DNA of 64,000 bases, taken from NCBI RefSeq assembly GCF_041261445.1, contig NZ_JBGCCU010000016.1, positions 186,001 through 250,000 on the forward strand, given 5' to 3'. Positions within the stretch are counted from its first letter, which is position 1. Each line of letters begins with the position of its first letter. The notes beneath the pieces are model-generated. The model did no database searches, was not told the DNA's origin, and saw only the letters and a list, made by a program, of their open reading frames with translations. Both the position numbers and the translations under genes were made by a program. This stretch comes from Catenulispora sp. EB89. GTDB lineage: Bacteria; Actinomycetota; Actinomycetes; Streptomycetales; Catenulisporaceae. Shown one piece after another: positions 1 through 64,000 of the stretch.

Positions 1-304
1 ACTCCGGGCCGATGATCTCGGCGTCGATGAGGTTCGCCAGCCAGTCGCGCAGCAGACCGGCGAAGTCCGGCGCGGAGTCGACCTGGCGCAGCACCAGCAG
101 CGCGAGGTCCCGGGCGTCGGCGTCGCTGAGCGCCTTCTTCCGCTTCAGCAGCTTGGCGGCCGTCGCGTTGTGCGCGCTGATCCAGTCGACCATCGCCTCC
201 CCGGCGGGCTTGCCGACGCCCTCGCCGACCCGCTTGGCGACCGCGCCGCCCGCCGCGCTCAGCGCCTTGAATCCGGCGGCCACCAGAAACGTCGTCGGTT
301 CCAC
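1..304 (-). CDS. Hypothetical protein, 3' part cut by window edge
   Basis: The reverse strand is open from a GTG at 304 to the left edge, giving about 101 residues beginning VEPTTFLVAAGFKALSAAGG and ending at LIDAEIIGPE with no stop. A purine-rich ribosome binding site (GGGGAGAGGCGG) lies just upstream of the GTG. Third codon positions are almost all G or C, as expected of a real gene here. The N-terminus is a small-residue Ala/Gly stretch, followed by a charged helical region with KLLKRKKALSDADARDLALL. I do not recognise the family. The upstream 228 bp to the next gene hold no obvious feature. Confidence 0.6.
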   Translation of the reverse strand, partial: MEPTTFLVAAGFKALSAAGGAVAKRVGEGVGKPAGEAMVDWISAHNATAAKLLKRKKALSDADARDLALLVLRQVDSAPDFAGLLRDWLANLIDAEIIGPE

Positions 305-532
305 CGCGGACCGCCTCTCCCCGTCGCCGAGCGCTGCGAGCGTCTGATCAGAGTTCTGATCCTAGTCGGCGCGCGCCGCCCGGCCGCAAGGCCGCGCCGG
401 GGATGTCCGCCCGAACCGTCCGGTATAACCATCCACCAACGATCCACGACCGTACGGTGGACAGCAGCCCGCCGCTGTGCGAACGTCGAGTCGTCCTCGA
501 CACGCACGAGTGGAGCCGATGAGGGAGGCACC

Positions 533-889
533 GTGTCCGTCGGGTGGGAATCGACGACGCTGTTGCGCGTGGCGGATCGGGCGCACGTCAGATCCGCACC
601 GTCCGGCGACGGCCGGGAGATCCAGGGCCTGATCGAGTGCCCGCGCTGCCATCGGGTCACCGACTGGCTGATCGCCGCTACCGGGACGCACGTCGACGTG
701 GCCTGCCGGTGCGGGAAACGGTGGCGGATCCAGGCGAGCCTGAAGCAGGTGGTCGGCCTGGCCGAGAGCCCCCCGATCGACCCGCGGTGGACCTGCCTGG
801 ACGATGCCCGGCGTGCGCTGGGGTTCGCCCGGCATGTCGGTGCGCCGCGGGTGCTGCGGCGGCGGGGGCATCGGGGACATCGGGAGTAG
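533..889 (+). CDS. Small zinc-ribbon-like hypothetical protein
   Basis: A GTG at 533 preceded by GAGGGAGGCACC gives 118 residues. The middle contains CPRCH and, about 25 residues later, CRCGKRW, a CxxC...CxC arrangement like a zinc ribbon with aromatic and basic residues after the second pair. The C-terminus is Arg-rich (RVLRRRGHRGHRE). The open frame extends further upstream, but the upstream part has random codon use, so the GTG start is preferred. It may bind nucleic acid or simply be a structural zinc protein; no specific function can be assigned. Confidence 0.6.
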   Translation: MSVGWESTTLLRVADRAHVRSAPSGDGREIQGLIECPRCHRVTDWLIAATGTHVDVACRCGKRWRIQASLKQVVGLAESPPIDPRWTCLDDARRALGFARHVGAPRVLRRRGHRGHRE

Positions 890-915
890 GCGGGGCCGAG
901 CGAACTCCAGCGATG

Positions 916-1776
916 TCAGATGGCGTCCCAGGGCACTGATTCGTATACCTCGTAGAGGGTCGCCATGAGGTCGCCGTCGACAGCCAGCGGCGTCCCGTCG
1001 ATGGCCGAGACCGGCGCCACACCCTGCGAGTTCGTGACGAACGCCGCGCGGTAGGTCGCGACGTCGTCGAGGGTCACCCGAGCCGCCTTCGACAGCAGTC
1101 CGGCACCCGAGCCGTGGCGTTGCAGGAGCTGCTTGGTGATGCCGTCGAGCGCCGGGGCGTCGGGCCAGGTGATCGCCGCACCGTCGAAGAACCCGATGTT
1201 GGCGATGGAGGTTTCGGAAACCGTGCCGTCATCGGCGGTCAGGAGCGCGTCGGCGTAGCCGTCGTCCTCGGCGGCACGGCCGTGGTAGATCTGGCCGAAG
1301 CTGCCGCCGACCTGCTTGATGTGGGCCAGCGGCCGCTGGTAGCGCACGCTGCGCAGGTTCCACGGGACGCGTGGCGGGTCGACCGGCGGTCGGGCGATGA
1401 CCATGATCGTCGGGTCGGCGGGCGCCGTGCTTTCGGCAACTCCAGGTTCGGCAGCCCCAGGTTCGGCAGCCCCGGTTTCGGCAGCCCCGGCTCTGGTCCC
1501 TCCGGCGGGATTCAGCCGGAGGACCTGGATGCGCACGTCGCTGTCGGCGTACTCCTCGGTGAGCGCGTGCCGCACCCGGTGCCGGACGAGGTCGGTGTCC
1601 AGACCGACGCCGAAGAGCTCGGCGGTCGCCGCCGTCAGCCGGGCCAGGTGCAAGTCGAAGCCGCGGACCCGGTGGCCTCGGACCTGCATCGCGGTGAAGT
1701 GACCGTACTGGCTGAGCAGCGCGGCGGCCAGGTCGTCGGCGTCGGGCGTCCGGCCGTCGATCTCGATGCGGAGCAC
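916..1776 (-). CDS. PLP-dependent class IV aminotransferase / aminodeoxychorismate lyase-like protein
   Basis: 286 residues from the GTG at 1776 (VLRIEIDGRTPDADD). The fold-type IV signature is present: the candidate Schiff-base lysine K154 in HIKQVGGSFGQIYH and, about 34 residues on, SETSIANIGFF with the conserved Glu188 that contacts the pyridine nitrogen. Members convert aminodeoxychorismate to 4-aminobenzoate (PabC) or transfer amino groups to branched-chain keto acids; which of these applies cannot be told here. No pabA/pabB is adjacent. Residues about 96-116 are a low-complexity insert made by four 15-bp repeats, placed between the two halves of the fold. The open frame continues upstream to 1902 but that part looks non-coding. 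Confidence 0.75.
   Translation of the reverse strand: MLRIEIDGRTPDADDLAAALLSQYGHFTAMQVRGHRVRGFDLHLARLTAATAELFGVGLDTDLVRHRVRHALTEEYADSDVRIQVLRLNPAGGTRAGAAETGAAEPGAAEPGVAESTAPADPTIMVIARPPVDPPRVPWNLRSVRYQRPLAHIKQVGGSFGQIYHGRAAEDDGYADALLTADDGTVSETSIANIGFFDGAAITWPDAPALDGITKQLLQRHGSGAGLLSKAARVTLDDVATYRAAFVTNSQGVAPVSAIDGTPLAVDGDLMATLYEVYESVPWDAI
1432..1491. repeat. Four tandem 15-bp repeats inside the class IV PLP gene
   Basis: Unit TTCGGCAGCCCCAGG occurs four times head to tail (1432, 1447, 1462, 1477) with one to three changes per copy. On the coding strand each unit encodes five residues of an Ala/Glu/Gly/Pro type (AAEPG). The length is a multiple of three, so copy-number change would not shift the frame. 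Confidence 0.9.
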
Positions 1777-1904
1777 CCGCTCAGAGTAACCGCCGACGCC
1801 GGACGGCAGCGTCGGGGCGACGCCGTCGCAGGATTGCGGGAGGATTCCGACCGGGCACCTCTTCGACCACGAATTCGACCACGAACCCGCGCAGGAGGAC
1901 ACCG

Positions 1905-2420
1905 ATGTCCCAGACCGAACCGACCGTGGAATTCAACGAGGACTTCAGCGAGCCCAAGGCCGGCGCCCGGCCCTGGGCCGAGGTCGCCGAGCTGCTGACG
2001 AGCTCGGAGATGTTCTGGTTGTCGACCGTGCGTGCGGACGGACGGCCGCACGTCGCGCCGCTGCCGACCGTCTGGCTGGACGGAGCGCTCCACTTCTGCA
2101 CCGGGTCCCTGGAGCAGAAGGCCGTGAACCTGCGGTCCAACGCGCACTGCGTCCTGAGCACGGGCTCCAACCACTTCCGTGAGGGCCTGGACGTGGTGGT
2201 CGAGGGCAGCGCCGTCCGCGTGACCGACCGGGCCCGGCTCGAACGCCTCGCGGCGTTGTGGAAGTCGAAGCTCGACTGGGACTTCGACGTCGCCGACGGC
2301 GCGTTCCACGACCCGCAGAGCCCGAGCGGGGACGTGCTCGTCTTCGGCGTCGCGCCGGTGAAGGTCCTCGCGTTCGGCAAGAGCCCCTACAGCCAGACCC
2401 GGTACCGCTTCGGCGCATGA
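1905..2420 (+). CDS. FMN-binding split-barrel (pyridoxamine 5'-phosphate oxidase-like) protein
   Basis: 171 residues. The pattern FWLSTVRADGRPHVAPLPTVWLDGALHFCTG is the typical N-terminal strand pair of the PNPOx-like split barrel, with a following LEQKAVNLRSNAHCVLSTG segment and a C-terminal VFGVAPVKVLAFGKSPYSQTRYRF that usually closes the flavin or F420 site. In actinobacteria many such single-domain proteins are F420-dependent reductases or heme/flavin binders; substrate is unknown. A short AGGAGGACACCG element lies just before the ATG at 1905. It is divergent from the PLP gene, sharing the 128-bp region 1777-1904. Confidence 0.8.
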   Translation: MSQTEPTVEFNEDFSEPKAGARPWAEVAELLTSSEMFWLSTVRADGRPHVAPLPTVWLDGALHFCTGSLEQKAVNLRSNAHCVLSTGSNHFREGLDVVVEGSAVRVTDRARLERLAALWKSKLDWDFDVADGAFHDPQSPSGDVLVFGVAPVKVLAFGKSPYSQTRYRFGA

Positions 2421-2577
2421 GCCGGCAGCGGTACATCGGAGGATGACGCCCCTCATCCTCGCGGTGTACGACCCTCTCCCCTCCCAGTCGGACGCTCGCC
2501 GCCGCCCGGCGGCACTACGGTCGGCCCCGGGCCCGGCGCGACGCCGTGGCCCGCCCGCCGAACGGGAGGCGACTGTC

Positions 2578-3528
2578 ATGATCGAGGCTGCGGGCCTCAC
2601 CAAGCGATACGGCGACAAACTCGCCGTCGACGATCTGTCCTTCAGCGTCCGGCCCGGTCAGGTGACCGGTTTCCTGGGGCCGAACGGGGCGGGGAAGTCA
2701 ACCACGATGCGGATGATCCTGGGGCTGGACGCGCCGACGTCCGGCACGGTGACGGTGAACGGCAAGCCGTTCGTCGCCGTGGACCATCCGATGCGGGAGG
2801 TCGGGGCGCTGCTGGACGCCAAGGCCATCCACGGCGGCCGCTCGGCCTACAACCACCTGCTGTGCCTGGCCCAGACCAACGACCTGCCCGCCCGGCGGGT
2901 CGGGGAGGTGCTGGAGATGGTCGGCCTGGCGGAGGTGGCGCGCAAGCGGTCCAAGGGCTTCTCGCTGGGCATGGGGCAGCGCCTGGGCATCGCCGCGGCG
3001 CTGCTCGGCGACCCGCAGGTCCTGATGTTCGACGAGCCGGTCAACGGACTGGACCCGGAGGGCATCCTCTGGATCAGGAACCTGATGAAGGCGCTGGCCG
3101 CCGACGGACGGACCGTGTTCGTCTCCAGCCACCTGATGTCCGAGATGGAGCACACCGCCGACCACCTGCTGGTGATCGGACGCGGCCGGCTGATCGCCGA
3201 CTGCACCGTCGCGGAGTTCATCGAGCGCAACTCCGAGCAGCAGGTCAAGGTGCGCAGCCCGCACGCCGAGAAGCTGGCCGAGCTGGTGTCCGCGGCCGGC
3301 GGCCGGGTCACCGCCGACGGCGGCACCCTGCACGTCGCGAACCTGCCGCTGGAGCGGGTCGGCGACCTGGCGTTCGACAACGGGATCCGGCTGCACGAGC
3401 TGACCTCGGTCCAGGCCTCCCTGGAGGAGGCGTTCATGGAACTCACCAAGGACAGCGTCGAATACCACGCCGCCATCCCCGCAGCCCAGCGTGCCGAATC
3501 CGGCGCCGGGCAGAAGGCCGAGGCCTGA
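2578..3528 (+). CDS. ABC transporter ATP-binding protein
   Basis: 316 residues beginning MIEAAGLTKRYGDKL, with GGGAGGCGACTGTC in front of the ATG. Walker A GPNGAGKST is at residues 34-42, the signature is a variant FSLGMGQR, Walker B is VLMFDEPVNGLDP, and the H-loop is SSHLMSE. The C-terminal ~90 residues form the accessory domain found in DrrA/CcmA-like exporters of the ABC-2 type. The next gene, 2 nt downstream, is the cognate permease, so the two form an operon. Substrate is not evident; lantibiotic/drug-export-like families are the nearest. An in-frame ATG at 2443 exists but has poor spacing and random-looking sequence. Confidence 0.92.
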   Translation: MIEAAGLTKRYGDKLAVDDLSFSVRPGQVTGFLGPNGAGKSTTMRMILGLDAPTSGTVTVNGKPFVAVDHPMREVGALLDAKAIHGGRSAYNHLLCLAQTNDLPARRVGEVLEMVGLAEVARKRSKGFSLGMGQRLGIAAALLGDPQVLMFDEPVNGLDPEGILWIRNLMKALAADGRTVFVSSHLMSEMEHTADHLLVIGRGRLIADCTVAEFIERNSEQQVKVRSPHAEKLAELVSAAGGRVTADGGTLHVANLPLERVGDLAFDNGIRLHELTSVQASLEEAFMELTKDSVEYHAAIPAAQRAESGAGQKAEA

Positions 3529-3530
3529 CG

Positions 3531-4424
3531 ATGACCACATTGACCGCCGTCGGCCTGCCGCCCGCCAAGGGCCGCGCCGGCTTCTCCGGTGCGCTGCGCT
3601 CGGAGTGGACGAAGATCCGCTCGGTCCGCTCCACCACGTGGACCCTGCTGGCCACCGCCATCGTCACCATCGGCATCAGCACCCTGTTCGCCTGGGGCCA
3701 GTCCGGCCACCTCGGCCAGGGCGACCTGCCGACGTTCGATCCGGTGCGCAGCTCGATGTTCGGGATCGTGTTCGGGCAGCTGGTGATCGTCGTGATCGGA
3801 GCGATGACGCTGTCCGGGGAGTACACCACGGGCATGATCCGGACCTCGCTGTCGGCGATGCCGCGGCGCGGTGTGGTGTTCGGTGCCAAGCTGACTGTGT
3901 TCACGCTGGTGGCGCTGGTTACTGGGCTGTTCTGCAGCTTCACCTCCTTCTTTATCGGCCAGACGTTCTTCAATGACGTGACGCTTCAGGACTTCGGGCC
4001 GGTCAAGTCGGGGTCTCCGGACCTGCCGGTGCCGTCGGCTCCGGTTCACGTGCATCTGTCGACGACCCTCGGGGCGCCGCACGTGCTGCAGGCGGTGATC
4101 GGGGGCGGGCTCTACCTGGCGGTCAGCAGCCTGCTCGCGTTCGGGCTTGCCGCGCTGTTGCGGCACACTGCCGGGGCTATCACTGCGGCTATCGCGCTGC
4201 TGTTCGTGACGTTCATCATGACGCAGTTCCTGCCGCATGACTGGGCGGTGCACGTCGACAAGTGGATTCCGTTCCTGGCCGGGAGCCAGATCTGGGGTAT
4301 TCACAAGCTCGGCGGGGATGCGGTGCCGATGTTGTCGGCGTGGGCTGGGTTCGGAGTGTTCACTGCTTACGCGGCGATCGCGATCATTGGTGGGGCGGTG
4401 CTGTTTCGGAAGCGCGACGCTTAG
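3531..4424 (+). CDS. ABC-2 type transporter permease
   Basis: 297 residues, starting two bases after the ATPase stop. It begins with a cytoplasmic segment containing LRSEWTKIRSVRSTTWTLL, the usual coupling/elbow start of ABC-2 permeases, then six hydrophobic segments; the last ends with VLFRKRDA. It should form a homodimeric half of an exporter with the preceding ATPase. The 3' end (4384-4424) overlaps the 3' end of the convergent transporter gene by 41 bp. From about 3900 the codon use becomes slightly less GC-rich than in the ATPase gene. Confidence 0.9.
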   Translation: MTTLTAVGLPPAKGRAGFSGALRSEWTKIRSVRSTTWTLLATAIVTIGISTLFAWGQSGHLGQGDLPTFDPVRSSMFGIVFGQLVIVVIGAMTLSGEYTTGMIRTSLSAMPRRGVVFGAKLTVFTLVALVTGLFCSFTSFFIGQTFFNDVTLQDFGPVKSGSPDLPVPSAPVHVHLSTTLGAPHVLQAVIGGGLYLAVSSLLAFGLAALLRHTAGAITAAIALLFVTFIMTQFLPHDWAVHVDKWIPFLAGSQIWGIHKLGGDAVPMLSAWAGFGVFTAYAAIAIIGGAVLFRKRDA

Positions 4425-5481
4425 GGGTGGTCGGTCGCGCCGCTGCTGATAGCGCTGTTAGTGGCGCCGTTGGTCGCGGCGGTGATGGTGGCGGCGGCGC
4501 GTGCGACCAGTGTCTGGCGATGACGGAGCAGACGAGCAGCTGCGCCTGGTGGAAGATCATGATCGGGAGGACGACGGAGCCGGCGTCCGCTCCGAACAGC
4601 ACCGCCGCCATCGGCATACCGTTGACGAGGCTCTTCTTCGAGCCCGCGAAGACCAGGGTGATCCGGTCCGCGGGCTCGAAGACGTGCAGCCGCCCGATCG
4701 TTGACGTGATGCCCAGGACCACGGCCAGCAGGCCGACGTCGACGGCCAGCAGGATGAGCAGGCGCGCGGGGCTGAGGCTGTTCCACAGCCCGTCGGCGGC
4801 ACCCTGGCTGAACGCGGAGTAGACGACGAGCAGGATCGAGCCCCGGTCGATATAGCCGAGCAGGCGCCGTCGACTGACGAGGGCGGGCCCGATCCAGCGG
4901 CGAACGGCTTGCCCGGCGAGGAACGGCAGCAGGATGCTGCCAGCCAGGTCGCCCAGCCGCGCGGCGTCGAAGCGCACTGCGGTCCCGAGCAACCCGGCGG
5001 CGAGCAGCGGGGTGAGGACCATGCCCAGCAGGCTGGAGCAGGTGCCGGCGCACATGGCCGCGGGAACGTTGCCGCGTGCGACGGAGGTGAAGGCGATCGA
5101 GGACTGGATCGTCGACGGCAACAGGCACAGGAACAACACCCCGGTCGCCAGTCGCGCACCGACAACGCCGGTCAGCACCGGCGACAAGACCAGCCCGAGC
5201 ACGGGGAACAGCACGAAGGTGCTGATGGCGATGGCGGTCTGCAGGCGCCAGTGGCGCAGCCCGGCGAGCGTCTCCTGAGCGGACAGGCGCGCGCCGTAGA
5301 GGAAGAACAGCAGGGCGACGGCGGCATCAGCGGCGTGGGTCGCGGCCTGGCGGGCCACTCCGGTGGCAGGGAAGCCAGCGGCGAGGGCGACGCAGGCTAG
5401 GAGCGCCAGGATGTAGGGGTCGACCGCCTTCGATGCGCGGCTCGGCGGAGCGCAGGGGGCGGATACGCGGTGGGCGGTCAT
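4384..5481 (-). CDS. Putative sodium-dependent transporter, SBF-like / bile acid:Na+ symporter family (YfeH type)
   Basis: 365 residues with about nine to ten membrane segments. Diagnostic stretches are LFFLYGARLS near residue 55, LCLLPSTIQSSIAFTSVARGN, and FAGSKKSLVNGMPMA before the last segment, all characteristic of the YfeH/SBF-like subfamily of sodium symporters. The ATG overlaps the stop of the upstream CoA-transferase gene (ATGA, 4 nt), so the two are translationally coupled. The C-terminal ~40 residues after RHWSHAPPPP are Pro/Ala-rich and partly encoded in the overlap with the ABC permease gene. The substrate is unknown; organic anions are usual for the superfamily. Confidence 0.85.
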   Translation of the reverse strand: MTAHRVSAPCAPPSRASKAVDPYILALLACVALAAGFPATGVARQAATHAADAAVALLFFLYGARLSAQETLAGLRHWRLQTAIAISTFVLFPVLGLVLSPVLTGVVGARLATGVLFLCLLPSTIQSSIAFTSVARGNVPAAMCAGTCSSLLGMVLTPLLAAGLLGTAVRFDAARLGDLAGSILLPFLAGQAVRRWIGPALVSRRRLLGYIDRGSILLVVYSAFSQGAADGLWNSLSPARLLILLAVDVGLLAVVLGITSTIGRLHVFEPADRITLVFAGSKKSLVNGMPMAAVLFGADAGSVVLPIMIFHQAQLLVCSVIARHWSHAPPPPSPPRPTAPLTALSAAARPTTPKRRASETAPPHQ

Positions 5482-7628
5482 GGGGCCGCACTCGCCGGGT
5501 GTGGGGTGGGCTGGGGCACGGCAACTGGCTGGTCAGCAACCTGGTGCGCGGCGGTGAGGTGTGCAGCGGCCGAGGGTGCGGCGACTTGGTGCGCAACGGC
5601 CAGCTGTTCGGTGCCCGAGTGCGCCGCGGCCGGGTGCGCGACGGCCGAGGGTGCGGCGGCTGGCCGGAGCGGTGCCTCGTAGGCCCGAGCGTGCACTGAG
5701 ACACCGGCGCCAAGATGCGCGGCCGACGGTTCAGCGGGTGAGCACGCGGCGGCAAGGTGCGTGGCAGCCGAGGAGGTAGCAGCTGGCAAGTGCGGCGCGC
5801 CAGAGGCCCGAGCGTGCACTGCGATGTCGGCGCTCGGGCGCACAGCCGACAGGGACGCGGCGGCCAACTGTTCGTCGGGCTGGTTCGCGGTGGACGGGTG
5901 CTCGGCAGCCGAGGGTACGGCGGCTGGCAGGACCGGTGCCCCAGAGTCCCGAGCGTGCATTGCGACACCGGCGGCAAGGTGCGTGGCGGCCAACTGTTCG
6001 TCGGGCTGGTTCGCGGCGGCGAGGTACGCGGCAGCCGAGGAGGTAGCGGCTGGCAGGTGCGGCGTGCCAGGGGCCCGAGCGTGCACTGCGATGTCGGTGC
6101 TCGGGCGCACAGCCGACAGAGACGCGGCGGCCAAGTGTTCAGCAGGCAGGTGTGCGGCGGCGGCTGGCAGGAGCAGCGCGGCAGCGATCGGCGCGTGCAC
6201 GGAGGCGTTGGCGCCAAGGTGAACAGCTGTCGGGGGCGCGGCAACCACCTGTTCGGGGGCCAGGCGTGTGGTGGCTGGCGGGAGCGGCGCGGCAGTCGAG
6301 TGCGCAGGGGTCAGATGGTCAGCAGCCAGGGGTGTGGCGGCTGGCGGGAGCCGCGCGGTGCGTGCCTGTGCGGCGCTGGTGTTGGAGGCTGCGGGTTCGT
6401 TCGCGGCTGGTTCGTCGAGGGTGTTGAGCCAGGTGCGGATGGCTTCGGTGTGTTGGCCGAGGGTTGGTGGGGGTGCGTGGTGGGTGGGGGGTTGGTCGTC
6501 GAGGCGCCAGGGTGGGCCCGGGAGGGTGATGGGGCCGAGGGTGGGGTGGGTGACGTTGATGGTGAGGTTTTGGTGGCGGGTTTGTTCGCAGGTGTAGACC
6601 TCGGGGAGGGTGCGGATGCGGCCGGCGGGGATGCCGGCTGCGGTGAGGTGGTGGAGCCAGTGGTCTGCTTTTTGGTGGGCCAGGTGGGTTTGGAGGTCGG
6701 CTTGGAGTTGGGGGCGGTTGCGGACTCGGTCGGCGTTGGTGGCGTAGTGGGGGTCGTCGGGGTTGATGCCGACGGTGGTTGCCAGGGCGCGCCAGAGGGG
6801 TTGGCTGCCGGCGGCGATTTGGATGTCGGCGTCGGCGCAGTGGAAGAGGCCGTAGGGGGCGATTGCGGGGTGTTGGTTGCCGGTTGGTTCGGGGGTTTGG
6901 CCGGCGATGGTCCAGTGGGTGCCTTGGAAGCTGTGGATGCCGATGATCGCGGACAGGAGGGAGGTGCGGACGGTGCGGCCGTGGCCTGTCTTCTGGCGCT
7001 CGATGAGGGCGGCCAGGGTGGCGCAGGTGCCGAAGATGCCGGCTAGCAGGTCGGCGATCGGGACGCCGGTCTTGGTCGGGGTGCCGGGTTCGCCGGTCAG
7101 GCTCATCAGGCCGGCCTCGCCTTGGGCGATCTGGTCGTAGCCGGGGCGGCCGGCTTGGGGGCCTTCGTGGCCGAAGCCGCTGATGGACAGCACGATCAGG
7201 GACGGGTTCAGCTCGCGGAGGCGCTCGGGGCCCAGGTTCAGGCGGTCCAGGACGCCGGGGCGGAAGTTCTCGACCAGTACGTCGGAGCGCTTGATCAGGC
7301 GCTCGACCAGGTGTCGGCCTTGGTCGGTCTTCAGGTCGGCGGTGATGGATTCCTTGTTGCGGTTGCAGGACAGGAAGTAGGTCGACTCCGGTGACGCCTC
7401 CGGGTCGGGCGGGCGGGCGAAGGGTGGGCCCCAGCCTCGGGTCTCGTCGCCGCCGGGTGGTTCGACCTTGATGACCCGGGCGCCCAGGTCGCCGAGCATC
7501 ATCGCGGCGTGGGGGCCGGCCAGTGCGTGCGACAAGTCGAGGACCAGCAGGCCGTCGAGCGGGCCGAGTGTTCCGCGCGGGCCGAGTGTTCCGGGCGGGC
7601 CGGGCGGGGGCGGGGGCTTCGTGGTCAT
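5478..7628 (-). CDS. CaiB/BaiF-family CoA-transferase with a long repetitive C-terminal tail
   Basis: 716 residues, well above the ~400 usual for the family. Residues ~24-403 are a complete class III CoA-transferase: LDLSHALAGPHAAMMLGDLGARVIKVE near the N-terminus, SCNRNKESITADLK, VENFRPGV, and RPGYDQIAQGEAG with Asp165, the expected acyl-anhydride residue. The family moves CoA between carboxylic acids. The ATG has a good AGGAG six bases upstream. Residues 404-716 are an Ala/Pro/His-rich tail of imperfect ~42-48-residue units (core: VHARxxxAPxLPAAxxSAA then xxxPxEQLAA). The stop overlaps the start of the SBF-type transporter. N-terminal Pro/Gly repeats (GTLGPRGTLGP) are also present. Core assignment is firm; the tail's role is unknown. 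Confidence 0.88.
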   Translation of the reverse strand: MTTKPPPPPGPPGTLGPRGTLGPLDGLLVLDLSHALAGPHAAMMLGDLGARVIKVEPPGGDETRGWGPPFARPPDPEASPESTYFLSCNRNKESITADLKTDQGRHLVERLIKRSDVLVENFRPGVLDRLNLGPERLRELNPSLIVLSISGFGHEGPQAGRPGYDQIAQGEAGLMSLTGEPGTPTKTGVPIADLLAGIFGTCATLAALIERQKTGHGRTVRTSLLSAIIGIHSFQGTHWTIAGQTPEPTGNQHPAIAPYGLFHCADADIQIAAGSQPLWRALATTVGINPDDPHYATNADRVRNRPQLQADLQTHLAHQKADHWLHHLTAAGIPAGRIRTLPEVYTCEQTRHQNLTINVTHPTLGPITLPGPPWRLDDQPPTHHAPPPTLGQHTEAIRTWLNTLDEPAANEPAASNTSAAQARTARLPPAATPLAADHLTPAHSTAAPLPPATTRLAPEQVVAAPPTAVHLGANASVHAPIAAALLLPAAAAHLPAEHLAAASLSAVRPSTDIAVHARAPGTPHLPAATSSAAAYLAAANQPDEQLAATHLAAGVAMHARDSGAPVLPAAVPSAAEHPSTANQPDEQLAAASLSAVRPSADIAVHARASGAPHLPAATSSAATHLAAACSPAEPSAAHLGAGVSVHARAYEAPLRPAAAPSAVAHPAAAHSGTEQLAVAHQVAAPSAAAHLTAAHQVADQPVAVPQPTPHPASAAP
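5763..6140. repeat. Long direct repeats coding for the CoA-transferase tail
   Basis: A ~111-bp block at 5763-5873 recurs at 6030-6140, 267 bp (89 codons) away, with only a handful of differences; a 26-bp block around 5865-5890 also recurs at 5991-6016. Less similar copies extend to about 5560 and 6340. All spacings are multiples of three, so the reading frame is kept. The layout is a higher-order repeat, each 89-codon unit made of two ~44-codon halves. Confidence 0.85.
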
Positions 7629-7708
7629 GGGGGCTCCTGGTGGTGTCAGGGGGATGGGGCTTTTCCTCCACCGTACGGAGGTTGTTGCGAGGGGATTCTC
7701 AGCGGAAG

Positions 7709-7724
7709 GTTAAAGATCGTTAAC
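7709..7724. promoter_or_regulatory. Imperfect palindrome in the CoA-transferase/response-regulator divergent region
   Basis: GTTAAAGATCGTTAAC is an inverted repeat with five-base arms and a six-base centre, AT-rich in a GC-rich setting, lying between two divergent genes. It could be an operator or promoter element. Only one copy is present, so this is a weak call. Confidence 0.3.
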
Positions 7725-7776
7725 TCTCCGCCAGCGTGGTTTTGTGTCGCTTGGCGGTGTAATGGACGGTATGACA

Positions 7777-8529
7777 ATGACGAGCGCTGATCTGCTGGTG
7801 GTCGAGGACGACGTGGACATCGCCCAGGAGCTCCGCCAAGCCCTCACCGGCCACGGCTACCACGCGGACCTGGTCACCAGCGGGGCCGGGGCGGTCGCGC
7901 ACGTCCGCGACCGCCAGCCGGACCTGGTGCTGCTCGACCTGGGCCTGCCGGACATCGACGGCGTGGCGCTGTGCCGCCGGCTGCGCGCCACGCTGCCGGT
8001 GGAGAGCGTCATCGTCGTGCTGACCGCGCGCACCCAGGAGTTCGAGGTGGTCGTCGCCCTGGACGCCGGTGCCGACGACTACCTGACTAAACCGTTCCGC
8101 TTCACCGAGCTCCTGGCCCGGATCCGGGCGCACCTGCGGCGGCGCCAGGCGACCTCCGGGCTGCCGGTCATCCAGCTCGGCCGGGTCCGGATCGACACCC
8201 GCTCGCGGCGCGTCCACGTCGCAGACCACGAAGTGACGCTGCGCCCGAAGGAGTTCGACCTCTTGCTGATCCTCGCCGAGCAGGCCGGGGCCGTGGTGAG
8301 TCGGACCGAGCTGATGGCGCAGGTGTGGGACGAGCACTGGTTCGGGTCGACGAAGACCCTCGACGTGCATGTCTCGGCTCTGCGGCGGAAGCTGTCCGAC
8401 GCCACGCCGGAGACCGACCAGATCATCACGACGGTGCGCGGGAGGGGCTACCGCTACGAGTTCCCGCCGATGGGGAGGACTGCGGACGTGGTCGCGCCGG
8501 CGATGTCGGGGACGGGGGTGGACCTCTGA
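7777..8529 (+). CDS. OmpR/PhoB-family response regulator
   Basis: 250 residues. The receiver domain has the acidic pair EDD at residues 10-12, phospho-acceptor Asp54 in VLLDLGLPDIDG, and Lys105 in DYLTKPFRF. The C-terminal winged helix ends with TVRGRGYRYEF, typical of the PhoB/OmpR DNA-binding domain. The ATG at 7777 is chosen because GGACGG lies seven bases before it; in-frame alternatives are 7744, 7762 and 7771. It faces the sensor kinase gene tail to tail and their 3' ends overlap by 76 bp. Upstream lies an imperfect GTTAA-N6-TTAAC palindrome (7709-7724). Confidence 0.93.
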   Translation: MTSADLLVVEDDVDIAQELRQALTGHGYHADLVTSGAGAVAHVRDRQPDLVLLDLGLPDIDGVALCRRLRATLPVESVIVVLTARTQEFEVVVALDAGADDYLTKPFRFTELLARIRAHLRRRQATSGLPVIQLGRVRIDTRSRRVHVADHEVTLRPKEFDLLLILAEQAGAVVSRTELMAQVWDEHWFGSTKTLDVHVSALRRKLSDATPETDQIITTVRGRGYRYEFPPMGRTADVVAPAMSGTGVDL

Positions 8530-9851
8530 AGCGGCAGCAGGAGGCTGAACACCGGTCGGGGGCCGGCGCGGCGCACGACCAGACGGCCGCCTTCGGCTTC
8601 GGCCAGTGAGCGGGCCAGTGGTAAGCCGATACCGTGCCGGGGGCCGGGAGAGTGATTGGTAAAGGCTGGAGCGTCGTCATCGTCGCCGCACAAACCCGGG
8701 CCGTCGTCTCCGACCTCCACCGCCACGCCGGTGCCGACGTCCACGACGCTGACCCGGATCTCGCCGCGGCCGTGAACGAGCGCGTTGTCCAGCAGTGCCC
8801 CCATGATCTGCGCGATCGCCGGCTCCGCGACCCGCACCGGCTCAAGTCCCCGCTCGCACCGCACCACCAGCGGCCGCCCGGCCTCCGCCGCCGCGACCCG
8901 GTAGCGCTCCGCCACCCGCTCGGCCACCTGGGCCGCGTCCACGGCGACGTCGCCGCCGTGCGTCTCCCGGGCCAGCCGCAGCAGCTCCTCCACCGTCTCG
9001 GCCAGGTGTTCGGCCCGCCGCAACGCCGTCGCGACCGCCTCGCGGCGAACGTCCTCCCCGACCGTCTGCGCCGCCTCCAAACCGAGCACCAGGGCCGTCA
9101 GCGGGGTCCGCAGCTGGTGAGACACCGCGGTCGTGAACCGCCGCTCGCGCTCCAGCACCTCGCCGAGCCTGCGCGCCGTCGCCGCGAGCGCCTGCCCGGC
9201 GACGTCGGCCTCGCGGATCCCGGTGCGGGGAGCCTGGATCGTGAAGTCGCCGTCTCCCAAGGCGCGGGCGACCGTGGTCAGGCGCTCCAACGGAATCGCC
9301 ACCCGCCGCGCCAGGTGCCAGGCCAGCAGCGCCGACAACGTGACCACCACCGAACCGAGCCCGGCCAGCAGCAGGCAGGCACGCTGCCAGCGATCGTTCA
9401 CGACGTTCCACGGCATCCACACCCGCACCGCCGCCTCGACCCGGCCGCCGCGCGTCACCGGCGCCGCGACCGCCAGATGACCGGCCTCAACACCCTGATG
9501 GAACCCGCCGCGGCGGACCATTGCGGCGACCAGCGAGGACGCAGGACCCTCCCCGGCGATCCGGTGGCCGTCCGGCGCGTAGAGGCCGACGTCGACATCG
9601 TGGGAGAGCTCGTCGAGACCCGCCAGGGCCCCGGTGCCCGAGGTCGGGCGCGCGCCGACCTCCGCGGCCACCCAGACGGCGTCGCGCTGAAGCATCACCA
9701 CCGCGCCGCGCCGGTAGACCTCGGCCAGCGCCCAGGCCAGCGGGAGCGTGAACAGCAGAACGCCGCACACCGTCACCGCCACCATCGAGACCAGAACTCG
9801 GCTGCGCAGGCGGGTGCTCCCCCGCCGCAACCAGGTTCTCGCGTTCGACAC
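8454..9851 (-). CDS. Two-component sensor histidine kinase
   Basis: 465 residues from a GTG at 9851 (GCAGG just upstream). Membrane segments are at about 18-45 and 159-179, enclosing a ~110-residue extracytoplasmic sensor. A HAMP region follows (IPLERLTTVARALGDGDF), then the HisKA box with phospho-acceptor His245 in TTAVSHQLRTPL. The ATPase domain has an N-box (MGALLDNALVHG), a G1 box (VGDDGPGL) and a GIGLPLARSLAEAEGG G2 box. It pairs with the convergent OmpR-type regulator, whose last 76 bp are antisense to its own 3' end. The sensed signal is not evident. Confidence 0.92.
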   Translation of the reverse strand: MSNARTWLRRGSTRLRSRVLVSMVAVTVCGVLLFTLPLAWALAEVYRRGAVVMLQRDAVWVAAEVGARPTSGTGALAGLDELSHDVDVGLYAPDGHRIAGEGPASSLVAAMVRRGGFHQGVEAGHLAVAAPVTRGGRVEAAVRVWMPWNVVNDRWQRACLLLAGLGSVVVTLSALLAWHLARRVAIPLERLTTVARALGDGDFTIQAPRTGIREADVAGQALAATARRLGEVLERERRFTTAVSHQLRTPLTALVLGLEAAQTVGEDVRREAVATALRRAEHLAETVEELLRLARETHGGDVAVDAAQVAERVAERYRVAAAEAGRPLVVRCERGLEPVRVAEPAIAQIMGALLDNALVHGRGEIRVSVVDVGTGVAVEVGDDGPGLCGDDDDAPAFTNHSPGPRHGIGLPLARSLAEAEGGRLVVRRAGPRPVFSLLLPLQRSTPVPDIAGATTSAVLPIGGNS

Positions 9852-10028
9852 CCTGCAATCCTGCCTTGGCAAACCACGTATATCGCAGAAGCCTTCGCGT
9901 GTCGGGCGGCGATGGCACCGGTACTTAGGTACACCCGCAGGAGGGGGTCTGGGCCCACTGTTTCGTGAGCCCCCGAACGACACGCTGGACCTGTCTGAGA
10001 ACTCGTCTTCTCGAAGGGATCCGTCACC

Positions 10029-11273
10029 ATGTCCGAGTACTTGCGGACCGCCAAAAGCCGTCGCCGAGCCGCCGCCTCCGTCCTCGTCCTGGCCGCCGCC
10101 GTGACCGCGGCTACCGCAACGACCGCGACGGCCGCAACCGCCGCCCCTGCAGCCGGCACGAAGCAGCTCGCGAAGCTCGCCGATCAGGTCGTGCACGACG
10201 GCGCGCCCGGCATCGTGGTCCGCCTCGGCGGCACCGGAACGCAGCCGATCGAGATCGCCCGCCAGGCACCCTTCACCCGCGCCGACGGCCGACTCGACGC
10301 CGACGACCGCGTCCGCATGGGCTCCAACACCAAGACCATGGTCGCGACTCTGGTCCTCCAGCAGGTCGCACAGCACCGGATCGCCCTGACCGACCCGGTC
10401 GAGAAATCACTGCCCGGCCAGATCCCGAACGGCTCGGCCATCACCGTCAGGATGCTGCTGAACCACACCAGCGGCCTGTACAACTACCTGGACGACCCCG
10501 CCGTCCTGGCCTCCTTCGTCGGCCAGAACCCGCACGACTGGACCCCGCAAGAACTGCTGGCCGCCGGCGTCGCGCACCCCGCACTGTTCGCACCAGGCGC
10601 GCAGTTCTCCTACAGCAACACCAACTACATAGCGCTCGGCCTGATCCTCCAAAAGGCCACCGGCCACAGCCTGGCCGACCTGCTCCAGAACGACATCGCG
10701 CGACCCCTGGGCCTGCACGACACCTACCTCGCCAGCGCACACCACACCGACCCCGACCTGGCCCACGGCTACGAGCCCGACGCCGCCGACCTGGCCCCGT
10801 ACCTGCCGCCGGGCGTGCCGGCCGGCACCTCCTTCACCGGCCCGGCCCGAGGCGACTTCGTCAACGTCACCGCGATCAACCCCAGCAGCCTGTGGGCGGC
10901 GGGCGGCATCGTCTCCACCGCCGACGACTGGGCCCGCTTCGACAGCGCCCTGATGTCCGGCAAACTCCTCCCGAAGGCCGAGCTCCAGGAAATGCGCGCC
11001 ACAATCCCCGAGGACCCGGCCAACCCCGGCGGCGACGGCTACGGCCTGGGCCTGCGCAAGGTCGTCTTCCCCTGCGGCACCGTCTGGGGCCACGACGGCC
11101 AGGCCCCCGGCTACTCCAGCCAGATGTACACCGACGCGACCGGCAGGCACACCGTCGCGATCATCACGACCACGATCTTCGGCGTCGCCGACCCGAAGAC
11201 CGCCGCGGACTATCAGCAGCTCACGAACGCAGCGGTGTGCACCATGCTCGGCAAGCCGATACCCGCCGCCTGA
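10029..11273 (+). CDS. Secreted serine hydrolase, beta-lactamase / D-Ala-D-Ala carboxypeptidase class (S12)
   Basis: 414 residues with an Arg-rich n-region and Ala/Thr-rich hydrophobic signal sequence (1-~40). Catalytic motifs of the penicillin-binding-protein-like family are all present: S99-x-x-K102 in GSNTKTM, Y195-S-N in FSYSNTNY, and the third box as GHDGQAPGY near the C-terminus. Members are exported DD-peptidases, esterases or amidases; the exact substrate is unknown. GAAGGGATCC precedes the ATG. The gene is divergent from the sensor kinase, so it may be a target of that system (inference from position only). Confidence 0.9.
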   Translation: MSEYLRTAKSRRRAAASVLVLAAAVTAATATTATAATAAPAAGTKQLAKLADQVVHDGAPGIVVRLGGTGTQPIEIARQAPFTRADGRLDADDRVRMGSNTKTMVATLVLQQVAQHRIALTDPVEKSLPGQIPNGSAITVRMLLNHTSGLYNYLDDPAVLASFVGQNPHDWTPQELLAAGVAHPALFAPGAQFSYSNTNYIALGLILQKATGHSLADLLQNDIARPLGLHDTYLASAHHTDPDLAHGYEPDAADLAPYLPPGVPAGTSFTGPARGDFVNVTAINPSSLWAAGGIVSTADDWARFDSALMSGKLLPKAELQEMRATIPEDPANPGGDGYGLGLRKVVFPCGTVWGHDGQAPGYSSQMYTDATGRHTVAIITTTIFGVADPKTAADYQQLTNAAVCTMLGKPIPAA

Positions 11274-11372
11274 GAAGGGGCTGTTTGACTCCCCGCAGGT
11301 CGGGCAGCCGGACGCTTCACCGTTCCGGCTGCGGCGCGCCAAGCACCGCCGCCGGTGGAGAGGAGCAGATCC

Positions 11373-11834
11373 ATGAGCACCGTCGAAGCCACCGTCGAGG
11401 TCGACGTCCCGGTCAGCACCGCCTACAACCAGTGGACCCAGTTCGAGTCCTTCCCGCATTTCATGAGCGGGGTCGCAGCGGTCCGCCAGCTCGACGACCT
11501 GCACAACCACTGGACCATTGAGGTCGGGGGCGTCCGGCGGGAGTTCGAGACCGTGATCACCGAGCAGCTTCCCGACCAGCTGATCCGCTGGCAGACCGTC
11601 GGCGGCGACATCCAGCAGGCCGGCAACGTCAGCTTCGAGCGCCTGGACGACCGGCACACCCGGGTGACCGTCGAGCTCGCCTGGGAACCGCAGGGTCTGG
11701 CCGAGACCGTCGGCAGCGCCGTGGGCCTGGACACCATGCAGGTCAAGGTCGACGCCGCGCGGTTCAAGAGCTTCATCGAGGAGCGCAACACCGAGACCGG
11801 CGCCTGGCGCGGCGAAGTGGCTCCGGGCCGGTGA
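11373..11834 (+). CDS. SRPBCC (START-like / polyketide cyclase-type) protein
   Basis: 153 residues beginning MSTVEATVEVDVPVSTAYNQWTQFESFPHFM, the hallmark N-terminus of the coenzyme Q-binding/cyclase-like SRPBCC group, followed by the helix-grip pattern FETVITEQLPDQLIRWQTVGG and the long C-terminal helix. GAGAGGAGCAGATCC precedes the ATG. These small hydrophobic-cavity proteins bind lipids or small aromatics; a function in stress or membrane homeostasis is common but unproved. Confidence 0.85.
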   Translation: MSTVEATVEVDVPVSTAYNQWTQFESFPHFMSGVAAVRQLDDLHNHWTIEVGGVRREFETVITEQLPDQLIRWQTVGGDIQQAGNVSFERLDDRHTRVTVELAWEPQGLAETVGSAVGLDTMQVKVDAARFKSFIEERNTETGAWRGEVAPGR

Positions 11835-11864
11835 GGAGAATCCGGGCCGCTATGGTCGTTGACC

Positions 11865-13190
11865 ATGGTGACCGATTCGCCGGATAAGTCAGATGAGTTC
11901 ATCTCCGCAGCCTTCGCTCGCCGCGTCGAGCCGATCGCCGGGCTCTCCGGCTCGGCCGACGCCGTCGCCAAGGTGTGCCTGGCCATGGCGCGAGCCTTCC
12001 GGGGCGGCGGTCGGCTGTTGGTGTTCGGCACCGGAACGGCGGCCACCGACGCGCAGCACGTCTCGGTCGAGTTCGTGCACCCGGTGATCGTGGGCAAGCG
12101 CGCGCTGCCGGCGTTCTCGCTGGCCGCGGACTCGGCGACGGTCACCGGGCTGGCCGGCGCCGCAGGGCTCGAAGCGGTGTTCGCGCACCAGCTGCGGGTG
12201 CTCGGGCGGCCGGCTGACATCGCTTTGGGGATCTCAGGGGACGGCGAGTGCCCAGCGGTGGCCAACGCTCTGCTGGCAGCTCGCGAACTCGGGATGACCA
12301 CGGTCGCCTTGGTCGGCAGCGGCAGCGGCACCGGCACCGGCACCGGCACCGGCACCGGCACCGGCACCGGCGGGAAGATCGTCAGAGACGCGCTCGCAGA
12401 CCACTGCCTCACCGTGCAATCCGACGACCCCCGCATCGTCAAAGAAGGACACGTCACCTTCTACCACCTGCTGTGGGAGCTGACGCATGCCTTCCTGGAG
12501 CAGCCGCACGCCGCCGACCCCGCGCAAAGCGCCGAACCGGTCGGCGAGGGCATCACAGGCCTCTACCCCTTCCTCTACTCCGGCGAAGCGTCCGTCACCG
12601 AGCTGACCGCCGAGGTCGCCGCCTCGGCCCGAGCGAAGATCGCCGAGATCGTCGACCTCCGACGCGCCACCGGAGTCGCGGAGGCGCAGAACCTCGCGGC
12701 CTGCGCGCAAGCGTTGGCTCGCGGCTTCGCCGAAGGCGCCACGCTGCTGGCGTTCGGCAACGGCGGCAGCAGCTCCGACGCCCAGGACGTCGTCCACACC
12801 TTCCTCGATCCGGGCCCCGGCGCGACGGCCCGGCCCGCGCTGTGCCTGACGAACGACACCGCGGTCCTCACGGCCCTGTCCAACGACATCGGCTTCGACG
12901 TGGTCTTCGCCCGCCAGCTCCAGGCCGTCGGCCGCCCCGGCGACATCGCCGTCGCGGTCTCCACCAGCGGCGGCTCGGCCAACGTGCTGGCCGCGCTGGC
13001 CGCCGCGCGCAAGAGCGGGATGACGACCGTCGGCTTCGCCGGCTACGACGGCGGCCGGATGGCCGAGCCGGGCCTGGTCGACCACCTGTTCGCGGTCCCG
13101 TCCGCCTCGGTCCACCGGATCCAGGAGATCCAGACGACGCTGTACCACGTGCTGTGGGAGCTGGTGCAGGCCGAGCTCGCCCAAAACTGA
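11865..13190 (+). CDS. Tandem SIS-domain protein, phosphoheptose isomerase (GmhA)-like, next to hypF
   Basis: 441 residues comprising two SIS (sugar isomerase) domains. The second is closest to GmhA (FGNGGSSSDAQDVVHTF, then AVSTSGGSANVLAAL), while the first is degenerate at the same site (FGTGTAATDAQHVSVEF; LGISGDGECPAVA). Both end with a QTTLYHVLWEL/VTFYHLLWEL helix. A (Gly-Thr)7 run sits in the first domain. SIS proteins bind phosphosugars. Convergent with hypF and at the edge of the hydrogenase locus, it may be part of that locus, but no established role in hydrogenase assembly is known to me. Start ATG 11865 has only a weak ribosome binding site. Confidence 0.8.
   Translation: MVTDSPDKSDEFISAAFARRVEPIAGLSGSADAVAKVCLAMARAFRGGGRLLVFGTGTAATDAQHVSVEFVHPVIVGKRALPAFSLAADSATVTGLAGAAGLEAVFAHQLRVLGRPADIALGISGDGECPAVANALLAARELGMTTVALVGSGSGTGTGTGTGTGTGTGGKIVRDALADHCLTVQSDDPRIVKEGHVTFYHLLWELTHAFLEQPHAADPAQSAEPVGEGITGLYPFLYSGEASVTELTAEVAASARAKIAEIVDLRRATGVAEAQNLAACAQALARGFAEGATLLAFGNGGSSSDAQDVVHTFLDPGPGATARPALCLTNDTAVLTALSNDIGFDVVFARQLQAVGRPGDIAVAVSTSGGSANVLAALAAARKSGMTTVGFAGYDGGRMAEPGLVDHLFAVPSASVHRIQEIQTTLYHVLWELVQAELAQN
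12327..12368. repeat. Seven perfect 6-bp (GGCACC) tandem repeats
   Basis: GGCACC is repeated exactly seven times, encoding (Gly-Thr)7 within the first SIS domain of the neighbouring gene. The flanks (GGCAGC units) are related. Because the unit is six bases, slippage changes linker length without a frameshift. Confidence 0.95.
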
Positions 13191-13249
13191 GCCCACAACC
13201 CGGCCCACAACCTGGCCCACAACCCGAGCCCGCAACCGAGCCGGCGAGT

Positions 13250-15541
13250 TCATCCGCAGCTCAGCCGGTCCCGAGCCCCGCACACCGCGGCCTGACCGAG
13301 GCTGATCCCGCCGTCGTTCGGCGGAACCCGACGATGGGTCAGAACGCTGAACCCGGCCCTCTCCAGCCCCGCGACACACCGCTCGACCAGCAGCACGTTC
13401 TGGAACACGCCGCCCGACAGCGCGACCACGGCCAGCCCGGTGTCGCGCCGCAGCCGTTCGCAGACCTCGACGACCACCGCCGCCAGACCGTTGTGGAAAC
13501 GCGCCGCGACGACCGGCACCGCGACCCCGGCGCCGAGGTCGGCCAGCGCGGCGGTGACCAGGTCCGCGCCGTGGACCAACAGCGCGATCGACGCCTCGAT
13601 CCGCGCGCCGTAGCGACCGGTCTCGGAGCGATCGGCCAGCTGCTCGAACTCGATCGCCGCCTGGCCCTCGTACGAAACCGCGTCCCGCACCCCGGCCAGC
13701 GCCGCGACCGCGTCGAACAACCGCCCGGCACTCGAGGTCAGGGGCGAGTTCAAACCGGCGCGCGCCATGCTCCGCACCTGGTCGAGTCGGGTGTCGTGCC
13801 GGGCCCGGAAGGCTTTCAGGGTCGGCGTGTCGGGCCACTGCGATCCGAACACGGCGTCGAGATACGCGGCGGCCATCCGCCAGGGTTCGCGCACGGCGCG
13901 CGCCCCGCCGGGCATCGCCACCGGCGCCAGATGCGCGGCGCGCGTGAACCCGGTCAGGTCCGCGACCAGGAACTCACCGCCCCACAACGTGCCGTCCGTT
14001 CCCATGCCGAGCCCGTCGAAGGCGACCCCGATGACCGGGCCGGCGACCTCGTTGTCCGCCAGGCACGACGCGATGTGCGCGTGGTGGTGCTGGACGCCCA
14101 GCAGCTCGGCGTCGCATTCGAGCGCGTACTTGGTCGACAGGTACTCAGGGTGCAGATCATGGACCACGACTTCCGGCGCGACGGAGAACAGCCGCCGGAA
14201 GTGTTCGATCCCCTCGGTGAAGGACTGGAGCGTCTCGTGGTTCTCCAGGTCGCCGATGTGATGGGACACGAAGGCGTGCCGATCGCGGGCCAGGCAGAAG
14301 GTGTTCTTCAGCTCGGGACCGCAGGCCAGGACGTGGCGCGGGAACTCCCACGGCAACGTCAGCGGCGCCGGTGCGAACCCCCGGGAGCGCCTGATCGGTA
14401 GTGGTCCGCCCCGGCTGGCGCGTAGTACGGAGTCGTCGACGCGGGTGTGGATGGCGCGGTCGTGGATCAGGAACGCGTCCGCGATGCCCGCGAGGCGGTT
14501 CAGGGCGTCGTCGTCGCGGTAGGCGATGGGTTCGCTGGACACGTTGCCGCTGGTCATGACCAGCGGTTCGGGGTGGGCCGCAGCGAGCAGGTGGTGCAGC
14601 GGCGAGTAGGGCAGCAGCACGCCGAGACCGCGCTGGCCGGGCGCCACGGAGGCGGCGACGCGAGCGTCGGGACGGCGTTCCAGCAGCACGATCGGCCGCG
14701 CGATGTCGAGCAGCAGCGCCTCCTCGACGTCGTCGATCACGCACAGCCGCCGGGCGGCCTCGACGTCGGGCACCATCAGCGCCAACGGCCGTTCCTCGCG
14801 GTGTTTGCGGCTCCTCAGGGTACTGACGGCTTCCTCGTTCGACGCGGAGACGGCGAGGTGGTAGCCGCCCAGCCCTTTGATCGCGACGATCGCGCCGTCA
14901 GTGAGGAGGCCGGCAGCGCGCGCCACGGGGTCGCCGGGCAGTAGTGCGCTGTCGGCGGAGACCAGCCGCAACCGCGGCCCACAGTCGGGGCAGCAGACAG
15001 GTTGCGCGTGGAAACGCCGGTCCAGCGGGTCCCGGTACTCGCGCTCGCACGGCTCGCACAGCGCGAACGCCGCCATCGTCGTCCCCGGCCGGTCGTAAGG
15101 CAGCTCGCGGACAATGGTGTAGCGAGGCCCGCAGTTGGTGCAGTTCGTGAACGCGTAGCCGTGCCGCCGGTCGCCAGGGTCGGCGAGCTCCGTCAGGCAG
15201 TCGGCGCAGGTGGCGGTGTCCGGGGCCACCAGCACGGTCCGCGAACCGGACGGGTCGCTGGCCGAGATCGCGAAGCCGCCGTGGCCGGTGCCGGCGGCCG
15301 GGTCGATGTCGACACGCTCGACGATCACGCGCTCGACCCGAGCCAGCGGCGGCGCCTGCGAGGACAGCGCGTCCACCAAACAGTCCAGCGCCGCCGCCTC
15401 TCCCTCCGCCTCGATCAGCACGCCCCGGCCGTCGTTGCCGACGAACCCGGCCAGGCCCAGGCGGGACGCCATGCCGTACACGAACGGCCGGAACCCGACG
15501 CCCTGCACGACCCCTTCGACGCGGACGCGGATCCGCGTCAT
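13250..15541 (-). CDS. hypF: Carbamoyltransferase HypF, [NiFe]-hydrogenase maturation
   Basis: 763 residues from ATG 15541 (an in-frame ATG at 15577 would add 12). HypF makes the CN ligands of the Fe(CN)2CO site by activating carbamoyl phosphate with ATP and passing it to the C-terminal Cys of HypE. Domains in order: acylphosphatase (RVEGVVQGVGFRPFVYG), two zinc fingers of CxxC-x18-CxxC type (CADC..CTNC; CEPC..CPDC), YrdC-like (from about 190, with KGLGGYHLA, and MTSGNVSSEPI), and a Kae1-like carbamoyltransferase domain with VQHHHAHIASC and LSGGVFQN. It is divergent from hhyS. Length and all motifs are normal for the family. Confidence 0.97.
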   Translation of the reverse strand: MTRIRVRVEGVVQGVGFRPFVYGMASRLGLAGFVGNDGRGVLIEAEGEAAALDCLVDALSSQAPPLARVERVIVERVDIDPAAGTGHGGFAISASDPSGSRTVLVAPDTATCADCLTELADPGDRRHGYAFTNCTNCGPRYTIVRELPYDRPGTTMAAFALCEPCEREYRDPLDRRFHAQPVCCPDCGPRLRLVSADSALLPGDPVARAAGLLTDGAIVAIKGLGGYHLAVSASNEEAVSTLRSRKHREERPLALMVPDVEAARRLCVIDDVEEALLLDIARPIVLLERRPDARVAASVAPGQRGLGVLLPYSPLHHLLAAAHPEPLVMTSGNVSSEPIAYRDDDALNRLAGIADAFLIHDRAIHTRVDDSVLRASRGGPLPIRRSRGFAPAPLTLPWEFPRHVLACGPELKNTFCLARDRHAFVSHHIGDLENHETLQSFTEGIEHFRRLFSVAPEVVVHDLHPEYLSTKYALECDAELLGVQHHHAHIASCLADNEVAGPVIGVAFDGLGMGTDGTLWGGEFLVADLTGFTRAAHLAPVAMPGGARAVREPWRMAAAYLDAVFGSQWPDTPTLKAFRARHDTRLDQVRSMARAGLNSPLTSSAGRLFDAVAALAGVRDAVSYEGQAAIEFEQLADRSETGRYGARIEASIALLVHGADLVTAALADLGAGVAVPVVAARFHNGLAAVVVEVCERLRRDTGLAVVALSGGVFQNVLLVERCVAGLERAGFSVLTHRRVPPNDGGISLGQAAVCGARDRLSCG

Positions 15542-15631
15542 TTCCGGTTTTCCGAACCCGCCGGCGGTGATCCTCATGGTCTATCAATAGCGGGCGAACC
15601 ACCCCGAACCTTCGTAGCTTGGACCTCGCGT

Positions 15632-15654
15632 CGGTCCGTGCCGGGCACGGACCG
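15632..15654 (+). promoter_or_regulatory. Perfect 10-bp inverted repeat in the hhyS leader
   Basis: CGGTCCGTGC, three bases, then the exact reverse complement, ending 22 bp before the hhyS ATG and followed by TCTTTG. It lies in the hypF-hhyS divergent region. It may be an operator, or a stem-loop in the 5' untranslated RNA of the hydrogenase operon that affects stability or termination. Seen in sequence; function is inference. Confidence 0.6.
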
Positions 15655-15676
15655 TCTTTGCGAACCGGAGGCGATC

Positions 15677-16732
15677 ATGCCGACAGCCGAAGCAGTCCTC
15701 GCCGAGGACACCCTGGTCCACGTGCTCTGGATCAACGCCGGACTCAGCTGCGACGGGGACTCGGTCGCCCTGACGGCGGCCACCCAGCCGAGCATCGAGG
15801 AGATCGCGCTCGGGGCGCTTCCCGGGCTGCCGAAAGTGGCGGTGCACTGGCCGCTGATCGACTACGAGTGCGGCCCGACCGGCGGCGCGGACGACTTCCT
15901 GGAGTGGTTCTGGAAGGCCGACCGCGGCGAGTTGGAGCCGTTCGTGCTGGTGGTCGAGGGCTCGATCCCGAACGAGGCGATCAAGGACGAGGGCTACTGG
16001 GCCGCGTTCGGCACCGACCCGCGGACCGGTCAGCCGATCACCACCGCCGAATGGGTGACGCGGCTGGCCCCGAAGGCCACCGTGGTGCTGGCCGTCGGGA
16101 CGTGCGCGACCTACGGCGGCATCCACGCGATGTCCGGCAACCCGACCGGGGCGATGGGCGTCCCGGACTTCCTGGGCTGGGACTGGAAGTCCAAGGCCGA
16201 CATCCCGATCGTGTGCGTGCCGGGCTGCCCGATCCAGCCGGACAACCTGAGCGAGACCATCACCTACCTGCTGTACCAGGCCACCGGCCAGGCGCCGATG
16301 ATCCCGCTGGACGACAAGCTGCGCCCGCAGTGGCTGTTCGGCGCGACCGTGCACGAGGGCTGCGACCGCGGCGGCTACTACGAGCAGGGCCAGTTCGCCA
16401 GCGAGTACGGCACCCCGACCTGCCTGGTGAAGCTGGGCTGCTGGGGGCCGGTCGTGCACTGCAACGTGCCCAAGCGCGGCTGGATCAACGGCGTCGGCGG
16501 CTGCCCGAACGTCGGCGGGATCTGCATCGGGTGCACGATGCCCGGCTTCCCGGACAAGTTCATGCCATTCATGGACGAGCCGCCCGGCGCGACCGTGTCG
16601 ACCCTGGCCTCCGGCGCCTACGGGAAGGTGATCCGCAAGTTGCGCCACTTCACCGAGGACAGCGCCGACCACGAGCCGAAGTGGCGGCACACCGGCGAGA
16701 AGCTGACCACCGGCGCGAAGCGCACCTGGTAG
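15677..16732 (+). CDS. hhyS: Group 1h [NiFe]-hydrogenase small subunit
   Basis: 351 residues, ATG at 15677 with GGAGGCGATC before it. It is the electron-transfer subunit carrying three Fe-S clusters. The proximal-cluster site reads SCDGDS: Cys25 followed at +3 by Asp28 where standard small subunits have Cys. This Cys-to-Asp exchange is known from the actinobacterial-type oxygen-insensitive enzyme of Ralstonia. Further ligands appear in VGTCATYGG, VPGCPIQPD, VHEGCDRGG, LGCWGP and GGCPNVGGICIGC. No twin-arginine signal is present, so the enzyme is cytosolic or membrane-peripheral. It begins the operon hhyS-hhyL and accessory genes, downstream of a structured leader. Such enzymes oxidise atmospheric H2. 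Confidence 0.96.
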   Translation: MPTAEAVLAEDTLVHVLWINAGLSCDGDSVALTAATQPSIEEIALGALPGLPKVAVHWPLIDYECGPTGGADDFLEWFWKADRGELEPFVLVVEGSIPNEAIKDEGYWAAFGTDPRTGQPITTAEWVTRLAPKATVVLAVGTCATYGGIHAMSGNPTGAMGVPDFLGWDWKSKADIPIVCVPGCPIQPDNLSETITYLLYQATGQAPMIPLDDKLRPQWLFGATVHEGCDRGGYYEQGQFASEYGTPTCLVKLGCWGPVVHCNVPKRGWINGVGGCPNVGGICIGCTMPGFPDKFMPFMDEPPGATVSTLASGAYGKVIRKLRHFTEDSADHEPKWRHTGEKLTTGAKRTW

Positions 16733-16828
16733 GCGGCCGGAGTTCCACGACGACTCCATCCCGAAGATCCCGACTCCGATCCCGACTCCATCCCGAAAAC
16801 CCGGACGACCCCCGAGGGGACGAACCAC

Positions 16829-18613
16829 ATGACCGCCACCACGAACAAGCGCGCCAAAGCCTCCGCCGACGGCCTCGTGGAAATGGCCTGGGACCCCATC
16901 ACCCGGATCGTCGGGAGCCTGGGCATCTACACGAAGATCGACTTCAAGAACATGACGGTGCCGGAGTGCCACAGCACCTCGTCGATCTTCCGCGGCTACA
17001 GCCTGTTCATGAAGGGCAAGGACCCGCGCGACGCGCACTTCATCACCAGCCGCATCTGCGGCATCTGCGGCGACAACCACGCCACCTGCTCCTGCTACGC
17101 GCAGAACATGGCCTACGGCGTGAAGCCGCCGCACCTCGGCGAGTGGATCGTGAACCTCGGCGAGGCCGCGGAGTACATGTTCGACCACAACATCTTCCAG
17201 GAGAACCTGGTCGGCGTGGACTACTGCGAGCGGATGGTCAAGGAGACCAACCCCTCGGTGCTGGCCAAGGCGGAGAACACCCCGGCGCCGCACGCCGACG
17301 CGCACGGCTACAAGACGATCGCGGACATCATGCGCGCCCTGAACCCGTTCAGCGGCGAGTTCTACCGCGAGGCGCTGCAGGTCAGCCGGTCCACGCGGGA
17401 GATGTTCTGCCTGATGGAAGGCCGGCACGTCCACCCCTCGACGCTGTACGCCGGCGGCGTGGGCACGGTCGCGACCATCCAGCTGATGACGGACTACATG
17501 TCCCGCCTGATGCGCTACGTGGAGTTCATGAAGGCGGTCGTGCCGATGCACGACGACCTGTTCGACTTCTTCTACGAGGCGCTGCCCGGGTACGAGAACG
17601 TCGGGCTGCGCCGGACGTTGCTGGGCTGCTGGGGCTCGTTCCAGGACCCGGAGTACTGCAACTTCTCCTACGCGGACATGAGCGACTGGGGTCGCAAGAT
17701 GTTCGTCACGCCGGGCGTCGTGGTCGACGGCAAGCTGGTCACCAACGACCTGGTGGACATCAACCTCGGCATCAGGATCCTGCTCGGCAGCTCGTACTAC
17801 GAGGACTGGAAGGACCAGGAGGTCTTCGTCACGCACGACCCGCTGGGCAACCCGGTGGATCCGCGGCACCCGTGGAACCAGCACACGAACCCGCGGCCGG
17901 CCAAGCGGGACCTGGAGGACAAGTACAGCTGGGTGATGTCGCCGCGCTGGTACGACGGCAAGGACTACCTGGCGCTGGACACCGGCGGCGGGCCGATCGC
18001 GCGGCTGTGGTCGACGGCGCTGTCCGGACTCGTGGACATCGGATACGTCAAGGCCACCGGTCACAGTGTCGTGATCGAGCTGCCGAAGACCGCGCTGAAG
18101 CCGCCGGTCACGTTCGAGTGGAAGATCCCGAAGTGGAGCAACACCCTCGAACGGAACCGGGCGCGGACCTATTTCCAGGCCTACGCGGCCGCGTGCGCGC
18201 TGCACTTCGCCGAGAAGGCGCTGGAGGAGATCCGCGCCGGGCGCACCAAGACCTGGGAGAAGTTCGAGGTGCCGGACGAGGCGATCAGCTGCGGCTTCAC
18301 CGAGGCGGTGCGCGGCGTGCTGTCGCACCACATGGTCATCCGGGACGGGAAGATCGCGAACTACCACCCGTACCCGCCGACGCCGTGGAACGCCAGCCCG
18401 CGCGACTCGTACGGGACGCCGGGGCCGTATGAGGACGCGGTGCAGGACCAGCCGTTGTTCGAGGAGAACAAGGGCGATGCGTTCAAGGGCATCGACATCA
18501 TGCGCACCGTGCGGAGCTTCGACCCGTGTCTGCCGTGCGGGGTGCACATGTACCTCGGTGGTGGGAAGACGTTGCAGAAGCTGCACACGCCGACGATGGC
18601 GTCGCCGGAGTGA
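16829..18613 (+). CDS. hhyL: Group 1h [NiFe]-hydrogenase large (catalytic) subunit
   Basis: 594 residues. The nickel-iron site is held by the L1 motif RICGICGDNH (Cys77, Cys80) and the L2 motif DPCLPCGVH (Cys567, Cys570). Cleavage after His573 by the maturation protease would remove a 21-residue tail starting MYLGGGKTL. Sequence such as GDNHATCSCYAQNMAYGVKPP fits the high-affinity actinobacterial group. The gene follows hhyS after 96 bp that contain a short direct repeat (ACTCCATCCCGAA twice), and its stop overlaps the NifU-like start (GTGA). ATG is preceded by GAGGGGACGAACC. Confidence 0.97.
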   Translation: MTATTNKRAKASADGLVEMAWDPITRIVGSLGIYTKIDFKNMTVPECHSTSSIFRGYSLFMKGKDPRDAHFITSRICGICGDNHATCSCYAQNMAYGVKPPHLGEWIVNLGEAAEYMFDHNIFQENLVGVDYCERMVKETNPSVLAKAENTPAPHADAHGYKTIADIMRALNPFSGEFYREALQVSRSTREMFCLMEGRHVHPSTLYAGGVGTVATIQLMTDYMSRLMRYVEFMKAVVPMHDDLFDFFYEALPGYENVGLRRTLLGCWGSFQDPEYCNFSYADMSDWGRKMFVTPGVVVDGKLVTNDLVDINLGIRILLGSSYYEDWKDQEVFVTHDPLGNPVDPRHPWNQHTNPRPAKRDLEDKYSWVMSPRWYDGKDYLALDTGGGPIARLWSTALSGLVDIGYVKATGHSVVIELPKTALKPPVTFEWKIPKWSNTLERNRARTYFQAYAAACALHFAEKALEEIRAGRTKTWEKFEVPDEAISCGFTEAVRGVLSHHMVIRDGKIANYHPYPPTPWNASPRDSYGTPGPYEDAVQDQPLFEENKGDAFKGIDIMRTVRSFDPCLPCGVHMYLGGGKTLQKLHTPTMASPE

Positions 18614-19200
18614 CGGCGCGGGCGGAGGGCGCGGCGAGTGCGGCCGGTACGGCGGGTGCGGCGGGTGCCGCGCCGGACCGGCTGGTCGAGGTCGGCGAGC
18701 GGTTGGAGCGGGTGTTGGAAGGCGGGGCGCCGGAGAGTCCGGTGGCCCGGGAGGACGCGCGGGAACTGGTGCGTCTGCTCACGGACCTCTACGGCGAGGT
18801 GTTGGAGCGGGTGCTCAGCCTCGCCGATGACGCCGGGTCGCTGAGCGACGACCTGCTCGCGCGGCTCGCCGACGATCGGCTGGTCGGGAGTCTGCTGCTG
18901 GTGCACGGGCTGCATCCGTACAGCGTTCAGGAACGAGTGGAGCGCGCGCTCGCGGCGCTGCGTCTGGAACGGCACAGTGCTGAGGCTGTCGCGACGATGT
19001 CGGACGACGGGATGGTTCGGGTGAGCGTGGCCGCGTCGGGTTGTGGGTCGGGGGCGGTTGTCGACATGGTGCGCGCGGCTGTTGAGGAGGCGGCGCCGGA
19101 TGCCGACGTCCACGTTGAAGCGGAAGCGGCGCAATCCGGGGCGCCGGCTTTCATCCCGTTGGAGACGCTGATGCCGAAGCGGGCGGCGGTGCGGACATGA
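18610..19200 (+). CDS. NifU C-terminal-domain-like protein of the hydrogenase locus
   Basis: 196 residues from a GTG that overlaps the hhyL stop by four bases. The C-terminal half, LLVHGLHPYSVQERVERAL to the end, resembles the NifU/Nfu scaffold domain, but the metal-binding CxxC is reduced to one Cys (ASGCGSGAVVDMVRAAVEEA). A helical N-terminal ~90 residues (LTDLYGEVLERVLSLADD) resembles the regions conserved beside group 1h hydrogenases. It may help load Fe-S clusters into HhyS or act as a structural partner; loss of one Cys argues against a simple scaffold role. Confidence 0.8.
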   Translation: MTARAEGAASAAGTAGAAGAAPDRLVEVGERLERVLEGGAPESPVAREDARELVRLLTDLYGEVLERVLSLADDAGSLSDDLLARLADDRLVGSLLLVHGLHPYSVQERVERALAALRLERHSAEAVATMSDDGMVRVSVAASGCGSGAVVDMVRAAVEEAAPDADVHVEAEAAQSGAPAFIPLETLMPKRAAVRT

Positions 19201-19829
19201 GCCGCGCCACTGTCGAGCGGCGGGCCGATCCGCTGGGCGTGCTGCGGCGCGTCCGGGCAACCGGATCCGCACCGGAGCAGGCCAGCGATGTGGCGCCGAC
19301 TGTCCTCGAACGCTGCGAGCTGTGCGCGACGCCGGTGCCGCCCGAGCACCGCCACGTCGTGAACCTGGACAGCCGCGCGCTGCTGTGCGCGTGCCGTCCG
19401 TGCTCGCTGCTGTTCGAGTATCCGGAAGCCGCGCTGGCCTACCGCACCGTGCCCGAGCGGTACGCCGCGCTTCCGGCGCTGTCGCGGACCGAGTGGGACA
19501 GCCTGGAGGTGCCGGTCGGCCTGGCGTTCGTCTTCCGCAACTCGCGGCAGGACCGCGCCGTCGTCTGCTATCCCGGGCCGGCCGGCGTCACCGAGGCGGA
19601 CCTGTCGGTCGAGGTGTCCGAGGCGTTCGCCGGGGCCGCGCCTGATGTGGAGGCGGTGCTGATCCGGGCGCAGGACGGCGGCTTCGAGCGGTTCGTCGTC
19701 CCGATCGACGTGTGCTACGCGCTCGTGGGGCATCTGCGGACGCTGTGGCGCGGCTTCGACGGCGGTTCCGAGGCCCACGCGCGCGTCGCGGAGTTCTTCG
19801 CTGATGTCGAGCGCAAGGCGGTGCGATAG
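19197..19829 (+). CDS. DUF5947-family hydrogenase-associated protein
   Basis: 210 residues, overlapping the previous gene by four bases (ATGA). It has a four-cysteine cluster CELCATPVPPEH ... LLCACRPCSLLF at about residues 41-72, resembling a rubredoxin/zinc-ribbon knuckle pair, and a C-terminal domain with FERFVVPIDVCYALVGHLRTLWRGFDGG. DUF5947 proteins are typical of actinobacterial group 1h hydrogenase operons. The cysteine layout would fit iron or zinc; an electron-transfer role is possible but unproved. Confidence 0.85.
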   Translation: MSRATVERRADPLGVLRRVRATGSAPEQASDVAPTVLERCELCATPVPPEHRHVVNLDSRALLCACRPCSLLFEYPEAALAYRTVPERYAALPALSRTEWDSLEVPVGLAFVFRNSRQDRAVVCYPGPAGVTEADLSVEVSEAFAGAAPDVEAVLIRAQDGGFERFVVPIDVCYALVGHLRTLWRGFDGGSEAHARVAEFFADVERKAVR

Positions 19830-19831
19830 CA

Positions 19832-20476
19832 GTGTCCGAACTCGCTTTCACGGTCCTGGACGTCAAGCCCGAGCCGCACGCCGCCGCGCCGAATCTGACC
19901 GTGCGGCTGCGCATCACCGAGGCCGGCGGCGAGCGCATCCATGCGATCGCGCTCCGCTGCCAGGTACGTATCGAACCGCAGCGTCGCGCCTACGAGCCTG
20001 CGGAGAAGACCGATCTGGCCGACCTGTTCGGCGTCGCGTCCCGGTGGGGCGAGACTCTCAAGCCTCTGCTGTGGACGCAGACCTCTGTGATGGTGCCGGG
20101 GTTCACGGATGCGGTCGACGTCGATCTGCCGCTGCCGTGCACGTACGACTTCGAGGTGGCCGCGGCCAAGTATCTCCAGGCGCTCGGCGACGGCGAGGTG
20201 CCGCTGAGCTTCCAGTTCAGCGGCACGGTCTTCACGCGCGGCGAGTCCGGCTTCGGGGTGGAGCAGATCCCGTGGCATCTGGAGGCCGGATACCGCATGC
20301 CGATCCGCGTGTGGCGCGAGCTGATGGACGCCCACTTCCCGAACAGCGGCTGGATCCGGCTGGACCGCGACACGTTGCGACGACTCGGCACGTATCGGAC
20401 CGAGCGTGGCCTGATCAGCTGGGACCGGGTGTTCGCCGAGCTGCTGCCGGCCGAGGAACTGGAGGGTTCGCGATGA
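19832..20476 (+). CDS. DUF6084-family hydrogenase-associated protein
   Basis: 214 residues from a GTG two bases after the DUF5947 stop. Beta-rich sequence without metal-binding cysteine pairs: LAFTVLDVKPEPHAAAPNL, GERIHAIALRCQVRIEPQRR, and a conserved-looking RMPIRVWRELMDAHFPNSGW. It matches the conserved protein that sits between DUF5947 and the larger accessory gene in group 1h operons. Function unknown; cytosolic, no signal or membrane segment. Its stop overlaps the next start by four bases, so the stoichiometry of the set is likely coupled. Confidence 0.8.
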   Translation: MSELAFTVLDVKPEPHAAAPNLTVRLRITEAGGERIHAIALRCQVRIEPQRRAYEPAEKTDLADLFGVASRWGETLKPLLWTQTSVMVPGFTDAVDVDLPLPCTYDFEVAAAKYLQALGDGEVPLSFQFSGTVFTRGESGFGVEQIPWHLEAGYRMPIRVWRELMDAHFPNSGWIRLDRDTLRRLGTYRTERGLISWDRVFAELLPAEELEGSR

Positions 20477-22074
20477 CCGGCCACACCCGCACCGCCGCAC
20501 CAGACGCCGAGCCCCGGGACGAACCGCGCCTGGCCGACGCGCGCCGGGTGGCCGACGCCATCCTGTTCGAGGGCTACATCCTGTATCCGTATCGGTCGAC
20601 GTCGGCGAAGAACCAGCTCCGCTGGCAGTTCGGGATGCTCGGGCCGGTCGGCGCGGTCGAGGCGGGGGTCGGGGAGGAGTGCGGCGCGCGGACCTCGCTG
20701 TTGGTCGCGCCGGAGGTGCGGCCCGGGGCGGAGTTCGGGATCGACCTGACACTGCGCTTCCTGCACCCGCAGTTCCGGGCCGTCGAGCGGGCGACCGGAT
20801 CAGGGTTCGAGCCGGTCCACGCCCTGCACATCCACGACGCGCAGTGGGTGCCCTGGCACGAGGCGATCGTCCGCGAGGTGCCGATCGCCGGTATCACCGA
20901 CGACGCGGTGTTCCCCATCGCGATCGCGGGCGGCGAGGAGACCGAGCTGCTGTACGACGCCGGCCGACTCGCCGGGCGTCTGGTGCGCACGCGCGAACCG
21001 CTGAGCGCGCAGGTGCGCGTCACGGTGCGGAGCATCGACGCGGAGCAGCCGCTCGTGGCGGTCGACATCGAGGTGGAGAACCTGGGGCGCTGGGACCCCG
21101 GCTCGGCCGCCGGGACAGGCCAAGCAAGCCCGGCAGGCCCGGCAGGCCCGGCAGGCCCGGCAAGCCAAGCAGGGCAAGCAAGGCAAGCAAGGCAAGCAGG
21201 TGAGGCAGGCCCGGCAGACCATGCAGGCCATGCAGGTCAAGCAGGTCAAGCAGGCGAGGCAGGCCCGGCAGGTCAGGCAGGTCAGGCGGGTCAGGCAGGG
21301 CAGGCAGGTCAGGCCCCCCGCACCGCCGCCCGGGACATCGCCGCGCGCGCCTCCTTCGCCGGAGCCCACCTCGTGGCGCGCGTCCGCGGCGGCCGCTTTC
21401 TGTCCCCGACCGATCCCCCGGCGTGGGCGGCCGGCGCCTCGGCGGCGTGTGAGCATCACCGCTGGTGGCCGGTGCTGCTCGGGGCCGAGGGCGGCCCGGA
21501 CGACATGGCGCTCGTGTCGCCGATCATCCTGTCCGACCGGCCCGTCGTCGCACCGGAGAGCGCTGGGGATTTCTTCGATGCCACGGAGATCGACGAGATG
21601 CTGGCACTGCGCGTGCGGACCCTGACCGACGACGAGAAGGCCCAGGCGCGGGGCACCGATCCGCGCGCCGCCGAGATCATCGACCGTTGCGACACCATGA
21701 CCGATGAGGCGCTCGCCGGGTTGCACGGGACGGTGCGCGACTCCGCCGACACCCCCGCCACCGTCATCACCACCGACACCCCCTGGTGGGACCCGGCCGC
21801 CGACGCGTCCGTCACGCCCGAACACGACGCCGTCCTCGTCGCCGGCGTCACCGTGCGCAAAGGCAGCAGCGTCCGCCTGCGCCCCCTGCGCCGCGCCGAC
21901 GCCCAGGACATGTTCCTCGATGGCCAGAACGCCACCGTGACCGCCGTCCTGCACGACGTCGACGGGGGCACGCACGTCGCCGTCACCCTCGACGCCGACC
22001 CCGGCCACGACCTGCACGCCTGGTACGGCCGCTATCACTACTTCGCCCCCGACGAACTGGAGCCCCTGCGATGA
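20473..22074 (+). CDS. Large hydrogenase-associated accessory protein with a collagen-like triplet insert
   Basis: 533 residues from ATG 20473, overlapping the DUF6084 stop. The N-terminal ~205 residues begin RRVADAILFEGYILYPYRSTSAKNQLRWQFG; the C-terminal ~250 residues hold FLSPTDPP, WWPVLLG, DMALVSPIILSDRP and a long-helical TLTDDEKAQARGTDPRAAEIIDRCD. The conserved two-part architecture is that of the big uncharacterised gene of group 1h operons. Residues ~217-281 interrupt it with 21 triplets of the form x-x-Ala, mostly Gly-Gln-Ala or Gly-Pro-Ala. Its stop overlaps the protease start (ATGA). Role in hydrogenase assembly or electron acceptance is inferred from position only. Confidence 0.8.
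   Translation: MTGHTRTAAPDAEPRDEPRLADARRVADAILFEGYILYPYRSTSAKNQLRWQFGMLGPVGAVEAGVGEECGARTSLLVAPEVRPGAEFGIDLTLRFLHPQFRAVERATGSGFEPVHALHIHDAQWVPWHEAIVREVPIAGITDDAVFPIAIAGGEETELLYDAGRLAGRLVRTREPLSAQVRVTVRSIDAEQPLVAVDIEVENLGRWDPGSAAGTGQASPAGPAGPAGPASQAGQARQARQAGEAGPADHAGHAGQAGQAGEAGPAGQAGQAGQAGQAGQAPRTAARDIAARASFAGAHLVARVRGGRFLSPTDPPAWAAGASAACEHHRWWPVLLGAEGGPDDMALVSPIILSDRPVVAPESAGDFFDATEIDEMLALRVRTLTDDEKAQARGTDPRAAEIIDRCDTMTDEALAGLHGTVRDSADTPATVITTDTPWWDPAADASVTPEHDAVLVAGVTVRKGSSVRLRPLRRADAQDMFLDGQNATVTAVLHDVDGGTHVAVTLDADPGHDLHAWYGRYHYFAPDELEPLR
21121..21315. repeat. Nine-bp triplet repeat tract encoding a Gly-X-Ala collagen-like run
   Basis: About 21 units of 9 bp (CAGGCAGGT, CCGGCAGGC, CAAGCAAGG and variants) run without interruption in the reading frame of the accessory gene. 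The encoded pattern is (Gly-Pro-Ala)3 then (Gly-Gln-Ala)n with some Arg, Glu, Asp and His substitutions. The tract is a multiple of three throughout. Confidence 0.95.
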
Positions 22075-22565
22075 GCCCGCGCGTCCTGGTGGCCGGGATC
22101 GGCAACGTCTTCCTCGGCGACGACGGCTTCGGTTCCGAGGCCGCCCGGCGGCTGGCCGCCGAGCCGCTGCCCGAGGGCGTGACCGTGGTCGACTACGGCA
22201 TCCGCGGCATGCACCTGGCTTTCGACCTCCTCGACGGGTACGACGCCCTGGTGATCGTCGACGCCCTGCCGCACGGCGGCGCGCCGGGGGACGTCACCGT
22301 CCTGGAGGTCGGCGAGGCGGACCTCGGCGACGGCGAGTTCGACGCGCACGGCATGAACCCGGTCTCGGTCCTGGCCAGCCTCGGCACGCTCGGCGGCCGG
22401 CTGCCGCCGCGCACGCACGTGGTCGGCTGCGAACCGCGCGACGTCGACGAGGGCATCGGGCTGAGTCCGGAGGTCGCCACGGCGGTCGACACCGCGCTGT
22501 CTGCCATCCGGGTGCTTATCTCCGCCAAACCGGTACAACAGCCGAGCACCGCGAAAGGTGTCTGA
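22071..22565 (+). CDS. Hydrogenase maturation endopeptidase (HyaD/HybD family)
   Basis: 164 residues. The N-terminus LVAGIGNVFLGDDGFGSEA carries the conserved GIGNxxxxDDGxG with the nickel-binding acidic residue (Asp in LGDDGFG); the other ligands fit the Asp of VIVDALPHGGAPGD and the His of DAHGMNPVSVLA. These proteases remove the C-terminal tail of the large subunit once Ni has been inserted, here expected after His573 of HhyL. ATGA overlap with the preceding gene. C-terminal ~25 residues are variable. Confidence 0.94.
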   Translation: MSPRVLVAGIGNVFLGDDGFGSEAARRLAAEPLPEGVTVVDYGIRGMHLAFDLLDGYDALVIVDALPHGGAPGDVTVLEVGEADLGDGEFDAHGMNPVSVLASLGTLGGRLPPRTHVVGCEPRDVDEGIGLSPEVATAVDTALSAIRVLISAKPVQQPSTAKGV

Positions 22566-22566
22566 C

Positions 22567-22686
22567 ATGAAGCTACTCGGTGTGCTGAGCGCGACGGCGC
22601 TGACCGCGATCGGGGTGGCCGCCTCGGTTCTGGCGGTGCGTTCGATCCCGGACGTCATGCGCTACCTGAAGATCAGGAGCATGTGA
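22567..22686 (+). CDS. 39-residue DUF6893-type small membrane protein
   Basis: A short frame of 40 codons: MKLLGVLSATALTAIGVAA, a hydrophobic segment, then a PDVMRYLKIRSM end. AAAGGTG lies six bases before the ATG, inside the end of the protease gene. The hydrophobic N-terminal helix with a basic PDxxRYLKIR tail is the pattern of the DUF6893 family of actinobacterial small proteins. Sandwiched, in the same direction and with a 1-bp gap each side, between the maturation protease and hypA, it is likely translated as part of the hydrogenase operon. It could tether a cytosolic hydrogenase component to the membrane. Confidence 0.8.
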   Translation: MKLLGVLSATALTAIGVAASVLAVRSIPDVMRYLKIRSM

Positions 22687-22687
22687 C

Positions 22688-23029
22688 ATGCACGAGATCG
22701 GTTACTGCACCGGCGTCCTGGAGGCCGTGGAGCGCCGTGCCGAGGGACGGCCGGTGGCCCGGATCGGCGTGCTGGTCGGGACCCTGCACCGGATCTCCCC
22801 GGCCGCGTTCGAGCAGTCCTTCCAGCTGGTCGCCGACGGCGGGATCGCGGCCGGCGCGCAGACCGAGGTGCAGATCTCGCCGGTGCGCGCCACCTGCGCG
22901 GCGTGCCCGGCCTCGTTCGAGGCCGCCGAGGCGACGCCGACCTGCCCGGACTGCCACAGCACGGACGTCGCCACCGAGGGCGGCGACGAGCTGGTGCTGC
23001 AGTGGGTCGAGTTCCGAAAGGACCGTTGA
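22688..23029 (+). CDS. hypA: HypA nickel/zinc metallochaperone
   Basis: 113 residues. Begins MHEIGYCTGVLEAVE, with the invariant N-terminal Met-His-Glu nickel site. The zinc domain has CAACPASFE...CPDC, two CxxC pairs separated by 13 residues. HypA delivers Ni to the large subunit, normally with the GTPase HypB, which is absent from this window. AGGAG is eight bases before the ATG, inside the preceding small gene. Confidence 0.95.
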   Translation: MHEIGYCTGVLEAVERRAEGRPVARIGVLVGTLHRISPAAFEQSFQLVADGGIAAGAQTEVQISPVRATCAACPASFEAAEATPTCPDCHSTDVATEGGDELVLQWVEFRKDR

Positions 23030-23032
23030 ACC

Positions 23033-23308
23033 GTGTGCCTGGCCATCCCCGGGCAGGTCGCCGAGATCCTGCCGGACACCGATGAGCAGCTGGCCGTGAT
23101 CGACGTGGTCGGCGTCAAGCGGAAGATCAACATCGGGCTGCTGGACCGCGGCACGCTGGCGCCGGGCGACTGGGTGCTGATCCACGTCGGGTTCGCCATG
23201 TCGAAGGTGGACGAGCGGGAGGCCGCCGAGGCACTGTCCGTACTGGAGATGATGGGCCAGGCCTTCGACGAGGAGTTGCAGGCCGTGGCGGAATCGGATC
23301 CGGTGTGA
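23033..23308 (+). CDS. hypC: HypC chaperone of hydrogenase large subunit
   Basis: 91 residues from GTG, starting (M)CLAIPGQVAEIL: Cys2 is the residue that binds the Fe(CN)2CO precursor with HypD and later the large subunit. The rest is the typical OB-fold (VVGVKRKINIGLL, GDWVLIHVGFAMSKVDEREA). The stop overlaps the next hypC-like start (GTGA). Length is normal. Confidence 0.95.
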   Translation: MCLAIPGQVAEILPDTDEQLAVIDVVGVKRKINIGLLDRGTLAPGDWVLIHVGFAMSKVDEREAAEALSVLEMMGQAFDEELQAVAESDPV

Positions 23309-23586
23309 GCGCGCGGCGAGTCGACGACGGTACCGCCGACATCACGGCGTGCTCCGCCGACGGCGAGTGCATCACCTGCGGTGATGTCGCGGTGCCGCTG
23401 ACCGTCGTCTCGGTCGCGGGGAGCGACGCGCGGTGCCGCGACGGAGACGGCCGCGAGGAGAGCGTCGCGTTGGAGTTCGTCGGCCGGGTCGGCGTCGGCG
23501 ACCGCGTCTTGGTACACGCAGGCGTCGCCATCGAACTGCTGGCGACCGAGCCCGTCGAAACCGCAGAGCCCGTGTCCGAAGTCTGA
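23305..23586 (+). CDS. Second HypC/HupF-like protein, variant without the N-terminal Cys
   Basis: 93 residues from a GTG overlapping hypC. The C-terminal two thirds repeats the HypC fold (GRVGVGDRVLVHAGVAIELL), but the N-terminus reads MSARRVDDG and lacks Met-Cys. Instead it has ACSADGECITCGDVAVPL, with a CxxC (ECITCGD). Similar divergent copies accompany actinobacterial hyp operons. It may be a chaperone specialised for a different maturation step or may bind iron through the CxxC pair; function is inference. Confidence 0.85.
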   Translation: MSARRVDDGTADITACSADGECITCGDVAVPLTVVSVAGSDARCRDGDGREESVALEFVGRVGVGDRVLVHAGVAIELLATEPVETAEPVSEV

Positions 23587-23604
23587 CAAGACAGGAGTGG
23601 CGCG

Positions 23605-24729
23605 ATGCGCTTCGTCGACGAATACCGCGACCCCGATCTGGCCCGTGCGCTGTCCGCGCAGATCGCCGCCCTCACCGAGCCGGGACGGCACTACAAGTTC
23701 ATGGAGGTCTGCGGCGGCCACACCCACGCCATCTACCGCTACGGCGTCCACGACCTGCTGCCGGAGAACATCGAGCTCGTGCACGGCCCCGGCTGCCCGG
23801 TCTGCGTGATCCCGATGGGCCGCGTGGACGACGGGATCGCGATCGCCGAGCAGCCCGGCGTGATCCTCACCTGCTTCGGCGACATGATGCGCGTGCCCGG
23901 CGGCCGCGGCTCGTTCCTGGAGGCCAACGCGCGCGGCACCGACATCCGCATGGTGTACTCGCCGCTGGACGCGCTGCGCATCGCGCGGGAGAACCCGGAC
24001 CGGCAGGTCGTGTTCTACGCCATCGGCTTCGAGACCACGGCACCGTCGACCGCGCTGACCGTGCTGCGCGCGGAGCAGGAGGGCGTCGAGAACTTCTCGG
24101 TGATGTGCAGCCACGTCACGATCATCCCGGCGATCAAGGCCATCCTGGATTCGCCGGACCTGCGGCTGGACGCCTTCATCGGACCCGGACACGTCTCGAC
24201 GGTCATCGGCTGCCGGCCGTACGAGTTCATCGCGCGCGAGCACGGCAAGCCGGTGGTGTGCGCGGGGTTCGAGCCGTTGGACGTGCTGCAGTCCGTGCAC
24301 ATGATCATGAAGCAGCTCGCCGAGGGCCGCAGCGAGGTCGAGAACCAGTACGGCCGCGTGGTCCGGTGGGACGGCAACGAGCTGGCGCTCCAGGCGCTGA
24401 GCCGGGTCTTCGAGCTGCGGCCGTTCTTCGAGTGGCGCGGGCTCGGCTCGATTCCCCAGTCGGCGCTGCGGTTCACCTCCGCGTACGCACGCTTCGACGC
24501 CGAGCAGCGGTACGCGCTGCCCGGGGTGCGCGTCGCGGACCCGAAGGCGTGCCAGTGCGGCGAGGTGCTCAAGGGGGTGCTCAAGCCGTGGGAGTGCAAG
24601 GTGTTCGGGACGGCGTGCACGCCGGAGACGCCGATCGGGACCTGCATGGTCTCCTCCGAAGGGGCCTGCGCGGCGTACTACAACTTCGGGCAGTACTCGC
24701 GCGAACGGCTCGATCTGCAAGTTCTCTGA
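23605..24729 (+). CDS. hypD: HypD, Fe(CN)2CO scaffold protein
   Basis: 374 residues. HypD holds the iron with CN and CO ligands together with HypC and carries a [4Fe-4S] cluster. Visible motifs: KFMEVCGGHTHAIYRYG, HGPGCPVCVIPMG, ILTCFGDMMRVPG, GFETTAPSTA, GPGHVSTVIG, and the C-terminal cysteine set ACQCGEVLKG, WECKVFG, CTPETPIGTCMVSSEGACAAYY. AGGAGTGGCGCG precedes the ATG. The hypD stop lies within an 18-bp tandem duplication. Confidence 0.97.
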   Translation: MRFVDEYRDPDLARALSAQIAALTEPGRHYKFMEVCGGHTHAIYRYGVHDLLPENIELVHGPGCPVCVIPMGRVDDGIAIAEQPGVILTCFGDMMRVPGGRGSFLEANARGTDIRMVYSPLDALRIARENPDRQVVFYAIGFETTAPSTALTVLRAEQEGVENFSVMCSHVTIIPAIKAILDSPDLRLDAFIGPGHVSTVIGCRPYEFIAREHGKPVVCAGFEPLDVLQSVHMIMKQLAEGRSEVENQYGRVVRWDGNELALQALSRVFELRPFFEWRGLGSIPQSALRFTSAYARFDAEQRYALPGVRVADPKACQCGEVLKGVLKPWECKVFGTACTPETPIGTCMVSSEGACAAYYNFGQYSRERLDLQVL

Positions 24730-24756
24730 GATACCCGAGTTCTTTGAGATACCCGC
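24721..24756. repeat. 18-bp tandem duplication spanning the hypD stop
   Basis: GTTCTCTGAGATACCCGA is followed immediately by GTTCTTTGAGATACCCGC. The first copy contains the hypD TGA. It lies in the 61-bp hypD-hypE gap, which is otherwise unremarkable. It may be a recent slippage product. Confidence 0.85.
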
Positions 24757-24790
24757 ATACGTGGTTAATGGTTCTTCGACGGGAGTAGCG

Positions 24791-25873
24791 ATGGCGAAGG
24801 TCCTCACCGAGGAGGAAGTCGGCGAGCGGATCGAGGCCATGCGGCGCCGGCCGCAGCGCTTCCGCGACGACCGGATCACCATGGCGCACGGCGCCGGCGG
24901 CAAAGCCAGCCGGGCGCTGATCGAGGGCCTGGTCGTGCCGCTGCTCGGGGCGAGCGCGCCGTCCTCGCTCAGCGACGCCGCACCGCTGGCGATCGACGGC
25001 GCGCGGCTGGCTTTCACCACGGACGCGTTCGTGGTCCGGCCGCTGAGCTTCCCCGGCGGCACCATCGGCGATCTGGCCGTCAACGGCACGGTCAACGACC
25101 TCGCGGTCAGCGGCGCGCGGCCGCTGGAACTGGCGCTGGCGATGATCCTCGAGGAGGGGCTGCCGGCCGAGGTGCTTCAGGAGCAGGTCGGCGCGATCGC
25201 CGCCGCGGCCGCGCAGGCCGGCGTCCGGGTGGCGACCGGCGACACCAAGGTGGTCGAGCGCGGCAAGTGCGACGGGATGTACCTCACGACGACCGGGATC
25301 GGCGTGCTGCACGAAGACGCGCGCCTGGACCCGGCGCGCGTGCGCCCCGGCGACAAGGTGCTGGTCTCCGGCACGATCGGCGACCACGGCGTGGCCATCA
25401 TGCTCGCCCGCGGCAACCTGGACCTGGAGGCCGAGGTCCGCAGCGACACCCGCAGCCTGTGGCCGGTGGCGCGGGCGATGCTGGACGCCTGCGGCCCCGA
25501 CATCCGCTGCCTGCGCGACGCCACGCGCGGCGGCGTGGCGACGGTCCTGAACGAGATCGCGGTGGCCGCCGAGGTCGGCGTGCTGATCGCGGAGGACCGC
25601 GTCCCGGTGCGCCCGGAGGTGACGGGGGCGTGCGAGATCCTGGGCATCGACCCGCTGTACGTCGCGAACGAGGGCAAGCTCGTGGCCTTCGTCGCCCCGG
25701 AGGCCGCGGACGCGGCGCTGGAGGCGATGCGCCGTACTGCGGGTGGGGCGGACGCGGCGCTGGTCGGCGAGGTGCGGGCCGAGCCGCCGGGGCGGGTGCT
25801 GGGGCGGACGGGGTTCGGGGGGCATCGGATCATTGATGTGCTGGTGGGGGATCCGTTGCCGCGGATTTGTTGA
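24791..25873 (+). CDS. hypE: HypE, carbamoyl dehydratase
   Basis: 360 residues from ATG 24791 (GGGAG seven bases upstream; the earlier in-frame start at 24761 has none). HypE accepts carbamoyl on its C-terminal Cys and dehydrates it with ATP to thiocyanate for the CN ligands. The C-terminus is DPLPRIC, ending in the required Cys. The AIR-synthase-type ATP motifs are seen in MAHGAGGKASRALIEG, FTTDAFVVRP, VNGTVNDLAVSGA, GDTKVVERG, and CLRDATRGGVATVLNEIA. Last gene of the hydrogenase operon. Confidence 0.97.
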   Translation: MAKVLTEEEVGERIEAMRRRPQRFRDDRITMAHGAGGKASRALIEGLVVPLLGASAPSSLSDAAPLAIDGARLAFTTDAFVVRPLSFPGGTIGDLAVNGTVNDLAVSGARPLELALAMILEEGLPAEVLQEQVGAIAAAAAQAGVRVATGDTKVVERGKCDGMYLTTTGIGVLHEDARLDPARVRPGDKVLVSGTIGDHGVAIMLARGNLDLEAEVRSDTRSLWPVARAMLDACGPDIRCLRDATRGGVATVLNEIAVAAEVGVLIAEDRVPVRPEVTGACEILGIDPLYVANEGKLVAFVAPEAADAALEAMRRTAGGADAALVGEVRAEPPGRVLGRTGFGGHRIIDVLVGDPLPRIC

Positions 25874-25978
25874 GGGGTGACGGTCGCGAGCGCGACACGT
25901 GGCGCTCAAAGATTCAGCAAACGCGAGCCGGCCGGCCCCAGGCGAACACCCGGAGCCGGCCCATCCAGCATCAAGCCA

Positions 25979-26275
25979 CTACTTGTTGAGATGCTGCTTC
26001 GCCCGCGCGGTCAGCTGCTCGACCTTCCCCTTGGCCTCCATGCCGTCGTCGTCGGTGACGGCGCCGGCCACTTCCTTGGCCTTGCCCTTGACGCCCTGGC
26101 CGACGTTCTTCGCAGTGTCCTTCGCCTTGTCGGCGGCGTGCGCGGCGCGGGCCTCGTCCTGGTCGGCCTGGCCCTCGGCCTGCATGCGCTCGTTTCCGGC
26201 GGCCTTGCCGGCGGCTTCCTTGATCTTCCCCTTGGCGTCCTTGGCTGCGTGCTTGGCCTTGTCACCGACGCTCAT
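25979..26275 (-). CDS. CsbD-family stress protein
   Basis: 98 residues. Low-complexity, highly charged Ala/Lys/Gly/Glu protein with repeating KAKDxxGKxKEAAGKAxGxE segments: KGKIKEAAGKAAGNERMQAEGQ and, later, VKGKAKEVAGAVTDDDGMEAKGKVEQ, i.e. two CsbD motifs. CsbD proteins are general-stress induced in Bacillus and other bacteria; the molecular role is unknown. GAGAGGAACCGCC precedes the ATG. The 105 bp between hypE and this gene shows no feature. Confidence 0.9.
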   Translation of the reverse strand: MSVGDKAKHAAKDAKGKIKEAAGKAAGNERMQAEGQADQDEARAAHAADKAKDTAKNVGQGVKGKAKEVAGAVTDDDGMEAKGKVEQLTARAKQHLNK

Positions 26276-26368
26276 GGCGGTTCCTCTCTGCGGATGTCTC
26301 GATCGTGTGAGGCGTCCTCGTAACCGTCACGCGCCGGATGAAACGGTCGACATGACATGAATCACCTG

Positions 26369-26635
26369 TCAACGGCTGCCCTGCACGTCGGCCGGTGGGA
26401 ACTGCTCGAATTCCGCCAGTGTGCAGCGCAGCCGCAGGCCGTCCGGCGCCGCCGACGCCACCTCGAGCGTCGTCATCGGTATCAGGCGCGCGATCCCTCC
26501 CTCGTGCCGCGGCCGCAGGGCCACCTGCACGGCGAAGGTGCCCGAGGGGTCCAGGTCGATGCGCTCCACCTCGCCGATGAAGCCCTCGTCGCCCTTGACC
26601 GCCATGCCTAGGGTGATCTCGATGGCGTCTGCCAT
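26369..26635 (-). CDS. Small PRC-barrel-like protein
   Basis: 88 residues, ATG 26635 with GGAGGCCATCAC before it. Sequence ITLGMAVKGDEGFIGEVERIDLDPSGTF...VQVALRP then RLIPMTTLEVA resembles the six-stranded PRC-barrel (photosynthetic reaction centre H-subunit-like) fold used in stress-response and RNA-processing proteins. No other domain. It is transcribed like CsbD and the kinase and may be co-regulated; the kinase stop is 13 bp upstream. Confidence 0.7.
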   Translation of the reverse strand: MADAIEITLGMAVKGDEGFIGEVERIDLDPSGTFAVQVALRPRHEGGIARLIPMTTLEVASAAPDGLRLRCTLAEFEQFPPADVQGSR

Positions 26636-26648
26636 GTGATGGCCTCCT

Positions 26649-27992
26649 TTAGTGGTGGCATCCGTCCTTGTGGTGGCCCTTGCCGTTCTGGCCGTGGTCG
26701 CCCTGGTCGCCCTGGTCGGCCTGGCAGTTCTTCGATGCCGATGCCGACGACGACACCGACGCCGACGTGCGCGCCACGACAGCCGCCGTCGACGGCCGGG
26801 CAGAAACGCTGCCGGAAGGGACCGCGGCGGTGCCCGGAGACGATGTGGGGCCCGGCGACGAGCCGGCCGCTCCGGCACCGGGGGTCATCGGCGCCGGAAT
26901 CTGCGTGTCGGCCGAGGCACCGGGGGTCAGCCAGTCGGCGCCCAGCCCGACGACGGCGACCGCAGCACACGCCGCCACGCCGATACCCGCCAGACGCCGC
27001 CGAGTCGACGCAGCTGCGACGACAGCGGCCAGCGGCCGCCGAGTCGATGCGGCCGAGCCGACGACAGGCTCCGAGGCAACGGGTTCCGAAACGACCGGCC
27101 CCGGCCCCGAGGCAACGGGCCCGGGATCGCCGGAACCAACGCCCGAACCCCAAGCATCGACCACCGGAAGCTCCATCGTGTGGTCGCCGGCCCTCACCGC
27201 CGGCAGCTCGTCCTCAGCCACCGCCAACAGCCCACCGACCTCCCCGGCCGCCGGCCGAACCGCCGGGTCCCTCGCCGTCAGCGTCCGCAGCACCCGCATC
27301 CACCCCGGCCCGAGCCGCGCCGGTATCCGCGGCGGCCGCAGCGCGTTGGCCGTCGCACGCTCCATCGGCGTCCCCTGATACGCACGCTCGCCGCTCAGCG
27401 CCTCCAACAGCACCAGCCCCAGCGCGTAGACGTCCGTCGCGGACGTCACCGACAGCCCCTGCGCCTGCTCCGGCGCGAGGTAGCCGGCGGTGCCGACGAC
27501 GCAGTCGGTGCTGGTGAGCGCCGGGCTGTCGGCGGCGTGCGCGTAGCCGAAGTCCGCGAGGTACGCCGTCCCGTCGTCGGCGAGCAGCACGTTGCCGGGC
27601 TTGACGTCGCGGTGCACGATACCGCCGGCGTGGATGTGCGACAGGGCGTCGGCCAGGGCCGCCCCGATCCGTTTCACCTCCCGCGGCTCGACCGGGCCCC
27701 GGGCCGCGAGCCGGGCCAGCGTCGTGCCGCGAACGAGCGGCATCACGATGAAGCGATGGCGGTCGGCGCCCAGGCCCGAGTCGTAGACCGGCAGCAGATG
27801 CGGATGGGCCAGGGACGCCAGGATCCTGGTTTCCTCGTCGACCCGCTCCGAGCGGGTGTCGCCGATGTCCGTGTAGCGGAAGACCTTCACGGCCACCTCG
27901 CGCCGCAGCACGGTGTCCTCGGCCTCATAAACGCACGCCGTCGCCCCCTCTCCGATGAGGGGACCCAGAACGTAACGCCGCCCCACGTCCAT
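26649..27992 (-). CDS. Membrane-anchored Ser/Thr protein kinase with His-rich extracytoplasmic tail
   Basis: 447 residues from ATG 27992 (AGAGAGGAGCAGGCG upstream). Hanks kinase domain at ~1-265: glycine loop IGEGATACVYEAED, Lys36 in VAVKV, HRDVKPGN with Asp129, DFG at 147-149, GTAGYLAPEQ activation/P+1 loop. A Ser/Pro/Gly-rich linker follows (VASGPGPVVSEPVASEPV), one membrane segment at ~334-354, then a ~93-residue outer part. No PASTA repeats; instead a Thr/Ser/Pro-rich stalk ends in NCQADQGDQGDHGQ and GKGHHKDGCHH, with two Cys and many His. The outer tail could bind metal. Downstream genes are the PRC-barrel and CsbD proteins. Confidence 0.92.
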   Translation of the reverse strand: MDVGRRYVLGPLIGEGATACVYEAEDTVLRREVAVKVFRYTDIGDTRSERVDEETRILASLAHPHLLPVYDSGLGADRHRFIVMPLVRGTTLARLAARGPVEPREVKRIGAALADALSHIHAGGIVHRDVKPGNVLLADDGTAYLADFGYAHAADSPALTSTDCVVGTAGYLAPEQAQGLSVTSATDVYALGLVLLEALSGERAYQGTPMERATANALRPPRIPARLGPGWMRVLRTLTARDPAVRPAAGEVGGLLAVAEDELPAVRAGDHTMELPVVDAWGSGVGSGDPGPVASGPGPVVSEPVASEPVVGSAASTRRPLAAVVAAASTRRRLAGIGVAACAAVAVVGLGADWLTPGASADTQIPAPMTPGAGAAGSSPGPTSSPGTAAVPSGSVSARPSTAAVVARTSASVSSSASASKNCQADQGDQGDHGQNGKGHHKDGCHH

Positions 27993-28140
27993 CGCCTGCT
28001 CCTCTCTGCTCCGCCGCGCGCCATCGCGCATCGCGCATCGCGCTCCGTAGCCCAGATACCGCGCTGTACCCAAAGCGCCGGACACCAATCACGCCACCCC
28101 CTTGATGCGCGTCCCAGCGCGCCCCGGGACACTGGTGGGT

Positions 28141-30306
28141 GTGGCACGGTCGACGCAGGCGGTTTCCGGAACCGGGAGTGTGAGCGGCCTCGGCGCGGCC
28201 TGGTACCGCTCGATCAAGACCGCCTCCCGCTCCGGCATGCGCGTCGAGCGGGCGTTCAACGACCCCTGGGCCGCGCTGCGCTCCGGGCTCGGCGTGGCGA
28301 TCGCCGTCTTCGGCGCGCTGGCCTGGCTCGGGCCGGCGCACGCCGTGCTCCCCGCGCTCGGCGCGCAGCTGACCGGGATGACCAGCGTGCTGCCCGGCTA
28401 CCGGCGCGGGCCGGGGCTGACCGCCTCGACCGCGCTCGGCCTGTTCGCCAGCGCGTTCGTGGGCAACGCGGTGGCGCCCTGGCCCGCGCTGTTCGTGCTC
28501 GTGCTCGCGCTGTGGGCGTTCGGGGCGGCGATGTTCTGGGCGCTGGGCGCCGCGCCCGGGATCGCCGCGTCGATGACCGTGCCGGTCATGCTGACGATCG
28601 TGCGCCCGCCCCGCGACTTCGGCGACGCCGTCCAGTTCGCGCTGCTCATCGGCGCCGGCGGGGCGGTGCAGGTGGTCCTGGCGCTGGCCTGGCCCGACCG
28701 CTTGTGGAGCGCGCAGCGCGGCGCGCTGGCCGACGCCTGCGCCTCGGTGGCCGACTACGCGCGCCGCCTGAGCCGGGACCAGGACGCGGTCTTCGACCCC
28801 AACGCGCTGGCCCAGGCCCGGGCCGCCGCCACGCTCACCCCGCGCCAGGCGCGTCGCCGGCCGTCCGAGCTCTCGGGTATCCGCGTGCTGATGGACGAGG
28901 TCCGCGCCGTGCTGGCCGTGCTCGCCAAACCGCCCGGCCGGATGCCCGACCTAGAACGTACGCAGGTCCGCGATCTGCTGCTGGCCGCGGCCAACGTGCT
29001 CGACACCGCCGCCGGCTCGATCCGCACCGGATCGGTCGTGCCGCCTTCGACCGCGCTGCTCACGGCGATGGAGAAGGCGGCGCGGGACAGCATCGCGGGA
29101 GAGGCCGCGCAGAACGCGGCGGAGAAGCTGATCGACCTGCTCGCCCAGGTCGACGCGGTGCTGCGGCAGACCGACGAAGGCGAGAGCGGCGAAAGCGGCG
29201 GCCCCGGACGCCGCGGCTTCCTCCGTCGGCCGGGCACCCGCCAGCGCCTGGACCAGGCGTGGCGCACCGTACGCCGGGAACTGCGCCGCGACTCCCCGAT
29301 CCTGCGGCACGCCCTGCGCGTGGCCGTGGTGGTGGCGGTGACCGACGGGATCTGCAAGCTGTTCAACGTGCAGCACGGCTACTGGGCCGCGCTGACCGTC
29401 GTGATGGTGATGCGCCCGGACTTCTCCCAGACCTTCGGCCGCGGCGTCGCACGCTTCGCCGGCACGCTGGTCGGCGTCGCCATCGCCTCGACCGTCGTGC
29501 TGCTCTTCCACCCCGACCCCTGGGTGGCCGCGGTGCTGGCGGTGGCCTGCACCGGCGCGCTGTACCTGGTGATGCAGTCCGGCTACCTGGTCGCCAGCAC
29601 CCTGATCACCGCCTACATCGTCTTCCTGCTGTCCATGGACGGGCTCGCGCTGGCCAGCACCGTGCGCGAGCGCGTCGCACTGACGCTGCTCGGCGGGCTG
29701 ATCATCTTCACCTCGTACGCGCTGTGGCCGTCCTGGCAGACCGTGACGCTCGCCGGCCGCCTGGCCGACCTGATCGAGACCACCGGGACGTACGCCGCGT
29801 CGGCGATCGAGGCGGTCGCCGAACCGGGGCCGGGCAGCCGCAGACGCGCCCGCGAAGCCCTGCTCGACTCGCGCGACGCCTACCTCGCGCTGGAGTCGGC
29901 CGCGCTGGCCGCCGCGCAGGAACCGGTGCGCGACCGGGGACCCAGCCGCGAAGGACTGACCCGCGCACACCACGCCCTGGCCCGGTTGTTCGAGGCGGCG
30001 GTCGTCCTGCAGACGCACCTGCCTTCCGACGACGAACCGGCGCGAGCGCGACCTGCCGCCTCGGCGTTCGCGCGCACCGTGCGCGCCGCGCTGCTCGTCA
30101 CCGCCGATCAGGTCCGCGACGGAGAGACGGTCACCTCGACGGACTTGGACGGCGCTCTGACGACATGGCGCGCGGCGCAGGACGGGATACCGGCGACGAT
30201 CCTGCTGGACGCCGCCCGCCTCGCCGCCGAGGCCAACCGGCTCCAGGGTCTGCTGACCACGCTCGACACCGCTCCCCCGGCAGGTCCGGTCGCCGCGACC
30301 GGCTGA
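28141..30306 (+). CDS. FUSC-family (aromatic acid exporter-like) membrane protein
   Basis: 721 residues from a GTG at 28141 (in-frame alternatives ATG 28105 and TTG 28102 lack ribosome binding sites). Two blocks of membrane segments: ~40-195 (WAALRSGLGVAIAVFGALAWL onward) and ~395-530, the second with the FUSC motif HGYWAALTVVMVMRPDFSQTFGRG. Between and after them are cytosolic helical regions of ~170-190 residues. This is the two-module layout of YccS/YhfK-type exporters of aromatic acids. It is divergent from the kinase across 148 bp containing a short GCGCATC tandem repeat. Confidence 0.88.
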   Translation: MARSTQAVSGTGSVSGLGAAWYRSIKTASRSGMRVERAFNDPWAALRSGLGVAIAVFGALAWLGPAHAVLPALGAQLTGMTSVLPGYRRGPGLTASTALGLFASAFVGNAVAPWPALFVLVLALWAFGAAMFWALGAAPGIAASMTVPVMLTIVRPPRDFGDAVQFALLIGAGGAVQVVLALAWPDRLWSAQRGALADACASVADYARRLSRDQDAVFDPNALAQARAAATLTPRQARRRPSELSGIRVLMDEVRAVLAVLAKPPGRMPDLERTQVRDLLLAAANVLDTAAGSIRTGSVVPPSTALLTAMEKAARDSIAGEAAQNAAEKLIDLLAQVDAVLRQTDEGESGESGGPGRRGFLRRPGTRQRLDQAWRTVRRELRRDSPILRHALRVAVVVAVTDGICKLFNVQHGYWAALTVVMVMRPDFSQTFGRGVARFAGTLVGVAIASTVVLLFHPDPWVAAVLAVACTGALYLVMQSGYLVASTLITAYIVFLLSMDGLALASTVRERVALTLLGGLIIFTSYALWPSWQTVTLAGRLADLIETTGTYAASAIEAVAEPGPGSRRRAREALLDSRDAYLALESAALAAAQEPVRDRGPSREGLTRAHHALARLFEAAVVLQTHLPSDDEPARARPAASAFARTVRAALLVTADQVRDGETVTSTDLDGALTTWRAAQDGIPATILLDAARLAAEANRLQGLLTTLDTAPPAGPVAATG

Positions 30307-30329
30307 GTCCGGTTCGGCGCCGGTCGGGT

Positions 30330-31040
30330 CTAGCGTGCGGCGTAGCCGGTGATCAGGGCGCTGATGATGTCGGTGAGGGATGGTTCGACGTCGACGACGG
30401 CGTGGGCGAGTTCGGGTTCGGATTCGTAGAAGGCCCGCAGATTCGTGCCCGGCGCGGCCATCTGCCACATCGCTCCGGCCAGGGAGGTGGTGCTGGCGAC
30501 GACGCTGCGGGCCTGGTCCAGGCGCAGCGGGGTGGCGGTGCAGAGGGCAGCGGCGATCTCGGCGACGGCGGCGATGGCTCGGGTTTTGAAGGCTTTGACC
30601 TTCTCGAATGAGACGTTGCGTTCCAGGTTCAGCGGGGTGTGTGCGAGCAGGTCGCAGAACAGGGGCCGGGACACCAGGGAGTGTGCGAGGACCGCGGCGG
30701 CGTCGTGCGCGGCCTGGTCCTGGTCATGGCGTCCGGTGGCGGCAGCGGCAGCGGTCGCAGCGGCGGCGGGTCGGGTGGCGAGGGCTTCGAGTTCGGCGCG
30801 GACCGCCGTCGACCACTCGCTCCACGCGTCGGCGGCGAGCTGCAGAAAGATGTCCTCGCGGGTCTCGAAGTAGCGCAGCATCGCCGACTTGTGCATGCCG
30901 ACCTCGTCGGCGACAGCGCTGGCCGTCACCGCGCGCACGCCGTCGGCCGTGGCGAGCCGGGCAGCCGCCGCCAGGATGGCCTGCTGCCGGGCGTGCTTGG
31001 CCTCGGGGGTTCGGGCACGTTCGAAGTCAACTCCGGTCAT
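30330..31040 (-). CDS. TetR-family transcriptional regulator
   Basis: 236 residues. N-terminal helix-turn-helix at about 18-65: ILAAAARLATADGVRAVTASAVADEVGMHKSAMLRYFETREDIF. The remaining ligand-binding half is all-helical with a Poly-Ala/Thr loop (ATAAAAATGRHDQDQ). It faces the SDR gene at 31148 and their shared 107-bp region holds three copies of a 21-bp palindromic element, so it very probably represses both itself and the SDR. Confidence 0.9.
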   Translation of the reverse strand: MTGVDFERARTPEAKHARQQAILAAAARLATADGVRAVTASAVADEVGMHKSAMLRYFETREDIFLQLAADAWSEWSTAVRAELEALATRPAAAATAAAAATGRHDQDQAAHDAAAVLAHSLVSRPLFCDLLAHTPLNLERNVSFEKVKAFKTRAIAAVAEIAAALCTATPLRLDQARSVVASTTSLAGAMWQMAAPGTNLRAFYESEPELAHAVVDVEPSLTDIISALITGYAAR

Positions 31041-31058
31041 CCGTCCAGGCTACCACCA

Positions 31059-31142
31059 TATCGAAACTACGTTGCAGTAGAGATGATCCAGTATGGATCT
31101 ACCACAACCGGGTTGCAGTACTAGCGAAACCGTGTTGCACTA
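31059..31142. promoter_or_regulatory. Three copies of a 21-bp TetR-type operator
   Basis: Sites at 31059-31079, 31100-31120 and 31122-31142 follow TA-n-C-n-n-AAC-nnn-GTTGCA-S-TA. The best copy, 31122-31142, reads TAGCGAAAC, CGT, GTTGCACTA: two nine-base arms that match in seven positions as an inverted repeat. The centre-to-centre distances are 41 and 22 bp. The last site ends five bases before the SDR ATG, which has no ribosome binding site of its own, so binding would block initiation directly. Confidence 0.75.
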
Positions 31143-31147
31143 GAACC

Positions 31148-32020
31148 ATGAGTACACAGCCTGAAACCTGGTTCATCACCGGCTCCTCCCGCGGCTTCGG
31201 CCGCTCCCTGGCCGTCGCCGCCCTACGGGCCGGCGACCACGTCGTGGCCACCGCCCGCCGTCCCGAACAGCTCGCCGACCTGGCCGCCGAGTACGGCGAC
31301 CGGGTGCTCCCGGTGGCGCTGGACGTGACCGACGCCGCCGCGGCCGAGGCCGCGCTGGCCGCCGGGGCCGCGAAGTACGGCCGGATCGACGTCGTGGTCA
31401 ACAACGCCGGCTACGCCAACCTCTCCCCCGTCGAGACCACCGACGAGGCCGACTTCCGGCGGCAGTTCGACACCAACTTCTGGGGCGTCTACAACGTCTC
31501 GCGCGCCGCGCTGCCGCTGCTGAAGAAGCAGGGGGCGGGCGTCGTGATCCAGTTCTCCTCGGTCGGCGGCCGCGTCGGCCACACCCCCGGACTCGGCTCC
31601 TACCAGGCGGCGAAGTTCGCCGTCGACGGGTTCACCCGGGTCCTGGCAGCCGAGACCGCGCCGTTCGGCATCCGGTACGTGGTGGTCGAGCCGGGCGGGT
31701 TCGCGACCGACTGGGCCGGGTCGTCGATGCGGATCGAGGACATCCCCGAGGACTACCGGCAGACCGTCGGAGCCATGGGCGAGCGGCTGCGGGCCGGCGG
31801 CGCCGCCGTGCAGGGCGACCCCGACCGGGCCGCGGAGATCCTGGTGCGGGTCGTGCACGCCGACAACCTGCCGAGCCACCTTCTGCTCGGTGCCGGAGCG
31901 GTGGGGATGGCGCTGGACTACTCCCGCGGCCAGATCGCCGAGGCGGGCGCCTGGCAGGCTGTCTCCGCTTCCGCCGACACCGGTGCCGACTACCCGGTCG
32001 AGCTGCCGACCGCCCGCTAG
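31148..32020 (+). CDS. Short-chain dehydrogenase/reductase
   Basis: 290 residues. Classical SDR: NAD(P) motif TGSSRGFGRSL near the N-terminus, NNAGYANL, catalytic Ser in QFSSVGG and Tyr-x-x-x-Lys in SYQAAKFAVDG. Arg after TGSS and ATARR at the end of beta-2 favour NADP(H). The ATG at 31148 follows an operator directly, with no Shine-Dalgarno; the message may be leaderless. A second SDR follows after 35 bp. Substrate unknown. Confidence 0.9.
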   Translation: MSTQPETWFITGSSRGFGRSLAVAALRAGDHVVATARRPEQLADLAAEYGDRVLPVALDVTDAAAAEAALAAGAAKYGRIDVVVNNAGYANLSPVETTDEADFRRQFDTNFWGVYNVSRAALPLLKKQGAGVVIQFSSVGGRVGHTPGLGSYQAAKFAVDGFTRVLAAETAPFGIRYVVVEPGGFATDWAGSSMRIEDIPEDYRQTVGAMGERLRAGGAAVQGDPDRAAEILVRVVHADNLPSHLLLGAGAVGMALDYSRGQIAEAGAWQAVSASADTGADYPVELPTAR

Positions 32021-32055
32021 ATCCGCCGCTGATAACTGGTATGAGGGAGCAGGTC

Positions 32056-32805
32056 ATGCAAGAGAACGAATTCGCCGGCCGGGTCGCGCTGGTCACCGGC
32101 GCCGGGTCCGGCATGGGACGCGCGACCGCGGTCCTGCTCGCCCAGCGCGGCGCGGCGGTCACCGTCGTCGGGCGGCGCGAGAACAAGCTCGCCGAGGCCG
32201 TGGCCGAGATAGCCGCCGCGGGCGGGAAGGCGCTGGCCGTGCCCGGGGACGTCAGCCGGCCGGAGGATGTCGAGCGTGCGGTCGCTCGCACCGTCGAGCA
32301 GTTCGGTGCGCTGCACTACGCGGTGAACAACGCCGGGGTCTCCGGCACCTTCGTCCCACTGCCCGAGATGACCCCCGAGCAGTGGCGGCGCACCATCGAC
32401 ATCGATCTCAGCAGCCTGTTCTACGGGCTCAAGTACGAGATCCCGGCGATCCTGGAGGCCGGCGGCGGCGCGATCGTCAACGTCTCCAGCGTGTTCGCCG
32501 ACCGCGGCGGCCCGACGCCGGAGTACTCCAGCGCCAAGCACGGGATCCGCGGCCTCACGCGCAGCGCCGCGATCGAGTTCGGCGGCCGGGGCGTGCGCGT
32601 CAACGAGCTCCAGCCCGGCGTCATCGACACCGAGATGACGCAGGGCAACGCCGAGGGGACGCGAGAAGTCGTCGAGCACGGCATCCCGATGCGGCGGGTG
32701 GGGACCGGCGAGGAGATCGCCACCGCGGTGTCGTTCCTGCTCTCCGGCGACGCTTCGTACATCAACGGCGCGCACCTGGCCGTGGACGGCGGGTTCCTCG
32801 CCTGA
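32056..32805 (+). CDS. Short-chain dehydrogenase/reductase
   Basis: 249 residues from ATG 32056, chosen because GGGAGCAGG lies just before it (an in-frame ATG at 32041 lacks one). Motifs: TGAGSGMGRATA, NNAGVSGTFVPLP, VNVSSVFADRGG with the catalytic Ser, Tyr-S-S-A-Lys in EYSSAKHG, and the usual C-terminal INGAHLAVDGGFLA. It shares an operon with the preceding SDR. It ends one base before the stop of the convergent TetR gene. Confidence 0.92.
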   Translation: MQENEFAGRVALVTGAGSGMGRATAVLLAQRGAAVTVVGRRENKLAEAVAEIAAAGGKALAVPGDVSRPEDVERAVARTVEQFGALHYAVNNAGVSGTFVPLPEMTPEQWRRTIDIDLSSLFYGLKYEIPAILEAGGGAIVNVSSVFADRGGPTPEYSSAKHGIRGLTRSAAIEFGGRGVRVNELQPGVIDTEMTQGNAEGTREVVEHGIPMRRVGTGEEIATAVSFLLSGDASYINGAHLAVDGGFLA

Positions 32806-32806
32806 G

Positions 32807-33541
32807 TCAGCCGCGCTGGAGCATCCGCTCCAGGCCGTCCAGGAGGAAGTCGAGCGCGAACGTGAACTCGACGTCGTCGTCGCAGGGCCCGAGGACGCCG
32901 GAGTGAGCGACGGCGAGCGCCATCTCGGCGACGAAGGGGAAAGCGGGGCGGAGCTGGTCGGCAATGGCGGCGGCGGTCTCGGGGTCGCCGTCTCCGGAGT
33001 CGTCGAAGAGCATCTGGGTGAAGCCGAGCAGGCGGCTGCCGAGGATGTGCAGGGCGTGATGCGCCTGGGCGACGGTGAAGCCGCCTTCGCGCAGGACGCC
33101 GAGGACGGCGTCGATGTACCGGATCGTGGCGGGTCCCGGTGCGGTTCGCGTCTCGATCGGCTGTGGGGCCCAGGGGTGGGCCAGGACGACGGCGCGGGCG
33201 GCGAGTGACATCCGGCGTAGCGAGGACTTCCAGTCGACGCGGTCGGCGCGGTCGGCGTCCTCGGTGCGGTCAGCGTCCTCGGGGCCGCCGGCGACATCGA
33301 CGGTGCCCGTCGGGATCTCGCCGATCACCGCGTCGACCATGCCGTCGAGCAGGTCGTCCTTGGTGCGGACGTGGGTGTAGAGGGACATCGCTTCGACGCC
33401 CAGCTCCTGCGCGACCCTGCGCATGCTGATCGACTCGATGCCCTCCCGGTCCGCCAGCCCGATCCCGGCCGCCACCACCCGATCCCTGGTCAGCGGAGTG
33501 CGGCGTGCGGCGCCTGTCTTGCCCGGTCCGGCGATCTTCAT
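32807..33541 (-). CDS. TetR-family regulator with TetR_C-type ligand domain
   Basis: 244 residues from ATG 33541 (GGGAGGATGGACC before it; an upstream in-frame ATG at 33577 lacks support). HTH: LTRDRVVAAGIGLADREGIESISMRRVAQELGVEAMSLYTHVRTKDDLLDGM, the MSLYTHV pattern of the TetR/ActR-II subgroup. The C-terminal domain includes HPWAPQPIETRTAPGPATIRYIDAVLGVL. It faces an MDR oxidoreductase with three near-perfect palindromes between them. An acidic insertion (PEDADRTEDADRADRVD) looks like a small repeat. Confidence 0.92.
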   Translation of the reverse strand: MKIAGPGKTGAARRTPLTRDRVVAAGIGLADREGIESISMRRVAQELGVEAMSLYTHVRTKDDLLDGMVDAVIGEIPTGTVDVAGGPEDADRTEDADRADRVDWKSSLRRMSLAARAVVLAHPWAPQPIETRTAPGPATIRYIDAVLGVLREGGFTVAQAHHALHILGSRLLGFTQMLFDDSGDGDPETAAAIADQLRPAFPFVAEMALAVAHSGVLGPCDDDVEFTFALDFLLDGLERMLQRG

Positions 33542-33607
33542 GGGTCCATCCTCCCGAAGGCGGCTCCTGTCGTTCAAGGAGACCTTCGAGGAGACCTCCC
33601 TTGACGT

Positions 33608-33662
33608 CCTTACGCCGTAAGGCTTAACCTTACAGCGTAAGAGACATCCTTACACCGTAAGG
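33608..33662. promoter_or_regulatory. Three TetR operators spaced exactly 20 bp apart
   Basis: CCTTACGCCGTAAGG (33608), CCTTACAGCGTAAGA (33628) and CCTTACACCGTAAGG (33648) are inverted repeats CCTTAC-nnn-GTAAGG. Start-to-start distance is exactly 20 bp in both cases, close to two helical turns, so bound dimers would lie on one DNA face. They lie between the divergent TetR gene (33541) and MDR gene (33681); the third ends 18 bp before the MDR ATG and just before its ribosome binding site GAGGAGG. Confidence 0.9.
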
Positions 33663-33680
33663 CCGAGGAGGGGCAGGGCC

Positions 33681-34694
33681 ATGACGACCGATTCACCCAC
33701 GATGAAGGCGATCATCCAGCGCGGCTACGGAGCACCCGAGCGCGTTCTCCAGCTCGATGACACGCCCAGACCGTCGCCCGGCGACGGCGACGTCCTCATC
33801 CGCGTCCGAGCCACGAGCGTCAACACCCCGGACTCGGCCACCGTCGCGGGGGTGCCGTACGTCCTTCGCGCGCAGGCCGGGCTGCGGCGGCCGAAGCAGG
33901 CGGTCCGGGGCAGCGACGTCGCCGGCACCGTGGAGGCGGTGGGCCGGGACGTCACCGATCTCCGGCCCGGCGACGAGGTGTTCGGGTCGCTGTGGGGCAG
34001 CGCGAACAGCTCGAAGACCGGGACGTTCGCGGAGTTCACCGTCGTGCCGGCATCCCAGCTCGTGAAGAAGCCGGCCGGGCTCAGCTTCGAGGAGGCCGCG
34101 GCGTCGGTCATGACCGGGCTGACCTCGCTGCTCGCGATGCGCGACGCGGGCCGGGTGCGCCCCGGCACGCGCGTGCTCGTCAACGGGGCCTCCGGCGGCG
34201 TCGGGACGATGGCGGTCCAGATCGCCAAGTCGCTCGGGGCCGAGGTGACGGGAGTGTGCAGCGCCCGCAACGCCGAGCTGGTCCGGTCGCTCGGTGCGGA
34301 CCACGTCATCGACTACGCGGAGCAGGACTTCACCAAGGGCGAGGCCCGGTACGACGTCATCCTGGACAACGTGCTGAACCACCCGCCGAAGGCCGTCGCA
34401 CGGCTGCTGACGCCGCAGGGGGTGTTCATCCCGAACAGCCTCGGGATCAGCGGAGGGCTGCTGGCCGGCCTGCCGCGGATGGCGCGGGCGGCGTTGATGG
34501 GCAAGGGCTCCACCGACGTCAAGTTCATCACGCTCGCCGTGGACCACGAGAACCTGAACGAGCTTGTCCGTCTCCTGGAGACCGGGGAGGTCAAGGCCGT
34601 CATCGAGCAGACCTATCCGCTCGACGACACCGCCGGGGCCATCACCCGCGTGTTGGGGCACCACGCGCGCGGCAAGATCGCCATCACTGTCTAG
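33681..34694 (+). CDS. NAD(P)-dependent MDR oxidoreductase (quinone reductase-like)
   Basis: 337 residues. Medium-chain dehydrogenase: N-terminal GroES-like domain (VLIRVRATSVNTPDS, GSDVAGTVEAVGRDVTDLRPGDEVFG), then the Rossmann fold with LVNGASGGVGTMAVQIAKSLGAEVTGV. No catalytic or structural zinc cysteines are seen at the usual places, so it belongs to the zinc-free quinone-reductase side of the family. Strong GAGGAGG ribosome binding site. Regulated by the divergent TetR through three operators (inference from sites). Confidence 0.92.
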   Translation: MTTDSPTMKAIIQRGYGAPERVLQLDDTPRPSPGDGDVLIRVRATSVNTPDSATVAGVPYVLRAQAGLRRPKQAVRGSDVAGTVEAVGRDVTDLRPGDEVFGSLWGSANSSKTGTFAEFTVVPASQLVKKPAGLSFEEAAASVMTGLTSLLAMRDAGRVRPGTRVLVNGASGGVGTMAVQIAKSLGAEVTGVCSARNAELVRSLGADHVIDYAEQDFTKGEARYDVILDNVLNHPPKAVARLLTPQGVFIPNSLGISGGLLAGLPRMARAALMGKGSTDVKFITLAVDHENLNELVRLLETGEVKAVIEQTYPLDDTAGAITRVLGHHARGKIAITV

Positions 34695-34764
34695 GCGAGG
34701 CGGCGGCGGACACAGAGCTCTGTGACACTCCTCGCGCGGCCGGGAGCACTTGCGGTCATTCCTG

Positions 34765-35295
34765 TCACCGAGGAGTACGTTCCCTGAGTTTCTCTATCGC
34801 CGCCGCGAACTCCGATTCGAACATGACCGGCCCGATTTTCTCGCGCATCATGGAGCTCCGGCGGCCCACCCGGCAGTGGACTTGGGTCTCGATCCGCTTG
34901 CCGTGCTTGGTGACGATCCAAATGGCCTTCATATGCGCGCTGTTCCGTGCGCTTCCCCGAATACGGCCCTCCTCGATGCTGCGAATCTCATCCCAACGGA
35001 GAATGTATGTGCGAACCGAGTTGCGAACCTTGAGTCCTCGGTCGCCGACGTAGATTCCGATCGTCAGAACTCTGACTACGAAGCCCGGAATCAGGACCCA
35101 CGCATTGGCGAAGAGGCCGATCCAGAACACGACCCCGACTCCGGCGGAATGCACGCCCGCGCCGACGATCAGCAGGCAGACCAGCGCCAGCCAGCTCAGA
35201 TCGACGACGGCCAGGCGCTTGGCCAGGACGCCCCGGTCGTATTCGAGCCGCTTCCACTCCCACAACGTTCGCCCTCTCCCCGCGATCGACCTCAC
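34765..35295 (-). CDS. Membrane protein with bacterial PH-like domain
   Basis: About 176 residues from a GTG at 35295; the frame is open further to a TTG at 35355 and the start is uncertain. Two hydrophobic segments (VVDLSWLALVCLLIVGAG and VGVVFWIGLFANAWVLIPGF) precede GDRGLKVRNSVRTYILRWDEIRSIEEG, a typical PH-domain core strand pair, then VTKHGKRIETQ. The size and layout match small actinobacterial two-TM PH proteins of unknown role. It stands alone, convergent with the MDR gene. Confidence 0.65.
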   Translation of the reverse strand: MRSIAGRGRTLWEWKRLEYDRGVLAKRLAVVDLSWLALVCLLIVGAGVHSAGVGVVFWIGLFANAWVLIPGFVVRVLTIGIYVGDRGLKVRNSVRTYILRWDEIRSIEEGRIRGSARNSAHMKAIWIVTKHGKRIETQVHCRVGRRSSMMREKIGPVMFESEFAAAIEKLRERTPR

Positions 35296-35410
35296 CCGTT
35301 CGTGTCGCCGGCCGGGTGCGGCGGCCGGACGTGCGCTAGAAATGATCTGTGGCAACTCAGCGCGACGACAACGGTGACGCTACTGCCCGCGCGGATTCCG
35401 GGGCGCGGCG

Positions 35411-36199
35411 GTGACCGTCCCGGAGCCGGACGCGGCGCGGGCGGCCGTGGTCGTCGTCGGCGGCCACGAGGGCGGCGCCGAGGTGGCGGTGGAGCCGTTG
35501 ATCGAGCAGGGTCCGCTGCTGCGGGCCTCGTCGGCGGGCGAGCTGCTGGAGAGCGCGGTACGGCAGGCTCTTGACGGTACTGATCTGCCAGTGTGCGTCG
35601 TGCCGATGACGTTGGGGCGCGATCCGCAGCTGGTCGCCGATACCGCCCGGACCCTGACGTGGCTGACGCGCGGCGCGGCGGCGGGGCGGGTGCTGCTGGC
35701 CGAGCCGTTCGGCAACGCGACGCTGCTGACCGGCTGGCTGCGGGTCGCGGTGGCGCGGGTCGTCGACCCGGCCGAGGCGCCGGATCTGGCGGTGCTGCTG
35801 ACCGCCAAGGCCGCCAATCCGTTCGACGACGCCGAGTTGTTCCGGATCGCACACCTGGTCAAGACGCGCGATGACCTGCCGTGGGTGGAGGTGGCGTTCC
35901 GCGGCGGCGAGCCCGACGTCGCCGAGGGCGTCGAGCGTTGCCGCCGACTCGGGGCACGCCAGGTCGTGGTGGTCCCTGCGGACTTCGGCCCCGCCACGGA
36001 CGCTCCGATCGCCGAGGTCGTCGACGGCGGGCCCCTTCTGATGCCCTCGGAGGTCTCCGGGATGCTGGCCACGCGGATCGCCGCCGCGCTGCTCAAGCTG
36101 AGCCGGGGAGACGACGGGATCGCCGCCGGGCTGGATGCCGACCACCAGCATGGACATGGTGGGACCGCTTGGCACGAGTCGGACTACGACGAAGACTGA
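35411..36199 (+). CDS. CbiX/sirohydrochlorin chelatase-like protein
   Basis: 262 residues from a GTG. The second half carries the chelatase-like pattern: LPWVEVAFRGGEPDVAEGVERCRRLGARQVVVVPADF, equivalent to the VEVAF...P.v.egl..l...Ga..vvvvP.fL region of CbiX. The first half, with VVVVGGHEGGAEVAVEP and VVPMTLGRD, would then be the paired half of a two-domain type. The acidic/His C-terminus (DADHQHGHGGTAWHESDYDED) could bind divalent metal. No cobalamin or siroheme gene is adjacent, so substrate assignment is tentative. Confidence 0.6.
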   Translation: MTVPEPDAARAAVVVVGGHEGGAEVAVEPLIEQGPLLRASSAGELLESAVRQALDGTDLPVCVVPMTLGRDPQLVADTARTLTWLTRGAAAGRVLLAEPFGNATLLTGWLRVAVARVVDPAEAPDLAVLLTAKAANPFDDAELFRIAHLVKTRDDLPWVEVAFRGGEPDVAEGVERCRRLGARQVVVVPADFGPATDAPIAEVVDGGPLLMPSEVSGMLATRIAAALLKLSRGDDGIAAGLDADHQHGHGGTAWHESDYDED

Positions 36200-36506
36200 T
36201 CGAGGGTCGCGCAGCAGCCAGCACGGTGCGGACGAGTACACCTGGGCCCGGCAGAACGAACCGGTCGGGAGCATCCGCCGCATCGGCCGGTTCGACCCTC
36301 GCACCGAGCCGGCCGCCCGAACCGCGTGATCCGCCCGCCCGAGCAAGCCGCCCGAGCGCGAGTCAGCCCTACCGCCGAGCCGACCGCCCGAACCGGCCAA
36401 TCCGGCCAATCCGGCCCACTCGCGCAAGCCGCTTGAGCCTGGGTCAGCCCTCGCACCGAGTCGGCCGCCCGACCCGACCCGCGCGCACCAGCCGCCCGAG
36501 CGCGAG
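36200..36506. other. Repeat-rich intergenic region
   Basis: No convincing gene on either strand. It is C-rich on the plus strand and made largely of degenerate GCCGCCCGA/CCGAGC elements, including three ~42-bp repeats annotated separately. It lies between the CbiX-like gene and the convergent FUSC-type gene. Confidence 0.6.
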
Positions 36507-36531
36507 TCAGCCCTCCCGCCGAGCCGACCGC
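36348..36531. repeat. Three ~42-bp direct repeats at the 3' end of the FUSC gene
   Basis: Copies near 36348-36390, 36428-36472 and 36491-36531 share AGCCGCCCGAGCGCGAGT, then CAGCCCT, then CGCCGAGCCGACCGC. The first and third differ at about two positions; the middle is more diverged. The third extends into the last codons of the FUSC-type gene, so its C-terminal residues (SARSARREG) derive from the repeat. Confidence 0.8.
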
Positions 36532-37754
36532 GCACTCTGCCCGAACCGCCCCCGCCCCACCCGAGCCAGCCGCCGGAGCCCGGCCAGCCGGGCCGACCGC
36601 TCGTGGCGGGCCGCCGCGGCGCGGTCCAGTTCCTGCAGCAGCCGTTGTGTGCGGTGCTCCAGGTCCATCTCGTCGAGGATGCGGTCGATCTCGGCGAGCA
36701 GCGAGCCGTGGAGCTGCCAGGCGTAAGGGTGCTGCTGGACGCCGTGCAGCAGCATGTCGGCGACCGTCTCGCGGTGGTCCCAGGCCGCCGACAGTTCGGC
36801 GGCCAGGCGGTTCTCCGCCTGCTCGGCGTTGTCGCTGACCGGTGTGGTCACCAGTACCGCGTAGCTGACCATGGCCGCGCCGACGTCGGCCAGCAGTTCC
36901 TGGAGGGCCTGCGCGGTGTCGGCGGGGAACAGGGGTTCGTCCTCCTTGCGACGTTTGGCCAGGTCGGTCATCGAGCGGGCCAGGACCCGGACCACGACCA
37001 CGCAGATCTCCAGGGTGTCGAGTCCGGTGCGGAGTACCAGGCGGGCGAGCAGGCCTTCGCTGATCCTCGGGTTGAGGCGCAGGCTGTCCTCGGCCTGGCG
37101 GAGGGCGGCGTCGACGTCGGCGACGGCCTGGTCGAGGCGGCGCGCCTCGTACAGGCGGCCCGCCGCGCGCTCCACGGGGACCGGGCCGTCCAGTTCCTCC
37201 CCGAGGCCCAGGAGCAGGTTGCGGGTGCGGCGGGCCAGTCCGACGATCGACTCGGCGGCCGGGTCCACCCAGACCGGCGGGGCCAGCACGACGTTGAACA
37301 GCAGCCCGACGCCGGCCCCGATCAGCGTCTCCAGGACCCGGTCCCACGCCTGGGAGGCCAGCTGGGTCACGCCCAGGACCAGCATGGCGCTGATCGCGAC
37401 CTCGTTGACGAACTCGCCGACCCGGATGAACTGCCCGACCGTGAGCGCGGCCAGGATGATCAGGCCCAGGCTCCACCACGACAGGCCGACGACGGCGCTG
37501 AACCCGACCGCGATCAGCACCCCGGCGACCACCGAGATCACCCGCCGGACACCGGTGGTGAGCGTGGCGTACAGCGTCACCTGCACGACGAGCAGCGCGG
37601 TCAGCGGAGCCGTCAGCGGAGCGGGCTCGGAGCTGAGACGCACCGCGACGGCGTACGACAGCACCGCGGCGGCGGTCGCGCGGATCGTCCACATCACGAC
37701 CGGGTCTTTGCGGTACTGCAGCAGCGACGCCGCCCGGGCCGGGAACCGCGGCAT
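36507..37754 (-). CDS. FUSC/aromatic acid exporter (ArAE)-like membrane protein
   Basis: 415 residues from ATG 37754 (AGGGGAGGG upstream; in-frame ATG at 37832 would add 26). Six membrane segments in the first ~165 residues ([36 protein letters not shown], then [28 protein letters not shown]) followed by a ~240-residue cytosolic helical half. This is a half-size FUSC/ArAE protein, common in actinobacteria and distinct from the full-size one at 28.1 kb. Transport of aromatic or other small acids is inferred. Confidence 0.85.
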
Positions 37755-37928
37755 CTGCTCGAACCCTCCCCTGGCGGCGACGACGATGAACGGAAGATGC
37801 CCGCCGGGCGGGATCCGAACCGGGACGATCACCGAATCGCCCCGCGGACCCCGTCCACGTCCCGCTCATGGAGCAGGCGCGGCGGCCTCGCCGAGTCAAG
37901 ACGTCCCGGTTGTGGGCGAATAGATCAC

Positions 37929-38693
37929 ATGGACGATGGCGCTGCATCCCCGACGACCGGTCTGCCGGAGCGGATCCGGGCGTGCCTGTTCGATCTGGAC
38001 GGTGTGCTCACCGAGACGGCGACGGTGCACGCCGCAGCGTGGAAGGAGATGTTCGACGCCTTCCTGCGTTCGCGTCCTGGGCCTTTCGTGCCGTTCGATC
38101 CGGTGGCGGACTACGACGCGTATGTCGATGGCAAGACTCGGGCCGATGGGACCAGGTCGTTTCTAGCGTCCCGGCACATCGAGCTGCCGGATGGCTCCCC
38201 CGACGACCCGCCGAGTGCCGAGACGGTCAACGGCTTGGGCAACGCCAAGAACGAGATCGTCCTGCGGCTGCTGGACTCCGACGGCGTGCACGTCTACGCC
38301 GGTTCGGTGCGGTATCTGAAGGCTGTTCAGGCGGCGGGGCTGCATCGGGCGGTGGTGTCCTCCAGCGCCAACTGCGAAAGCGTGCTCAAGGCCGCGGGGA
38401 TCGCCGACCTGTTCGAAATTCGTGTCGATGGAGTCACCATCGAAAAGGAGCACCTGCCGGGCAAGCCTGCTCCGGATACCTATCTCGCCGCAGCGCGGGA
38501 GTTGGGCGTGGACCCGGATCAGGCGGCGGTGTTCGAGGACGCCATCGCCGGCGTGCAGGCCGGGCGGGCCGGCACGTTCGGATTCGTGGTCGGCGTCGAC
38601 CGGGTCGGACAGGCCGACGCCCTGCGCGCAGCCGGTGCCGACACGGTCGTGACCGACCTGGCCGACCTGCTGGGCAAGGCGGATCAGTCGTGA
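37929..38693 (+). CDS. Beta-phosphoglucomutase family HAD phosphatase/mutase
   Basis: 254 residues. HAD motifs: [10 protein letters not shown] with Asp22 and Asp24, [14 protein letters not shown] (motif II), Lys in [11 protein letters not shown] (motif III) and [15 protein letters not shown] (motif IV). The cap contains [19 protein letters not shown] and a [18 protein letters not shown] segment, normal for the beta-PGM group that interconverts beta-glucose-1-phosphate and glucose-6-phosphate. It is followed, with GTGA overlap, by the GH65 phosphorylase that would produce its substrate. Confidence 0.93.
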
Positions 38694-41044
38694 TTCAGCA
38701 TCCGTCGTATGCGGTGGAGCCGTGGAGTCTGCGGGAGACGGAGCTGGGCCTGGATGTGCTGGGTCAGAGCGAGTCGGTGTTCGCTTTGGGTAACGGCCAC
38801 ATCGGGTGGCGGGGCAATCTCGATGAGGGTGAGCCGCACGGCCTGCCCGGGTCGTATCTGAACGGTGTGTACGAGTCCCGTCCGCTGCCCTATGCCGAAG
38901 CCGGATACGGCGACCCTGAAGCGGGTCAGACGGTCATCAACGTGACCAACGGCAAGGTGATCCGGCTGATGGTCGACGATTCGCCGTTCGACCTGCGCTA
39001 TGGAAGATGTCTCGGCCATGAGCGGGTTCTGGACTTCCGTACCGGCCTGCTGGAGCGGGAGGTGGAGTGGGAGTCGCCGGCCGGTAAGCAGGTGAAGGTC
39101 CGCTCGACCAGGTTGGTATCGCTGGTACAGCGCTCGGTAGCGGCGATCGCCTACGAGGTGGAAGCCGTCGATTCCGAGCTGTGGGTGGTGATCCAGTCCG
39201 AGCTGGTCGCCAACGAGGAGCTTCCGCGGGCCGAAGACGATCCGCGTGTGGCGGCCGTCTTGGAGGCGCCGTTACGACCCGAGGAGCACAGCAGCCGCCC
39301 GGCCGGGGCCGTGTTGGTGCACCGCACCGCTGTCAGCGGACTGCGGGTCGCCGCTGCCATGGATCACGAGGTGCAGGCGCCGCCGTCACTCAACGAGACC
39401 GTGGAGTGCTTCGAAGACCTGGCCCGCTACACCATCACCGCCACGCTGAAGCCCGGCGAGCGGCTACGGCTGATCAAATACGTCACCTACGGCTGGTCCC
39501 AGCAGCGCTCCGAGCCTGCGGTCCGCGCCCAAGTGGAGGCCGCGCTGGCGGCCGCGACCCGCACCGGCTGGGACGGCCTGGCCGCCGAGCAACGGACCTT
39601 CCTGGATGATTTCTGGGCCCGCGCCGACGTCGAGGTCGAAGGCGACGCCGAGATCCAGCAGGCAGTGCGGTTCGGGCTGTTCCACGTGTTGCAGGCCGGT
39701 GTCAGAGCCGAGGGCCGGGCCATCCCGGCGAAGGGGCTGACCGGCACCGGATACGACGGCCATGCCTTCTGGGACACCGAGAGTTTCGTTCTCCCAGTCC
39801 TGACATACACCGTCCCGCACGCCGCCGCCGATGCCCTGCGCTGGCGCTGCGACACCCTGCCGCAGGCGTTGGACCGCGCCGGCCAGCTGGGATTGAAAGG
39901 TGCTGCGTTTCCCTGGCGCACCATCACCGGGGCCGAATGCTCCGGCTACTGGCCGGCCGGCACCGCCGCCTTCCACGTCGGCGCCGACATCGCCGATGCG
40001 GTGATCCGCTACATCGCCGCCACCGGCGATGTCGAGTTCGAGAAGACCACCGGCCTGGAGCTGCTGGTCCAAACGGCCCGGCTGTGGCGGTCGCTCGGCC
40101 ATCACGACCCGCAGGGCCGGTTCCGCATCGACGGCGTCACCGGACCCGATGAGTATTCCGCGATCGCCGACAACAACGTCTACACAAACCTGATGGCGCA
40201 ACACAATCTGTCCTGCGCCGCCATGGTCGCCGAACGCTACCCGGACAAGGCCCTGGAACACGGCGTCAACGCTGAGGAAGCGGCCTCCTGGCGGGACGCG
40301 GCCGCAGCCATGTACGTGCCCTACGACGACGTACTCGGCGTCCATCCCCAGGCCGACGGCTTCACCACCCACGAATACTGGGACTTCGCCGGCACCACCC
40401 CGGAGCAGTATCCGCTGCTGCTGCACTTCCCCTACTTCGACCTGTACCGCAAACAAGTCGTCAAACAGGCCGACCTAGTTCTGGCTATGCATCGACGCCC
40501 GGCGGCCTTCACCGACGAGCAGAAAGCCCGCAACTTCGACTACTACGAAGCCCTCACTGTGCGGGACTCCTCACTGTCGGCCTGCACTCAGGCGGTGTTG
40601 GCCGCCGAGGTCGGGCACCTCCAGCTGGCCGCCGACTACCTGGCCGAAGCCGCCCTGATGGACCTGGACGACCTGGAGCACAACACCCGCGACGGACTGC
40701 ACGTCGCCTCCCTGGCCGGAACCTGGATCGCGCTGGTCGCCGGACTCGCCGGGATGCGCGAACACCAAGACACCCTCTGCTTCAAACCACGACTCCCCGC
40801 AGGCATCACCCGACTCGCCGTCAACCTGTGCGTGCGTGAGAGCAGGCTCCGCATCGAAGTCACCGCCAAGACCATCACGTACCGACTCCTCGACGGCCCC
40901 ACCCTGCACCTGCTGCACCACGACCAACCCATCGACGTCGCCGCCGACGCCCCGGTCACCCGGCAGATCACCCGGATACCGCCCACCACCCCGCCGCACC
41001 AACCCCCCGGCCGCGAACCGCTCCGCAGGGAGCCGCCGACATGA
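38690..41044 (+). CDS. Glycoside hydrolase family 65 disaccharide phosphorylase
   Basis: 784 residues from a GTG overlapping the previous stop. GH65 enzymes phosphorolyse maltose, trehalose, kojibiose or similar alpha-glucosides, releasing beta-glucose-1-phosphate. N-terminal beta-sandwich (1-~270) begins with [13 protein letters not shown]-type sequence ([12 protein letters not shown]); the (alpha/alpha)6 catalytic domain contains [17 protein letters not shown] and [20 protein letters not shown] with the candidate general acid Glu488, and the phosphate-site KQADLVLAM. Specificity cannot be told from sequence; location beside otsAB suggests trehalose. Stop overlaps the otsA start (ATGA). Confidence 0.93.
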
Positions 41045-42606
41045 CCGGAGCGGCCACCGAACGGCCGAATCCGCACCAGCCGCAGGCCGCGAACCCGGAT
41101 GCTGCGGATGCGCGCCGCACGGCGGTTGCAGAGAATCGCCCTGTGGGAGCCACGACGGGGCGCGACGCGGATTTCCTGGTGGTCGCCAACCGGCTGCCGG
41201 TGGATCTGGAGCAGCTGGAGGACGGGACCGAGCGGTGGCGTCCGAGCCCCGGCGGTCTGGTCAGCGCGTTGGAGCCGTTTCTGCGCCGCCGTAACGGCGC
41301 CTGGATCGGCTGGTCCGGACGGGCCGATCTGGACGTGGCCTCGTTCGACGACGACGGCCTGCTGATGCACCCGGTGCGGCTGTCCTCCGACGAGGTCCGG
41401 GACTACTACGAAGGCTTCTCCAACGCCACGCTGTGGCCGCTGTACCACGACGTCATCGTCCCGCCGGTGTTCGAGCGGTCCTGGTGGGACAGCTACGTCA
41501 CGGTCAACCAGCGCTTCGCCGACGCCGCCGCGGCAGCGGCGGCTAAGGGCGCGACCGTGTGGGTGCAGGACTACCAGCTCCAGCTCGTCCCGGCGATGCT
41601 GCGCGAAAAACGCCCCGACCTGAGCATCGGTTTCTTCCTGCACATCCCGTTTCCCCCGGTCGAGCTGTTCAGGCAGCTCCCGTGGCGGACCGAGATCGTG
41701 CGCGGCCTGTTGGGAGCCGACGTCGTCGGGTTCCAGATGCCCGGAGGCGCCCAGAACTTCCTGTGGCTGACGCGCCAACTGCTCGGTCTGGAACCGACGA
41801 GAGCGGCCGTCCGGGTCCGCAGTCGCCCCGGGTCGGTGCCGTTCGACGGCCGGCAGGTGCGCGTCGGCGCGTTCCCCATCTCCATCGACGCCGCAGGCTT
41901 CAACAAGCTGTCACGAAAGGCCCAGACCGCCGAACGCGCCCGGAGACTGCGCTCGGACATGGGGGATCCCCGCCGCCTACTGCTGGGAGTGGACCGGCTG
42001 GACTACACCAAGGGCATCGACATACGAGTGCGAGCCCTGCGCGAACTGCTCGTCTCCGGACGCGTGGACCCGGAGTCCGTGGCCATGATCCAGGTCGCCA
42101 CGCCGAGCCGTGAGCGCGTCGGGCAATACAAGGCGATGCGGCGCAGCATCGAGGAACAGGTCGGGCGACTCAACGGCGAGTTCGGGCGGGTCGGACGGCC
42201 CATCGTGCACTACCTGCACCAGCCGATGGACCGGGACGAGCTCGTCGCGCTCTACTGCGCAGCCGACATCATGGTGGTCACGCCGCTCCGCGACGGGATG
42301 AACCTGGTCTGCAAGGAGTACGTCGCCAGCCGCCACGACCTCGACGGAGTGCTGGTGCTCTCCGAGTTCGCCGGCGCGGCGGCCGAACTGACCGAGGCCT
42401 TGCTGGTCAACCCGCACGACCTCGACGGCGTCGCGCATGCGCTGGAACGAGCGGTGACCATGGACCCGTTAGAGGAACGGACGAGGATGCGGACCCTGCA
42501 CCGGCAGGTGATGACCCACGACGTGGGCCGGTGGGCACGGTCCTTCCTCGACTTCCTGGACCCCGACGCGGCCACGACCGCCGGTGGGGAAGCAGGGCCC
42601 CAGTGA
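41041..42606 (+). CDS. otsA: Trehalose-6-phosphate synthase
   Basis: 521 residues. GT20 enzyme joining UDP-glucose (or another NDP-glucose) and glucose-6-phosphate. Motifs: [73 protein letters not shown] and [16 protein letters not shown]. The N-terminal ~40 residues before [10 protein letters not shown] are extra and low-complexity ([21 protein letters not shown]). ATGA overlap with GH65 upstream and GTGA overlap with otsB downstream, so all four genes are translationally coupled. Confidence 0.96.
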
Positions 42607-43388
42607 CCGCCGCCGAGTCGCTGCCGCCGGAGCTGCGGCAGGCCATCGCCGGCCTCGCCCGCACACCCCGGCTGCTCGTGGTCTGCGACTACGACGGAAC
42701 GCTCTCGCCGATCGTCGCCGATCCGGCGAAGGCAGTGCCGCGTCCGGAGTCGGTGCGGGCCCTGCGAGCGCTGGCCGACCTGGCCGACACCACCGCAGGC
42801 GTCATCTCCGGCCGAGCGCTGCGTGACCTGGCGGCGTTGTCTGGACTACCGGCCGAGGTACACCTGATCGGCAGCCACGGCGCGGAGTTCGACGCGGGAT
42901 TCGCCCACGCGCTGGACGACGAGACGCAGGCGCTGCGACAGCGACTGCAAGCCGAGCTGGAACGCCTCGTCGGCCGGAGCCCCGGTGTGCTGTTGGAGCT
43001 GAAGCCGGCCAGCATCGCCGTACACGTACGCCGGGCCGAGCCGACGATCGGCGCCTCCGTCCTGGAAGCAGTCCGCACCGGCCCGGCACAGTGGGACGGC
43101 GTGCAGGTGACCGAGGGCAAAGCCGTGATCGAGCTGGCCGTCGTCGAGACCGACAAAGGCGAAGCCCTGGACATGCTGCGCCGCCAGGCCGACGCCACCG
43201 CCGCACTGTTCGTCGGCGACGACGTCACCGACGAAAAAGCCTTCGCGCGCCTCACCGGACCGGACGTCGGCGTGAAGGTCGGCCACGGCGAAACCCTGGC
43301 CGAATACTCCATACCGGACACCGAAGACGTCGCGGTGATGCTGGACTACCTCCTGGCAGAACGACGCGCGAGCCGCTTGTCAGGCTGA
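42603..43388 (+). CDS. otsB: Trehalose-6-phosphate phosphatase
   Basis: 261 residues from a GTG overlapping the otsA stop. HAD motif I is [11 protein letters not shown] (Asp29, Asp31), motif [15 protein letters not shown], the cap has GSHGAEFD and [16 protein letters not shown], motif III Lys in [10 protein letters not shown], motif [14 protein letters not shown]. It removes phosphate from trehalose-6-phosphate. Its last nine bases overlap the convergent galU. Confidence 0.95.
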
Positions 43389-44282
43389 CGGATCCTCGCC
43401 GGCGGCCAGCGACCGTAGGATCGGCCCGTACTTCGGATCGGCCAGCGCGTGCGCGAACTGCGCCACCAGATAGTCCGCCGGATTCCCGGTGTCGTACCAG
43501 CGCCCTGCGATGACCTGCCCGTACACGGCGCGGGTCGCGGCGTAGGCGTTGATCGCGTCGGTGAGGTACACCTCGCCGGTGCGCCGCTTCTCCCACTGCG
43601 CGGTGGCCTCGTACAGCTCCTCCACGATCCCGGGGGTGACGACATAGCCGCCGATCGCGGCGAAGTCGCTTGGCGCGTCCGCCGGCTTGGGCTTCTCCAG
43701 CAGGCCCGAGATCCGCAGCAAGCCGTTGCCCAGGTCCTCGTGGACGATCGGGACGCCGTAGCGCTCGGACTGCGACCGGTCCATCGGCATCAGCGCCAGC
43801 ATCGGGCAGCCGGTCGCCTCGTAGGCGGCGATGAGCTGCTGCGCACGCGGGACCTCGGCCACGAACACGTCGTCGGGCCACAGCACGAGCATCGGCTCGT
43901 CGTCGCCCAGACCGCGCGCGGCGTTCAGCACCGGGGTGCCGTTGCCGTAGGGGCCGTGCTGGTCCTGATAGGTGATGTGGCCCTCGCGGGCCAGCTCGGC
44001 GACGTCCTCGACGGCCTGGGCGTAGGCGTCCTTGCCCGCGGCCTGGAGCTGTTCGACCAGCGCCGGGTTCGGGCGGAAATGGTCCTGGATCAGCGATTTG
44101 CCGCCGGAGACCACGATGGTGATGTCGGTGATCCCGGACGCCACCAGCTCGCGCACCGTGTGCTCAATCACCGGCCGGTCGCCGACCGGCAGCATCTCCT
44201 TCGGGATCGCCTTGGTCAACGGCAGCATCCGGGAACCGATCCCGGCCGCCGGGATCACCGCCCTGCGGATCGTCACAGCCAC
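43380..44282 (-). CDS. galU: UTP-glucose-1-phosphate uridylyltransferase
   Basis: 300 residues from GTG 44282 (AAGGA eight bases upstream; a GTG at 44276 is also possible). Nucleotidyltransferase motif AVIPAAGIGSRMLPLTKAIPKEMLPV is diagnostic, with LVLWPDDVFV for UTP binding, GLLEKPKPADAPSDFAAIGGYV and EVYLTDAINAY further on. It makes UDP-glucose for OtsA and for the surface-glycan transferases downstream. Its upstream region contains two TGACAATTGTCA-type palindromes that may regulate it and the divergent deacetylase. Confidence 0.95.
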   Translation of the reverse strand: MAVTIRRAVIPAAGIGSRMLPLTKAIPKEMLPVGDRPVIEHTVRELVASGITDITIVVSGGKSLIQDHFRPNPALVEQLQAAGKDAYAQAVEDVAELAREGHITYQDQHGPYGNGTPVLNAARGLGDDEPMLVLWPDDVFVAEVPRAQQLIAAYEATGCPMLALMPMDRSQSERYGVPIVHEDLGNGLLRISGLLEKPKPADAPSDFAAIGGYVVTPGIVEELYEATAQWEKRRTGEVYLTDAINAYAATRAVYGQVIAGRWYDTGNPADYLVAQFAHALADPKYGPILRSLAAGEDPSA

Positions 44283-44678
44283 GCCGAGGTCCTTCGGATC
44301 GGGTCGGAGCCCGCCGGTGGCCCGGCAGGACACATCGGACGCTACCAACGCCCCGCCCGGCAGCCGGGAGCGACACGCGTGGGAGCCAATTCCTTGGGAA
44401 CACCGGAACTTCGCAGTGTCGGCATCTCCCTGTCAATTGTCATTCAAGACCCTGACAATTGTCAGGACCGCCTTCCGTCATTCCGCGCCCCGGCCGACCT
44501 CGGCGGTCGGCGTGGCCGGCATGACAACGGAATGATTCCGTGCGAAACACCCAGGTCGGGACGGTCCGGGCCGAGGTTGCAGCAAGACTGTGACCCTTCG
44601 CGCCGAGAGGTGCCCCGCCGGGGCATATGCTGCACTGGTCGCCCGGCCGTCTCGACTTGCATTGGTGTCGGATCCTCA
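44283..44678. other. galU / deacetylase divergent intergenic region
   Basis: About 396 bp without a credible gene. It contains the paired palindromes at 44429-44466 and a drop in GC around them (TCATTCAAGACC). Otherwise no repeat, RNA gene or clear sigma-70 promoter was recognised. Confidence 0.5.
44429..44466. promoter_or_regulatory. Two palindromes (CCTGACAATTGTCAGG type), 22 bp apart
   Basis: CCTGACAATTGTCAGG at 44451-44466 is a perfect 16-bp palindrome. A second copy, CCTGTCAATTGTCATT at 44429-44444, matches it in 13 of 16 positions. Their centres are 22 bp apart, two helical turns. They lie about 147 bp before galU and 213 bp before the deacetylase. This is the pattern of a paired operator for a dimeric regulator. 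Confidence 0.75.
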
Positions 44679-45440
44679 ATGACCGCAGCGCTCTCCCACG
44701 ACCCGGTGGCGGCAGGTCGGCGCATGCCGCACCTGCCGTTGATCATGATGTACCACTCGGTGGGCGTCCGCCCGCACGACCCGAACAACCTGGCCGTGAC
44801 GCCGGAGCGGTTCGAGGAGCAGATGGCGGCGCTGAAGCACCGCGGGCTGCGCGGCGTGTCCGTCGCCGAACTGCAGGCCGCCCGGGCGGCCGGGTCGGCG
44901 CGCGGCCTGATCGGCCTCACCTTCGACGACGGCTACACCGACGTCGTGGAGAACGCGCTGCCCATCCTGCAGCGCTTCGGCTTCTCCGGGACGTTCTACG
45001 TCCTGGCCGGCCGGATCGGCGGGGCGAACGAGTGGGACGAGGGCACCCCGTGGCCGCTGGTCGACGAGACGGGGATCCGGCGTTGGGCTGACGCCGGGTT
45101 CGAAGTCGGGTCGCACGGCTCGATGCACGTGGCGCTGGCCGACGCGGGTCCGGACGTGCTGCGCACGGAGGTCGCGGAGAGCCGCGAGAAGCTGTCCGCC
45201 ATCGTCGGGAAGCCGGTCGGCGGCTACTGCTACGCCTACGGCTCGATGGACGCCGCGGCCCGCTCGGCGGTCGCCGCGGCGGGGTACGAGCACGCGACCG
45301 CCGTGATCTCCAGGGAGTCGCTGGGACCGCTCGCGCTGCCCCGGATCTGGATCGGCCAAGTGCACACGTCCAAACATATTCTTAAAATGCTCTACACCTA
45401 CCGCCTTCATCGCCGTATTTCCGGGCGGCATGCCCTATGA
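44679..45440 (+). CDS. Polysaccharide deacetylase (NodB homology, CE4)
   Basis: 253 residues. LIMMYHSVGVRP, then the metal motif LTFDDGYTDVVENALPIL (Asp-Asp), SHGSMH for the His-x-x-x-His metal ligands, and YCYAYGSMDAAARSAV. These enzymes remove N- or O-acetyl groups from surface polysaccharide or peptidoglycan. No signal peptide is evident, but the N-terminus (MTAALSHDPVAAGRRMPHLP) is short and mixed. The C-terminal end (HILKMLYTYRLHRRISGRHAL) is basic. First gene of the glycan locus. Confidence 0.9.
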   Translation: MTAALSHDPVAAGRRMPHLPLIMMYHSVGVRPHDPNNLAVTPERFEEQMAALKHRGLRGVSVAELQAARAAGSARGLIGLTFDDGYTDVVENALPILQRFGFSGTFYVLAGRIGGANEWDEGTPWPLVDETGIRRWADAGFEVGSHGSMHVALADAGPDVLRTEVAESREKLSAIVGKPVGGYCYAYGSMDAAARSAVAAAGYEHATAVISRESLGPLALPRIWIGQVHTSKHILKMLYTYRLHRRISGRHAL

Positions 45441-45639
45441 TTTCGAGGCCGCACGCCACCGACGGCACGGCGCCCCGGACAAGTTCGACTGACCGTGATC
45501 CGGCTCGAAGCTCTTGTCATCCGGTGCCCCCTGAGTACTCGCACCACGCGTAGCCCGCTGTATACCTTCCGCCACAAGCCGATTTCGGCTACAGAGGTCG
45601 AAGGCACCGCCGTCAGACCTTTCCCTTGGGGGGACACGA

Positions 45640-46482
45640 ATGCGATCGCTGTCGGTTGTGATACCGGCTTACAACGAAGCCGAGAACATCGAAGATGTAA
45701 TAGCTTCGATACCGGTTTCGCAGTTGGCTGACCTCGGCTGGTCCACGGAGATCGTAGTGGTCGACAACAACTGCAGCGACGGGACCGGGGACCTGGCGCG
45801 GGCCTGCGGCGCCGAGGTCGTGTTCCAGCCGGAGAAGGGCTACGGCAACGCCTACAAGGCCGGCTTCGCCGCCGCCAGGGGCGAGGTGATCGCCTCCGGC
45901 GACGCCGACCGGACCTACCCGTTCGACCACCTGCCGGAGCTGCTCGCCGAACTGGAGAGCTCCGGCGCGGACTTCCTGACCACCGACCGCCTGCACTCGG
46001 CCAACCGGGGTGCCATGAAGCACTCCCACTTCTGGGCCAACCACGTCCTGAGCTTCGTCTCCCGGCTCATCTTCCGGCACGGCATCCGCGACTCGCAGTC
46101 CGGCATGTGGATCTTCCACCGGCACGTCTGGGCCGGCGTCGACGTCCGCTCCCCGGGCATGGCCTTCTCCCAGGAGATCAAGAACGCGGCGGTCCTCGCG
46201 GGCTATAAGGTGACCGAAACGCACATCGAGTACCGGGTCCGCGGCGGCGACGTGAAGCTCAACTCGGTCCGCGACGGCCTGCGCAACCTGGTCCACCTGA
46301 TCGGCCACCGGATCCGCCACGACGGCCCGGCCTCCGATGGGTCCTACCAGGACCAGGACGTCCCCGCCCGAGCCCGGGCCAAGAGCGCCGTCCGGCTCCC
46401 GGCGATGCGTTCGGCGACCGTGTCAGATGGAGAAGGGGCAACACCGGGATGCCAGACGACGGGCAGCGGCACAGCCGCCTGA
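45640..46482 (+). CDS. Family 2 glycosyltransferase (dolichyl-phosphate-type)
   Basis: 280 residues. GT-A fold: LSVVIPAYNEAENIEDVIASI, VVDNNCSDGTGDLA, GYGNAYKAGFAAARGE and the DxD-like GDADRTYPFDH. A second catalytic-type segment is RDSQSGMWIFHRHV. The last ~45 residues after GHRIRHDGPA are low-complexity. TTGGGGGGA-type purines precede the ATG. It likely glycosylates a lipid carrier or protein. The next gene starts 34 bp inside its 3' end. Confidence 0.9.
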   Translation: MRSLSVVIPAYNEAENIEDVIASIPVSQLADLGWSTEIVVVDNNCSDGTGDLARACGAEVVFQPEKGYGNAYKAGFAAARGEVIASGDADRTYPFDHLPELLAELESSGADFLTTDRLHSANRGAMKHSHFWANHVLSFVSRLIFRHGIRDSQSGMWIFHRHVWAGVDVRSPGMAFSQEIKNAAVLAGYKVTETHIEYRVRGGDVKLNSVRDGLRNLVHLIGHRIRHDGPASDGSYQDQDVPARARAKSAVRLPAMRSATVSDGEGATPGCQTTGSGTAA

Positions 46483-47567
46483 GCGAGGTGTTCGCCCGGC
46501 TGTTCCCGGCCCGGTCCTCGGAGACCACGGCGGGCGCCGCCGGGCGTGGTTCCGGTGCGGGTGCGGGTGCGGGTGCACGGCAGCAGAACGTCGCCGGGTC
46601 CCGGGGGGTGGGAGCCGGGCATCGAATAACCGCGACTCTCCATGAGCCGGCCGCCTTCGCGGACCCGATGGCCGACACGACGCTGCTGGGGCGGATCACC
46701 CTGCCGGAGCCGACCGCCGAGCCGACCGCCGAGCCGACCGCCGAGTCGACCGCCGCGTCGACCGCCGCGTCGACCGCCGAGCCGATGGCCGACACGACGT
46801 TGCTGGGCCGGATCACGCTGCCGGAGCCGACCGCCGAGTCGATGGCCGAGCCGACCGCCGCGTCGACCGCCGAGTCGATGGCCGACACGACGTTGCTGGG
46901 CCGGATCACGCTGCCGCCGCCGACCGGAGAGCCGATCGCTGAGCCGTTCGCGGCGCCGATCCGCCCGAGCTCCGGTCCTGATTCCGGCCTGAACGCCGAT
47001 GACGCCGCGCCCCCCAACGCCGCCGACCGCATCGACATCGCCGAGGCCTACGCCGACATCGCGGATATAGCGGACATCGCAGACCTCGACGCCGAGGACG
47101 CGGGCACCGTCACCGCCGGCACCAGCGGGCCGACACCGCCCTGGTCCGTCCGGTCGTTCGTCGATCGGCACCGCCGACGGCTCACGATCCTCGCGGCGGG
47201 CATCGCAGCCGTCGGCATCCTGCTCGCCCTGCCGCCGGTCCGCACCCAGCTGCGGGACTCGTTCACCAAGCTGCCACAGCCCTACACGGCGCTGTACTTC
47301 ACCTCGCCGCCACAGGTCGACGGCGCCGTTCTGACCGTGCCGGTGAGCGTGCACGCCGTCGACACCGGCGCGAAGACCTTCAGCGTCCGCGTGTGGACCG
47401 TCGACTCCAAGGGCGCGGTCGACGGCAGCAAGACCATCGGCCTCACGTGGGACGGCCAGGCGCTGAGCGCCGTCGTCACCATGCCCGTCAGCCCCCAGTC
47501 CGCCTATGTCTGGGTCTCGCTCGACGACAGCGACCAGTCCCTCCACTACAAGATCGCGACGGCATGA
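46449..47567 (+). CDS. Single-pass membrane protein with three ADTTLLGRITLP repeats
   Basis: 372 residues. A disordered N-terminal half contains three copies of MADTTLLGRITLPEPTAE (residues ~74, 113, 144) separated by Thr-Ala-Glu-Pro spacers, then ADIADIADIADLDAED. A membrane segment lies at ~244-262 (LTILAAGIAAVGILLALPP), followed by an outer ~100-residue beta-rich domain (LYFTSPPQVDGAVLTVPVSVHAVD). It overlaps the GT2 gene by 34 bp and the next GT4 gene by four. The repeats face the cytosol if the N-terminus is inside. Threonines in DTTLLGR could be phosphorylation/FHA-binding sites (inference). I do not recognise the family. Confidence 0.8.
   Translation: MPDDGQRHSRLSEVFARLFPARSSETTAGAAGRGSGAGAGAGARQQNVAGSRGVGAGHRITATLHEPAAFADPMADTTLLGRITLPEPTAEPTAEPTAESTAASTAASTAEPMADTTLLGRITLPEPTAESMAEPTAASTAESMADTTLLGRITLPPPTGEPIAEPFAAPIRPSSGPDSGLNADDAAPPNAADRIDIAEAYADIADIADIADLDAEDAGTVTAGTSGPTPPWSVRSFVDRHRRRLTILAAGIAAVGILLALPPVRTQLRDSFTKLPQPYTALYFTSPPQVDGAVLTVPVSVHAVDTGAKTFSVRVWTVDSKGAVDGSKTIGLTWDGQALSAVVTMPVSPQSAYVWVSLDDSDQSLHYKIATA
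46668..46900. repeat. Three 93-117-bp repeats encoding the DTTLLGRITLP units
   Basis: Units beginning ATGGCCGACACGACG start at 46668, 46785 and 46878 (spacing 117 and 93 bp, both multiples of three). The core ~45 bp is almost identical in all three; the spacers are made of CCGACCGCCGAG and TCGACCGCCGCG 9-12-bp subrepeats. Confidence 0.9.
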
Positions 47568-48742
47568 CCGAGCAGAGCTCCCCCGAGCAGACAGCCCCCG
47601 CCCGCTCCACGCCGGGCAGGCGCCGACGCGTCGTTCAGGTCACCCCGAACTACCCGCCGCTGCTCGGCGGGGTGGAGCGGGTGGTGCAGATCCTGGCCAC
47701 GCGACTCGCGGACCGGAACGACGTCAGCGTGGTCACCACCGACCACCAGGCGGGCGGCGTGCCGCGGCGCACGGTCGAGAAGGGTGGCGTCAGGGTCCGG
47801 CGGCACCGGTCGCTGACCGTCGCGCACACTTCGCTGGCCCCCGGCATGTTCGGCTCGCTCCTGCGCGTCCCGCGCGGCACGGTGATCCATCTGCACTGCT
47901 CGACCGCGGTCGTGCCCGAGCAGGTCTGGCTCAGCGCCCGAATACGGGGCCAGAAGTACCTCCTGCACTTCCACATGGAGGTCGACGCCTCCGGACCGCT
48001 GGGCCGGCTGCTGCCGTTCTACAAGACGCACCTTTTCGGGCGGGTCGTCCGGGGCGCGGCCGGCGTCATCGTGCTCACCGAATCACAGCGCGACTTCCTG
48101 GCCGAGCGCTACGGCGCGGATCCGGCGAAGGTCCACGTGGTCCCCAACGGTGTCGCCGAGGAGTTCTTCCTCCCGCCCCGCGCTGCCGCCACGGAGCCGA
48201 TGACCGGCTCTGAACCCGACCCGCTGCGTCTGCTGTTCGTCGGCCGCCTGGACGTCCAGAAGAACGTCGCCCGGCTGCTCGACGCGATGGCGCAGGTCGG
48301 CGAACCCGTGCGGCTGCGCCTCGTCGGCGACGGCGACCTGCGTCAGGACCTGCTGGCGCAGACGGCTCGGCTCGGCTTGGCGGACCGGGTGGAGTTCGTC
48401 GGCCGCAAGCACGGCGAGGACCTGATCAAGGAGTACGCCGACGCCGACCTGTTCGTCCTCCCGTCGGACCGGGAGGGCATGGCGCTGGTGGTGCTGGAGG
48501 CGATGGCCGCCGGGCTGCCGGTGCTGGCCACCGCGGTGCCCGGCAACGTGGAGACGGTCGAGGGCGCGGGCATCCTGGCCGAACCGACCCCGCGGGCGCT
48601 GGCCGCCGCGATCGACGCGCTCGCCCGGGACCGCTCGGCGCTGGCCGCCCCGGCGGCGGCGGGCGCGGCACGTGTCGCCGACCGGCACTGGGACCAGGTC
48701 GTGGCAGCGGTCGAGGACGTCTACGAGCAGGTGGGATTCTGA
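47564..48742 (+). CDS. GT4-family glycosyltransferase
   Basis: 392 residues. GT-B fold, GT4: N-terminal VVQVTPNYPPLLGGVERVVQILATRLA; donor-site LFVGRLDVQKNVARLLDAM, VGDGDLRQDL, VEFVGRKHGEDLIKEYADADLFVLPSDREGMALVVLEAMAAGLPVLA with the EX7E-type motif (E at REGMALVVLE). It adds a hexose from a nucleotide sugar to a lipid-linked acceptor. Starts with ATGA overlap; its stop overlaps the next putative start as CTGA. Confidence 0.92.
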   Translation: MTEQSSPEQTAPARSTPGRRRRVVQVTPNYPPLLGGVERVVQILATRLADRNDVSVVTTDHQAGGVPRRTVEKGGVRVRRHRSLTVAHTSLAPGMFGSLLRVPRGTVIHLHCSTAVVPEQVWLSARIRGQKYLLHFHMEVDASGPLGRLLPFYKTHLFGRVVRGAAGVIVLTESQRDFLAERYGADPAKVHVVPNGVAEEFFLPPRAAATEPMTGSEPDPLRLLFVGRLDVQKNVARLLDAMAQVGEPVRLRLVGDGDLRQDLLAQTARLGLADRVEFVGRKHGEDLIKEYADADLFVLPSDREGMALVVLEAMAAGLPVLATAVPGNVETVEGAGILAEPTPRALAAAIDALARDRSALAAPAAAGAARVADRHWDQVVAAVEDVYEQVGF

Positions 48743-51306
48743 ACACCGAGACTTCGAACGGCAGGACGGCGCTGCTGGCGAGCGTCGTCCTGGCCGGCGC
48801 GACCGCCTCGTTCGGCGCCTTCTACCTCCCCGGCCCGCTGGCCACCCTGGCCGGGCTGTGGCTGATCCTCGGCGCGCCGACCGCGCTGTGGCTGGGCCTG
48901 GCGCAGCGGGTGGTGTCCCGGCTCGACTCCGCGCTGCTGGTCGCCTTCGGCTTCGCCCTGGTCACCGACTTCGCGGTGCTGCTGCTGGTGAACTTCGGGG
49001 CACCGCTGGTCGGCTACTACCGGCCGCTCGCGACGGTGCCGCTGGCGGCCGGGTTCGCGCTGGTCAACCTGCTGATCGGCGCCTTGTCCCCGCAGTGCGC
49101 GGTGGACTGGCACCGGATCCGGCGCCTGCGCCCGGAGGGCCTGCGGGTCATCGGCGGCTACGGCGTGCTGTGCGTGGTGCTGGCCGTCGCGGGCGCCACC
49201 CGGCTGAACAACGGGCTCGGCCCGCAGGTCAGCATGCTGGCGTACACGGCGATCGCCGGGCTGCTGGCCCTGATGCTGATCCGGCACAACCGGTACGCCG
49301 TCGAGGTCCTGGAACTCGGGGTCTTCCTCGGCGCGGCCGCCCTGCTGCTGCTGACGTCGCTGCGCGGCTGGCTGATCACCGGCCACGACATCCAGGTGGA
49401 GTACGAGGTCTACCGGCTCAACCTCGGCGGCGGACACTGGGTGATCTCGCAGTACGCGACGGCCTACAACGCCTGCCTGAGCATCACCCTGCTGCCGGTC
49501 GCGCTGACCAAACTCACCGCGTTCTCCGCGGCCGGGGTCTGGAAGATCGTCTTCCCGCTGATGTTCGCCGTGGCCCCGGTGGCGCTGTTCCGGTCGGTCA
49601 ACAACCTGGCGTCACGCCAGGTGGCTCTGCTGTCCTCGGCGCTGTTCCTGACGTTCCCGACGTTCTTCACCGACATGGCGTACATGGCGCGCCAGGAGAT
49701 CGCGTTCGTCATCCTCGGCGCGGCGGTCGTGGTGATGACCGACCAGGTCGCGGAGGCCCGGCTGCGGCGCTACGCGCTGGTCCCCTTGCTGACCGGGATC
49801 GTGCTCGCGCACTACTCGACGGCGTATGTGCTGGTGATGGTCCTGGGATCCGGCGTGGTGGTCACGACGGCCTGGCGGCTGCTGGACCGGATCGGCGAGC
49901 GGCGGCGCGGTCGCGGCGTCTCCGGGACCGCCGCCGCGAGCCAGGCCGCTGACACCTGGGACTACGGCGACTGGGACTACGGCGACAGTCTGGACAAAAC
50001 CGACGGAGTCGGTGAAACCAGCGGAGTCGGCGCGGCTGGCGGGGTCGGCACGGTCGGCACCCTCGCCGCAGAAAGGCAAGGCAGCGCAGGCGGCACCGGC
50101 GGCAAGGGCTGGCTCAGCCGGTTCTCCAAGGCCGTCCGCAACCCGGACGGCCCGCCGCCGAAGCCCGCGGCCCCGGCGTTCCTCACCGTCTGGCTGGTGG
50201 CCCTCACCGCCGTCCTGGCGGTCGGCTGGGCCGGCCCCGTGACCCACACCAGCGGCCAGCTGACCAGCACCCTGATCGCCTCATGGAAGGAGGTCATCGG
50301 CCAGACCTCGGACGTCGGCTCCGCCGACACCTCCCAGAGCCTGGTCGGCGGCTCCACGGTCACCGACGCCCAGCGCATGGCCGCCTATCTGGCCGAGACC
50401 CGCGCCTCGACCACCCAGGACCGCGACGAGGGCCTGCTGTACCCGCAGTCGGTGATCGACAAGTACCCGACCCCGATCACCTCCATCCCCGACCTGCCGC
50501 TGACCTCGGTCGGCACCGGACTGCAGAGCCTCGGGCTGCCGGTGGCGAGCCTGAACGGCCTGGTCCGCTTCGGCATCGCGGCCGGCATCCAGCTCCTGCT
50601 GCTGCTCGGCACCGCCGTGGCCCTGCTGGGCCTGCGCTACCGGCGGGTCCGGGCCGAGCTGACCCCGACCCGGGACCAGGCCGCGCTGGCCGTGGCCTCG
50701 ATCGCGGTCCTGGTGCTGCTGACGCTGGTACCGCAGCTCACGGTCGACTACAGCGTCCTGCGCGCACTCCAGCAGGGCATCTTCTTCTTCGGCCCGTTCA
50801 TGGCCGCCGGCCTGCTCTGGGCCCTGCGTTGGTGCGGCCGGTACCGGACTCCCGTGGTCGCGGCGGTGATCGCCGTGATGGCGATCGACATCACCGGCGT
50901 GGTGCCCCGCATCACCGGTGGCTACCAACCGCAGCTCGCACTGTCCAACTCGGGCAACTACTACGACGCGTACTACCCGACCGACGCGGAGATGGACGCG
51001 GCCGCGTGGCTGCAGAGCGTGTACGACCGCAGCTCCCCCGACGTGCAGCAGGGCATGCTTCTCCAGACCAGCCAGGACGTCTACGAACGGATCCAGACGG
51101 TCTATCTCGGCCCGGTCGACGGCACGGTCGATCCACTCATGCTGCAACCGGGGAGCTACGTCATGCTCGGGCACGCCGAGGTGGACCAGGATCGGGCGTC
51201 CGTCGACTACCGGGGGACCGCGGTGAACTACACGTACCCGACGAAGCTGCTCGAAGACCTGCTGGACAAGATTTATGTCGGTCCCGGAGTGGAGATCTAC
51301 CGATGA
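48739..51306 (+). CDS. Large polytopic membrane protein, DUF2206 / GT-C-like
   Basis: 855 residues if it begins at the CTG overlapping the GT4 stop (CTGA at 48739); otherwise 798 residues from GTG 48910. The extra 57 residues encode a good hydrophobic segment (LLASVVLAGATASFG), and an AGGTGGG box lies just before, so the early start is favoured. About 12-14 membrane segments; the acidic loop after segment four, GHDIQVEYEVYRLNLGGGHWV, resembles the GT-C catalytic loop. A cytosolic low-complexity insert (~390-470) includes WDYGDWDYGD and Gly/Val repeats. The C-terminal outer part has NYYDAYYPTDAEMDAAAWL. Likely adds or polymerises sugars on the outer face. Confidence 0.75.
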   Translation: MNTETSNGRTALLASVVLAGATASFGAFYLPGPLATLAGLWLILGAPTALWLGLAQRVVSRLDSALLVAFGFALVTDFAVLLLVNFGAPLVGYYRPLATVPLAAGFALVNLLIGALSPQCAVDWHRIRRLRPEGLRVIGGYGVLCVVLAVAGATRLNNGLGPQVSMLAYTAIAGLLALMLIRHNRYAVEVLELGVFLGAAALLLLTSLRGWLITGHDIQVEYEVYRLNLGGGHWVISQYATAYNACLSITLLPVALTKLTAFSAAGVWKIVFPLMFAVAPVALFRSVNNLASRQVALLSSALFLTFPTFFTDMAYMARQEIAFVILGAAVVVMTDQVAEARLRRYALVPLLTGIVLAHYSTAYVLVMVLGSGVVVTTAWRLLDRIGERRRGRGVSGTAAASQAADTWDYGDWDYGDSLDKTDGVGETSGVGAAGGVGTVGTLAAERQGSAGGTGGKGWLSRFSKAVRNPDGPPPKPAAPAFLTVWLVALTAVLAVGWAGPVTHTSGQLTSTLIASWKEVIGQTSDVGSADTSQSLVGGSTVTDAQRMAAYLAETRASTTQDRDEGLLYPQSVIDKYPTPITSIPDLPLTSVGTGLQSLGLPVASLNGLVRFGIAAGIQLLLLLGTAVALLGLRYRRVRAELTPTRDQAALAVASIAVLVLLTLVPQLTVDYSVLRALQQGIFFFGPFMAAGLLWALRWCGRYRTPVVAAVIAVMAIDITGVVPRITGGYQPQLALSNSGNYYDAYYPTDAEMDAAAWLQSVYDRSSPDVQQGMLLQTSQDVYERIQTVYLGPVDGTVDPLMLQPGSYVMLGHAEVDQDRASVDYRGTAVNYTYPTKLLEDLLDKIYVGPGVEIYR

Positions 51307-52475
51307 GTGACGACGTCGCCGGACCGCTCAAGGTCCTCCTCGTCTGCCACTACTACCCGCCGCACCTGGGTGGCATAGAGAACGTGGCGCACTCCCAGGC
51401 CCGGCACCTGACCGCCGCCGGAGTGCAGGTGACGGTGCTGACCAGCGGGGACCGCAGCGGCGTCACGGACGAGGACGGGGTCCGCGTGGTGCGGGTCCGG
51501 GCCTGGAACGGACTGGAGCGCAAGGCCGACGTGCCGTTCCCGGTGCTGGGACCGCAGCTGCTGCGCCGGGCCGTGCGCTGGGCCCGGTGGGCCGACGTCG
51601 TGCACATCCACGACGCCTTCTATATGACGTCGTGGGCCGCTCTCCTCGCGGCGAAGGCGACCCGCACTCCTGTGGTCGCCACGCAGCATGTGACGCTGGT
51701 GCACCACAAGTCCGCCGCCGTGAGCCTGGTGCAGAAAGCCGTCTACGCGACGGCCGGAAAGCTGCTCGTGCGGAACGCACGCTCGGTCTTCACCCTGAAC
51801 TCCGACGTCGCGGCGTTCGTCCGCGACCTCGGCGCACCGGCGGAGCGGGTACGGCATCTGCCGAACGGCGTGGACACCGCGCTGTTCCGTCCGGTCCGCG
51901 ACGACGCCGAGCAGGCCGCCGAGCGGGAGCGGCTGGGTCTGCCGCGCGAAGGCGTGCTGGTGCTGTTCGCCGGGCGGTTCATGCCCAACAAGGGTTTCGA
52001 CACGCTGCTCGCGGCCGCCGATCCGGCCTATCAGCTGGTGTTCGCGGGCGGGCCGGCCGAAGCCCTGGCGGGGACCGGGGATTCGGCGATCTACGTGGGC
52101 TCCCTGTCCTCCTCGGACATGGCCGCGGCCTACCGGGCCTGCGACGTCTTCGCGCTTCCGTCGATGGCCGAGGGGTTCCCGCTCACCGTCCAGGAGGCGA
52201 TGAGTTCCGGCATCGCCGTCGTGACCACCGACCTCAGCGGGTACGCGGCCTACGGCCTGGATCGTGATCGCGTATCGTTGGTGGACCGGGACACGGAAAC
52301 GCTCCGCGTCCGGCTGCGGGAGATCGCCGCGGACTCGGAGCTGCGCGGGCAGATGGGCAAGTACGCCCGGGAGTACGCGGTCGAGCACTTCGCATGGCCG
52401 GACCACGCTCGCATGCTGATCGAGGCCTACCGTTCGGCGATCCACCCGGGGACGAGTACTGCCGACCGGGGATGA
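51303..52475 (+). CDS. GT4-family glycosyltransferase
   Basis: 390 residues, starting four bases inside the preceding gene (ATGA). LLVCHYYPPHLGGIENVAHSQARHL, VVHIHDAFYMTSW, FTLNSDVAAFVRDLGAPAERVRHLPNGVDTALF, LFAGRFMPNKGFDTLL, and CDVFALPSMAEGFPLTVQEAMSSGIAVVTTDLSGY with the EX7E motif. It differs from the 47.6-kb GT4 and is probably the next sugar-adding step. Confidence 0.92.
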   Translation: MSDDVAGPLKVLLVCHYYPPHLGGIENVAHSQARHLTAAGVQVTVLTSGDRSGVTDEDGVRVVRVRAWNGLERKADVPFPVLGPQLLRRAVRWARWADVVHIHDAFYMTSWAALLAAKATRTPVVATQHVTLVHHKSAAVSLVQKAVYATAGKLLVRNARSVFTLNSDVAAFVRDLGAPAERVRHLPNGVDTALFRPVRDDAEQAAERERLGLPREGVLVLFAGRFMPNKGFDTLLAAADPAYQLVFAGGPAEALAGTGDSAIYVGSLSSSDMAAAYRACDVFALPSMAEGFPLTVQEAMSSGIAVVTTDLSGYAAYGLDRDRVSLVDRDTETLRVRLREIAADSELRGQMGKYAREYAVEHFAWPDHARMLIEAYRSAIHPGTSTADRG

Positions 52476-52478
52476 CGT

Positions 52479-52931
52479 ATGAGGACGATGTACCGGCCCG
52501 CGGCCGAGACGCTGATGGTCGCCGGGCTGCTGGGCTGGGCCTACGTGGCGCTGGTCGCGGTGCTGCGGCCCGGCGCGCTCAGCATGCACATCGCCACCGT
52601 GCTGCCGATGCGGCGCGACACGTTCGGGGCGGTGAGCCTGGTGCTGTCGTTCGCCTGCGCGTACGCGCTGCGTGCCCGGACCGGCACGTTCTGGGCCCGG
52701 CGCGCCGGCCGGCCCGACCCGGCCGAGGCCGGGCTGGCCGCGGTCGGCGGGTACGCGTTCCTGGTGTGGGTCTACCTGTGCCTCAACAATCTGTCCCACC
52801 CTCGGACCACCGGGTACCGGTTGACCCACTTCTGGGAGCACCCGTCGGAGGGCACGACGGCCGTGCTGTGCTTCCTGCTGCTGACCGCCTGCCTGTTCGG
52901 CCTCCGGGTCCGGAAGGGGCGGCATGGCTAA
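52479..52931 (+). CDS. Small four-TM membrane protein of the glycan locus
   Basis: 150 residues, four hydrophobic segments (ETLMVAGLLGWAYVALVAVL, FGAVSLVLSFACAYAL, LAAVGGYAFLVWVYLCL, AVLCFLLLTACLFGLR). Motifs such as NNLSHPRTTGYRLTHFWEHPSEG sit in the loop before the last segment. No family recognised. It overlaps the flippase start by eight bases, so it may be a partner of that protein. Confidence 0.75.
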   Translation: MRTMYRPAAETLMVAGLLGWAYVALVAVLRPGALSMHIATVLPMRRDTFGAVSLVLSFACAYALRARTGTFWARRAGRPDPAEAGLAAVGGYAFLVWVYLCLNNLSHPRTTGYRLTHFWEHPSEGTTAVLCFLLLTACLFGLRVRKGRHG

Positions 52932-54801
52932 GGGCCGCCGCCGACGGGGGACCGCCGAACCGGGCAGCGGTGCCGAGGAGCCCGGTGGCGACGCGAGCGG
53001 CGGCATAGCCGACGCAAGCGATACACACGGTGATAAGAACGGCGAAGGCGACGCGAACAGCGTCGCGGGCGCGAAGATGCTCCGGAACTCGCTGTTCCTC
53101 ATGGCCTCCGCCGGCCTCACCGCCGGCATCGGCTTCGTGTTCTGGGCCCTCGTCGCCCACCTCTACACCTCGACCGAGATCGGCGTGGCCACCACGCTGC
53201 TGTCGGCGATCTCGCTCATCTCGTTCCTGAGCACGCTCGGGTTCGGGCAGACGATGATCCGGTTCCAGGCGGCCGGCGCGGCACGACACCGGCAGGTGTC
53301 GGTGATGCTGGCGATGGTGGCGGGCACCAGCTTCGTCCTCGGCACGGGCTACGTGCTGGCCCTGAAGACGATCTCGCCGGACCTCGCCTTCGTCCGCGAC
53401 AAACCCGGCTACGCGCTGGTCCTGATCGTCATCTGCGTCTTCGCCACGGTCAACCTGCTGACCGACGCGGTCTTCATGGCCGCGCGCCGGGCCGAGTACA
53501 ACACGCTGGTCGACGGCTTCATCCAGAGCCTGTCCAAGCTCGCCATCCCGATGTTCGTGGTCGCCTTGGGCGCCATGGGCATCGTCGCCGCCTCCGGGAT
53601 CGGGTACGTCGTGGCCACGCTGGCCTCGCTGTACCTGATGAACCGCAAGCTGGGCTTCCGGTTCTCCTTCCGGCTCGGCGGCACCCGGATCCGCGAGACC
53701 GCGAGCTACTCGGCGACCACGCAGTTCTCCTCGCTGCTGAACCTGATACCGCAGCTGGCACTGCCGGTCATCACGCTTCGCGCGCTGGGCCCGGACAACG
53801 TCACCTACTACTACCTGGGATCCCAGATCGCGGCGCTGTTGTCGACCGGCTCCTACGCGATCGGCAACGCGCTGTTCTCCGAGGGCGCGCACGATCCCGC
53901 GCAGCTTCGCAGCCTGATGATGCGGTCCGCGAAGATCATGACCGCGGTGATGGTCCCGGGCGTCGCGGCCGTGATCCTGGTCCGCGAGCCGCTGCTGGGC
54001 CTGTTCGGCGGCAAGTATCCGGGGCACGCGCAGGGGCTGCTGACGATCCTCGCGCTCGGCGCGCTCGCCGTCGCGTTCCACACCTGGGCCAGCAGCGCGC
54101 TGCGGATCACCGGGCGGATGAAGCCGCTGCTCGGCAGCAACATGGTGTACCTGGTCGCGACGCTGGCGCTGGCGCTCGGCTTCGCGCACCGGGGCCTTAA
54201 CTGGATCGGCTGGTCCTGGGCGCTGGGGAACCTGGCCTCGGGGCTGTTCGCGGTGGCGTTCGTGCCGGGCGCGAAGAAGCTGGCGGCGATGGCCGCGGAC
54301 GCCGAGGAGTACGACTACGACGAGCTGGAGCCCGAGGACCTCGCACTCGCCGGCGTCGGTGCCGGGGCCGGGGCGCCGCCGAGCCAGGTGCGGGAACGCC
54401 CGCGGCCCCGGCAGAGCCCGTGGCTCGGCGTCGGGGACTCGACGGCGATCACCGAACCGATGTTCTTCCCGTGGAACCGCCCCGAGGCACGGGGGCGCGG
54501 CGACCGGTTCGAGAGCTACGAACGCCAGAGCTCGCGCCTGAAGCCAGCCGGCGACCTGCGCGTGCGGCCCCGGTCAATGCCCCGCAAGGCCGGACCGGTG
54601 GTGGTGCCGCCGCCGTCGCCGGAGGAGGAGACGCAGATCCTGCGGCCCATCGTCGTGCCCGACTCGTTCTTCCGGCCGGAGCCGGGGGAACGCGACCGGC
54701 TGCCGAAGCCGGGCCCGCACGGTGCCGTGCCGGAGCCGCGGGGAGACGCCCGCCCCGAGGCGAGCGAGCCGAGCGATCCCCGGCTGCCGCCCGAGCGGTG
54801 A
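52924..54801 (+). CDS. Wzx/MATE-like oligosaccharide flippase with long cytosolic tail
   Basis: 625 residues. Residues ~50-455 form about twelve to fourteen membrane segments of the polysaccharide-flippase (PST/Wzx) family: LRNSLFLMASAGLTAGIGFVFW, HLYTSTEIGVATTLLSAI, FVRDKPGYALVLIVI, SYSATTQFSSLLNLIPQLALPV. The N-terminal ~50 residues are acidic/Gly-rich. The C-terminal ~170 residues are predicted disordered and cytosolic, with acidic EEYDYDELEPEDLA, ITEPMFFPWNRP, and EEETQILRPIVVP. It would flip the lipid-linked oligosaccharide made by the neighbouring transferases. The tail has possible phosphorylation sites. Confidence 0.88.
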   Translation: MAKGRRRRGTAEPGSGAEEPGGDASGGIADASDTHGDKNGEGDANSVAGAKMLRNSLFLMASAGLTAGIGFVFWALVAHLYTSTEIGVATTLLSAISLISFLSTLGFGQTMIRFQAAGAARHRQVSVMLAMVAGTSFVLGTGYVLALKTISPDLAFVRDKPGYALVLIVICVFATVNLLTDAVFMAARRAEYNTLVDGFIQSLSKLAIPMFVVALGAMGIVAASGIGYVVATLASLYLMNRKLGFRFSFRLGGTRIRETASYSATTQFSSLLNLIPQLALPVITLRALGPDNVTYYYLGSQIAALLSTGSYAIGNALFSEGAHDPAQLRSLMMRSAKIMTAVMVPGVAAVILVREPLLGLFGGKYPGHAQGLLTILALGALAVAFHTWASSALRITGRMKPLLGSNMVYLVATLALALGFAHRGLNWIGWSWALGNLASGLFAVAFVPGAKKLAAMAADAEEYDYDELEPEDLALAGVGAGAGAPPSQVRERPRPRQSPWLGVGDSTAITEPMFFPWNRPEARGRGDRFESYERQSSRLKPAGDLRVRPRSMPRKAGPVVVPPPSPEEETQILRPIVVPDSFFRPEPGERDRLPKPGPHGAVPEPRGDARPEASEPSDPRLPPER

Positions 54802-54839
54802 GGGGGCGGGGTCGGCGGGCGTCGTGGCCAGGCGCAGTG

Positions 54840-54980
54840 GTCGGGCGCGGTCGCCGGACGTACGTATCGCGCGCGATGGTCAGGCGCGGTCGCTGGGTGC
54901 AGTCAGCGGGCGCCGTAGTCGGACCTGGTCGCCGGGCAATAGTTGTCGTGTCGGGCGTGGTTGTCGGGCGCGGTCGCCGA
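54840..54980. repeat. Four ~18-bp imperfect repeats in the flippase / GT2 convergent gap
   Basis: GTCGGGCGCGGTCGCCG-type units near 54840, 54879, 54918 and 54963, 39-45 bp apart. No gene is credible in this 208-bp gap. Possible function: none evident; may be slipped repeats or a transcription-termination buffer. Confidence 0.6.
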
Positions 54981-55009
54981 ACCCTGCGATCCGCCCCACC
55001 ACCGCCGCC

Positions 55010-55798
55010 CTAGAACCGCCGGTTCGCCACCTGCACCCCGACCCACGCCAGATGCTTGACCCGCACCACCGGCAGGCTCCACCCCAGCCGGCGGGCCGCC
55101 GCCAGCTTCTCGCGCCGCAGCAGGCCGGAGCGCGGCAGGATCTTCGCCCGATGGCTGTGCTGCCCCTCGTGCACCCGGTAGCGCACCAGTTCCTCGGGCA
55201 GCGCGGCGACTTCGGCGCGGCCGAGGATGCGGAGCCAGAGGTCGTAGTCCTCGCAGTGGAGGGCGGCCTCGCGGAAGCCTCCCGCCTCGCGCACCACCTC
55301 CGCACGCGCCGTCACCGTGGACATCGTCACCGCGTTGAACAGCATCAGGCGGCGGCCCAGCGCTTCGGACCCGGTGGGGCAGTGGAACGGGGCCAGGTCC
55401 GCGCCGGTGGCGCTGTCGAAGGTGCGGGCCCAGGTGGCGAGCATGCCCAGGGCCGGGCGGCGGTCGAACTCGGCGACCTGGCGGGCCAGCCGTTCGGGGT
55501 CGCACAGGTCGTCCGAGTCGCAGAACGCGACCAGGTCGCCGCGGCACTCCGGGAGGCCGGCGTTGCGGGCCGCCGCGGGGCCGGAGCGGGGGCGCGCGGT
55601 GACGATGATCCGGATCTGGTCGGCCGGAAGGACGGCGGCCGTGCGCCGGTTCTCCTCGCAGTCGCCGTCCAGGACCAGGACCACCTCCCAGTCCTGGAAG
55701 GTCTGCTTCTGGATGGCGAGCAGCGTCTCCTCGAGATAGCGCTGGCGCGGGGCGCACGGGATGAGCACAGAGACCCGCGGCGCCTTGCCCGCGTTCAT
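55010..55798 (-). CDS. Family 2 glycosyltransferase
   Basis: 262 residues from ATG 55798, overlapping the glycosidase stop (ATGA). VSVLIPCAPRQRYLEETLLAIQKQTFQDWEVVLVLDG, GPAAARNAGLPECRGDLVAFCDSDDLCDPERL with the DxD region FCDSDD, and ALHCEDYDLWLRILGRA with the catalytic-base-type Glu-Asp. A cytosolic transferase of the GT2 spore/surface class. Transcribed with the glycosidase upstream. Confidence 0.92.
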   Translation of the reverse strand: MNAGKAPRVSVLIPCAPRQRYLEETLLAIQKQTFQDWEVVLVLDGDCEENRRTAAVLPADQIRIIVTARPRSGPAAARNAGLPECRGDLVAFCDSDDLCDPERLARQVAEFDRRPALGMLATWARTFDSATGADLAPFHCPTGSEALGRRLMLFNAVTMSTVTARAEVVREAGGFREAALHCEDYDLWLRILGRAEVAALPEELVRYRVHEGQHSHRAKILPRSGLLRREKLAAARRLGWSLPVVRVKHLAWVGVQVANRRF

Positions 55799-57039
55799 CG
55801 TCCCTTCTTCGCGTTGGCGATGATCTGCTGCAGCGCGTCGAACGAGGGCCGGTAGGTCCCGTCGCCCCGCCGCAGGCCGAAGACCAGGTGGTCCGGCGGC
55901 GAGTCCTGGTAGGAGAACCAGAAGAACGACGCCACGTTCGGGTACGAGGCCAACGCGTCGACCTCCTTCTTCGCCGTCTCCACCTGCTGCGCCTCCTGCG
56001 GCTTGACCTGGCTCGCCGGACCCCAGATCAGGGCCGGGATGTTCGCCCCGGTCTCGGTGATCCAGATCGGCATGTTCGGCGACCCGGCCTGGGCCAGCGC
56101 CGCGACGATGCTCGTCGGCGACTGGCTGATGGCCTGGAACGTCTTGCTGTTCGCCGGGTCGCCGTCCGGGTAGGGGTGGTACCCGATCCCGTCGACCGCC
56201 TTCAGGCCGCCGTCCTTGGCCACCGCGGTGATGAAGTCGTACGGGGAGATGAACGGCGCGCCGGGGCTCGGGTGGTCCGCCGCGAGGCCGCCCATCAGGA
56301 TGAACGCGTGCGGGTCCGCGGCGCGGATCGCCGCGGAGACCGGCAGCAGGAGCTTGGTGTAGTCCGCCGGGTCCGGGGTCGGGGCCCAGGCCGTGATGTT
56401 GGGCTCGTTCCACACTTCCCAGTGGTGGACGCCGCGCGCCGAGTAGCGCGCGACCGCCTGCTTCACGAACTTCGCGAACGTCGCGTTGTCGGCCGGCGGG
56501 CACGCGGAGGTGTCCTTGCAGGCGTCCCGGCGGGCCCACGGCGGCGGGAAGTCGATGGTGGCCAACACCTTCAGGCCGTGCGCGTTCGCCCCGGCGACGA
56601 CGTTGTCGAACTTGGTGAAGTCCGGCGCGTAGTTGGAGAAGGACTGGTAGTCCTCCCAGCCGAAGTCGACGCGGATGTAGTCCATCCCGAGCCGCTTGGC
56701 GTCGTCGAGCGCGGTCTTGAGCTGGTCCGGCGTGTCGTACGCGAGCGTGTCGCTGTAGTCCAGGCCCCACTTCATGTCGGCCAGCTGCGCGGTGTTGACC
56801 GGGCTGGTGGCCAGTCCGGTCCCGGAGGTGGCACCGGGGGAAGAACTCGGGCTGCCGGCCGGGGACGAGGTCGTGCCGGACGTCTTCGCGGCGGTCGAGG
56901 TCCCCGCCGGCGCGTGGCCGAACGCCGAGGGCTGGCCGGGATCGCCGCCGGAGACGGCGGTCGCGATGCCGGCGGCGATGACGACCGCGGCCGCGGCGGC
57001 CCCCACGATCGTCCAGTGCCGTCGCTTGCTGTTCGCCAT
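55795..57039 (-). CDS. Secreted or membrane-anchored clan-A glycoside hydrolase (GH39/GH5-like)
   Basis: 414 residues from ATG 57039. The N-terminus has KRRHWTIVGAAAAAVVIAAGIATAV, a signal anchor, then a Ser/Thr/Pro-rich linker (42-80). The catalytic domain has acid/base Glu212 in HWEVWNEPNITAW and candidate nucleophile Glu329 in MPIWITETGAN, the standard clan-A pair. Loops include DYSDTLAYDTPDQL, FPPPWARRDACKD. A xylosidase, glucanase or iduronidase-like activity is possible. Its position suggests trimming or recycling of the locus glycan. Confidence 0.85.
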   Translation of the reverse strand: MANSKRRHWTIVGAAAAAVVIAAGIATAVSGGDPGQPSAFGHAPAGTSTAAKTSGTTSSPAGSPSSSPGATSGTGLATSPVNTAQLADMKWGLDYSDTLAYDTPDQLKTALDDAKRLGMDYIRVDFGWEDYQSFSNYAPDFTKFDNVVAGANAHGLKVLATIDFPPPWARRDACKDTSACPPADNATFAKFVKQAVARYSARGVHHWEVWNEPNITAWAPTPDPADYTKLLLPVSAAIRAADPHAFILMGGLAADHPSPGAPFISPYDFITAVAKDGGLKAVDGIGYHPYPDGDPANSKTFQAISQSPTSIVAALAQAGSPNMPIWITETGANIPALIWGPASQVKPQEAQQVETAKKEVDALASYPNVASFFWFSYQDSPPDHLVFGLRRGDGTYRPSFDALQQIIANAKKGR

Positions 57040-57281
57040 TATGATTTCGGGGCCGGTGACCGGCTGCCCTTCGCTCCCCTCGACCGGACTTCGTCGCTTG
57101 GCGGATCCGGTCGGTGACCGGGAGCGGCCGGGCGGCCGCCGCCGTCGCCGGGCGCCCCTGGCAGGGACGCCCGCCTGCGAGCGTTCATAGTGCCATGGTT
57201 CGGCCGTCTCGGTGTGCGGGCGCCGATTCTCGAACCCGGGCGGCTCGCATCCCATGTCGTTTCGAGGATTGCGCGGCGCCG

Positions 57282-58451
57282 GTGAGAATTCTGCACATCG
57301 TGAACCTGGGCTTCGAGGCCGGGGGCGCGGAGAAGTTCGTCCGCATGCTCCGGGACGGCCAGCGCGACCGCGGCCACCAGGTCCGGGTGGTGGCCCTGGA
57401 AGCCCCGTCCGGCGACCGGGCCGTGTTCGCCGACGACCTGCTCCCGCCGGTGGCCGGCGGCCCGGTCGGCAAGCTCGCCGGGTTCGTCTGGCATCGCCGG
57501 GCCCACCGCGGGCTGCGGCAGATCATGCGGGAGTTCCAGCCGGACTGTGTCCATCTGCACACCGTCGGCGGGTTCAGCCCGGCCGTGTTCCCGGCCACCC
57601 GCGGCGCCGTACGCATCCTCACCCTGCACGGCCCCGAGGACTGGACCCGGAAACTGTTGCGCTGGCAGGTGGCCGACAACGCCGGCCGGATCTCGCCCCG
57701 CGCCCTGCCCCGGTACCTGCATCTGCGGTTCCTGATGCGGCCGGCCTACCGGCTCCTCGGGCTGCGCCGGATCGACGGCTTCGCGGCCCCGAGCCGGTTC
57801 GTCGCCGACCTGCTCCGGGCCGACGCCGGCGCCGTGCCGATCCGGGTGATCCCGCACGCCGTGGACCGGGTCTTCGCCCCCGCCCCGGTCTCGGAGGTCT
57901 GGCAGGCGGCCTACGTGGGCCGGCTCAGCCCCCTGAAGGGCGCGGACGTCCTGCTGGCGGCGTTCGGCATCCTGGCCCGGACGCAGCCGAAGGCGCGGCT
58001 CGTCGTGGTCGGCGACGGCCCGGAGCGCGCCCGGCTGGAGGCGGAGGCCGCCGGCCTGGTGGCGGCTGGCACGGTCGAGTTCCGGGGCTGGCTGAGCCCG
58101 CCGGAGGTCGCCGAGTGCCTGCGCGGCTCGGCGTTGCTCGCCGTCCCGTCCACCACTCCGGAGATCTTCGGGCTGACCGCGCTGGAGGCGCTGGGGTTGG
58201 GCCGGCCGCTGGTGGCCAGCCGGATCGGGGCGTTGCCGGAACTGGTCGGTCCGGACAACGGCGTACTCGTCGCCCCCGGCGACCCGGCCGCGCTGGCCGA
58301 GGCGCTGGCGGAGCTGGTCGGTGACGCGGAGCGGCTGGCGCGGCTCGGCGAGGGATCGGCACGGCGCGCCGAGGCGTTCGGCCTGGAGCGTTGTCTGGAC
58401 GCCTACGAATCCTGGTACCAGGAGGCTGTCGCGGCCCGCGCTCGTCCGTAG
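57282..58451 (+). CDS. GT4-family glycosyltransferase
   Basis: 389 residues from GTG 57282 (VRILHIVNLGFEAGGAEKFVRMLRDG). The region upstream in the same frame reads like non-coding sequence. Donor motifs: YVGRLSPLKGADVLLAAFGIL, VVGDGPERARLEAEA, VPSTTPEIFGLTALEALGLGRPLVASRIGALPELV (EX7E). Divergent from the glycosidase; the 242-bp region between them has no clear palindrome. Confidence 0.9.
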   Translation: MRILHIVNLGFEAGGAEKFVRMLRDGQRDRGHQVRVVALEAPSGDRAVFADDLLPPVAGGPVGKLAGFVWHRRAHRGLRQIMREFQPDCVHLHTVGGFSPAVFPATRGAVRILTLHGPEDWTRKLLRWQVADNAGRISPRALPRYLHLRFLMRPAYRLLGLRRIDGFAAPSRFVADLLRADAGAVPIRVIPHAVDRVFAPAPVSEVWQAAYVGRLSPLKGADVLLAAFGILARTQPKARLVVVGDGPERARLEAEAAGLVAAGTVEFRGWLSPPEVAECLRGSALLAVPSTTPEIFGLTALEALGLGRPLVASRIGALPELVGPDNGVLVAPGDPAALAEALAELVGDAERLARLGEGSARRAEAFGLERCLDAYESWYQEAVAARARP

Positions 58452-58460
58452 GCCGTAGTC

Positions 58461-58493
58461 GGTTCAGCCGGTTCAGCCGGTTCAGCCGGTTCG
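58461..58493. repeat. 9-bp tandem repeat between GT4 and ATP-grasp genes
   Basis: GGTTCAGCC is repeated three times plus a partial fourth copy (GGTTCGGGCC), in the 58-bp gap between two convergent genes. No coding role seen. Confidence 0.85.
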
Positions 58494-58509
58494 GGCCAGG
58501 GATCCCGCG

Positions 58510-59766
58510 CTATCGGCGCAGACGGTGTTCGGCCGCCTGCCACAGCGTCCGGGCACCGGCCAGGACGAACGGGACGGGGTCGTCGCAGGCGAACCACGCG
58601 GCCTCGTCTGCGGAGCGTGCAGAGGACAGCCACGAGCGCAGGGAGAGGCTTCCCTCCCGGCGATAGGCGAGGGCCGCTATCGGGTCGTAGTTCTCGACGA
58701 GCAGGGCCCGGCCGGGCACCGCCGCCCCGGCGGGCACGGCGCGGCCGGTGAGGTCCAGGTGCATCGCGCGGACGACGTCGATGCCGGCCGAGTCCTGGAA
58801 CAGCCGGAACTGGGCGCCGAGCCGGGGGTTGAGGTCCAGGAGCCGGTAGCTGCCGTCCCGCGCGTCCCAGCGGTAGTCGAGGTCGACCGGGCCCTGGTAG
58901 CCCAGCCCCGAGAGCAGGGCTGTCGCCTCCGCGCGCAGCCGCTCGTTCGACACCCAGCGGCCGTAGCTGGTCAGCCCCGCGTGCGCCGGGAAGGAGCGCT
59001 CCTTGATACCGGTGTGGCCGAACAGGCAGCGCGAGGCCGCGTCGAAGTAGCCGTGGAAGAACCAGTCCTGCGGCGGGCCGGTCGGCACGGGCGCGAGGTA
59101 TTCCTGGAGCAGCAGGCCGGTGTCCGGGCCGTCGCCGGTCGCCCGCCGGGCCCGCTCGACCACCGCGAGCATCTCCTCCCGGCTGCGGACGACGGTCGTG
59201 CTCTGCAATCCCGCCGACCGGTCCGCGGTCCAGGGCAGGTTCACCTTGGCCACGACGGGATATCCGCACGCGTCCGCGAAGGCCAGGGCCTCGGCGGCGT
59301 CCGCCGGGACGGTCGTCGCCGGATGCGGCACCCCGGCGACGCGGCAGATCTCGGCGAGCGTCGCCTTCCCGGCCGCCCGGCGCGGCAGGTCGGCCGGGGG
59401 CGCGGGGAACAGGTACCGGGACCGCAGCTTGTCACCGTGCTCGGCCAGCAGGATCGCGCCCGCGTCGTCGGTGGTGACCAGGACGGCCGGGCCGGGCAGC
59501 CGGTCGGCGAGCCGGTCCAGGAGCTCGACGACGTCGTCGGGATGGGCCCGGTCCGGCATCGGCGACACCGTCCGGCGGGCGTACCGCGACGCCCCGGCCG
59601 GCGCGAACCGGTCCTCGCGCATGGCGTGGACCCGGATCCCCAGCCGCCCGAGGCTCCGGATCACGCCGAGCCCGCCGTGGTGGAAGACATTCCGGTCGAG
59701 CTTCAAAAGCACGGCGCCGGTCGCGGTATCCGCATCAACCGACGCTTTCAGTGACATGGCAACCAT
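58510..59766 (-). CDS. ATP-grasp carboxylate-amine ligase-like protein
   Basis: 418 residues from ATG 59766 (an ATG at 59757 is also possible). Shows the ATP-grasp sequence: CGYPVVAKVNLPWTADR (ATP Lys), LLLQEYLAPVPTG, PVDLDYRWDARDGSYRLLDLNPRLGAQF with the metal-binding Asp/Asn/Glu-type region DLNPR. Such proteins ligate amino acids or other amines to carboxylates using ATP. The gene is convergent with the GT4 and adjacent to an FAD monooxygenase; together they could decorate the surface glycan, or make a small peptide, which is only inference. Confidence 0.8.
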   Translation of the reverse strand: MVAMSLKASVDADTATGAVLLKLDRNVFHHGGLGVIRSLGRLGIRVHAMREDRFAPAGASRYARRTVSPMPDRAHPDDVVELLDRLADRLPGPAVLVTTDDAGAILLAEHGDKLRSRYLFPAPPADLPRRAAGKATLAEICRVAGVPHPATTVPADAAEALAFADACGYPVVAKVNLPWTADRSAGLQSTTVVRSREEMLAVVERARRATGDGPDTGLLLQEYLAPVPTGPPQDWFFHGYFDAASRCLFGHTGIKERSFPAHAGLTSYGRWVSNERLRAEATALLSGLGYQGPVDLDYRWDARDGSYRLLDLNPRLGAQFRLFQDSAGIDVVRAMHLDLTGRAVPAGAAVPGRALLVENYDPIAALAYRREGSLSLRSWLSSARSADEAAWFACDDPVPFVLAGARTLWQAAEHRLRR

Positions 59767-59807
59767 CTTAGATTCAAGGTCAAGGCAGCCCTCGTCCTGT
59801 GGTGAGG

Positions 59808-61007
59808 TCAGCGCGGCAGTCTGGGTGCGACGGTGCGGGCCGCGAACTCCGACCCGAACACGAAGCGCATGGACGGCCCGAAGGTCGCCGCCGAAGCCAG
59901 GCCCACGACGAACAGCCCGGGCACCGAGGAGTTGAAGCCCGCGCCGAGGACCGGCGGGCCGTCGGAGCCGCGCATGCCGCGAACCTGGCCGCGCAGCTCC
60001 TCGCCGAGCATCGTCAGCTTCCGGACGTCCACATCGAACCCGGTCGCCGCGATCACGTGATCGGTGCCGAGCTCACGGCCGTCGGACAGCTCCAGGACGA
60101 GCCCGCCGGCCTCGGGCCGGGCCGCCGTGATCCGGGTGCCGGTGCGGACGTGCTCGACGTCGAAGGACTTCTCGAAGCGGTCGCGGATCCACCACGAGCC
60201 TTCCGGGCCGAGCGTCTTGCGCACGACCTCCATGCGGTAGCCGCCGGGCATCCGCCGGAAGAGCTTGGGCAGGCTGCCCAGCACCTTGTTGTAGTAGCCG
60301 GGGCCGAGGCCGTTCTCCGGGCGCCGGATGCGCTCCCACAACGTCACGGGCAGGTCGCCGGGCAGGCTGTTCCACTCCAGCGCACCGGTCCGCGCCACCA
60401 GCGTCACATCGGCGCCCGCGTCGTCCAGCAGCACCGCGATCTCGATCGCCGCCTGCCCGGCGCCGACCACAGTGACCCGCTTGCCCGCGAACCCGGACAG
60501 GTCGTTCACCGCGCTGCTGTGCAGCACCTGCGGCCCCTGCATCCCGACGAGCGCCTCTGGGAACCGTGGAAACGGCAGGAAGCCGGTGGCGAGCACCACG
60601 GAGCGGGCCCGCACCGAGGAGCCGTCGGCCAGCGCCAGCGCGAACACCGAGCCCTCCCGGTCGACCCGCAGCACGTCGGTCTCGTGCAGGTCCGGCGCGG
60701 TCTGCTGCCGGAACCAGCGGCCGTAGTCGACGAAGGTCTCGATGGGCGTCGGCACGCCGTGCGCGTACGGCAGCCCTTCAAGCTCGCAGTACGCCTTCAG
60801 CGTGTACTGGTCGCGGGGATCCGACAGGTGCGAGGCCCACGGCTCGGACTTGAGCTTCATGCCCAGCGGCATGTGCTCGGCCCAGGCGCGCATCGGCGTA
60901 CCGAACACCCGGGTGCGGGTGCCCCGCGCCTTGGCATGCGCCGCCACCGAGAGACCGTAGGGCCCGGCACCCACCACGGCGGTGTCGAGGACCTCTGTAC
61001 CTGTCAT
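59808..61007 (-). CDS. FAD/NAD(P)-dependent flavoprotein monooxygenase-like
   Basis: 399 residues from ATG 61007 (AAGGAGAAGTG before it; upstream open frame to 61469 looks random). FAD site AVVGAGPYGLSVAAHAKARG at residues ~10-30; NAD(P) site KRVTVVGAGQAAIEIAVLL near 175; ATG-type motif VLATGFLPFPRFP and VIAATGFDVDVRK. Resembles N-hydroxylating or Baeyer-Villiger-type flavoproteins, for example lysine/ornithine monooxygenase relatives (LKSEPWASHLSDP, YTLKAYCE). Precedes the ATP-grasp gene by 42 bp in the same direction, so both may form one operon. Confidence 0.88.
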   Translation of the reverse strand: MTGTEVLDTAVVGAGPYGLSVAAHAKARGTRTRVFGTPMRAWAEHMPLGMKLKSEPWASHLSDPRDQYTLKAYCELEGLPYAHGVPTPIETFVDYGRWFRQQTAPDLHETDVLRVDREGSVFALALADGSSVRARSVVLATGFLPFPRFPEALVGMQGPQVLHSSAVNDLSGFAGKRVTVVGAGQAAIEIAVLLDDAGADVTLVARTGALEWNSLPGDLPVTLWERIRRPENGLGPGYYNKVLGSLPKLFRRMPGGYRMEVVRKTLGPEGSWWIRDRFEKSFDVEHVRTGTRITAARPEAGGLVLELSDGRELGTDHVIAATGFDVDVRKLTMLGEELRGQVRGMRGSDGPPVLGAGFNSSVPGLFVVGLASAATFGPSMRFVFGSEFAARTVAPRLPR

Positions 61008-61515
61008 CACTTCTCCTTGTTCGGACCCCGCGCGCCCTGTCCCCAGGCCTCGCGAACGCCTTCTCCCATGGACCCGGGCATGCCGACGGCCCAAGGACCG
61101 TTCCCGCTCGAATTCGGTGCCGGCGTTCCGCCTCGAGACCCCCTCGACCAGCGCGAGCCGCCCCGCCGACCGGGCACTCCGGCCGGAGTCGGTGGTCGAC
61201 CCGACCGGAGAGCCCCGGTCAATGCGGGGCGACATCGCGGTGTTCTGGAGATGAAGATACAGGCCAGCGCGCTGAGTCAGTGCGGCAGCACATCGTAGCG
61301 GCGCCGGAGGTAGTGCTGAAGTAAAACGGCAGGAGGGCAGGGTGCGCAAGGGCGGGGCGGGGTTGCGGGGCGTTCGCGGCGAAGGATCGGCGCGGCAGCC
61401 TTGGGCGAAGCCGTAAGAATCGCCTGTAAACACACAAACAAACCGAACCCGGCACGGCGCACCGAGCAATTGCGGACGCGCGCAAACGCCCGCACTACGC
61501 CCGCGCTACCCAGCC
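61008..61515. other. 508-bp intergenic region
   Basis: No convincing gene, repeat or RNA was seen. Open frames here have random codon composition. It should contain the promoter of the flavoprotein/ATP-grasp pair and the 3' end region of the desaturase. The stretch near 61427-61450 (TAAACACACAAACAAACC) is unusually AT-rich for the window and might be a promoter region. Confidence 0.4.
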
Positions 61516-62478
61516 TCACCCAGCCTGAAGCCGGTGCTCAGCCAGCCGCTGAGGATCGGGCCAGTGCACGTTCGTGGCCCAACCGAGCCGCTCGAAAACC
61601 CGAATCACCCCGGCGGACAAGTCGATCTGGCCGCGATCCACACCATGCCGCGCGCAGGACGGGTCGCTGTGATGCGTGTTGTGCCAGCTCTCCCCCATCG
61701 ACAGCAGCGCCAGCGGCCACAGGTTCGTCGCCCGGTCGTGCTTGCGGGTCGCGAACGGCCGCGCCCCGAGCAGGTGACACAGAGAATTGACACTCCACGT
61801 CACGTGCTGGAGCAGGAACACCCGGGCCAGCCCGGCCCATATCAGGGCCGTGACGCCCGCCGTCCAGGCGAAGTCGCCGATCATCCAGCCGGCCAGCGCG
61901 GGCAGCACGAGAGAGGCCACGCACAGCACCGGGAACAGCCCCGAGACACGCCGCATAGCCGGTTCGGCCACCAGATCCGGGGCGAAGTGGTCGACGTCGG
62001 TCGGGTCGTCGCCGAACAGCCAGCCGAAGTGCGCGTGGACGAGACCGTGCAACTGGCCGACCGGCCCCGTGCCGTACCGGTACGGCGAATGCGGGTCGCC
62101 GGGCCGGTCGGTGAACGCGTGATGCCGCCGGTGCGTCGCGACCCAGCTGATGGCCGAGCCCTGGAAGCTCATCGACCCGGCGACCGCGAGTCCGGTCCGC
62201 AAGGCCGGCGCGGCGGTGAAGCTCCGGTGAGTCAGCAGTCTGTGAAAGCCGACGGTGACGCCGAACCCGGTCAGGAAGTAGAAGAAGCCAGCCAGCAGCA
62301 GGTCGGCCACACCGACCCCCCGCCCCCACAACAACCACACCGCGGCGACCAGCCCGGCCAACGGCGCGACGACGAGCAGGGCCGTCACGGCCACCTGGAT
62401 CCGGCGCTGAAGGGGTGTCGTGGCGGTCGATGGGCGGCCGGGAAACGGCTCGACGCCGTCATAGGGAATCGCAGCCAA
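61516..62478 (-). CDS. Acyl-CoA/acyl-lipid desaturase (delta-9 type)
   Basis: 320 residues from a TTG at 62478, chosen because GAGGTG lies seven bases before it; a GTG at 62493 without a ribosome binding site would add five residues. Three histidine boxes bind the di-iron centre: HRLLTH, HRRHH and HNTHH. About four membrane segments (VAVTALLVVAPLAGLVAAVWLL, LLLAGFFYFLTGFGVTVGF, LFPVLCVASLVLPALAGWMI). It makes unsaturated fatty acids for membrane fluidity. Confidence 0.94.
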   Translation of the reverse strand: MAAIPYDGVEPFPGRPSTATTPLQRRIQVAVTALLVVAPLAGLVAAVWLLWGRGVGVADLLLAGFFYFLTGFGVTVGFHRLLTHRSFTAAPALRTGLAVAGSMSFQGSAISWVATHRRHHAFTDRPGDPHSPYRYGTGPVGQLHGLVHAHFGWLFGDDPTDVDHFAPDLVAEPAMRRVSGLFPVLCVASLVLPALAGWMIGDFAWTAGVTALIWAGLARVFLLQHVTWSVNSLCHLLGARPFATRKHDRATNLWPLALLSMGESWHNTHHSDPSCARHGVDRGQIDLSAGVIRVFERLGWATNVHWPDPQRLAEHRLQAG

Positions 62479-62597
62479 GGCGATACACCTCACAAGCGAA
62501 TGCAGCGAGGCGGGTCACGGGACCGGCGTGAGGTCTAGACCTGATCGGAAACTCGGTCGGCTGCGATGATTTGGGTCCTTCCCCGACAGTCTACGCC

Positions 62598-62640
62598 TGG
62601 TAAGAACCCCTGGCGGGATTCCCGCCAGGGGTTCTTACCA
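62598..62640 (-). terminator. Perfect 20-bp inverted repeat with 3-nt loop
   Basis: Arms 62598-62617 and 62621-62640 are exact complements (TGGTAAGAACCCCTGGCGGG and its partner), loop ATT. It starts 17 bp after the stop of the MFS gene on its strand, the place of an intrinsic terminator, though no U-run follows. The perfection and long arms are greater than usual for a terminator; it could also be a relic of a small inverted-repeat element. Confidence 0.75.
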
Positions 62641-62657
62641 TGAATTTTCAGGGACTA

Positions 62658-64000
62658 TCAGTTCACTGAAACCGTCCCGGCCTCCTGCGCCGCCTCGGCG
62701 GCCAGCGCGGCCTGCGCGGCCTCCCGGCTGCGGCGCCGGCCCGGGATCACGACGAGTGCCAGGAGCAGCGCCGCGACCCCGAAGTACGCGGTGGCCACGA
62801 ATCCGGCCTTGAACCCGGCCGTCATCGCGGCCTGCTGCGACGCGCCGACGGAGTGCGAGACGATCACGGTGGTGACGGTCGCGATGCCGAAGCTGCCGCC
62901 GATCTGGAACGCGGCGGCGTTGAAGCCCGAGGCCAGGCCGGCGTCGCGGCGCGCGATCCCGGACAGCGCCGCCGCCGAGCAGGCGGTCGTACCCAGGCCC
63001 AGGCCGGTGCCGAAGATGGCGAGCCCGGCGAAGATGCTCCCGTACGAGCCGCCGTTCTGCACCGCGTGGACGAGCAGCAGGCTGCCGCCGACGAGCAGCA
63101 CCGAGCACAGCGCGACCACCCGCCGGGAGCCGAACCGGCCGATCAGCCGCTGCCCGGCGAACGCGCTGACCAGGGCCATCGCCGGCAGCGGCGAGCCCTT
63201 CACGCCGTACTGCAGCGTGGTGTAGCCGAGCCCGCCCTGCGCGTACTCCGCGGCGCACAGCGACAGGCCGAACACCCCCATGCCCATCGCGACCGTGGCC
63301 AGGTTCCCGCCGACGAGCGAGCCGGAGCGCAGGATCCGCACCGGCACCAGCGGGCTCTCCACCCGGCTCTCGATGAGCACGAACAGCACGAGCAGCGCGA
63401 CGGCCCCGCCGAACATCCCCAGCGTCTTGGACCCGGTCCAGCCGTTGTCCGGGGCCTTGGTGACCGCGTAGACGACCAGCAGCAGGGCCGCCGTGCTGGT
63501 CAGGGCGCCGGCCACGTCGTAGCGCCGGCCCACCGACAGGTCCCGGCTCTCGGTCAGCAGCATCGGCCCGACCACCAGCATCGCGGCCGCGACCGGCACG
63601 TTCATCAGGAAGATCCACCGCCAGCCGAAGTGCGAGACCAACTCGCCGCCGATGATCAGCGCGGCCGTCGCCCCGAGCCCGGCGATCCCCTGCCACGCGG
63701 CGAGCGCCTTGTTCCGGCCCCGGCCCTCGGGGAACGTCGTGGTGAGGATGGACAGCGCGGTCGGCGCCATCATCGCGGTGGCCACGCCGTGCAGCGCGCG
63801 TGCGGTGATCAGCACGTCGCCGTTCGAGGCGAAGCCGGACACCAGCGACACGACCAGGAACAGCGCCGTGCCGATCAGGAACAGCCGCCGCCGGCCGAGC
63901 AGGTCCGCGGCCCGGCCGCCGAGCAGCAGCAGACCGCCGAAGGTGATCAGGTTGGCGCTGATCACCCACTGCGCGGCGCTCTGGGTCATCTTGAGCGACC
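62658..64000 (-). CDS. MFS drug exporter (DHA2/EmrB-QacA type), N-terminus beyond window
   Basis: The frame is open through 64000, with SLKMTQSAAQWVISANLITFGGLLLLGGRAADLLGRRRLF at the edge; the Met at 63989 sits in the middle of the first-helix region (family pattern DL..s..q.qWvv..Y.L), so the true start lies outside. Conserved motif A (GRAADLLGRRRLF) and motif C-type LSILTTTFPEGRGRNKALAAWQ, GGELVSHFGWRWIFLMNVPVAA are present. About 14 membrane segments expected. Exports drugs or lipids by proton antiport. Ends EAGTVSVN and is followed by a strong hairpin. Confidence 0.92.
   Translation of the reverse strand, partial: SLKMTQSAAQWVISANLITFGGLLLLGGRAADLLGRRRLFLIGTALFLVVSLVSGFASNGDVLITARALHGVATAMMAPTALSILTTTFPEGRGRNKALAAWQGIAGLGATAALIIGGELVSHFGWRWIFLMNVPVAAAMLVVGPMLLTESRDLSVGRRYDVAGALTSTAALLLVVYAVTKAPDNGWTGSKTLGMFGGAVALLVLFVLIESRVESPLVPVRILRSGSLVGGNLATVAMGMGVFGLSLCAAEYAQGGLGYTTLQYGVKGSPLPAMALVSAFAGQRLIGRFGSRRVVALCSVLLVGGSLLLVHAVQNGGSYGSIFAGLAIFGTGLGLGTTACSAAALSGIARRDAGLASGFNAAAFQIGGSFGIATVTTVIVSHSVGASQQAAMTAGFKAGFVATAYFGVAALLLALVVIPGRRRSREAAQAALAAEAAQEAGTVSVN

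What the first reader, a model, noticed from the sequence alone, without database searches (positions are those of the whole stretch)
44679..61007. Unrecognised surface-glycan locus lacking a standard Wzy/Wzz and priming transferase
The set has two GT2, three GT4, a flippase, a deacetylase, a clan-A hydrolase, a DUF2206/GT-C-like giant membrane protein, an ATP-grasp ligase and a flavoprotein monooxygenase. No classical polymerase, chain-length protein or phosphoglycosyltransferase was seen. The polytopic protein may act as polymerase or lipid-donor transferase; the ATP-grasp/flavoprotein pair may add an amino-acid decoration. This is the best candidate here for an undescribed pathway.
Basis: inference. 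Interest (0 to 1): 0.6.

Follow-up and report, generated by a model that had tools for sequence, protein, structure and literature searches.

The report
Bacterial sugar-coat locus with archaeal-like parts
A 13-gene block, kept together across Catenulispora soil bacteria, most likely builds and exports a surface or spore-matrix sugar polymer using a starter enzyme and a giant membrane protein related to archaeal ones instead of the textbook bacterial starter and polymerase.

Summary
The gene list is right; two genes were missed: a one-pass membrane protein with an extracellular beta-sandwich (46449-47567) and a small membrane protein (52488-52931). The block 44679-61007 is a unit: 5 of 5 other Catenulispora genomes read across it keep all 13 genes in order. 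D2206, GT4s, the bitopic protein, flippase and hydrolase persist in two sister-genus loci, the AglJ-like GT2 in one of them; D2206 with some partners recurs in four more distant actinomycetes. No PGT, Wzy or Wzz matched in the locus; PGT genes elsewhere leave priming in trans open. The giant is a divergent DUF2206 protein, matched by profile to a haloarchaeal one whose cluster also has an AglJ-like GT2, GT4s and a flippase. By described gene kinds the closest system is the imp cluster of Actinoplanes missouriensis (sporangium matrix, mBio 2025); sequence homology to it could not be tested. Best reading: a Wzx-type matrix/surface polysaccharide locus in which GT2a loads a polyprenyl-phosphate sugar and DUF2206 acts outside as transferase or polymerase. 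The amino-acid decoration idea is unsupported. New variant of a known kind.

The parts
44679..45440 (+). CE4 polysaccharide deacetylase, no TM or signal found by hydropathy
   Evidence: PF01522 E 5e-23; hydropathy; left end of the co-conserved block
45640..46482 (+). GT2a, polyprenyl-phosphate glycosyltransferase-like (DPM synthase / AglJ relative), GDADRTYPF signature, no TM
   Evidence: Best NCBIfam models NF041391 dolichyl-phosphate hexose transferase (E 1.6e-32) and AglJ (2e-30), both below cut-off; nearest PDB match of a 5-row profile P. furiosus DPM synthase 5mlz, E 2.7e-16
46449..47567 (+). Cbit: long, mostly unstructured N-terminal part (taken as cytosolic) with three ADTTLLGRITL repeats, one TM, C-terminal Ig-like beta-sandwich (taken as extracellular)
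   Evidence: No Pfam match apart from a low-complexity PT repeat below cut-off; AF2 pLDDT about 90 over the C-terminal beta-sandwich; related by profile to small TM proteins in two distant D2206 loci, HHalign 84%, E 7e-6
47564..48742 (+). GT4a glycosyltransferase
   Evidence: PF13692 E 1e-34
48739..51306 (+). D2206: 855-aa polytopic DUF2206-like protein, proposed extracytoplasmic transferase/polymerase; probable CTG (or ATT) start overlapping the GT4a stop
   Evidence: PF09971 E 4e-5, below cut-off; HHalign of an 8-row profile to a haloarchaeal DUF2206 protein 98%, E 2e-13, against 0.07-0.3% for three control membrane proteins; start
51303..52475 (+). GT4b glycosyltransferase
   Evidence: PF13579 E 1.5e-26
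52488..52931 (+). Small membrane protein (three TM by hydropathy, perhaps four), no family; matched in one sister-genus locus, not in the other
52924..54801 (+). Wzx-type oligosaccharide flippase with long C-terminal tail (conserved PMFFPWN)
   Evidence: PF01943 E 1.2e-12; tail
55010..55798 (-). GT2b glycosyltransferase
   Evidence: PF00535 E 1.2e-23
55795..57039 (-). Clan-A glycoside hydrolase, PslG-like, N-terminal TM or signal; the two Glu that I take as catalytic (recalled for the family) are invariant
   Evidence: PF00150 E 6e-16; PslG 4zn2 E 2.7e-27 with a 7-row profile; E212 and E329 invariant in 7 of 7 rows
57282..58451 (+). GT4c glycosyltransferase (start uncertain)
   Evidence: PF00534 E 9e-33
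58510..59757 (-). ATP-grasp protein, genus-level accessory
   Evidence: PF02786 E 7e-8
59808..61007 (-). FAD/NAD(P) oxidoreductase (monooxygenase-like), genus-level accessory, right end of block
   Evidence: PF13738 E 1e-20

Best explanation
A Wzx-type surface or spore/mycelium-matrix heteropolysaccharide locus. Cytosolic glycosyltransferases (GT4a-c, GT2b) build an oligosaccharide on a polyprenyl carrier; GT2a most likely attaches the first sugar to polyprenyl phosphate in place of a phosphoglycosyltransferase; the Wzx-type flippase turns it outward; the DUF2206 protein, perhaps helped by the bitopic beta-sandwich protein, then transfers or polymerises it outside. The deacetylase points to an N-acetylated hexosamine in the unit, and the PslG-like hydrolase trims or releases the polymer. 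ATP-grasp and flavoprotein are genus-specific accessories of unknown role. Shown: gene content, co-conservation, family relationships. Inferred: every catalytic step, the topology, the direction of transfer and the product.
For: Families confirmed. In 5 of 5 other Catenulispora genomes where the whole block was in hand, all 13 genes are present in the same order; 3 further genomes keep every gene that their contig or slice covers. D2206 is in 8 of 9 other genomes of the genus and 2 of 3 of sister genus g3. Both sister-genus loci keep Cbit, D2206, GT4b, Wzx, GT4c and GH5; GT2a matched in L025 only. In four more distant loci (G441, G448, G257, Nonomuraea) D2206 again lies beside GT4 genes and, in three of the four, a Wzx-type gene, with a glycoside hydrolase in the neighbourhood. 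Halomarina sp. BCD28 has AglJ-like GT2, GT4s, DUF2206 and flippase in one cluster. In 9 of 9 aligned actinobacterial D2206 proteins (three of them Catenulispora) D217, E221, R318, H358, Y359 and R675 are invariant; R318, H358, Y359 and R675 also in Halomarina. The imp cluster, with the same gene kinds, is involved in making a matrix polysaccharide.
Against: No usable structure of D2206 (AF2 pLDDT 32) and no PDB sequence match, so a GT-C fold is unproven; HHalign to one haloarchaeal GT39 protein gave 0.2%. D217 and E221 are not kept in the Halomarina protein. Candidate primers exist elsewhere in the genome. GT2a had no match in sister-genus locus L026; the GT2 genes beside D2206 in G441 and G257 carry FDADLEY and pair apart from GT2a; a motif search found no such GT2 in the Nonomuraea stretch. 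In A. missouriensis the whole-cluster deletion had a milder phenotype than several single ones. No product is known in Catenulispora.
Confidence: 0.55

Rival explanations
1. Ordinary Wzx/Wzy pathway with priming in trans: a PGT or WecA-type enzyme elsewhere starts the repeat unit on polyprenyl pyrophosphate, D2206 is simply a divergent Wzy, and GT2a adds an ordinary sugar.
For: PF02397 once and PF00953 five times in the genome; many Wzx/Wzy loci are primed in trans (recalled); the imp authors propose a Wzx/Wzy scheme with ImpE as Wzy.
Against: The PF02397 gene lies in another cluster that by eye holds an aminotransferase, a Gfo/Idh/MocA oxidoreductase and a NeuD-like transferase. GT2a belongs with polyprenyl-phosphate transferases and is the best-conserved protein of the set in L025 (67%) and G448 (57%).
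Confidence: 0.3
2. Three-component side-chain system: GT2a makes a polyprenyl-P-monosaccharide donor, the small membrane protein flips it as GtrA does, and D2206 adds the sugar outside to a polymer made by the rest.
For: DPM/GtrB-like GT2, small membrane protein and large polytopic protein in one block; such systems are known (PMC8035078 and PMC11127046, seen as search listings only).
Against: No GtrA match was listed for the small protein at an E limit of 10 (the filters drop most weak matches), and it has no match in sister-genus locus L025, which keeps GT2a and D2206. A Wzx-type gene is linked to D2206 in most loci seen.
Confidence: 0.12
3. Protein or wall-polymer glycosylation: D2206 is a ligase that moves the flipped oligosaccharide en bloc to protein or to cell-wall polymer, as AglB does in archaea.
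For: AglJ relationship of GT2a; a roughly 130-residue soluble stretch at the C-terminus of D2206 after its last predicted TM.
Against: No STT3/AglB family among the Pfam matches of D2206; the DUF2206/flippase cluster of Halomarina shows no annotated AglB in the 33 kb read (the gene table is incomplete); neighbouring hydrolases suit a polymer.
Confidence: 0.08

Closest known systems
imp cluster of Actinoplanes missouriensis (ImpA-ImpG, AMIS_66400-66460, beside gimB; PMC12691653: section 9 and part 1 of section 10 read, otherwise passages)
   Same: Kinds of genes: three GT4, one GT2, Wzx-type protein, multi-TM protein without domain (ImpD), large polytopic protein (ImpE, Alg6_Alg8 superfamily, matched domain starting at residue 163), GH5 gene adjacent; no PGT described in the cluster. 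By coordinate, sister-genus locus L026 reads GT4, GT4, Wzx, small TM, GT4, D2206, Cbit; imp by gene name reads GT4, GT4, Wzx, ImpD, ImpE, GT4, GT2.
   Different: GT4 and polytopic gene swapped; direction of transcription of imp not seen; L026 has no GT2a match. The Catenulispora block adds Cbit, deacetylase, GT2b, ATP-grasp and flavoprotein. The authors later speculate that ImpD may act as Wzz. Sequence homology not tested; D2206 profiles found 4 of 394 unnamed class genomes including our own and 0 of 2 flagellated genomes that I guessed might be close to Actinoplanes.
Haloarchaeal Agl/EPS-type clusters (AglJ, AepG; Halomarina sp. BCD28 plasmid cluster)
   Same: DPM/AglJ-like GT2, GT4s, DUF2206, flippase in one cluster; AepG, a DPM-like GT2, charges dolichol phosphate for an exopolysaccharide (PMC9943897, passages).
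   Different: No sulfatases here; GT2a scores 112 bits against the AglJ-type cut-off of 375; such an archaeal cluster was seen once; Cbit is not demonstrably DUF1616.
Classical Wzx/Wzy EPS pathway, e.g. Psl of Pseudomonas aeruginosa (recalled; PslG papers seen as search listing)
   Same: Wzx-type flippase, GT4s, PslG-like hydrolase in the cluster.
   Different: No recognisable PGT, Wzy or Wzz; DUF2206 giant and AglJ-like GT2 instead.
GtrABC-type three-component transmembrane glycosylation
   Same: Polyprenyl-phosphate-type GT2 plus large polytopic protein.
   Different: No GtrA match; Wzx-type protein and several GT4 present.

Membership tests
Classical Wzx/Wzy pathway | Wzx flippase | tested here: met
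   PF01943 E 1.2e-12
Classical Wzx/Wzy pathway | PGT priming enzyme in the locus | tested here: not met
   No match in the proteins scanned from 32.8 to 64 kb; PF02397/PF00953 genes elsewhere
Classical Wzx/Wzy pathway | Recognisable Wzy polymerase | tested here: not met
   No Wzy or O-antigen ligase family at E<=0.01 in the locus; D2206 may be an unrecognised one; rest of genome not searched
Classical Wzx/Wzy pathway | Wzz chain-length protein | tested here: not met
   No match in the locus; rest of genome not searched
imp-type matrix polysaccharide cluster | Kinds of genes (three GT4, GT2, Wzx, small multi-TM, large polytopic, GH5 beside) | tested here: met
   Window genes against the published description
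imp-type matrix polysaccharide cluster | Gene order | tested here: inconclusive
   L026 resembles imp with one swap but lacks GT2a; imp transcription direction not seen
imp-type matrix polysaccharide cluster | Sequence homology of ImpA-G | not tested
DUF2206 (PF09971) | Gathering score 35.6 bits | tested here: not met
   22.6-23 bits for the window protein; 35.5 for the G257 relative; 24.6 for Nonomuraea
DUF2206 (PF09971) | Profile homology to a bona fide member | tested here: met
   HHalign 98%, 2e-13, 621 aligned columns of 797; controls 0.07-0.3%
AglJ / dolichyl-phosphate hexose transferase | NCBIfam equivalog cut-off | tested here: not met
   112 bits against 375 (NF041391), 106 against 325 (TIGR04182)
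AglJ / dolichyl-phosphate hexose transferase | Transfers hexose to polyprenyl phosphate | not testable with these tools
   needs biochemistry
GT-C glycosyltransferase fold (D2206) | GT-C fold with catalytic acid in first core loop | tested here: inconclusive
   D217 and E221 invariant in 9 of 9 actinobacterial members, absent in Halomarina; AF2 failed; no sequence match to one GT39 protein
GtrABC three-component system | GtrA flippase (PF04138) | tested here: not met
   No GtrA match listed for the small membrane protein at an E limit of 10
PslG-like hydrolase | Homology and two conserved Glu | tested here: met
   7-row profile E 2.7e-27 to 4zn2; E212, E329 invariant in 7 of 7 rows

The most novel reading that the evidence does not exclude
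A bacterial polysaccharide pathway of archaeal (Agl) style: the unit is built on polyprenyl monophosphate by an AglJ-like primer, flipped by a Wzx/AglR-type flippase, and polymerised or transferred by DUF2206, a new class of extracytoplasmic glycan polymerase shared by actinomycetes and haloarchaea, with the bitopic beta-sandwich protein as its partner.
Probability: 0.3. Interest if true: 0.75.

Novelty: new variant of a known kind. Interest (0 to 1): 0.5.

Why it matters
If right, DUF2206, a family named in no paper of the held library, gains a testable role as the outer-face enzyme of a polysaccharide pathway in both actinomycetes and archaea. It would also suggest that some bacterial exopolysaccharides start on polyprenyl monophosphate without a phosphoglycosyltransferase, and it may give a sequence guide to the proposed but unproven Wzy (ImpE) of the sporangium matrix.

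Tried and rejected
AF2 of D2206 gave pLDDT 32 with six close sequences and was not used. The WDYG-like string in the D2206 loop recalled the STT3 WWDYG motif but is absent from L006, L025 and L026: rejected. A link between the ADTTLLGRI repeats of Cbit and the ETQILRPI string in the Wzx tail looked strong with a pattern written after seeing both (4 hits in 18,684 residues, all in these two proteins), but a matrix built from 7 repeats of the C. acidiphila-like protein did not put the Wzx string among its best 12 of 18,054 positions: treated as unproven. Cbit as DUF1616: HHalign 0.8%, rejected for now. GtrA for the small membrane protein: no match listed. Kinase beside the locus: the sister-genus loci L025 and L026 each have a Ser/Thr kinase gene next door (LamG-like domain confirmed by Pfam in L026 only), but such kinases are common in actinomycetes (recalled) and the Nonomuraea one carries WD40 repeats, so not counted. 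A tree of GT2a with 12 other GT2 rows was too poorly resolved to place it. D2206 in plasmid records: one hit, Nonomuraea; the Halomarina DUF2206 protein found only itself, so the archaeal parallel rests on one cluster.
Full report
What is there. The window lies in an 11.9-Mb genome (G000) whose nearest named relatives by the D2206 protein are five Catenulispora contigs (78-87% identity). Two more proteins belong to it. Cbit (46449-47567) has a long, mostly unstructured N-terminal part, one TM and a C-terminal beta-sandwich that AlphaFold2 models at pLDDT about 90; Foldseek lists assorted Ig-like and fibronectin-like domains, which I read as generic. The small protein at 52488-52931 has three TM segments by hydropathy, perhaps four, and no family. 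The giant protein has an open frame reaching upstream of the first ATG/GTG/TTG; conserved membrane sequence begins at a CTG (or ATT) codon overlapping the GT4a stop, in the window and in 7 of 7 other Catenulispora loci examined for it (L029 was not examined).

It is a unit. D2206 is found in 8 of 9 other genomes of the genus, 2 of 3 of sister genus g3, and in none of the remaining genomes of the 197 searched in the order. tblastn of the 19 genes of the region on fetched loci: the five genomes with the whole stretch in hand (G003, G017, G023, G009, G005) carry all 13 genes from deacetylase to flavoprotein in the same order; G011, G027 and G025 carry all genes that their slice or contig covers. 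G003 is a single contig of 10,467,782 bases, which I recall as the size of C. acidiphila; its name was not verified. Three genomes appear twice under different locus ids (L002/L035, L003/L031, L004/L034) and are counted once. G023 (C. rubra) also has an extra GT4. The neighbours on the left (OtsA, OtsB, nucleotidyltransferase) recur only in G023 among the loci that reach beyond the deacetylase (2.5 to 6.8 kb read); on the right, desaturase and MFS recur in G023 but not in the 8.5 and 9.6 kb read for G003 and G017. One same-genus genome (77% complete) had no D2206 match.

Core and relatives. Sister-genus loci L025 and L026 (about 20 kb each) keep Cbit, D2206, GT4b, Wzx, GT4c and GH5, with a further GT4; GT2a matched in L025 (67% identity) but nowhere in L026; the small membrane protein matched in L026 only; deacetylase, GT2b, ATP-grasp and flavoprotein matched in neither. 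With an 8-row profile, 4 of 394 class genomes including the window's own had D2206 at E<=0.001; overall identity of the three distant ones to the window protein is 27-34%. In G441 it lies among DPM-like GT2, acyltransferase, small TM protein, GT4, deacetylase, GT4, D2206, Wzx, GT4, GT2, with a GH5 relative about 15 kb away; in G448 among GT2a (57%), D2206, GT4, deacetylase, GT4 and GH5, with no Wzx on its 18-kb contig; in G257 among GT2, small TM protein, GT4, D2206 and Wzx with a GH26 gene beyond. Nonomuraea gerenzanensis has a small TM protein, two GT4-like genes (the second by eye and weak BLAST), D2206, and an open frame with GT4 and flippase domains, between GH16-like genes named by eye. 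The small TM proteins of G441 and G257 match Cbit by profile (84%, 7e-6). A motif search found no GT2a-like gene in the Nonomuraea stretch; its GT2a relative lies elsewhere in the record.

Family placement. GT2a: best NCBIfam models are archaeal dolichyl-phosphate hexose transferase and AglJ, 112 and 106 bits, below their cut-offs; the next model scores 62. Nearest solved structures of a 5-row profile: P. furiosus DPM synthase, then ArnC, GtrB lower. In PLSDB 24 records matched at E<=1e-20; of the 20 listed, 19 are haloarchaeal by name and one is Nonomuraea; two Citrobacter records are among the unlisted. D2206: PF09971 at 4e-5, under the cut-off; profile match to the DUF2206 protein of Halomarina sp. 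BCD28, 98%, 2e-13, 621 columns, against 0.3, 0.2 and 0.07% for an MFS protein, a GT39 protein and a flippase. That Halomarina plasmid cluster runs AglJ-like GT, GT4, GT4, sulfatases, GTs, methyltransferase, GT, DUF2206, flippase, with a DUF1616 gene near its far end. Of the other archaeal records opened, Halopiger, Natrinema pallidum (which has a flippase near the GT2) and Halobaculum show no annotated DUF2206 in the stretch read (the gene tables are incomplete); Natrinema gelatinilyticum is unannotated. The archaeal parallel therefore rests on one cluster. Hydrolase: PslG is the nearest solved structure of a 7-row profile; 34 of 394 class genomes, own included, have a relative at E<=1e-20.

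What is missing. None of the proteins scanned from 32.8 to 64 kb matches PGT, Wzy or Wzz families at E<=0.01. The genome has one PF02397 gene, on another contig in what looks by eye like a separate sugar cluster, and five PF00953 matches, so priming in trans is open.

Closest described system. The imp cluster of Actinoplanes missouriensis (PMC12691653; section 9 and part 1 of section 10 read; passages): three GT4, GT2, Wzx-like ImpC, five-TM ImpD, eleven-TM ImpE with an Alg6_Alg8 domain at residues 163-461, next to GH5 gene gimB. All single mutants made squashed sporangia (impG also normal ones); the impD mutant seemed to lack matrix; the whole-cluster mutant released spores like the wild type. 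A follow-up (PMC13390465, abstract and passages) keeps ImpE as presumed Wzy and ImpD as unknown, perhaps a Wzz. The kinds of genes agree with the window; order is close in L026 apart from one swap and a missing GT2a; D217 of our protein also follows a long N-terminal membrane part, as the ImpE domain does. That is resemblance by description; the sequence test failed for technical reasons. I recall that Catenulispora forms spore chains, not sporangia, so the product would be a mycelial or spore-chain matrix if the function is shared.

Mechanism. Most likely: GT2a charges polyprenyl phosphate; GT4a-c and GT2b extend (at most five sugars if each acts once); the deacetylase modifies a HexNAc; Wzx flips; D2206 transfers or polymerises outside; the hydrolase trims. 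D217, E221, R318, H358, Y359 and R675 are invariant in the 9 actinobacterial members aligned (three of them Catenulispora), and R318, H358, Y359 and R675 also in Halomarina, which suits an enzyme but does not show one. All catalytic statements are inference.

Verdict. 'DUF2206' occurs in no paper of the held library, and a search for papers with four of five terms on polyprenyl-phosphate exopolysaccharide in actinobacteria found none; that library holds open-licence papers only.

Noticed in passing
window 48736-48742: The D2206 gene seems to start at CTG (or ATT) overlapping the GT4a stop codon (GGTGGGATTCTGA), kept in the window and 7 of 7 other Catenulispora loci examined; a start at the first ATG/GTG/TTG would cut 57 residues.
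   Followed up: partly
window 46670-46900 (within 46449-47567): The N-terminal part of Cbit carries repeats of ADTTLLGRI/L with varying copy number: 3 in the window, 4 in L003, more in L027, 1 in L006, none in L002, L004 and L005.
   Followed up: partly
window 52924-54801, C-terminal 140 residues: The Wzx-type protein has a long C-terminal tail with PMFFPWN kept in all the Catenulispora rows printed; a similar MVFPWNRPEW in both sister-genus proteins. Partner unknown.
   Followed up: no
L025 13537-15993 and L026 12458-14401: Ser/Thr kinases next to the sister-genus loci, with a C-terminal LamG-like domain (Pfam in L026; by eye in L025); possible glycan-sensing regulator.
   Followed up: no
L003 13448-14608: C. 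rubra has a second GT4b-like gene (81%) just after Wzx, so the repeat unit may differ between species.
   Followed up: no
L085 14884-17436: The PslG-like hydrolase has a relative annotated as disaggregatase-related protein on a Methanomethylovorans plasmid.
   Followed up: no
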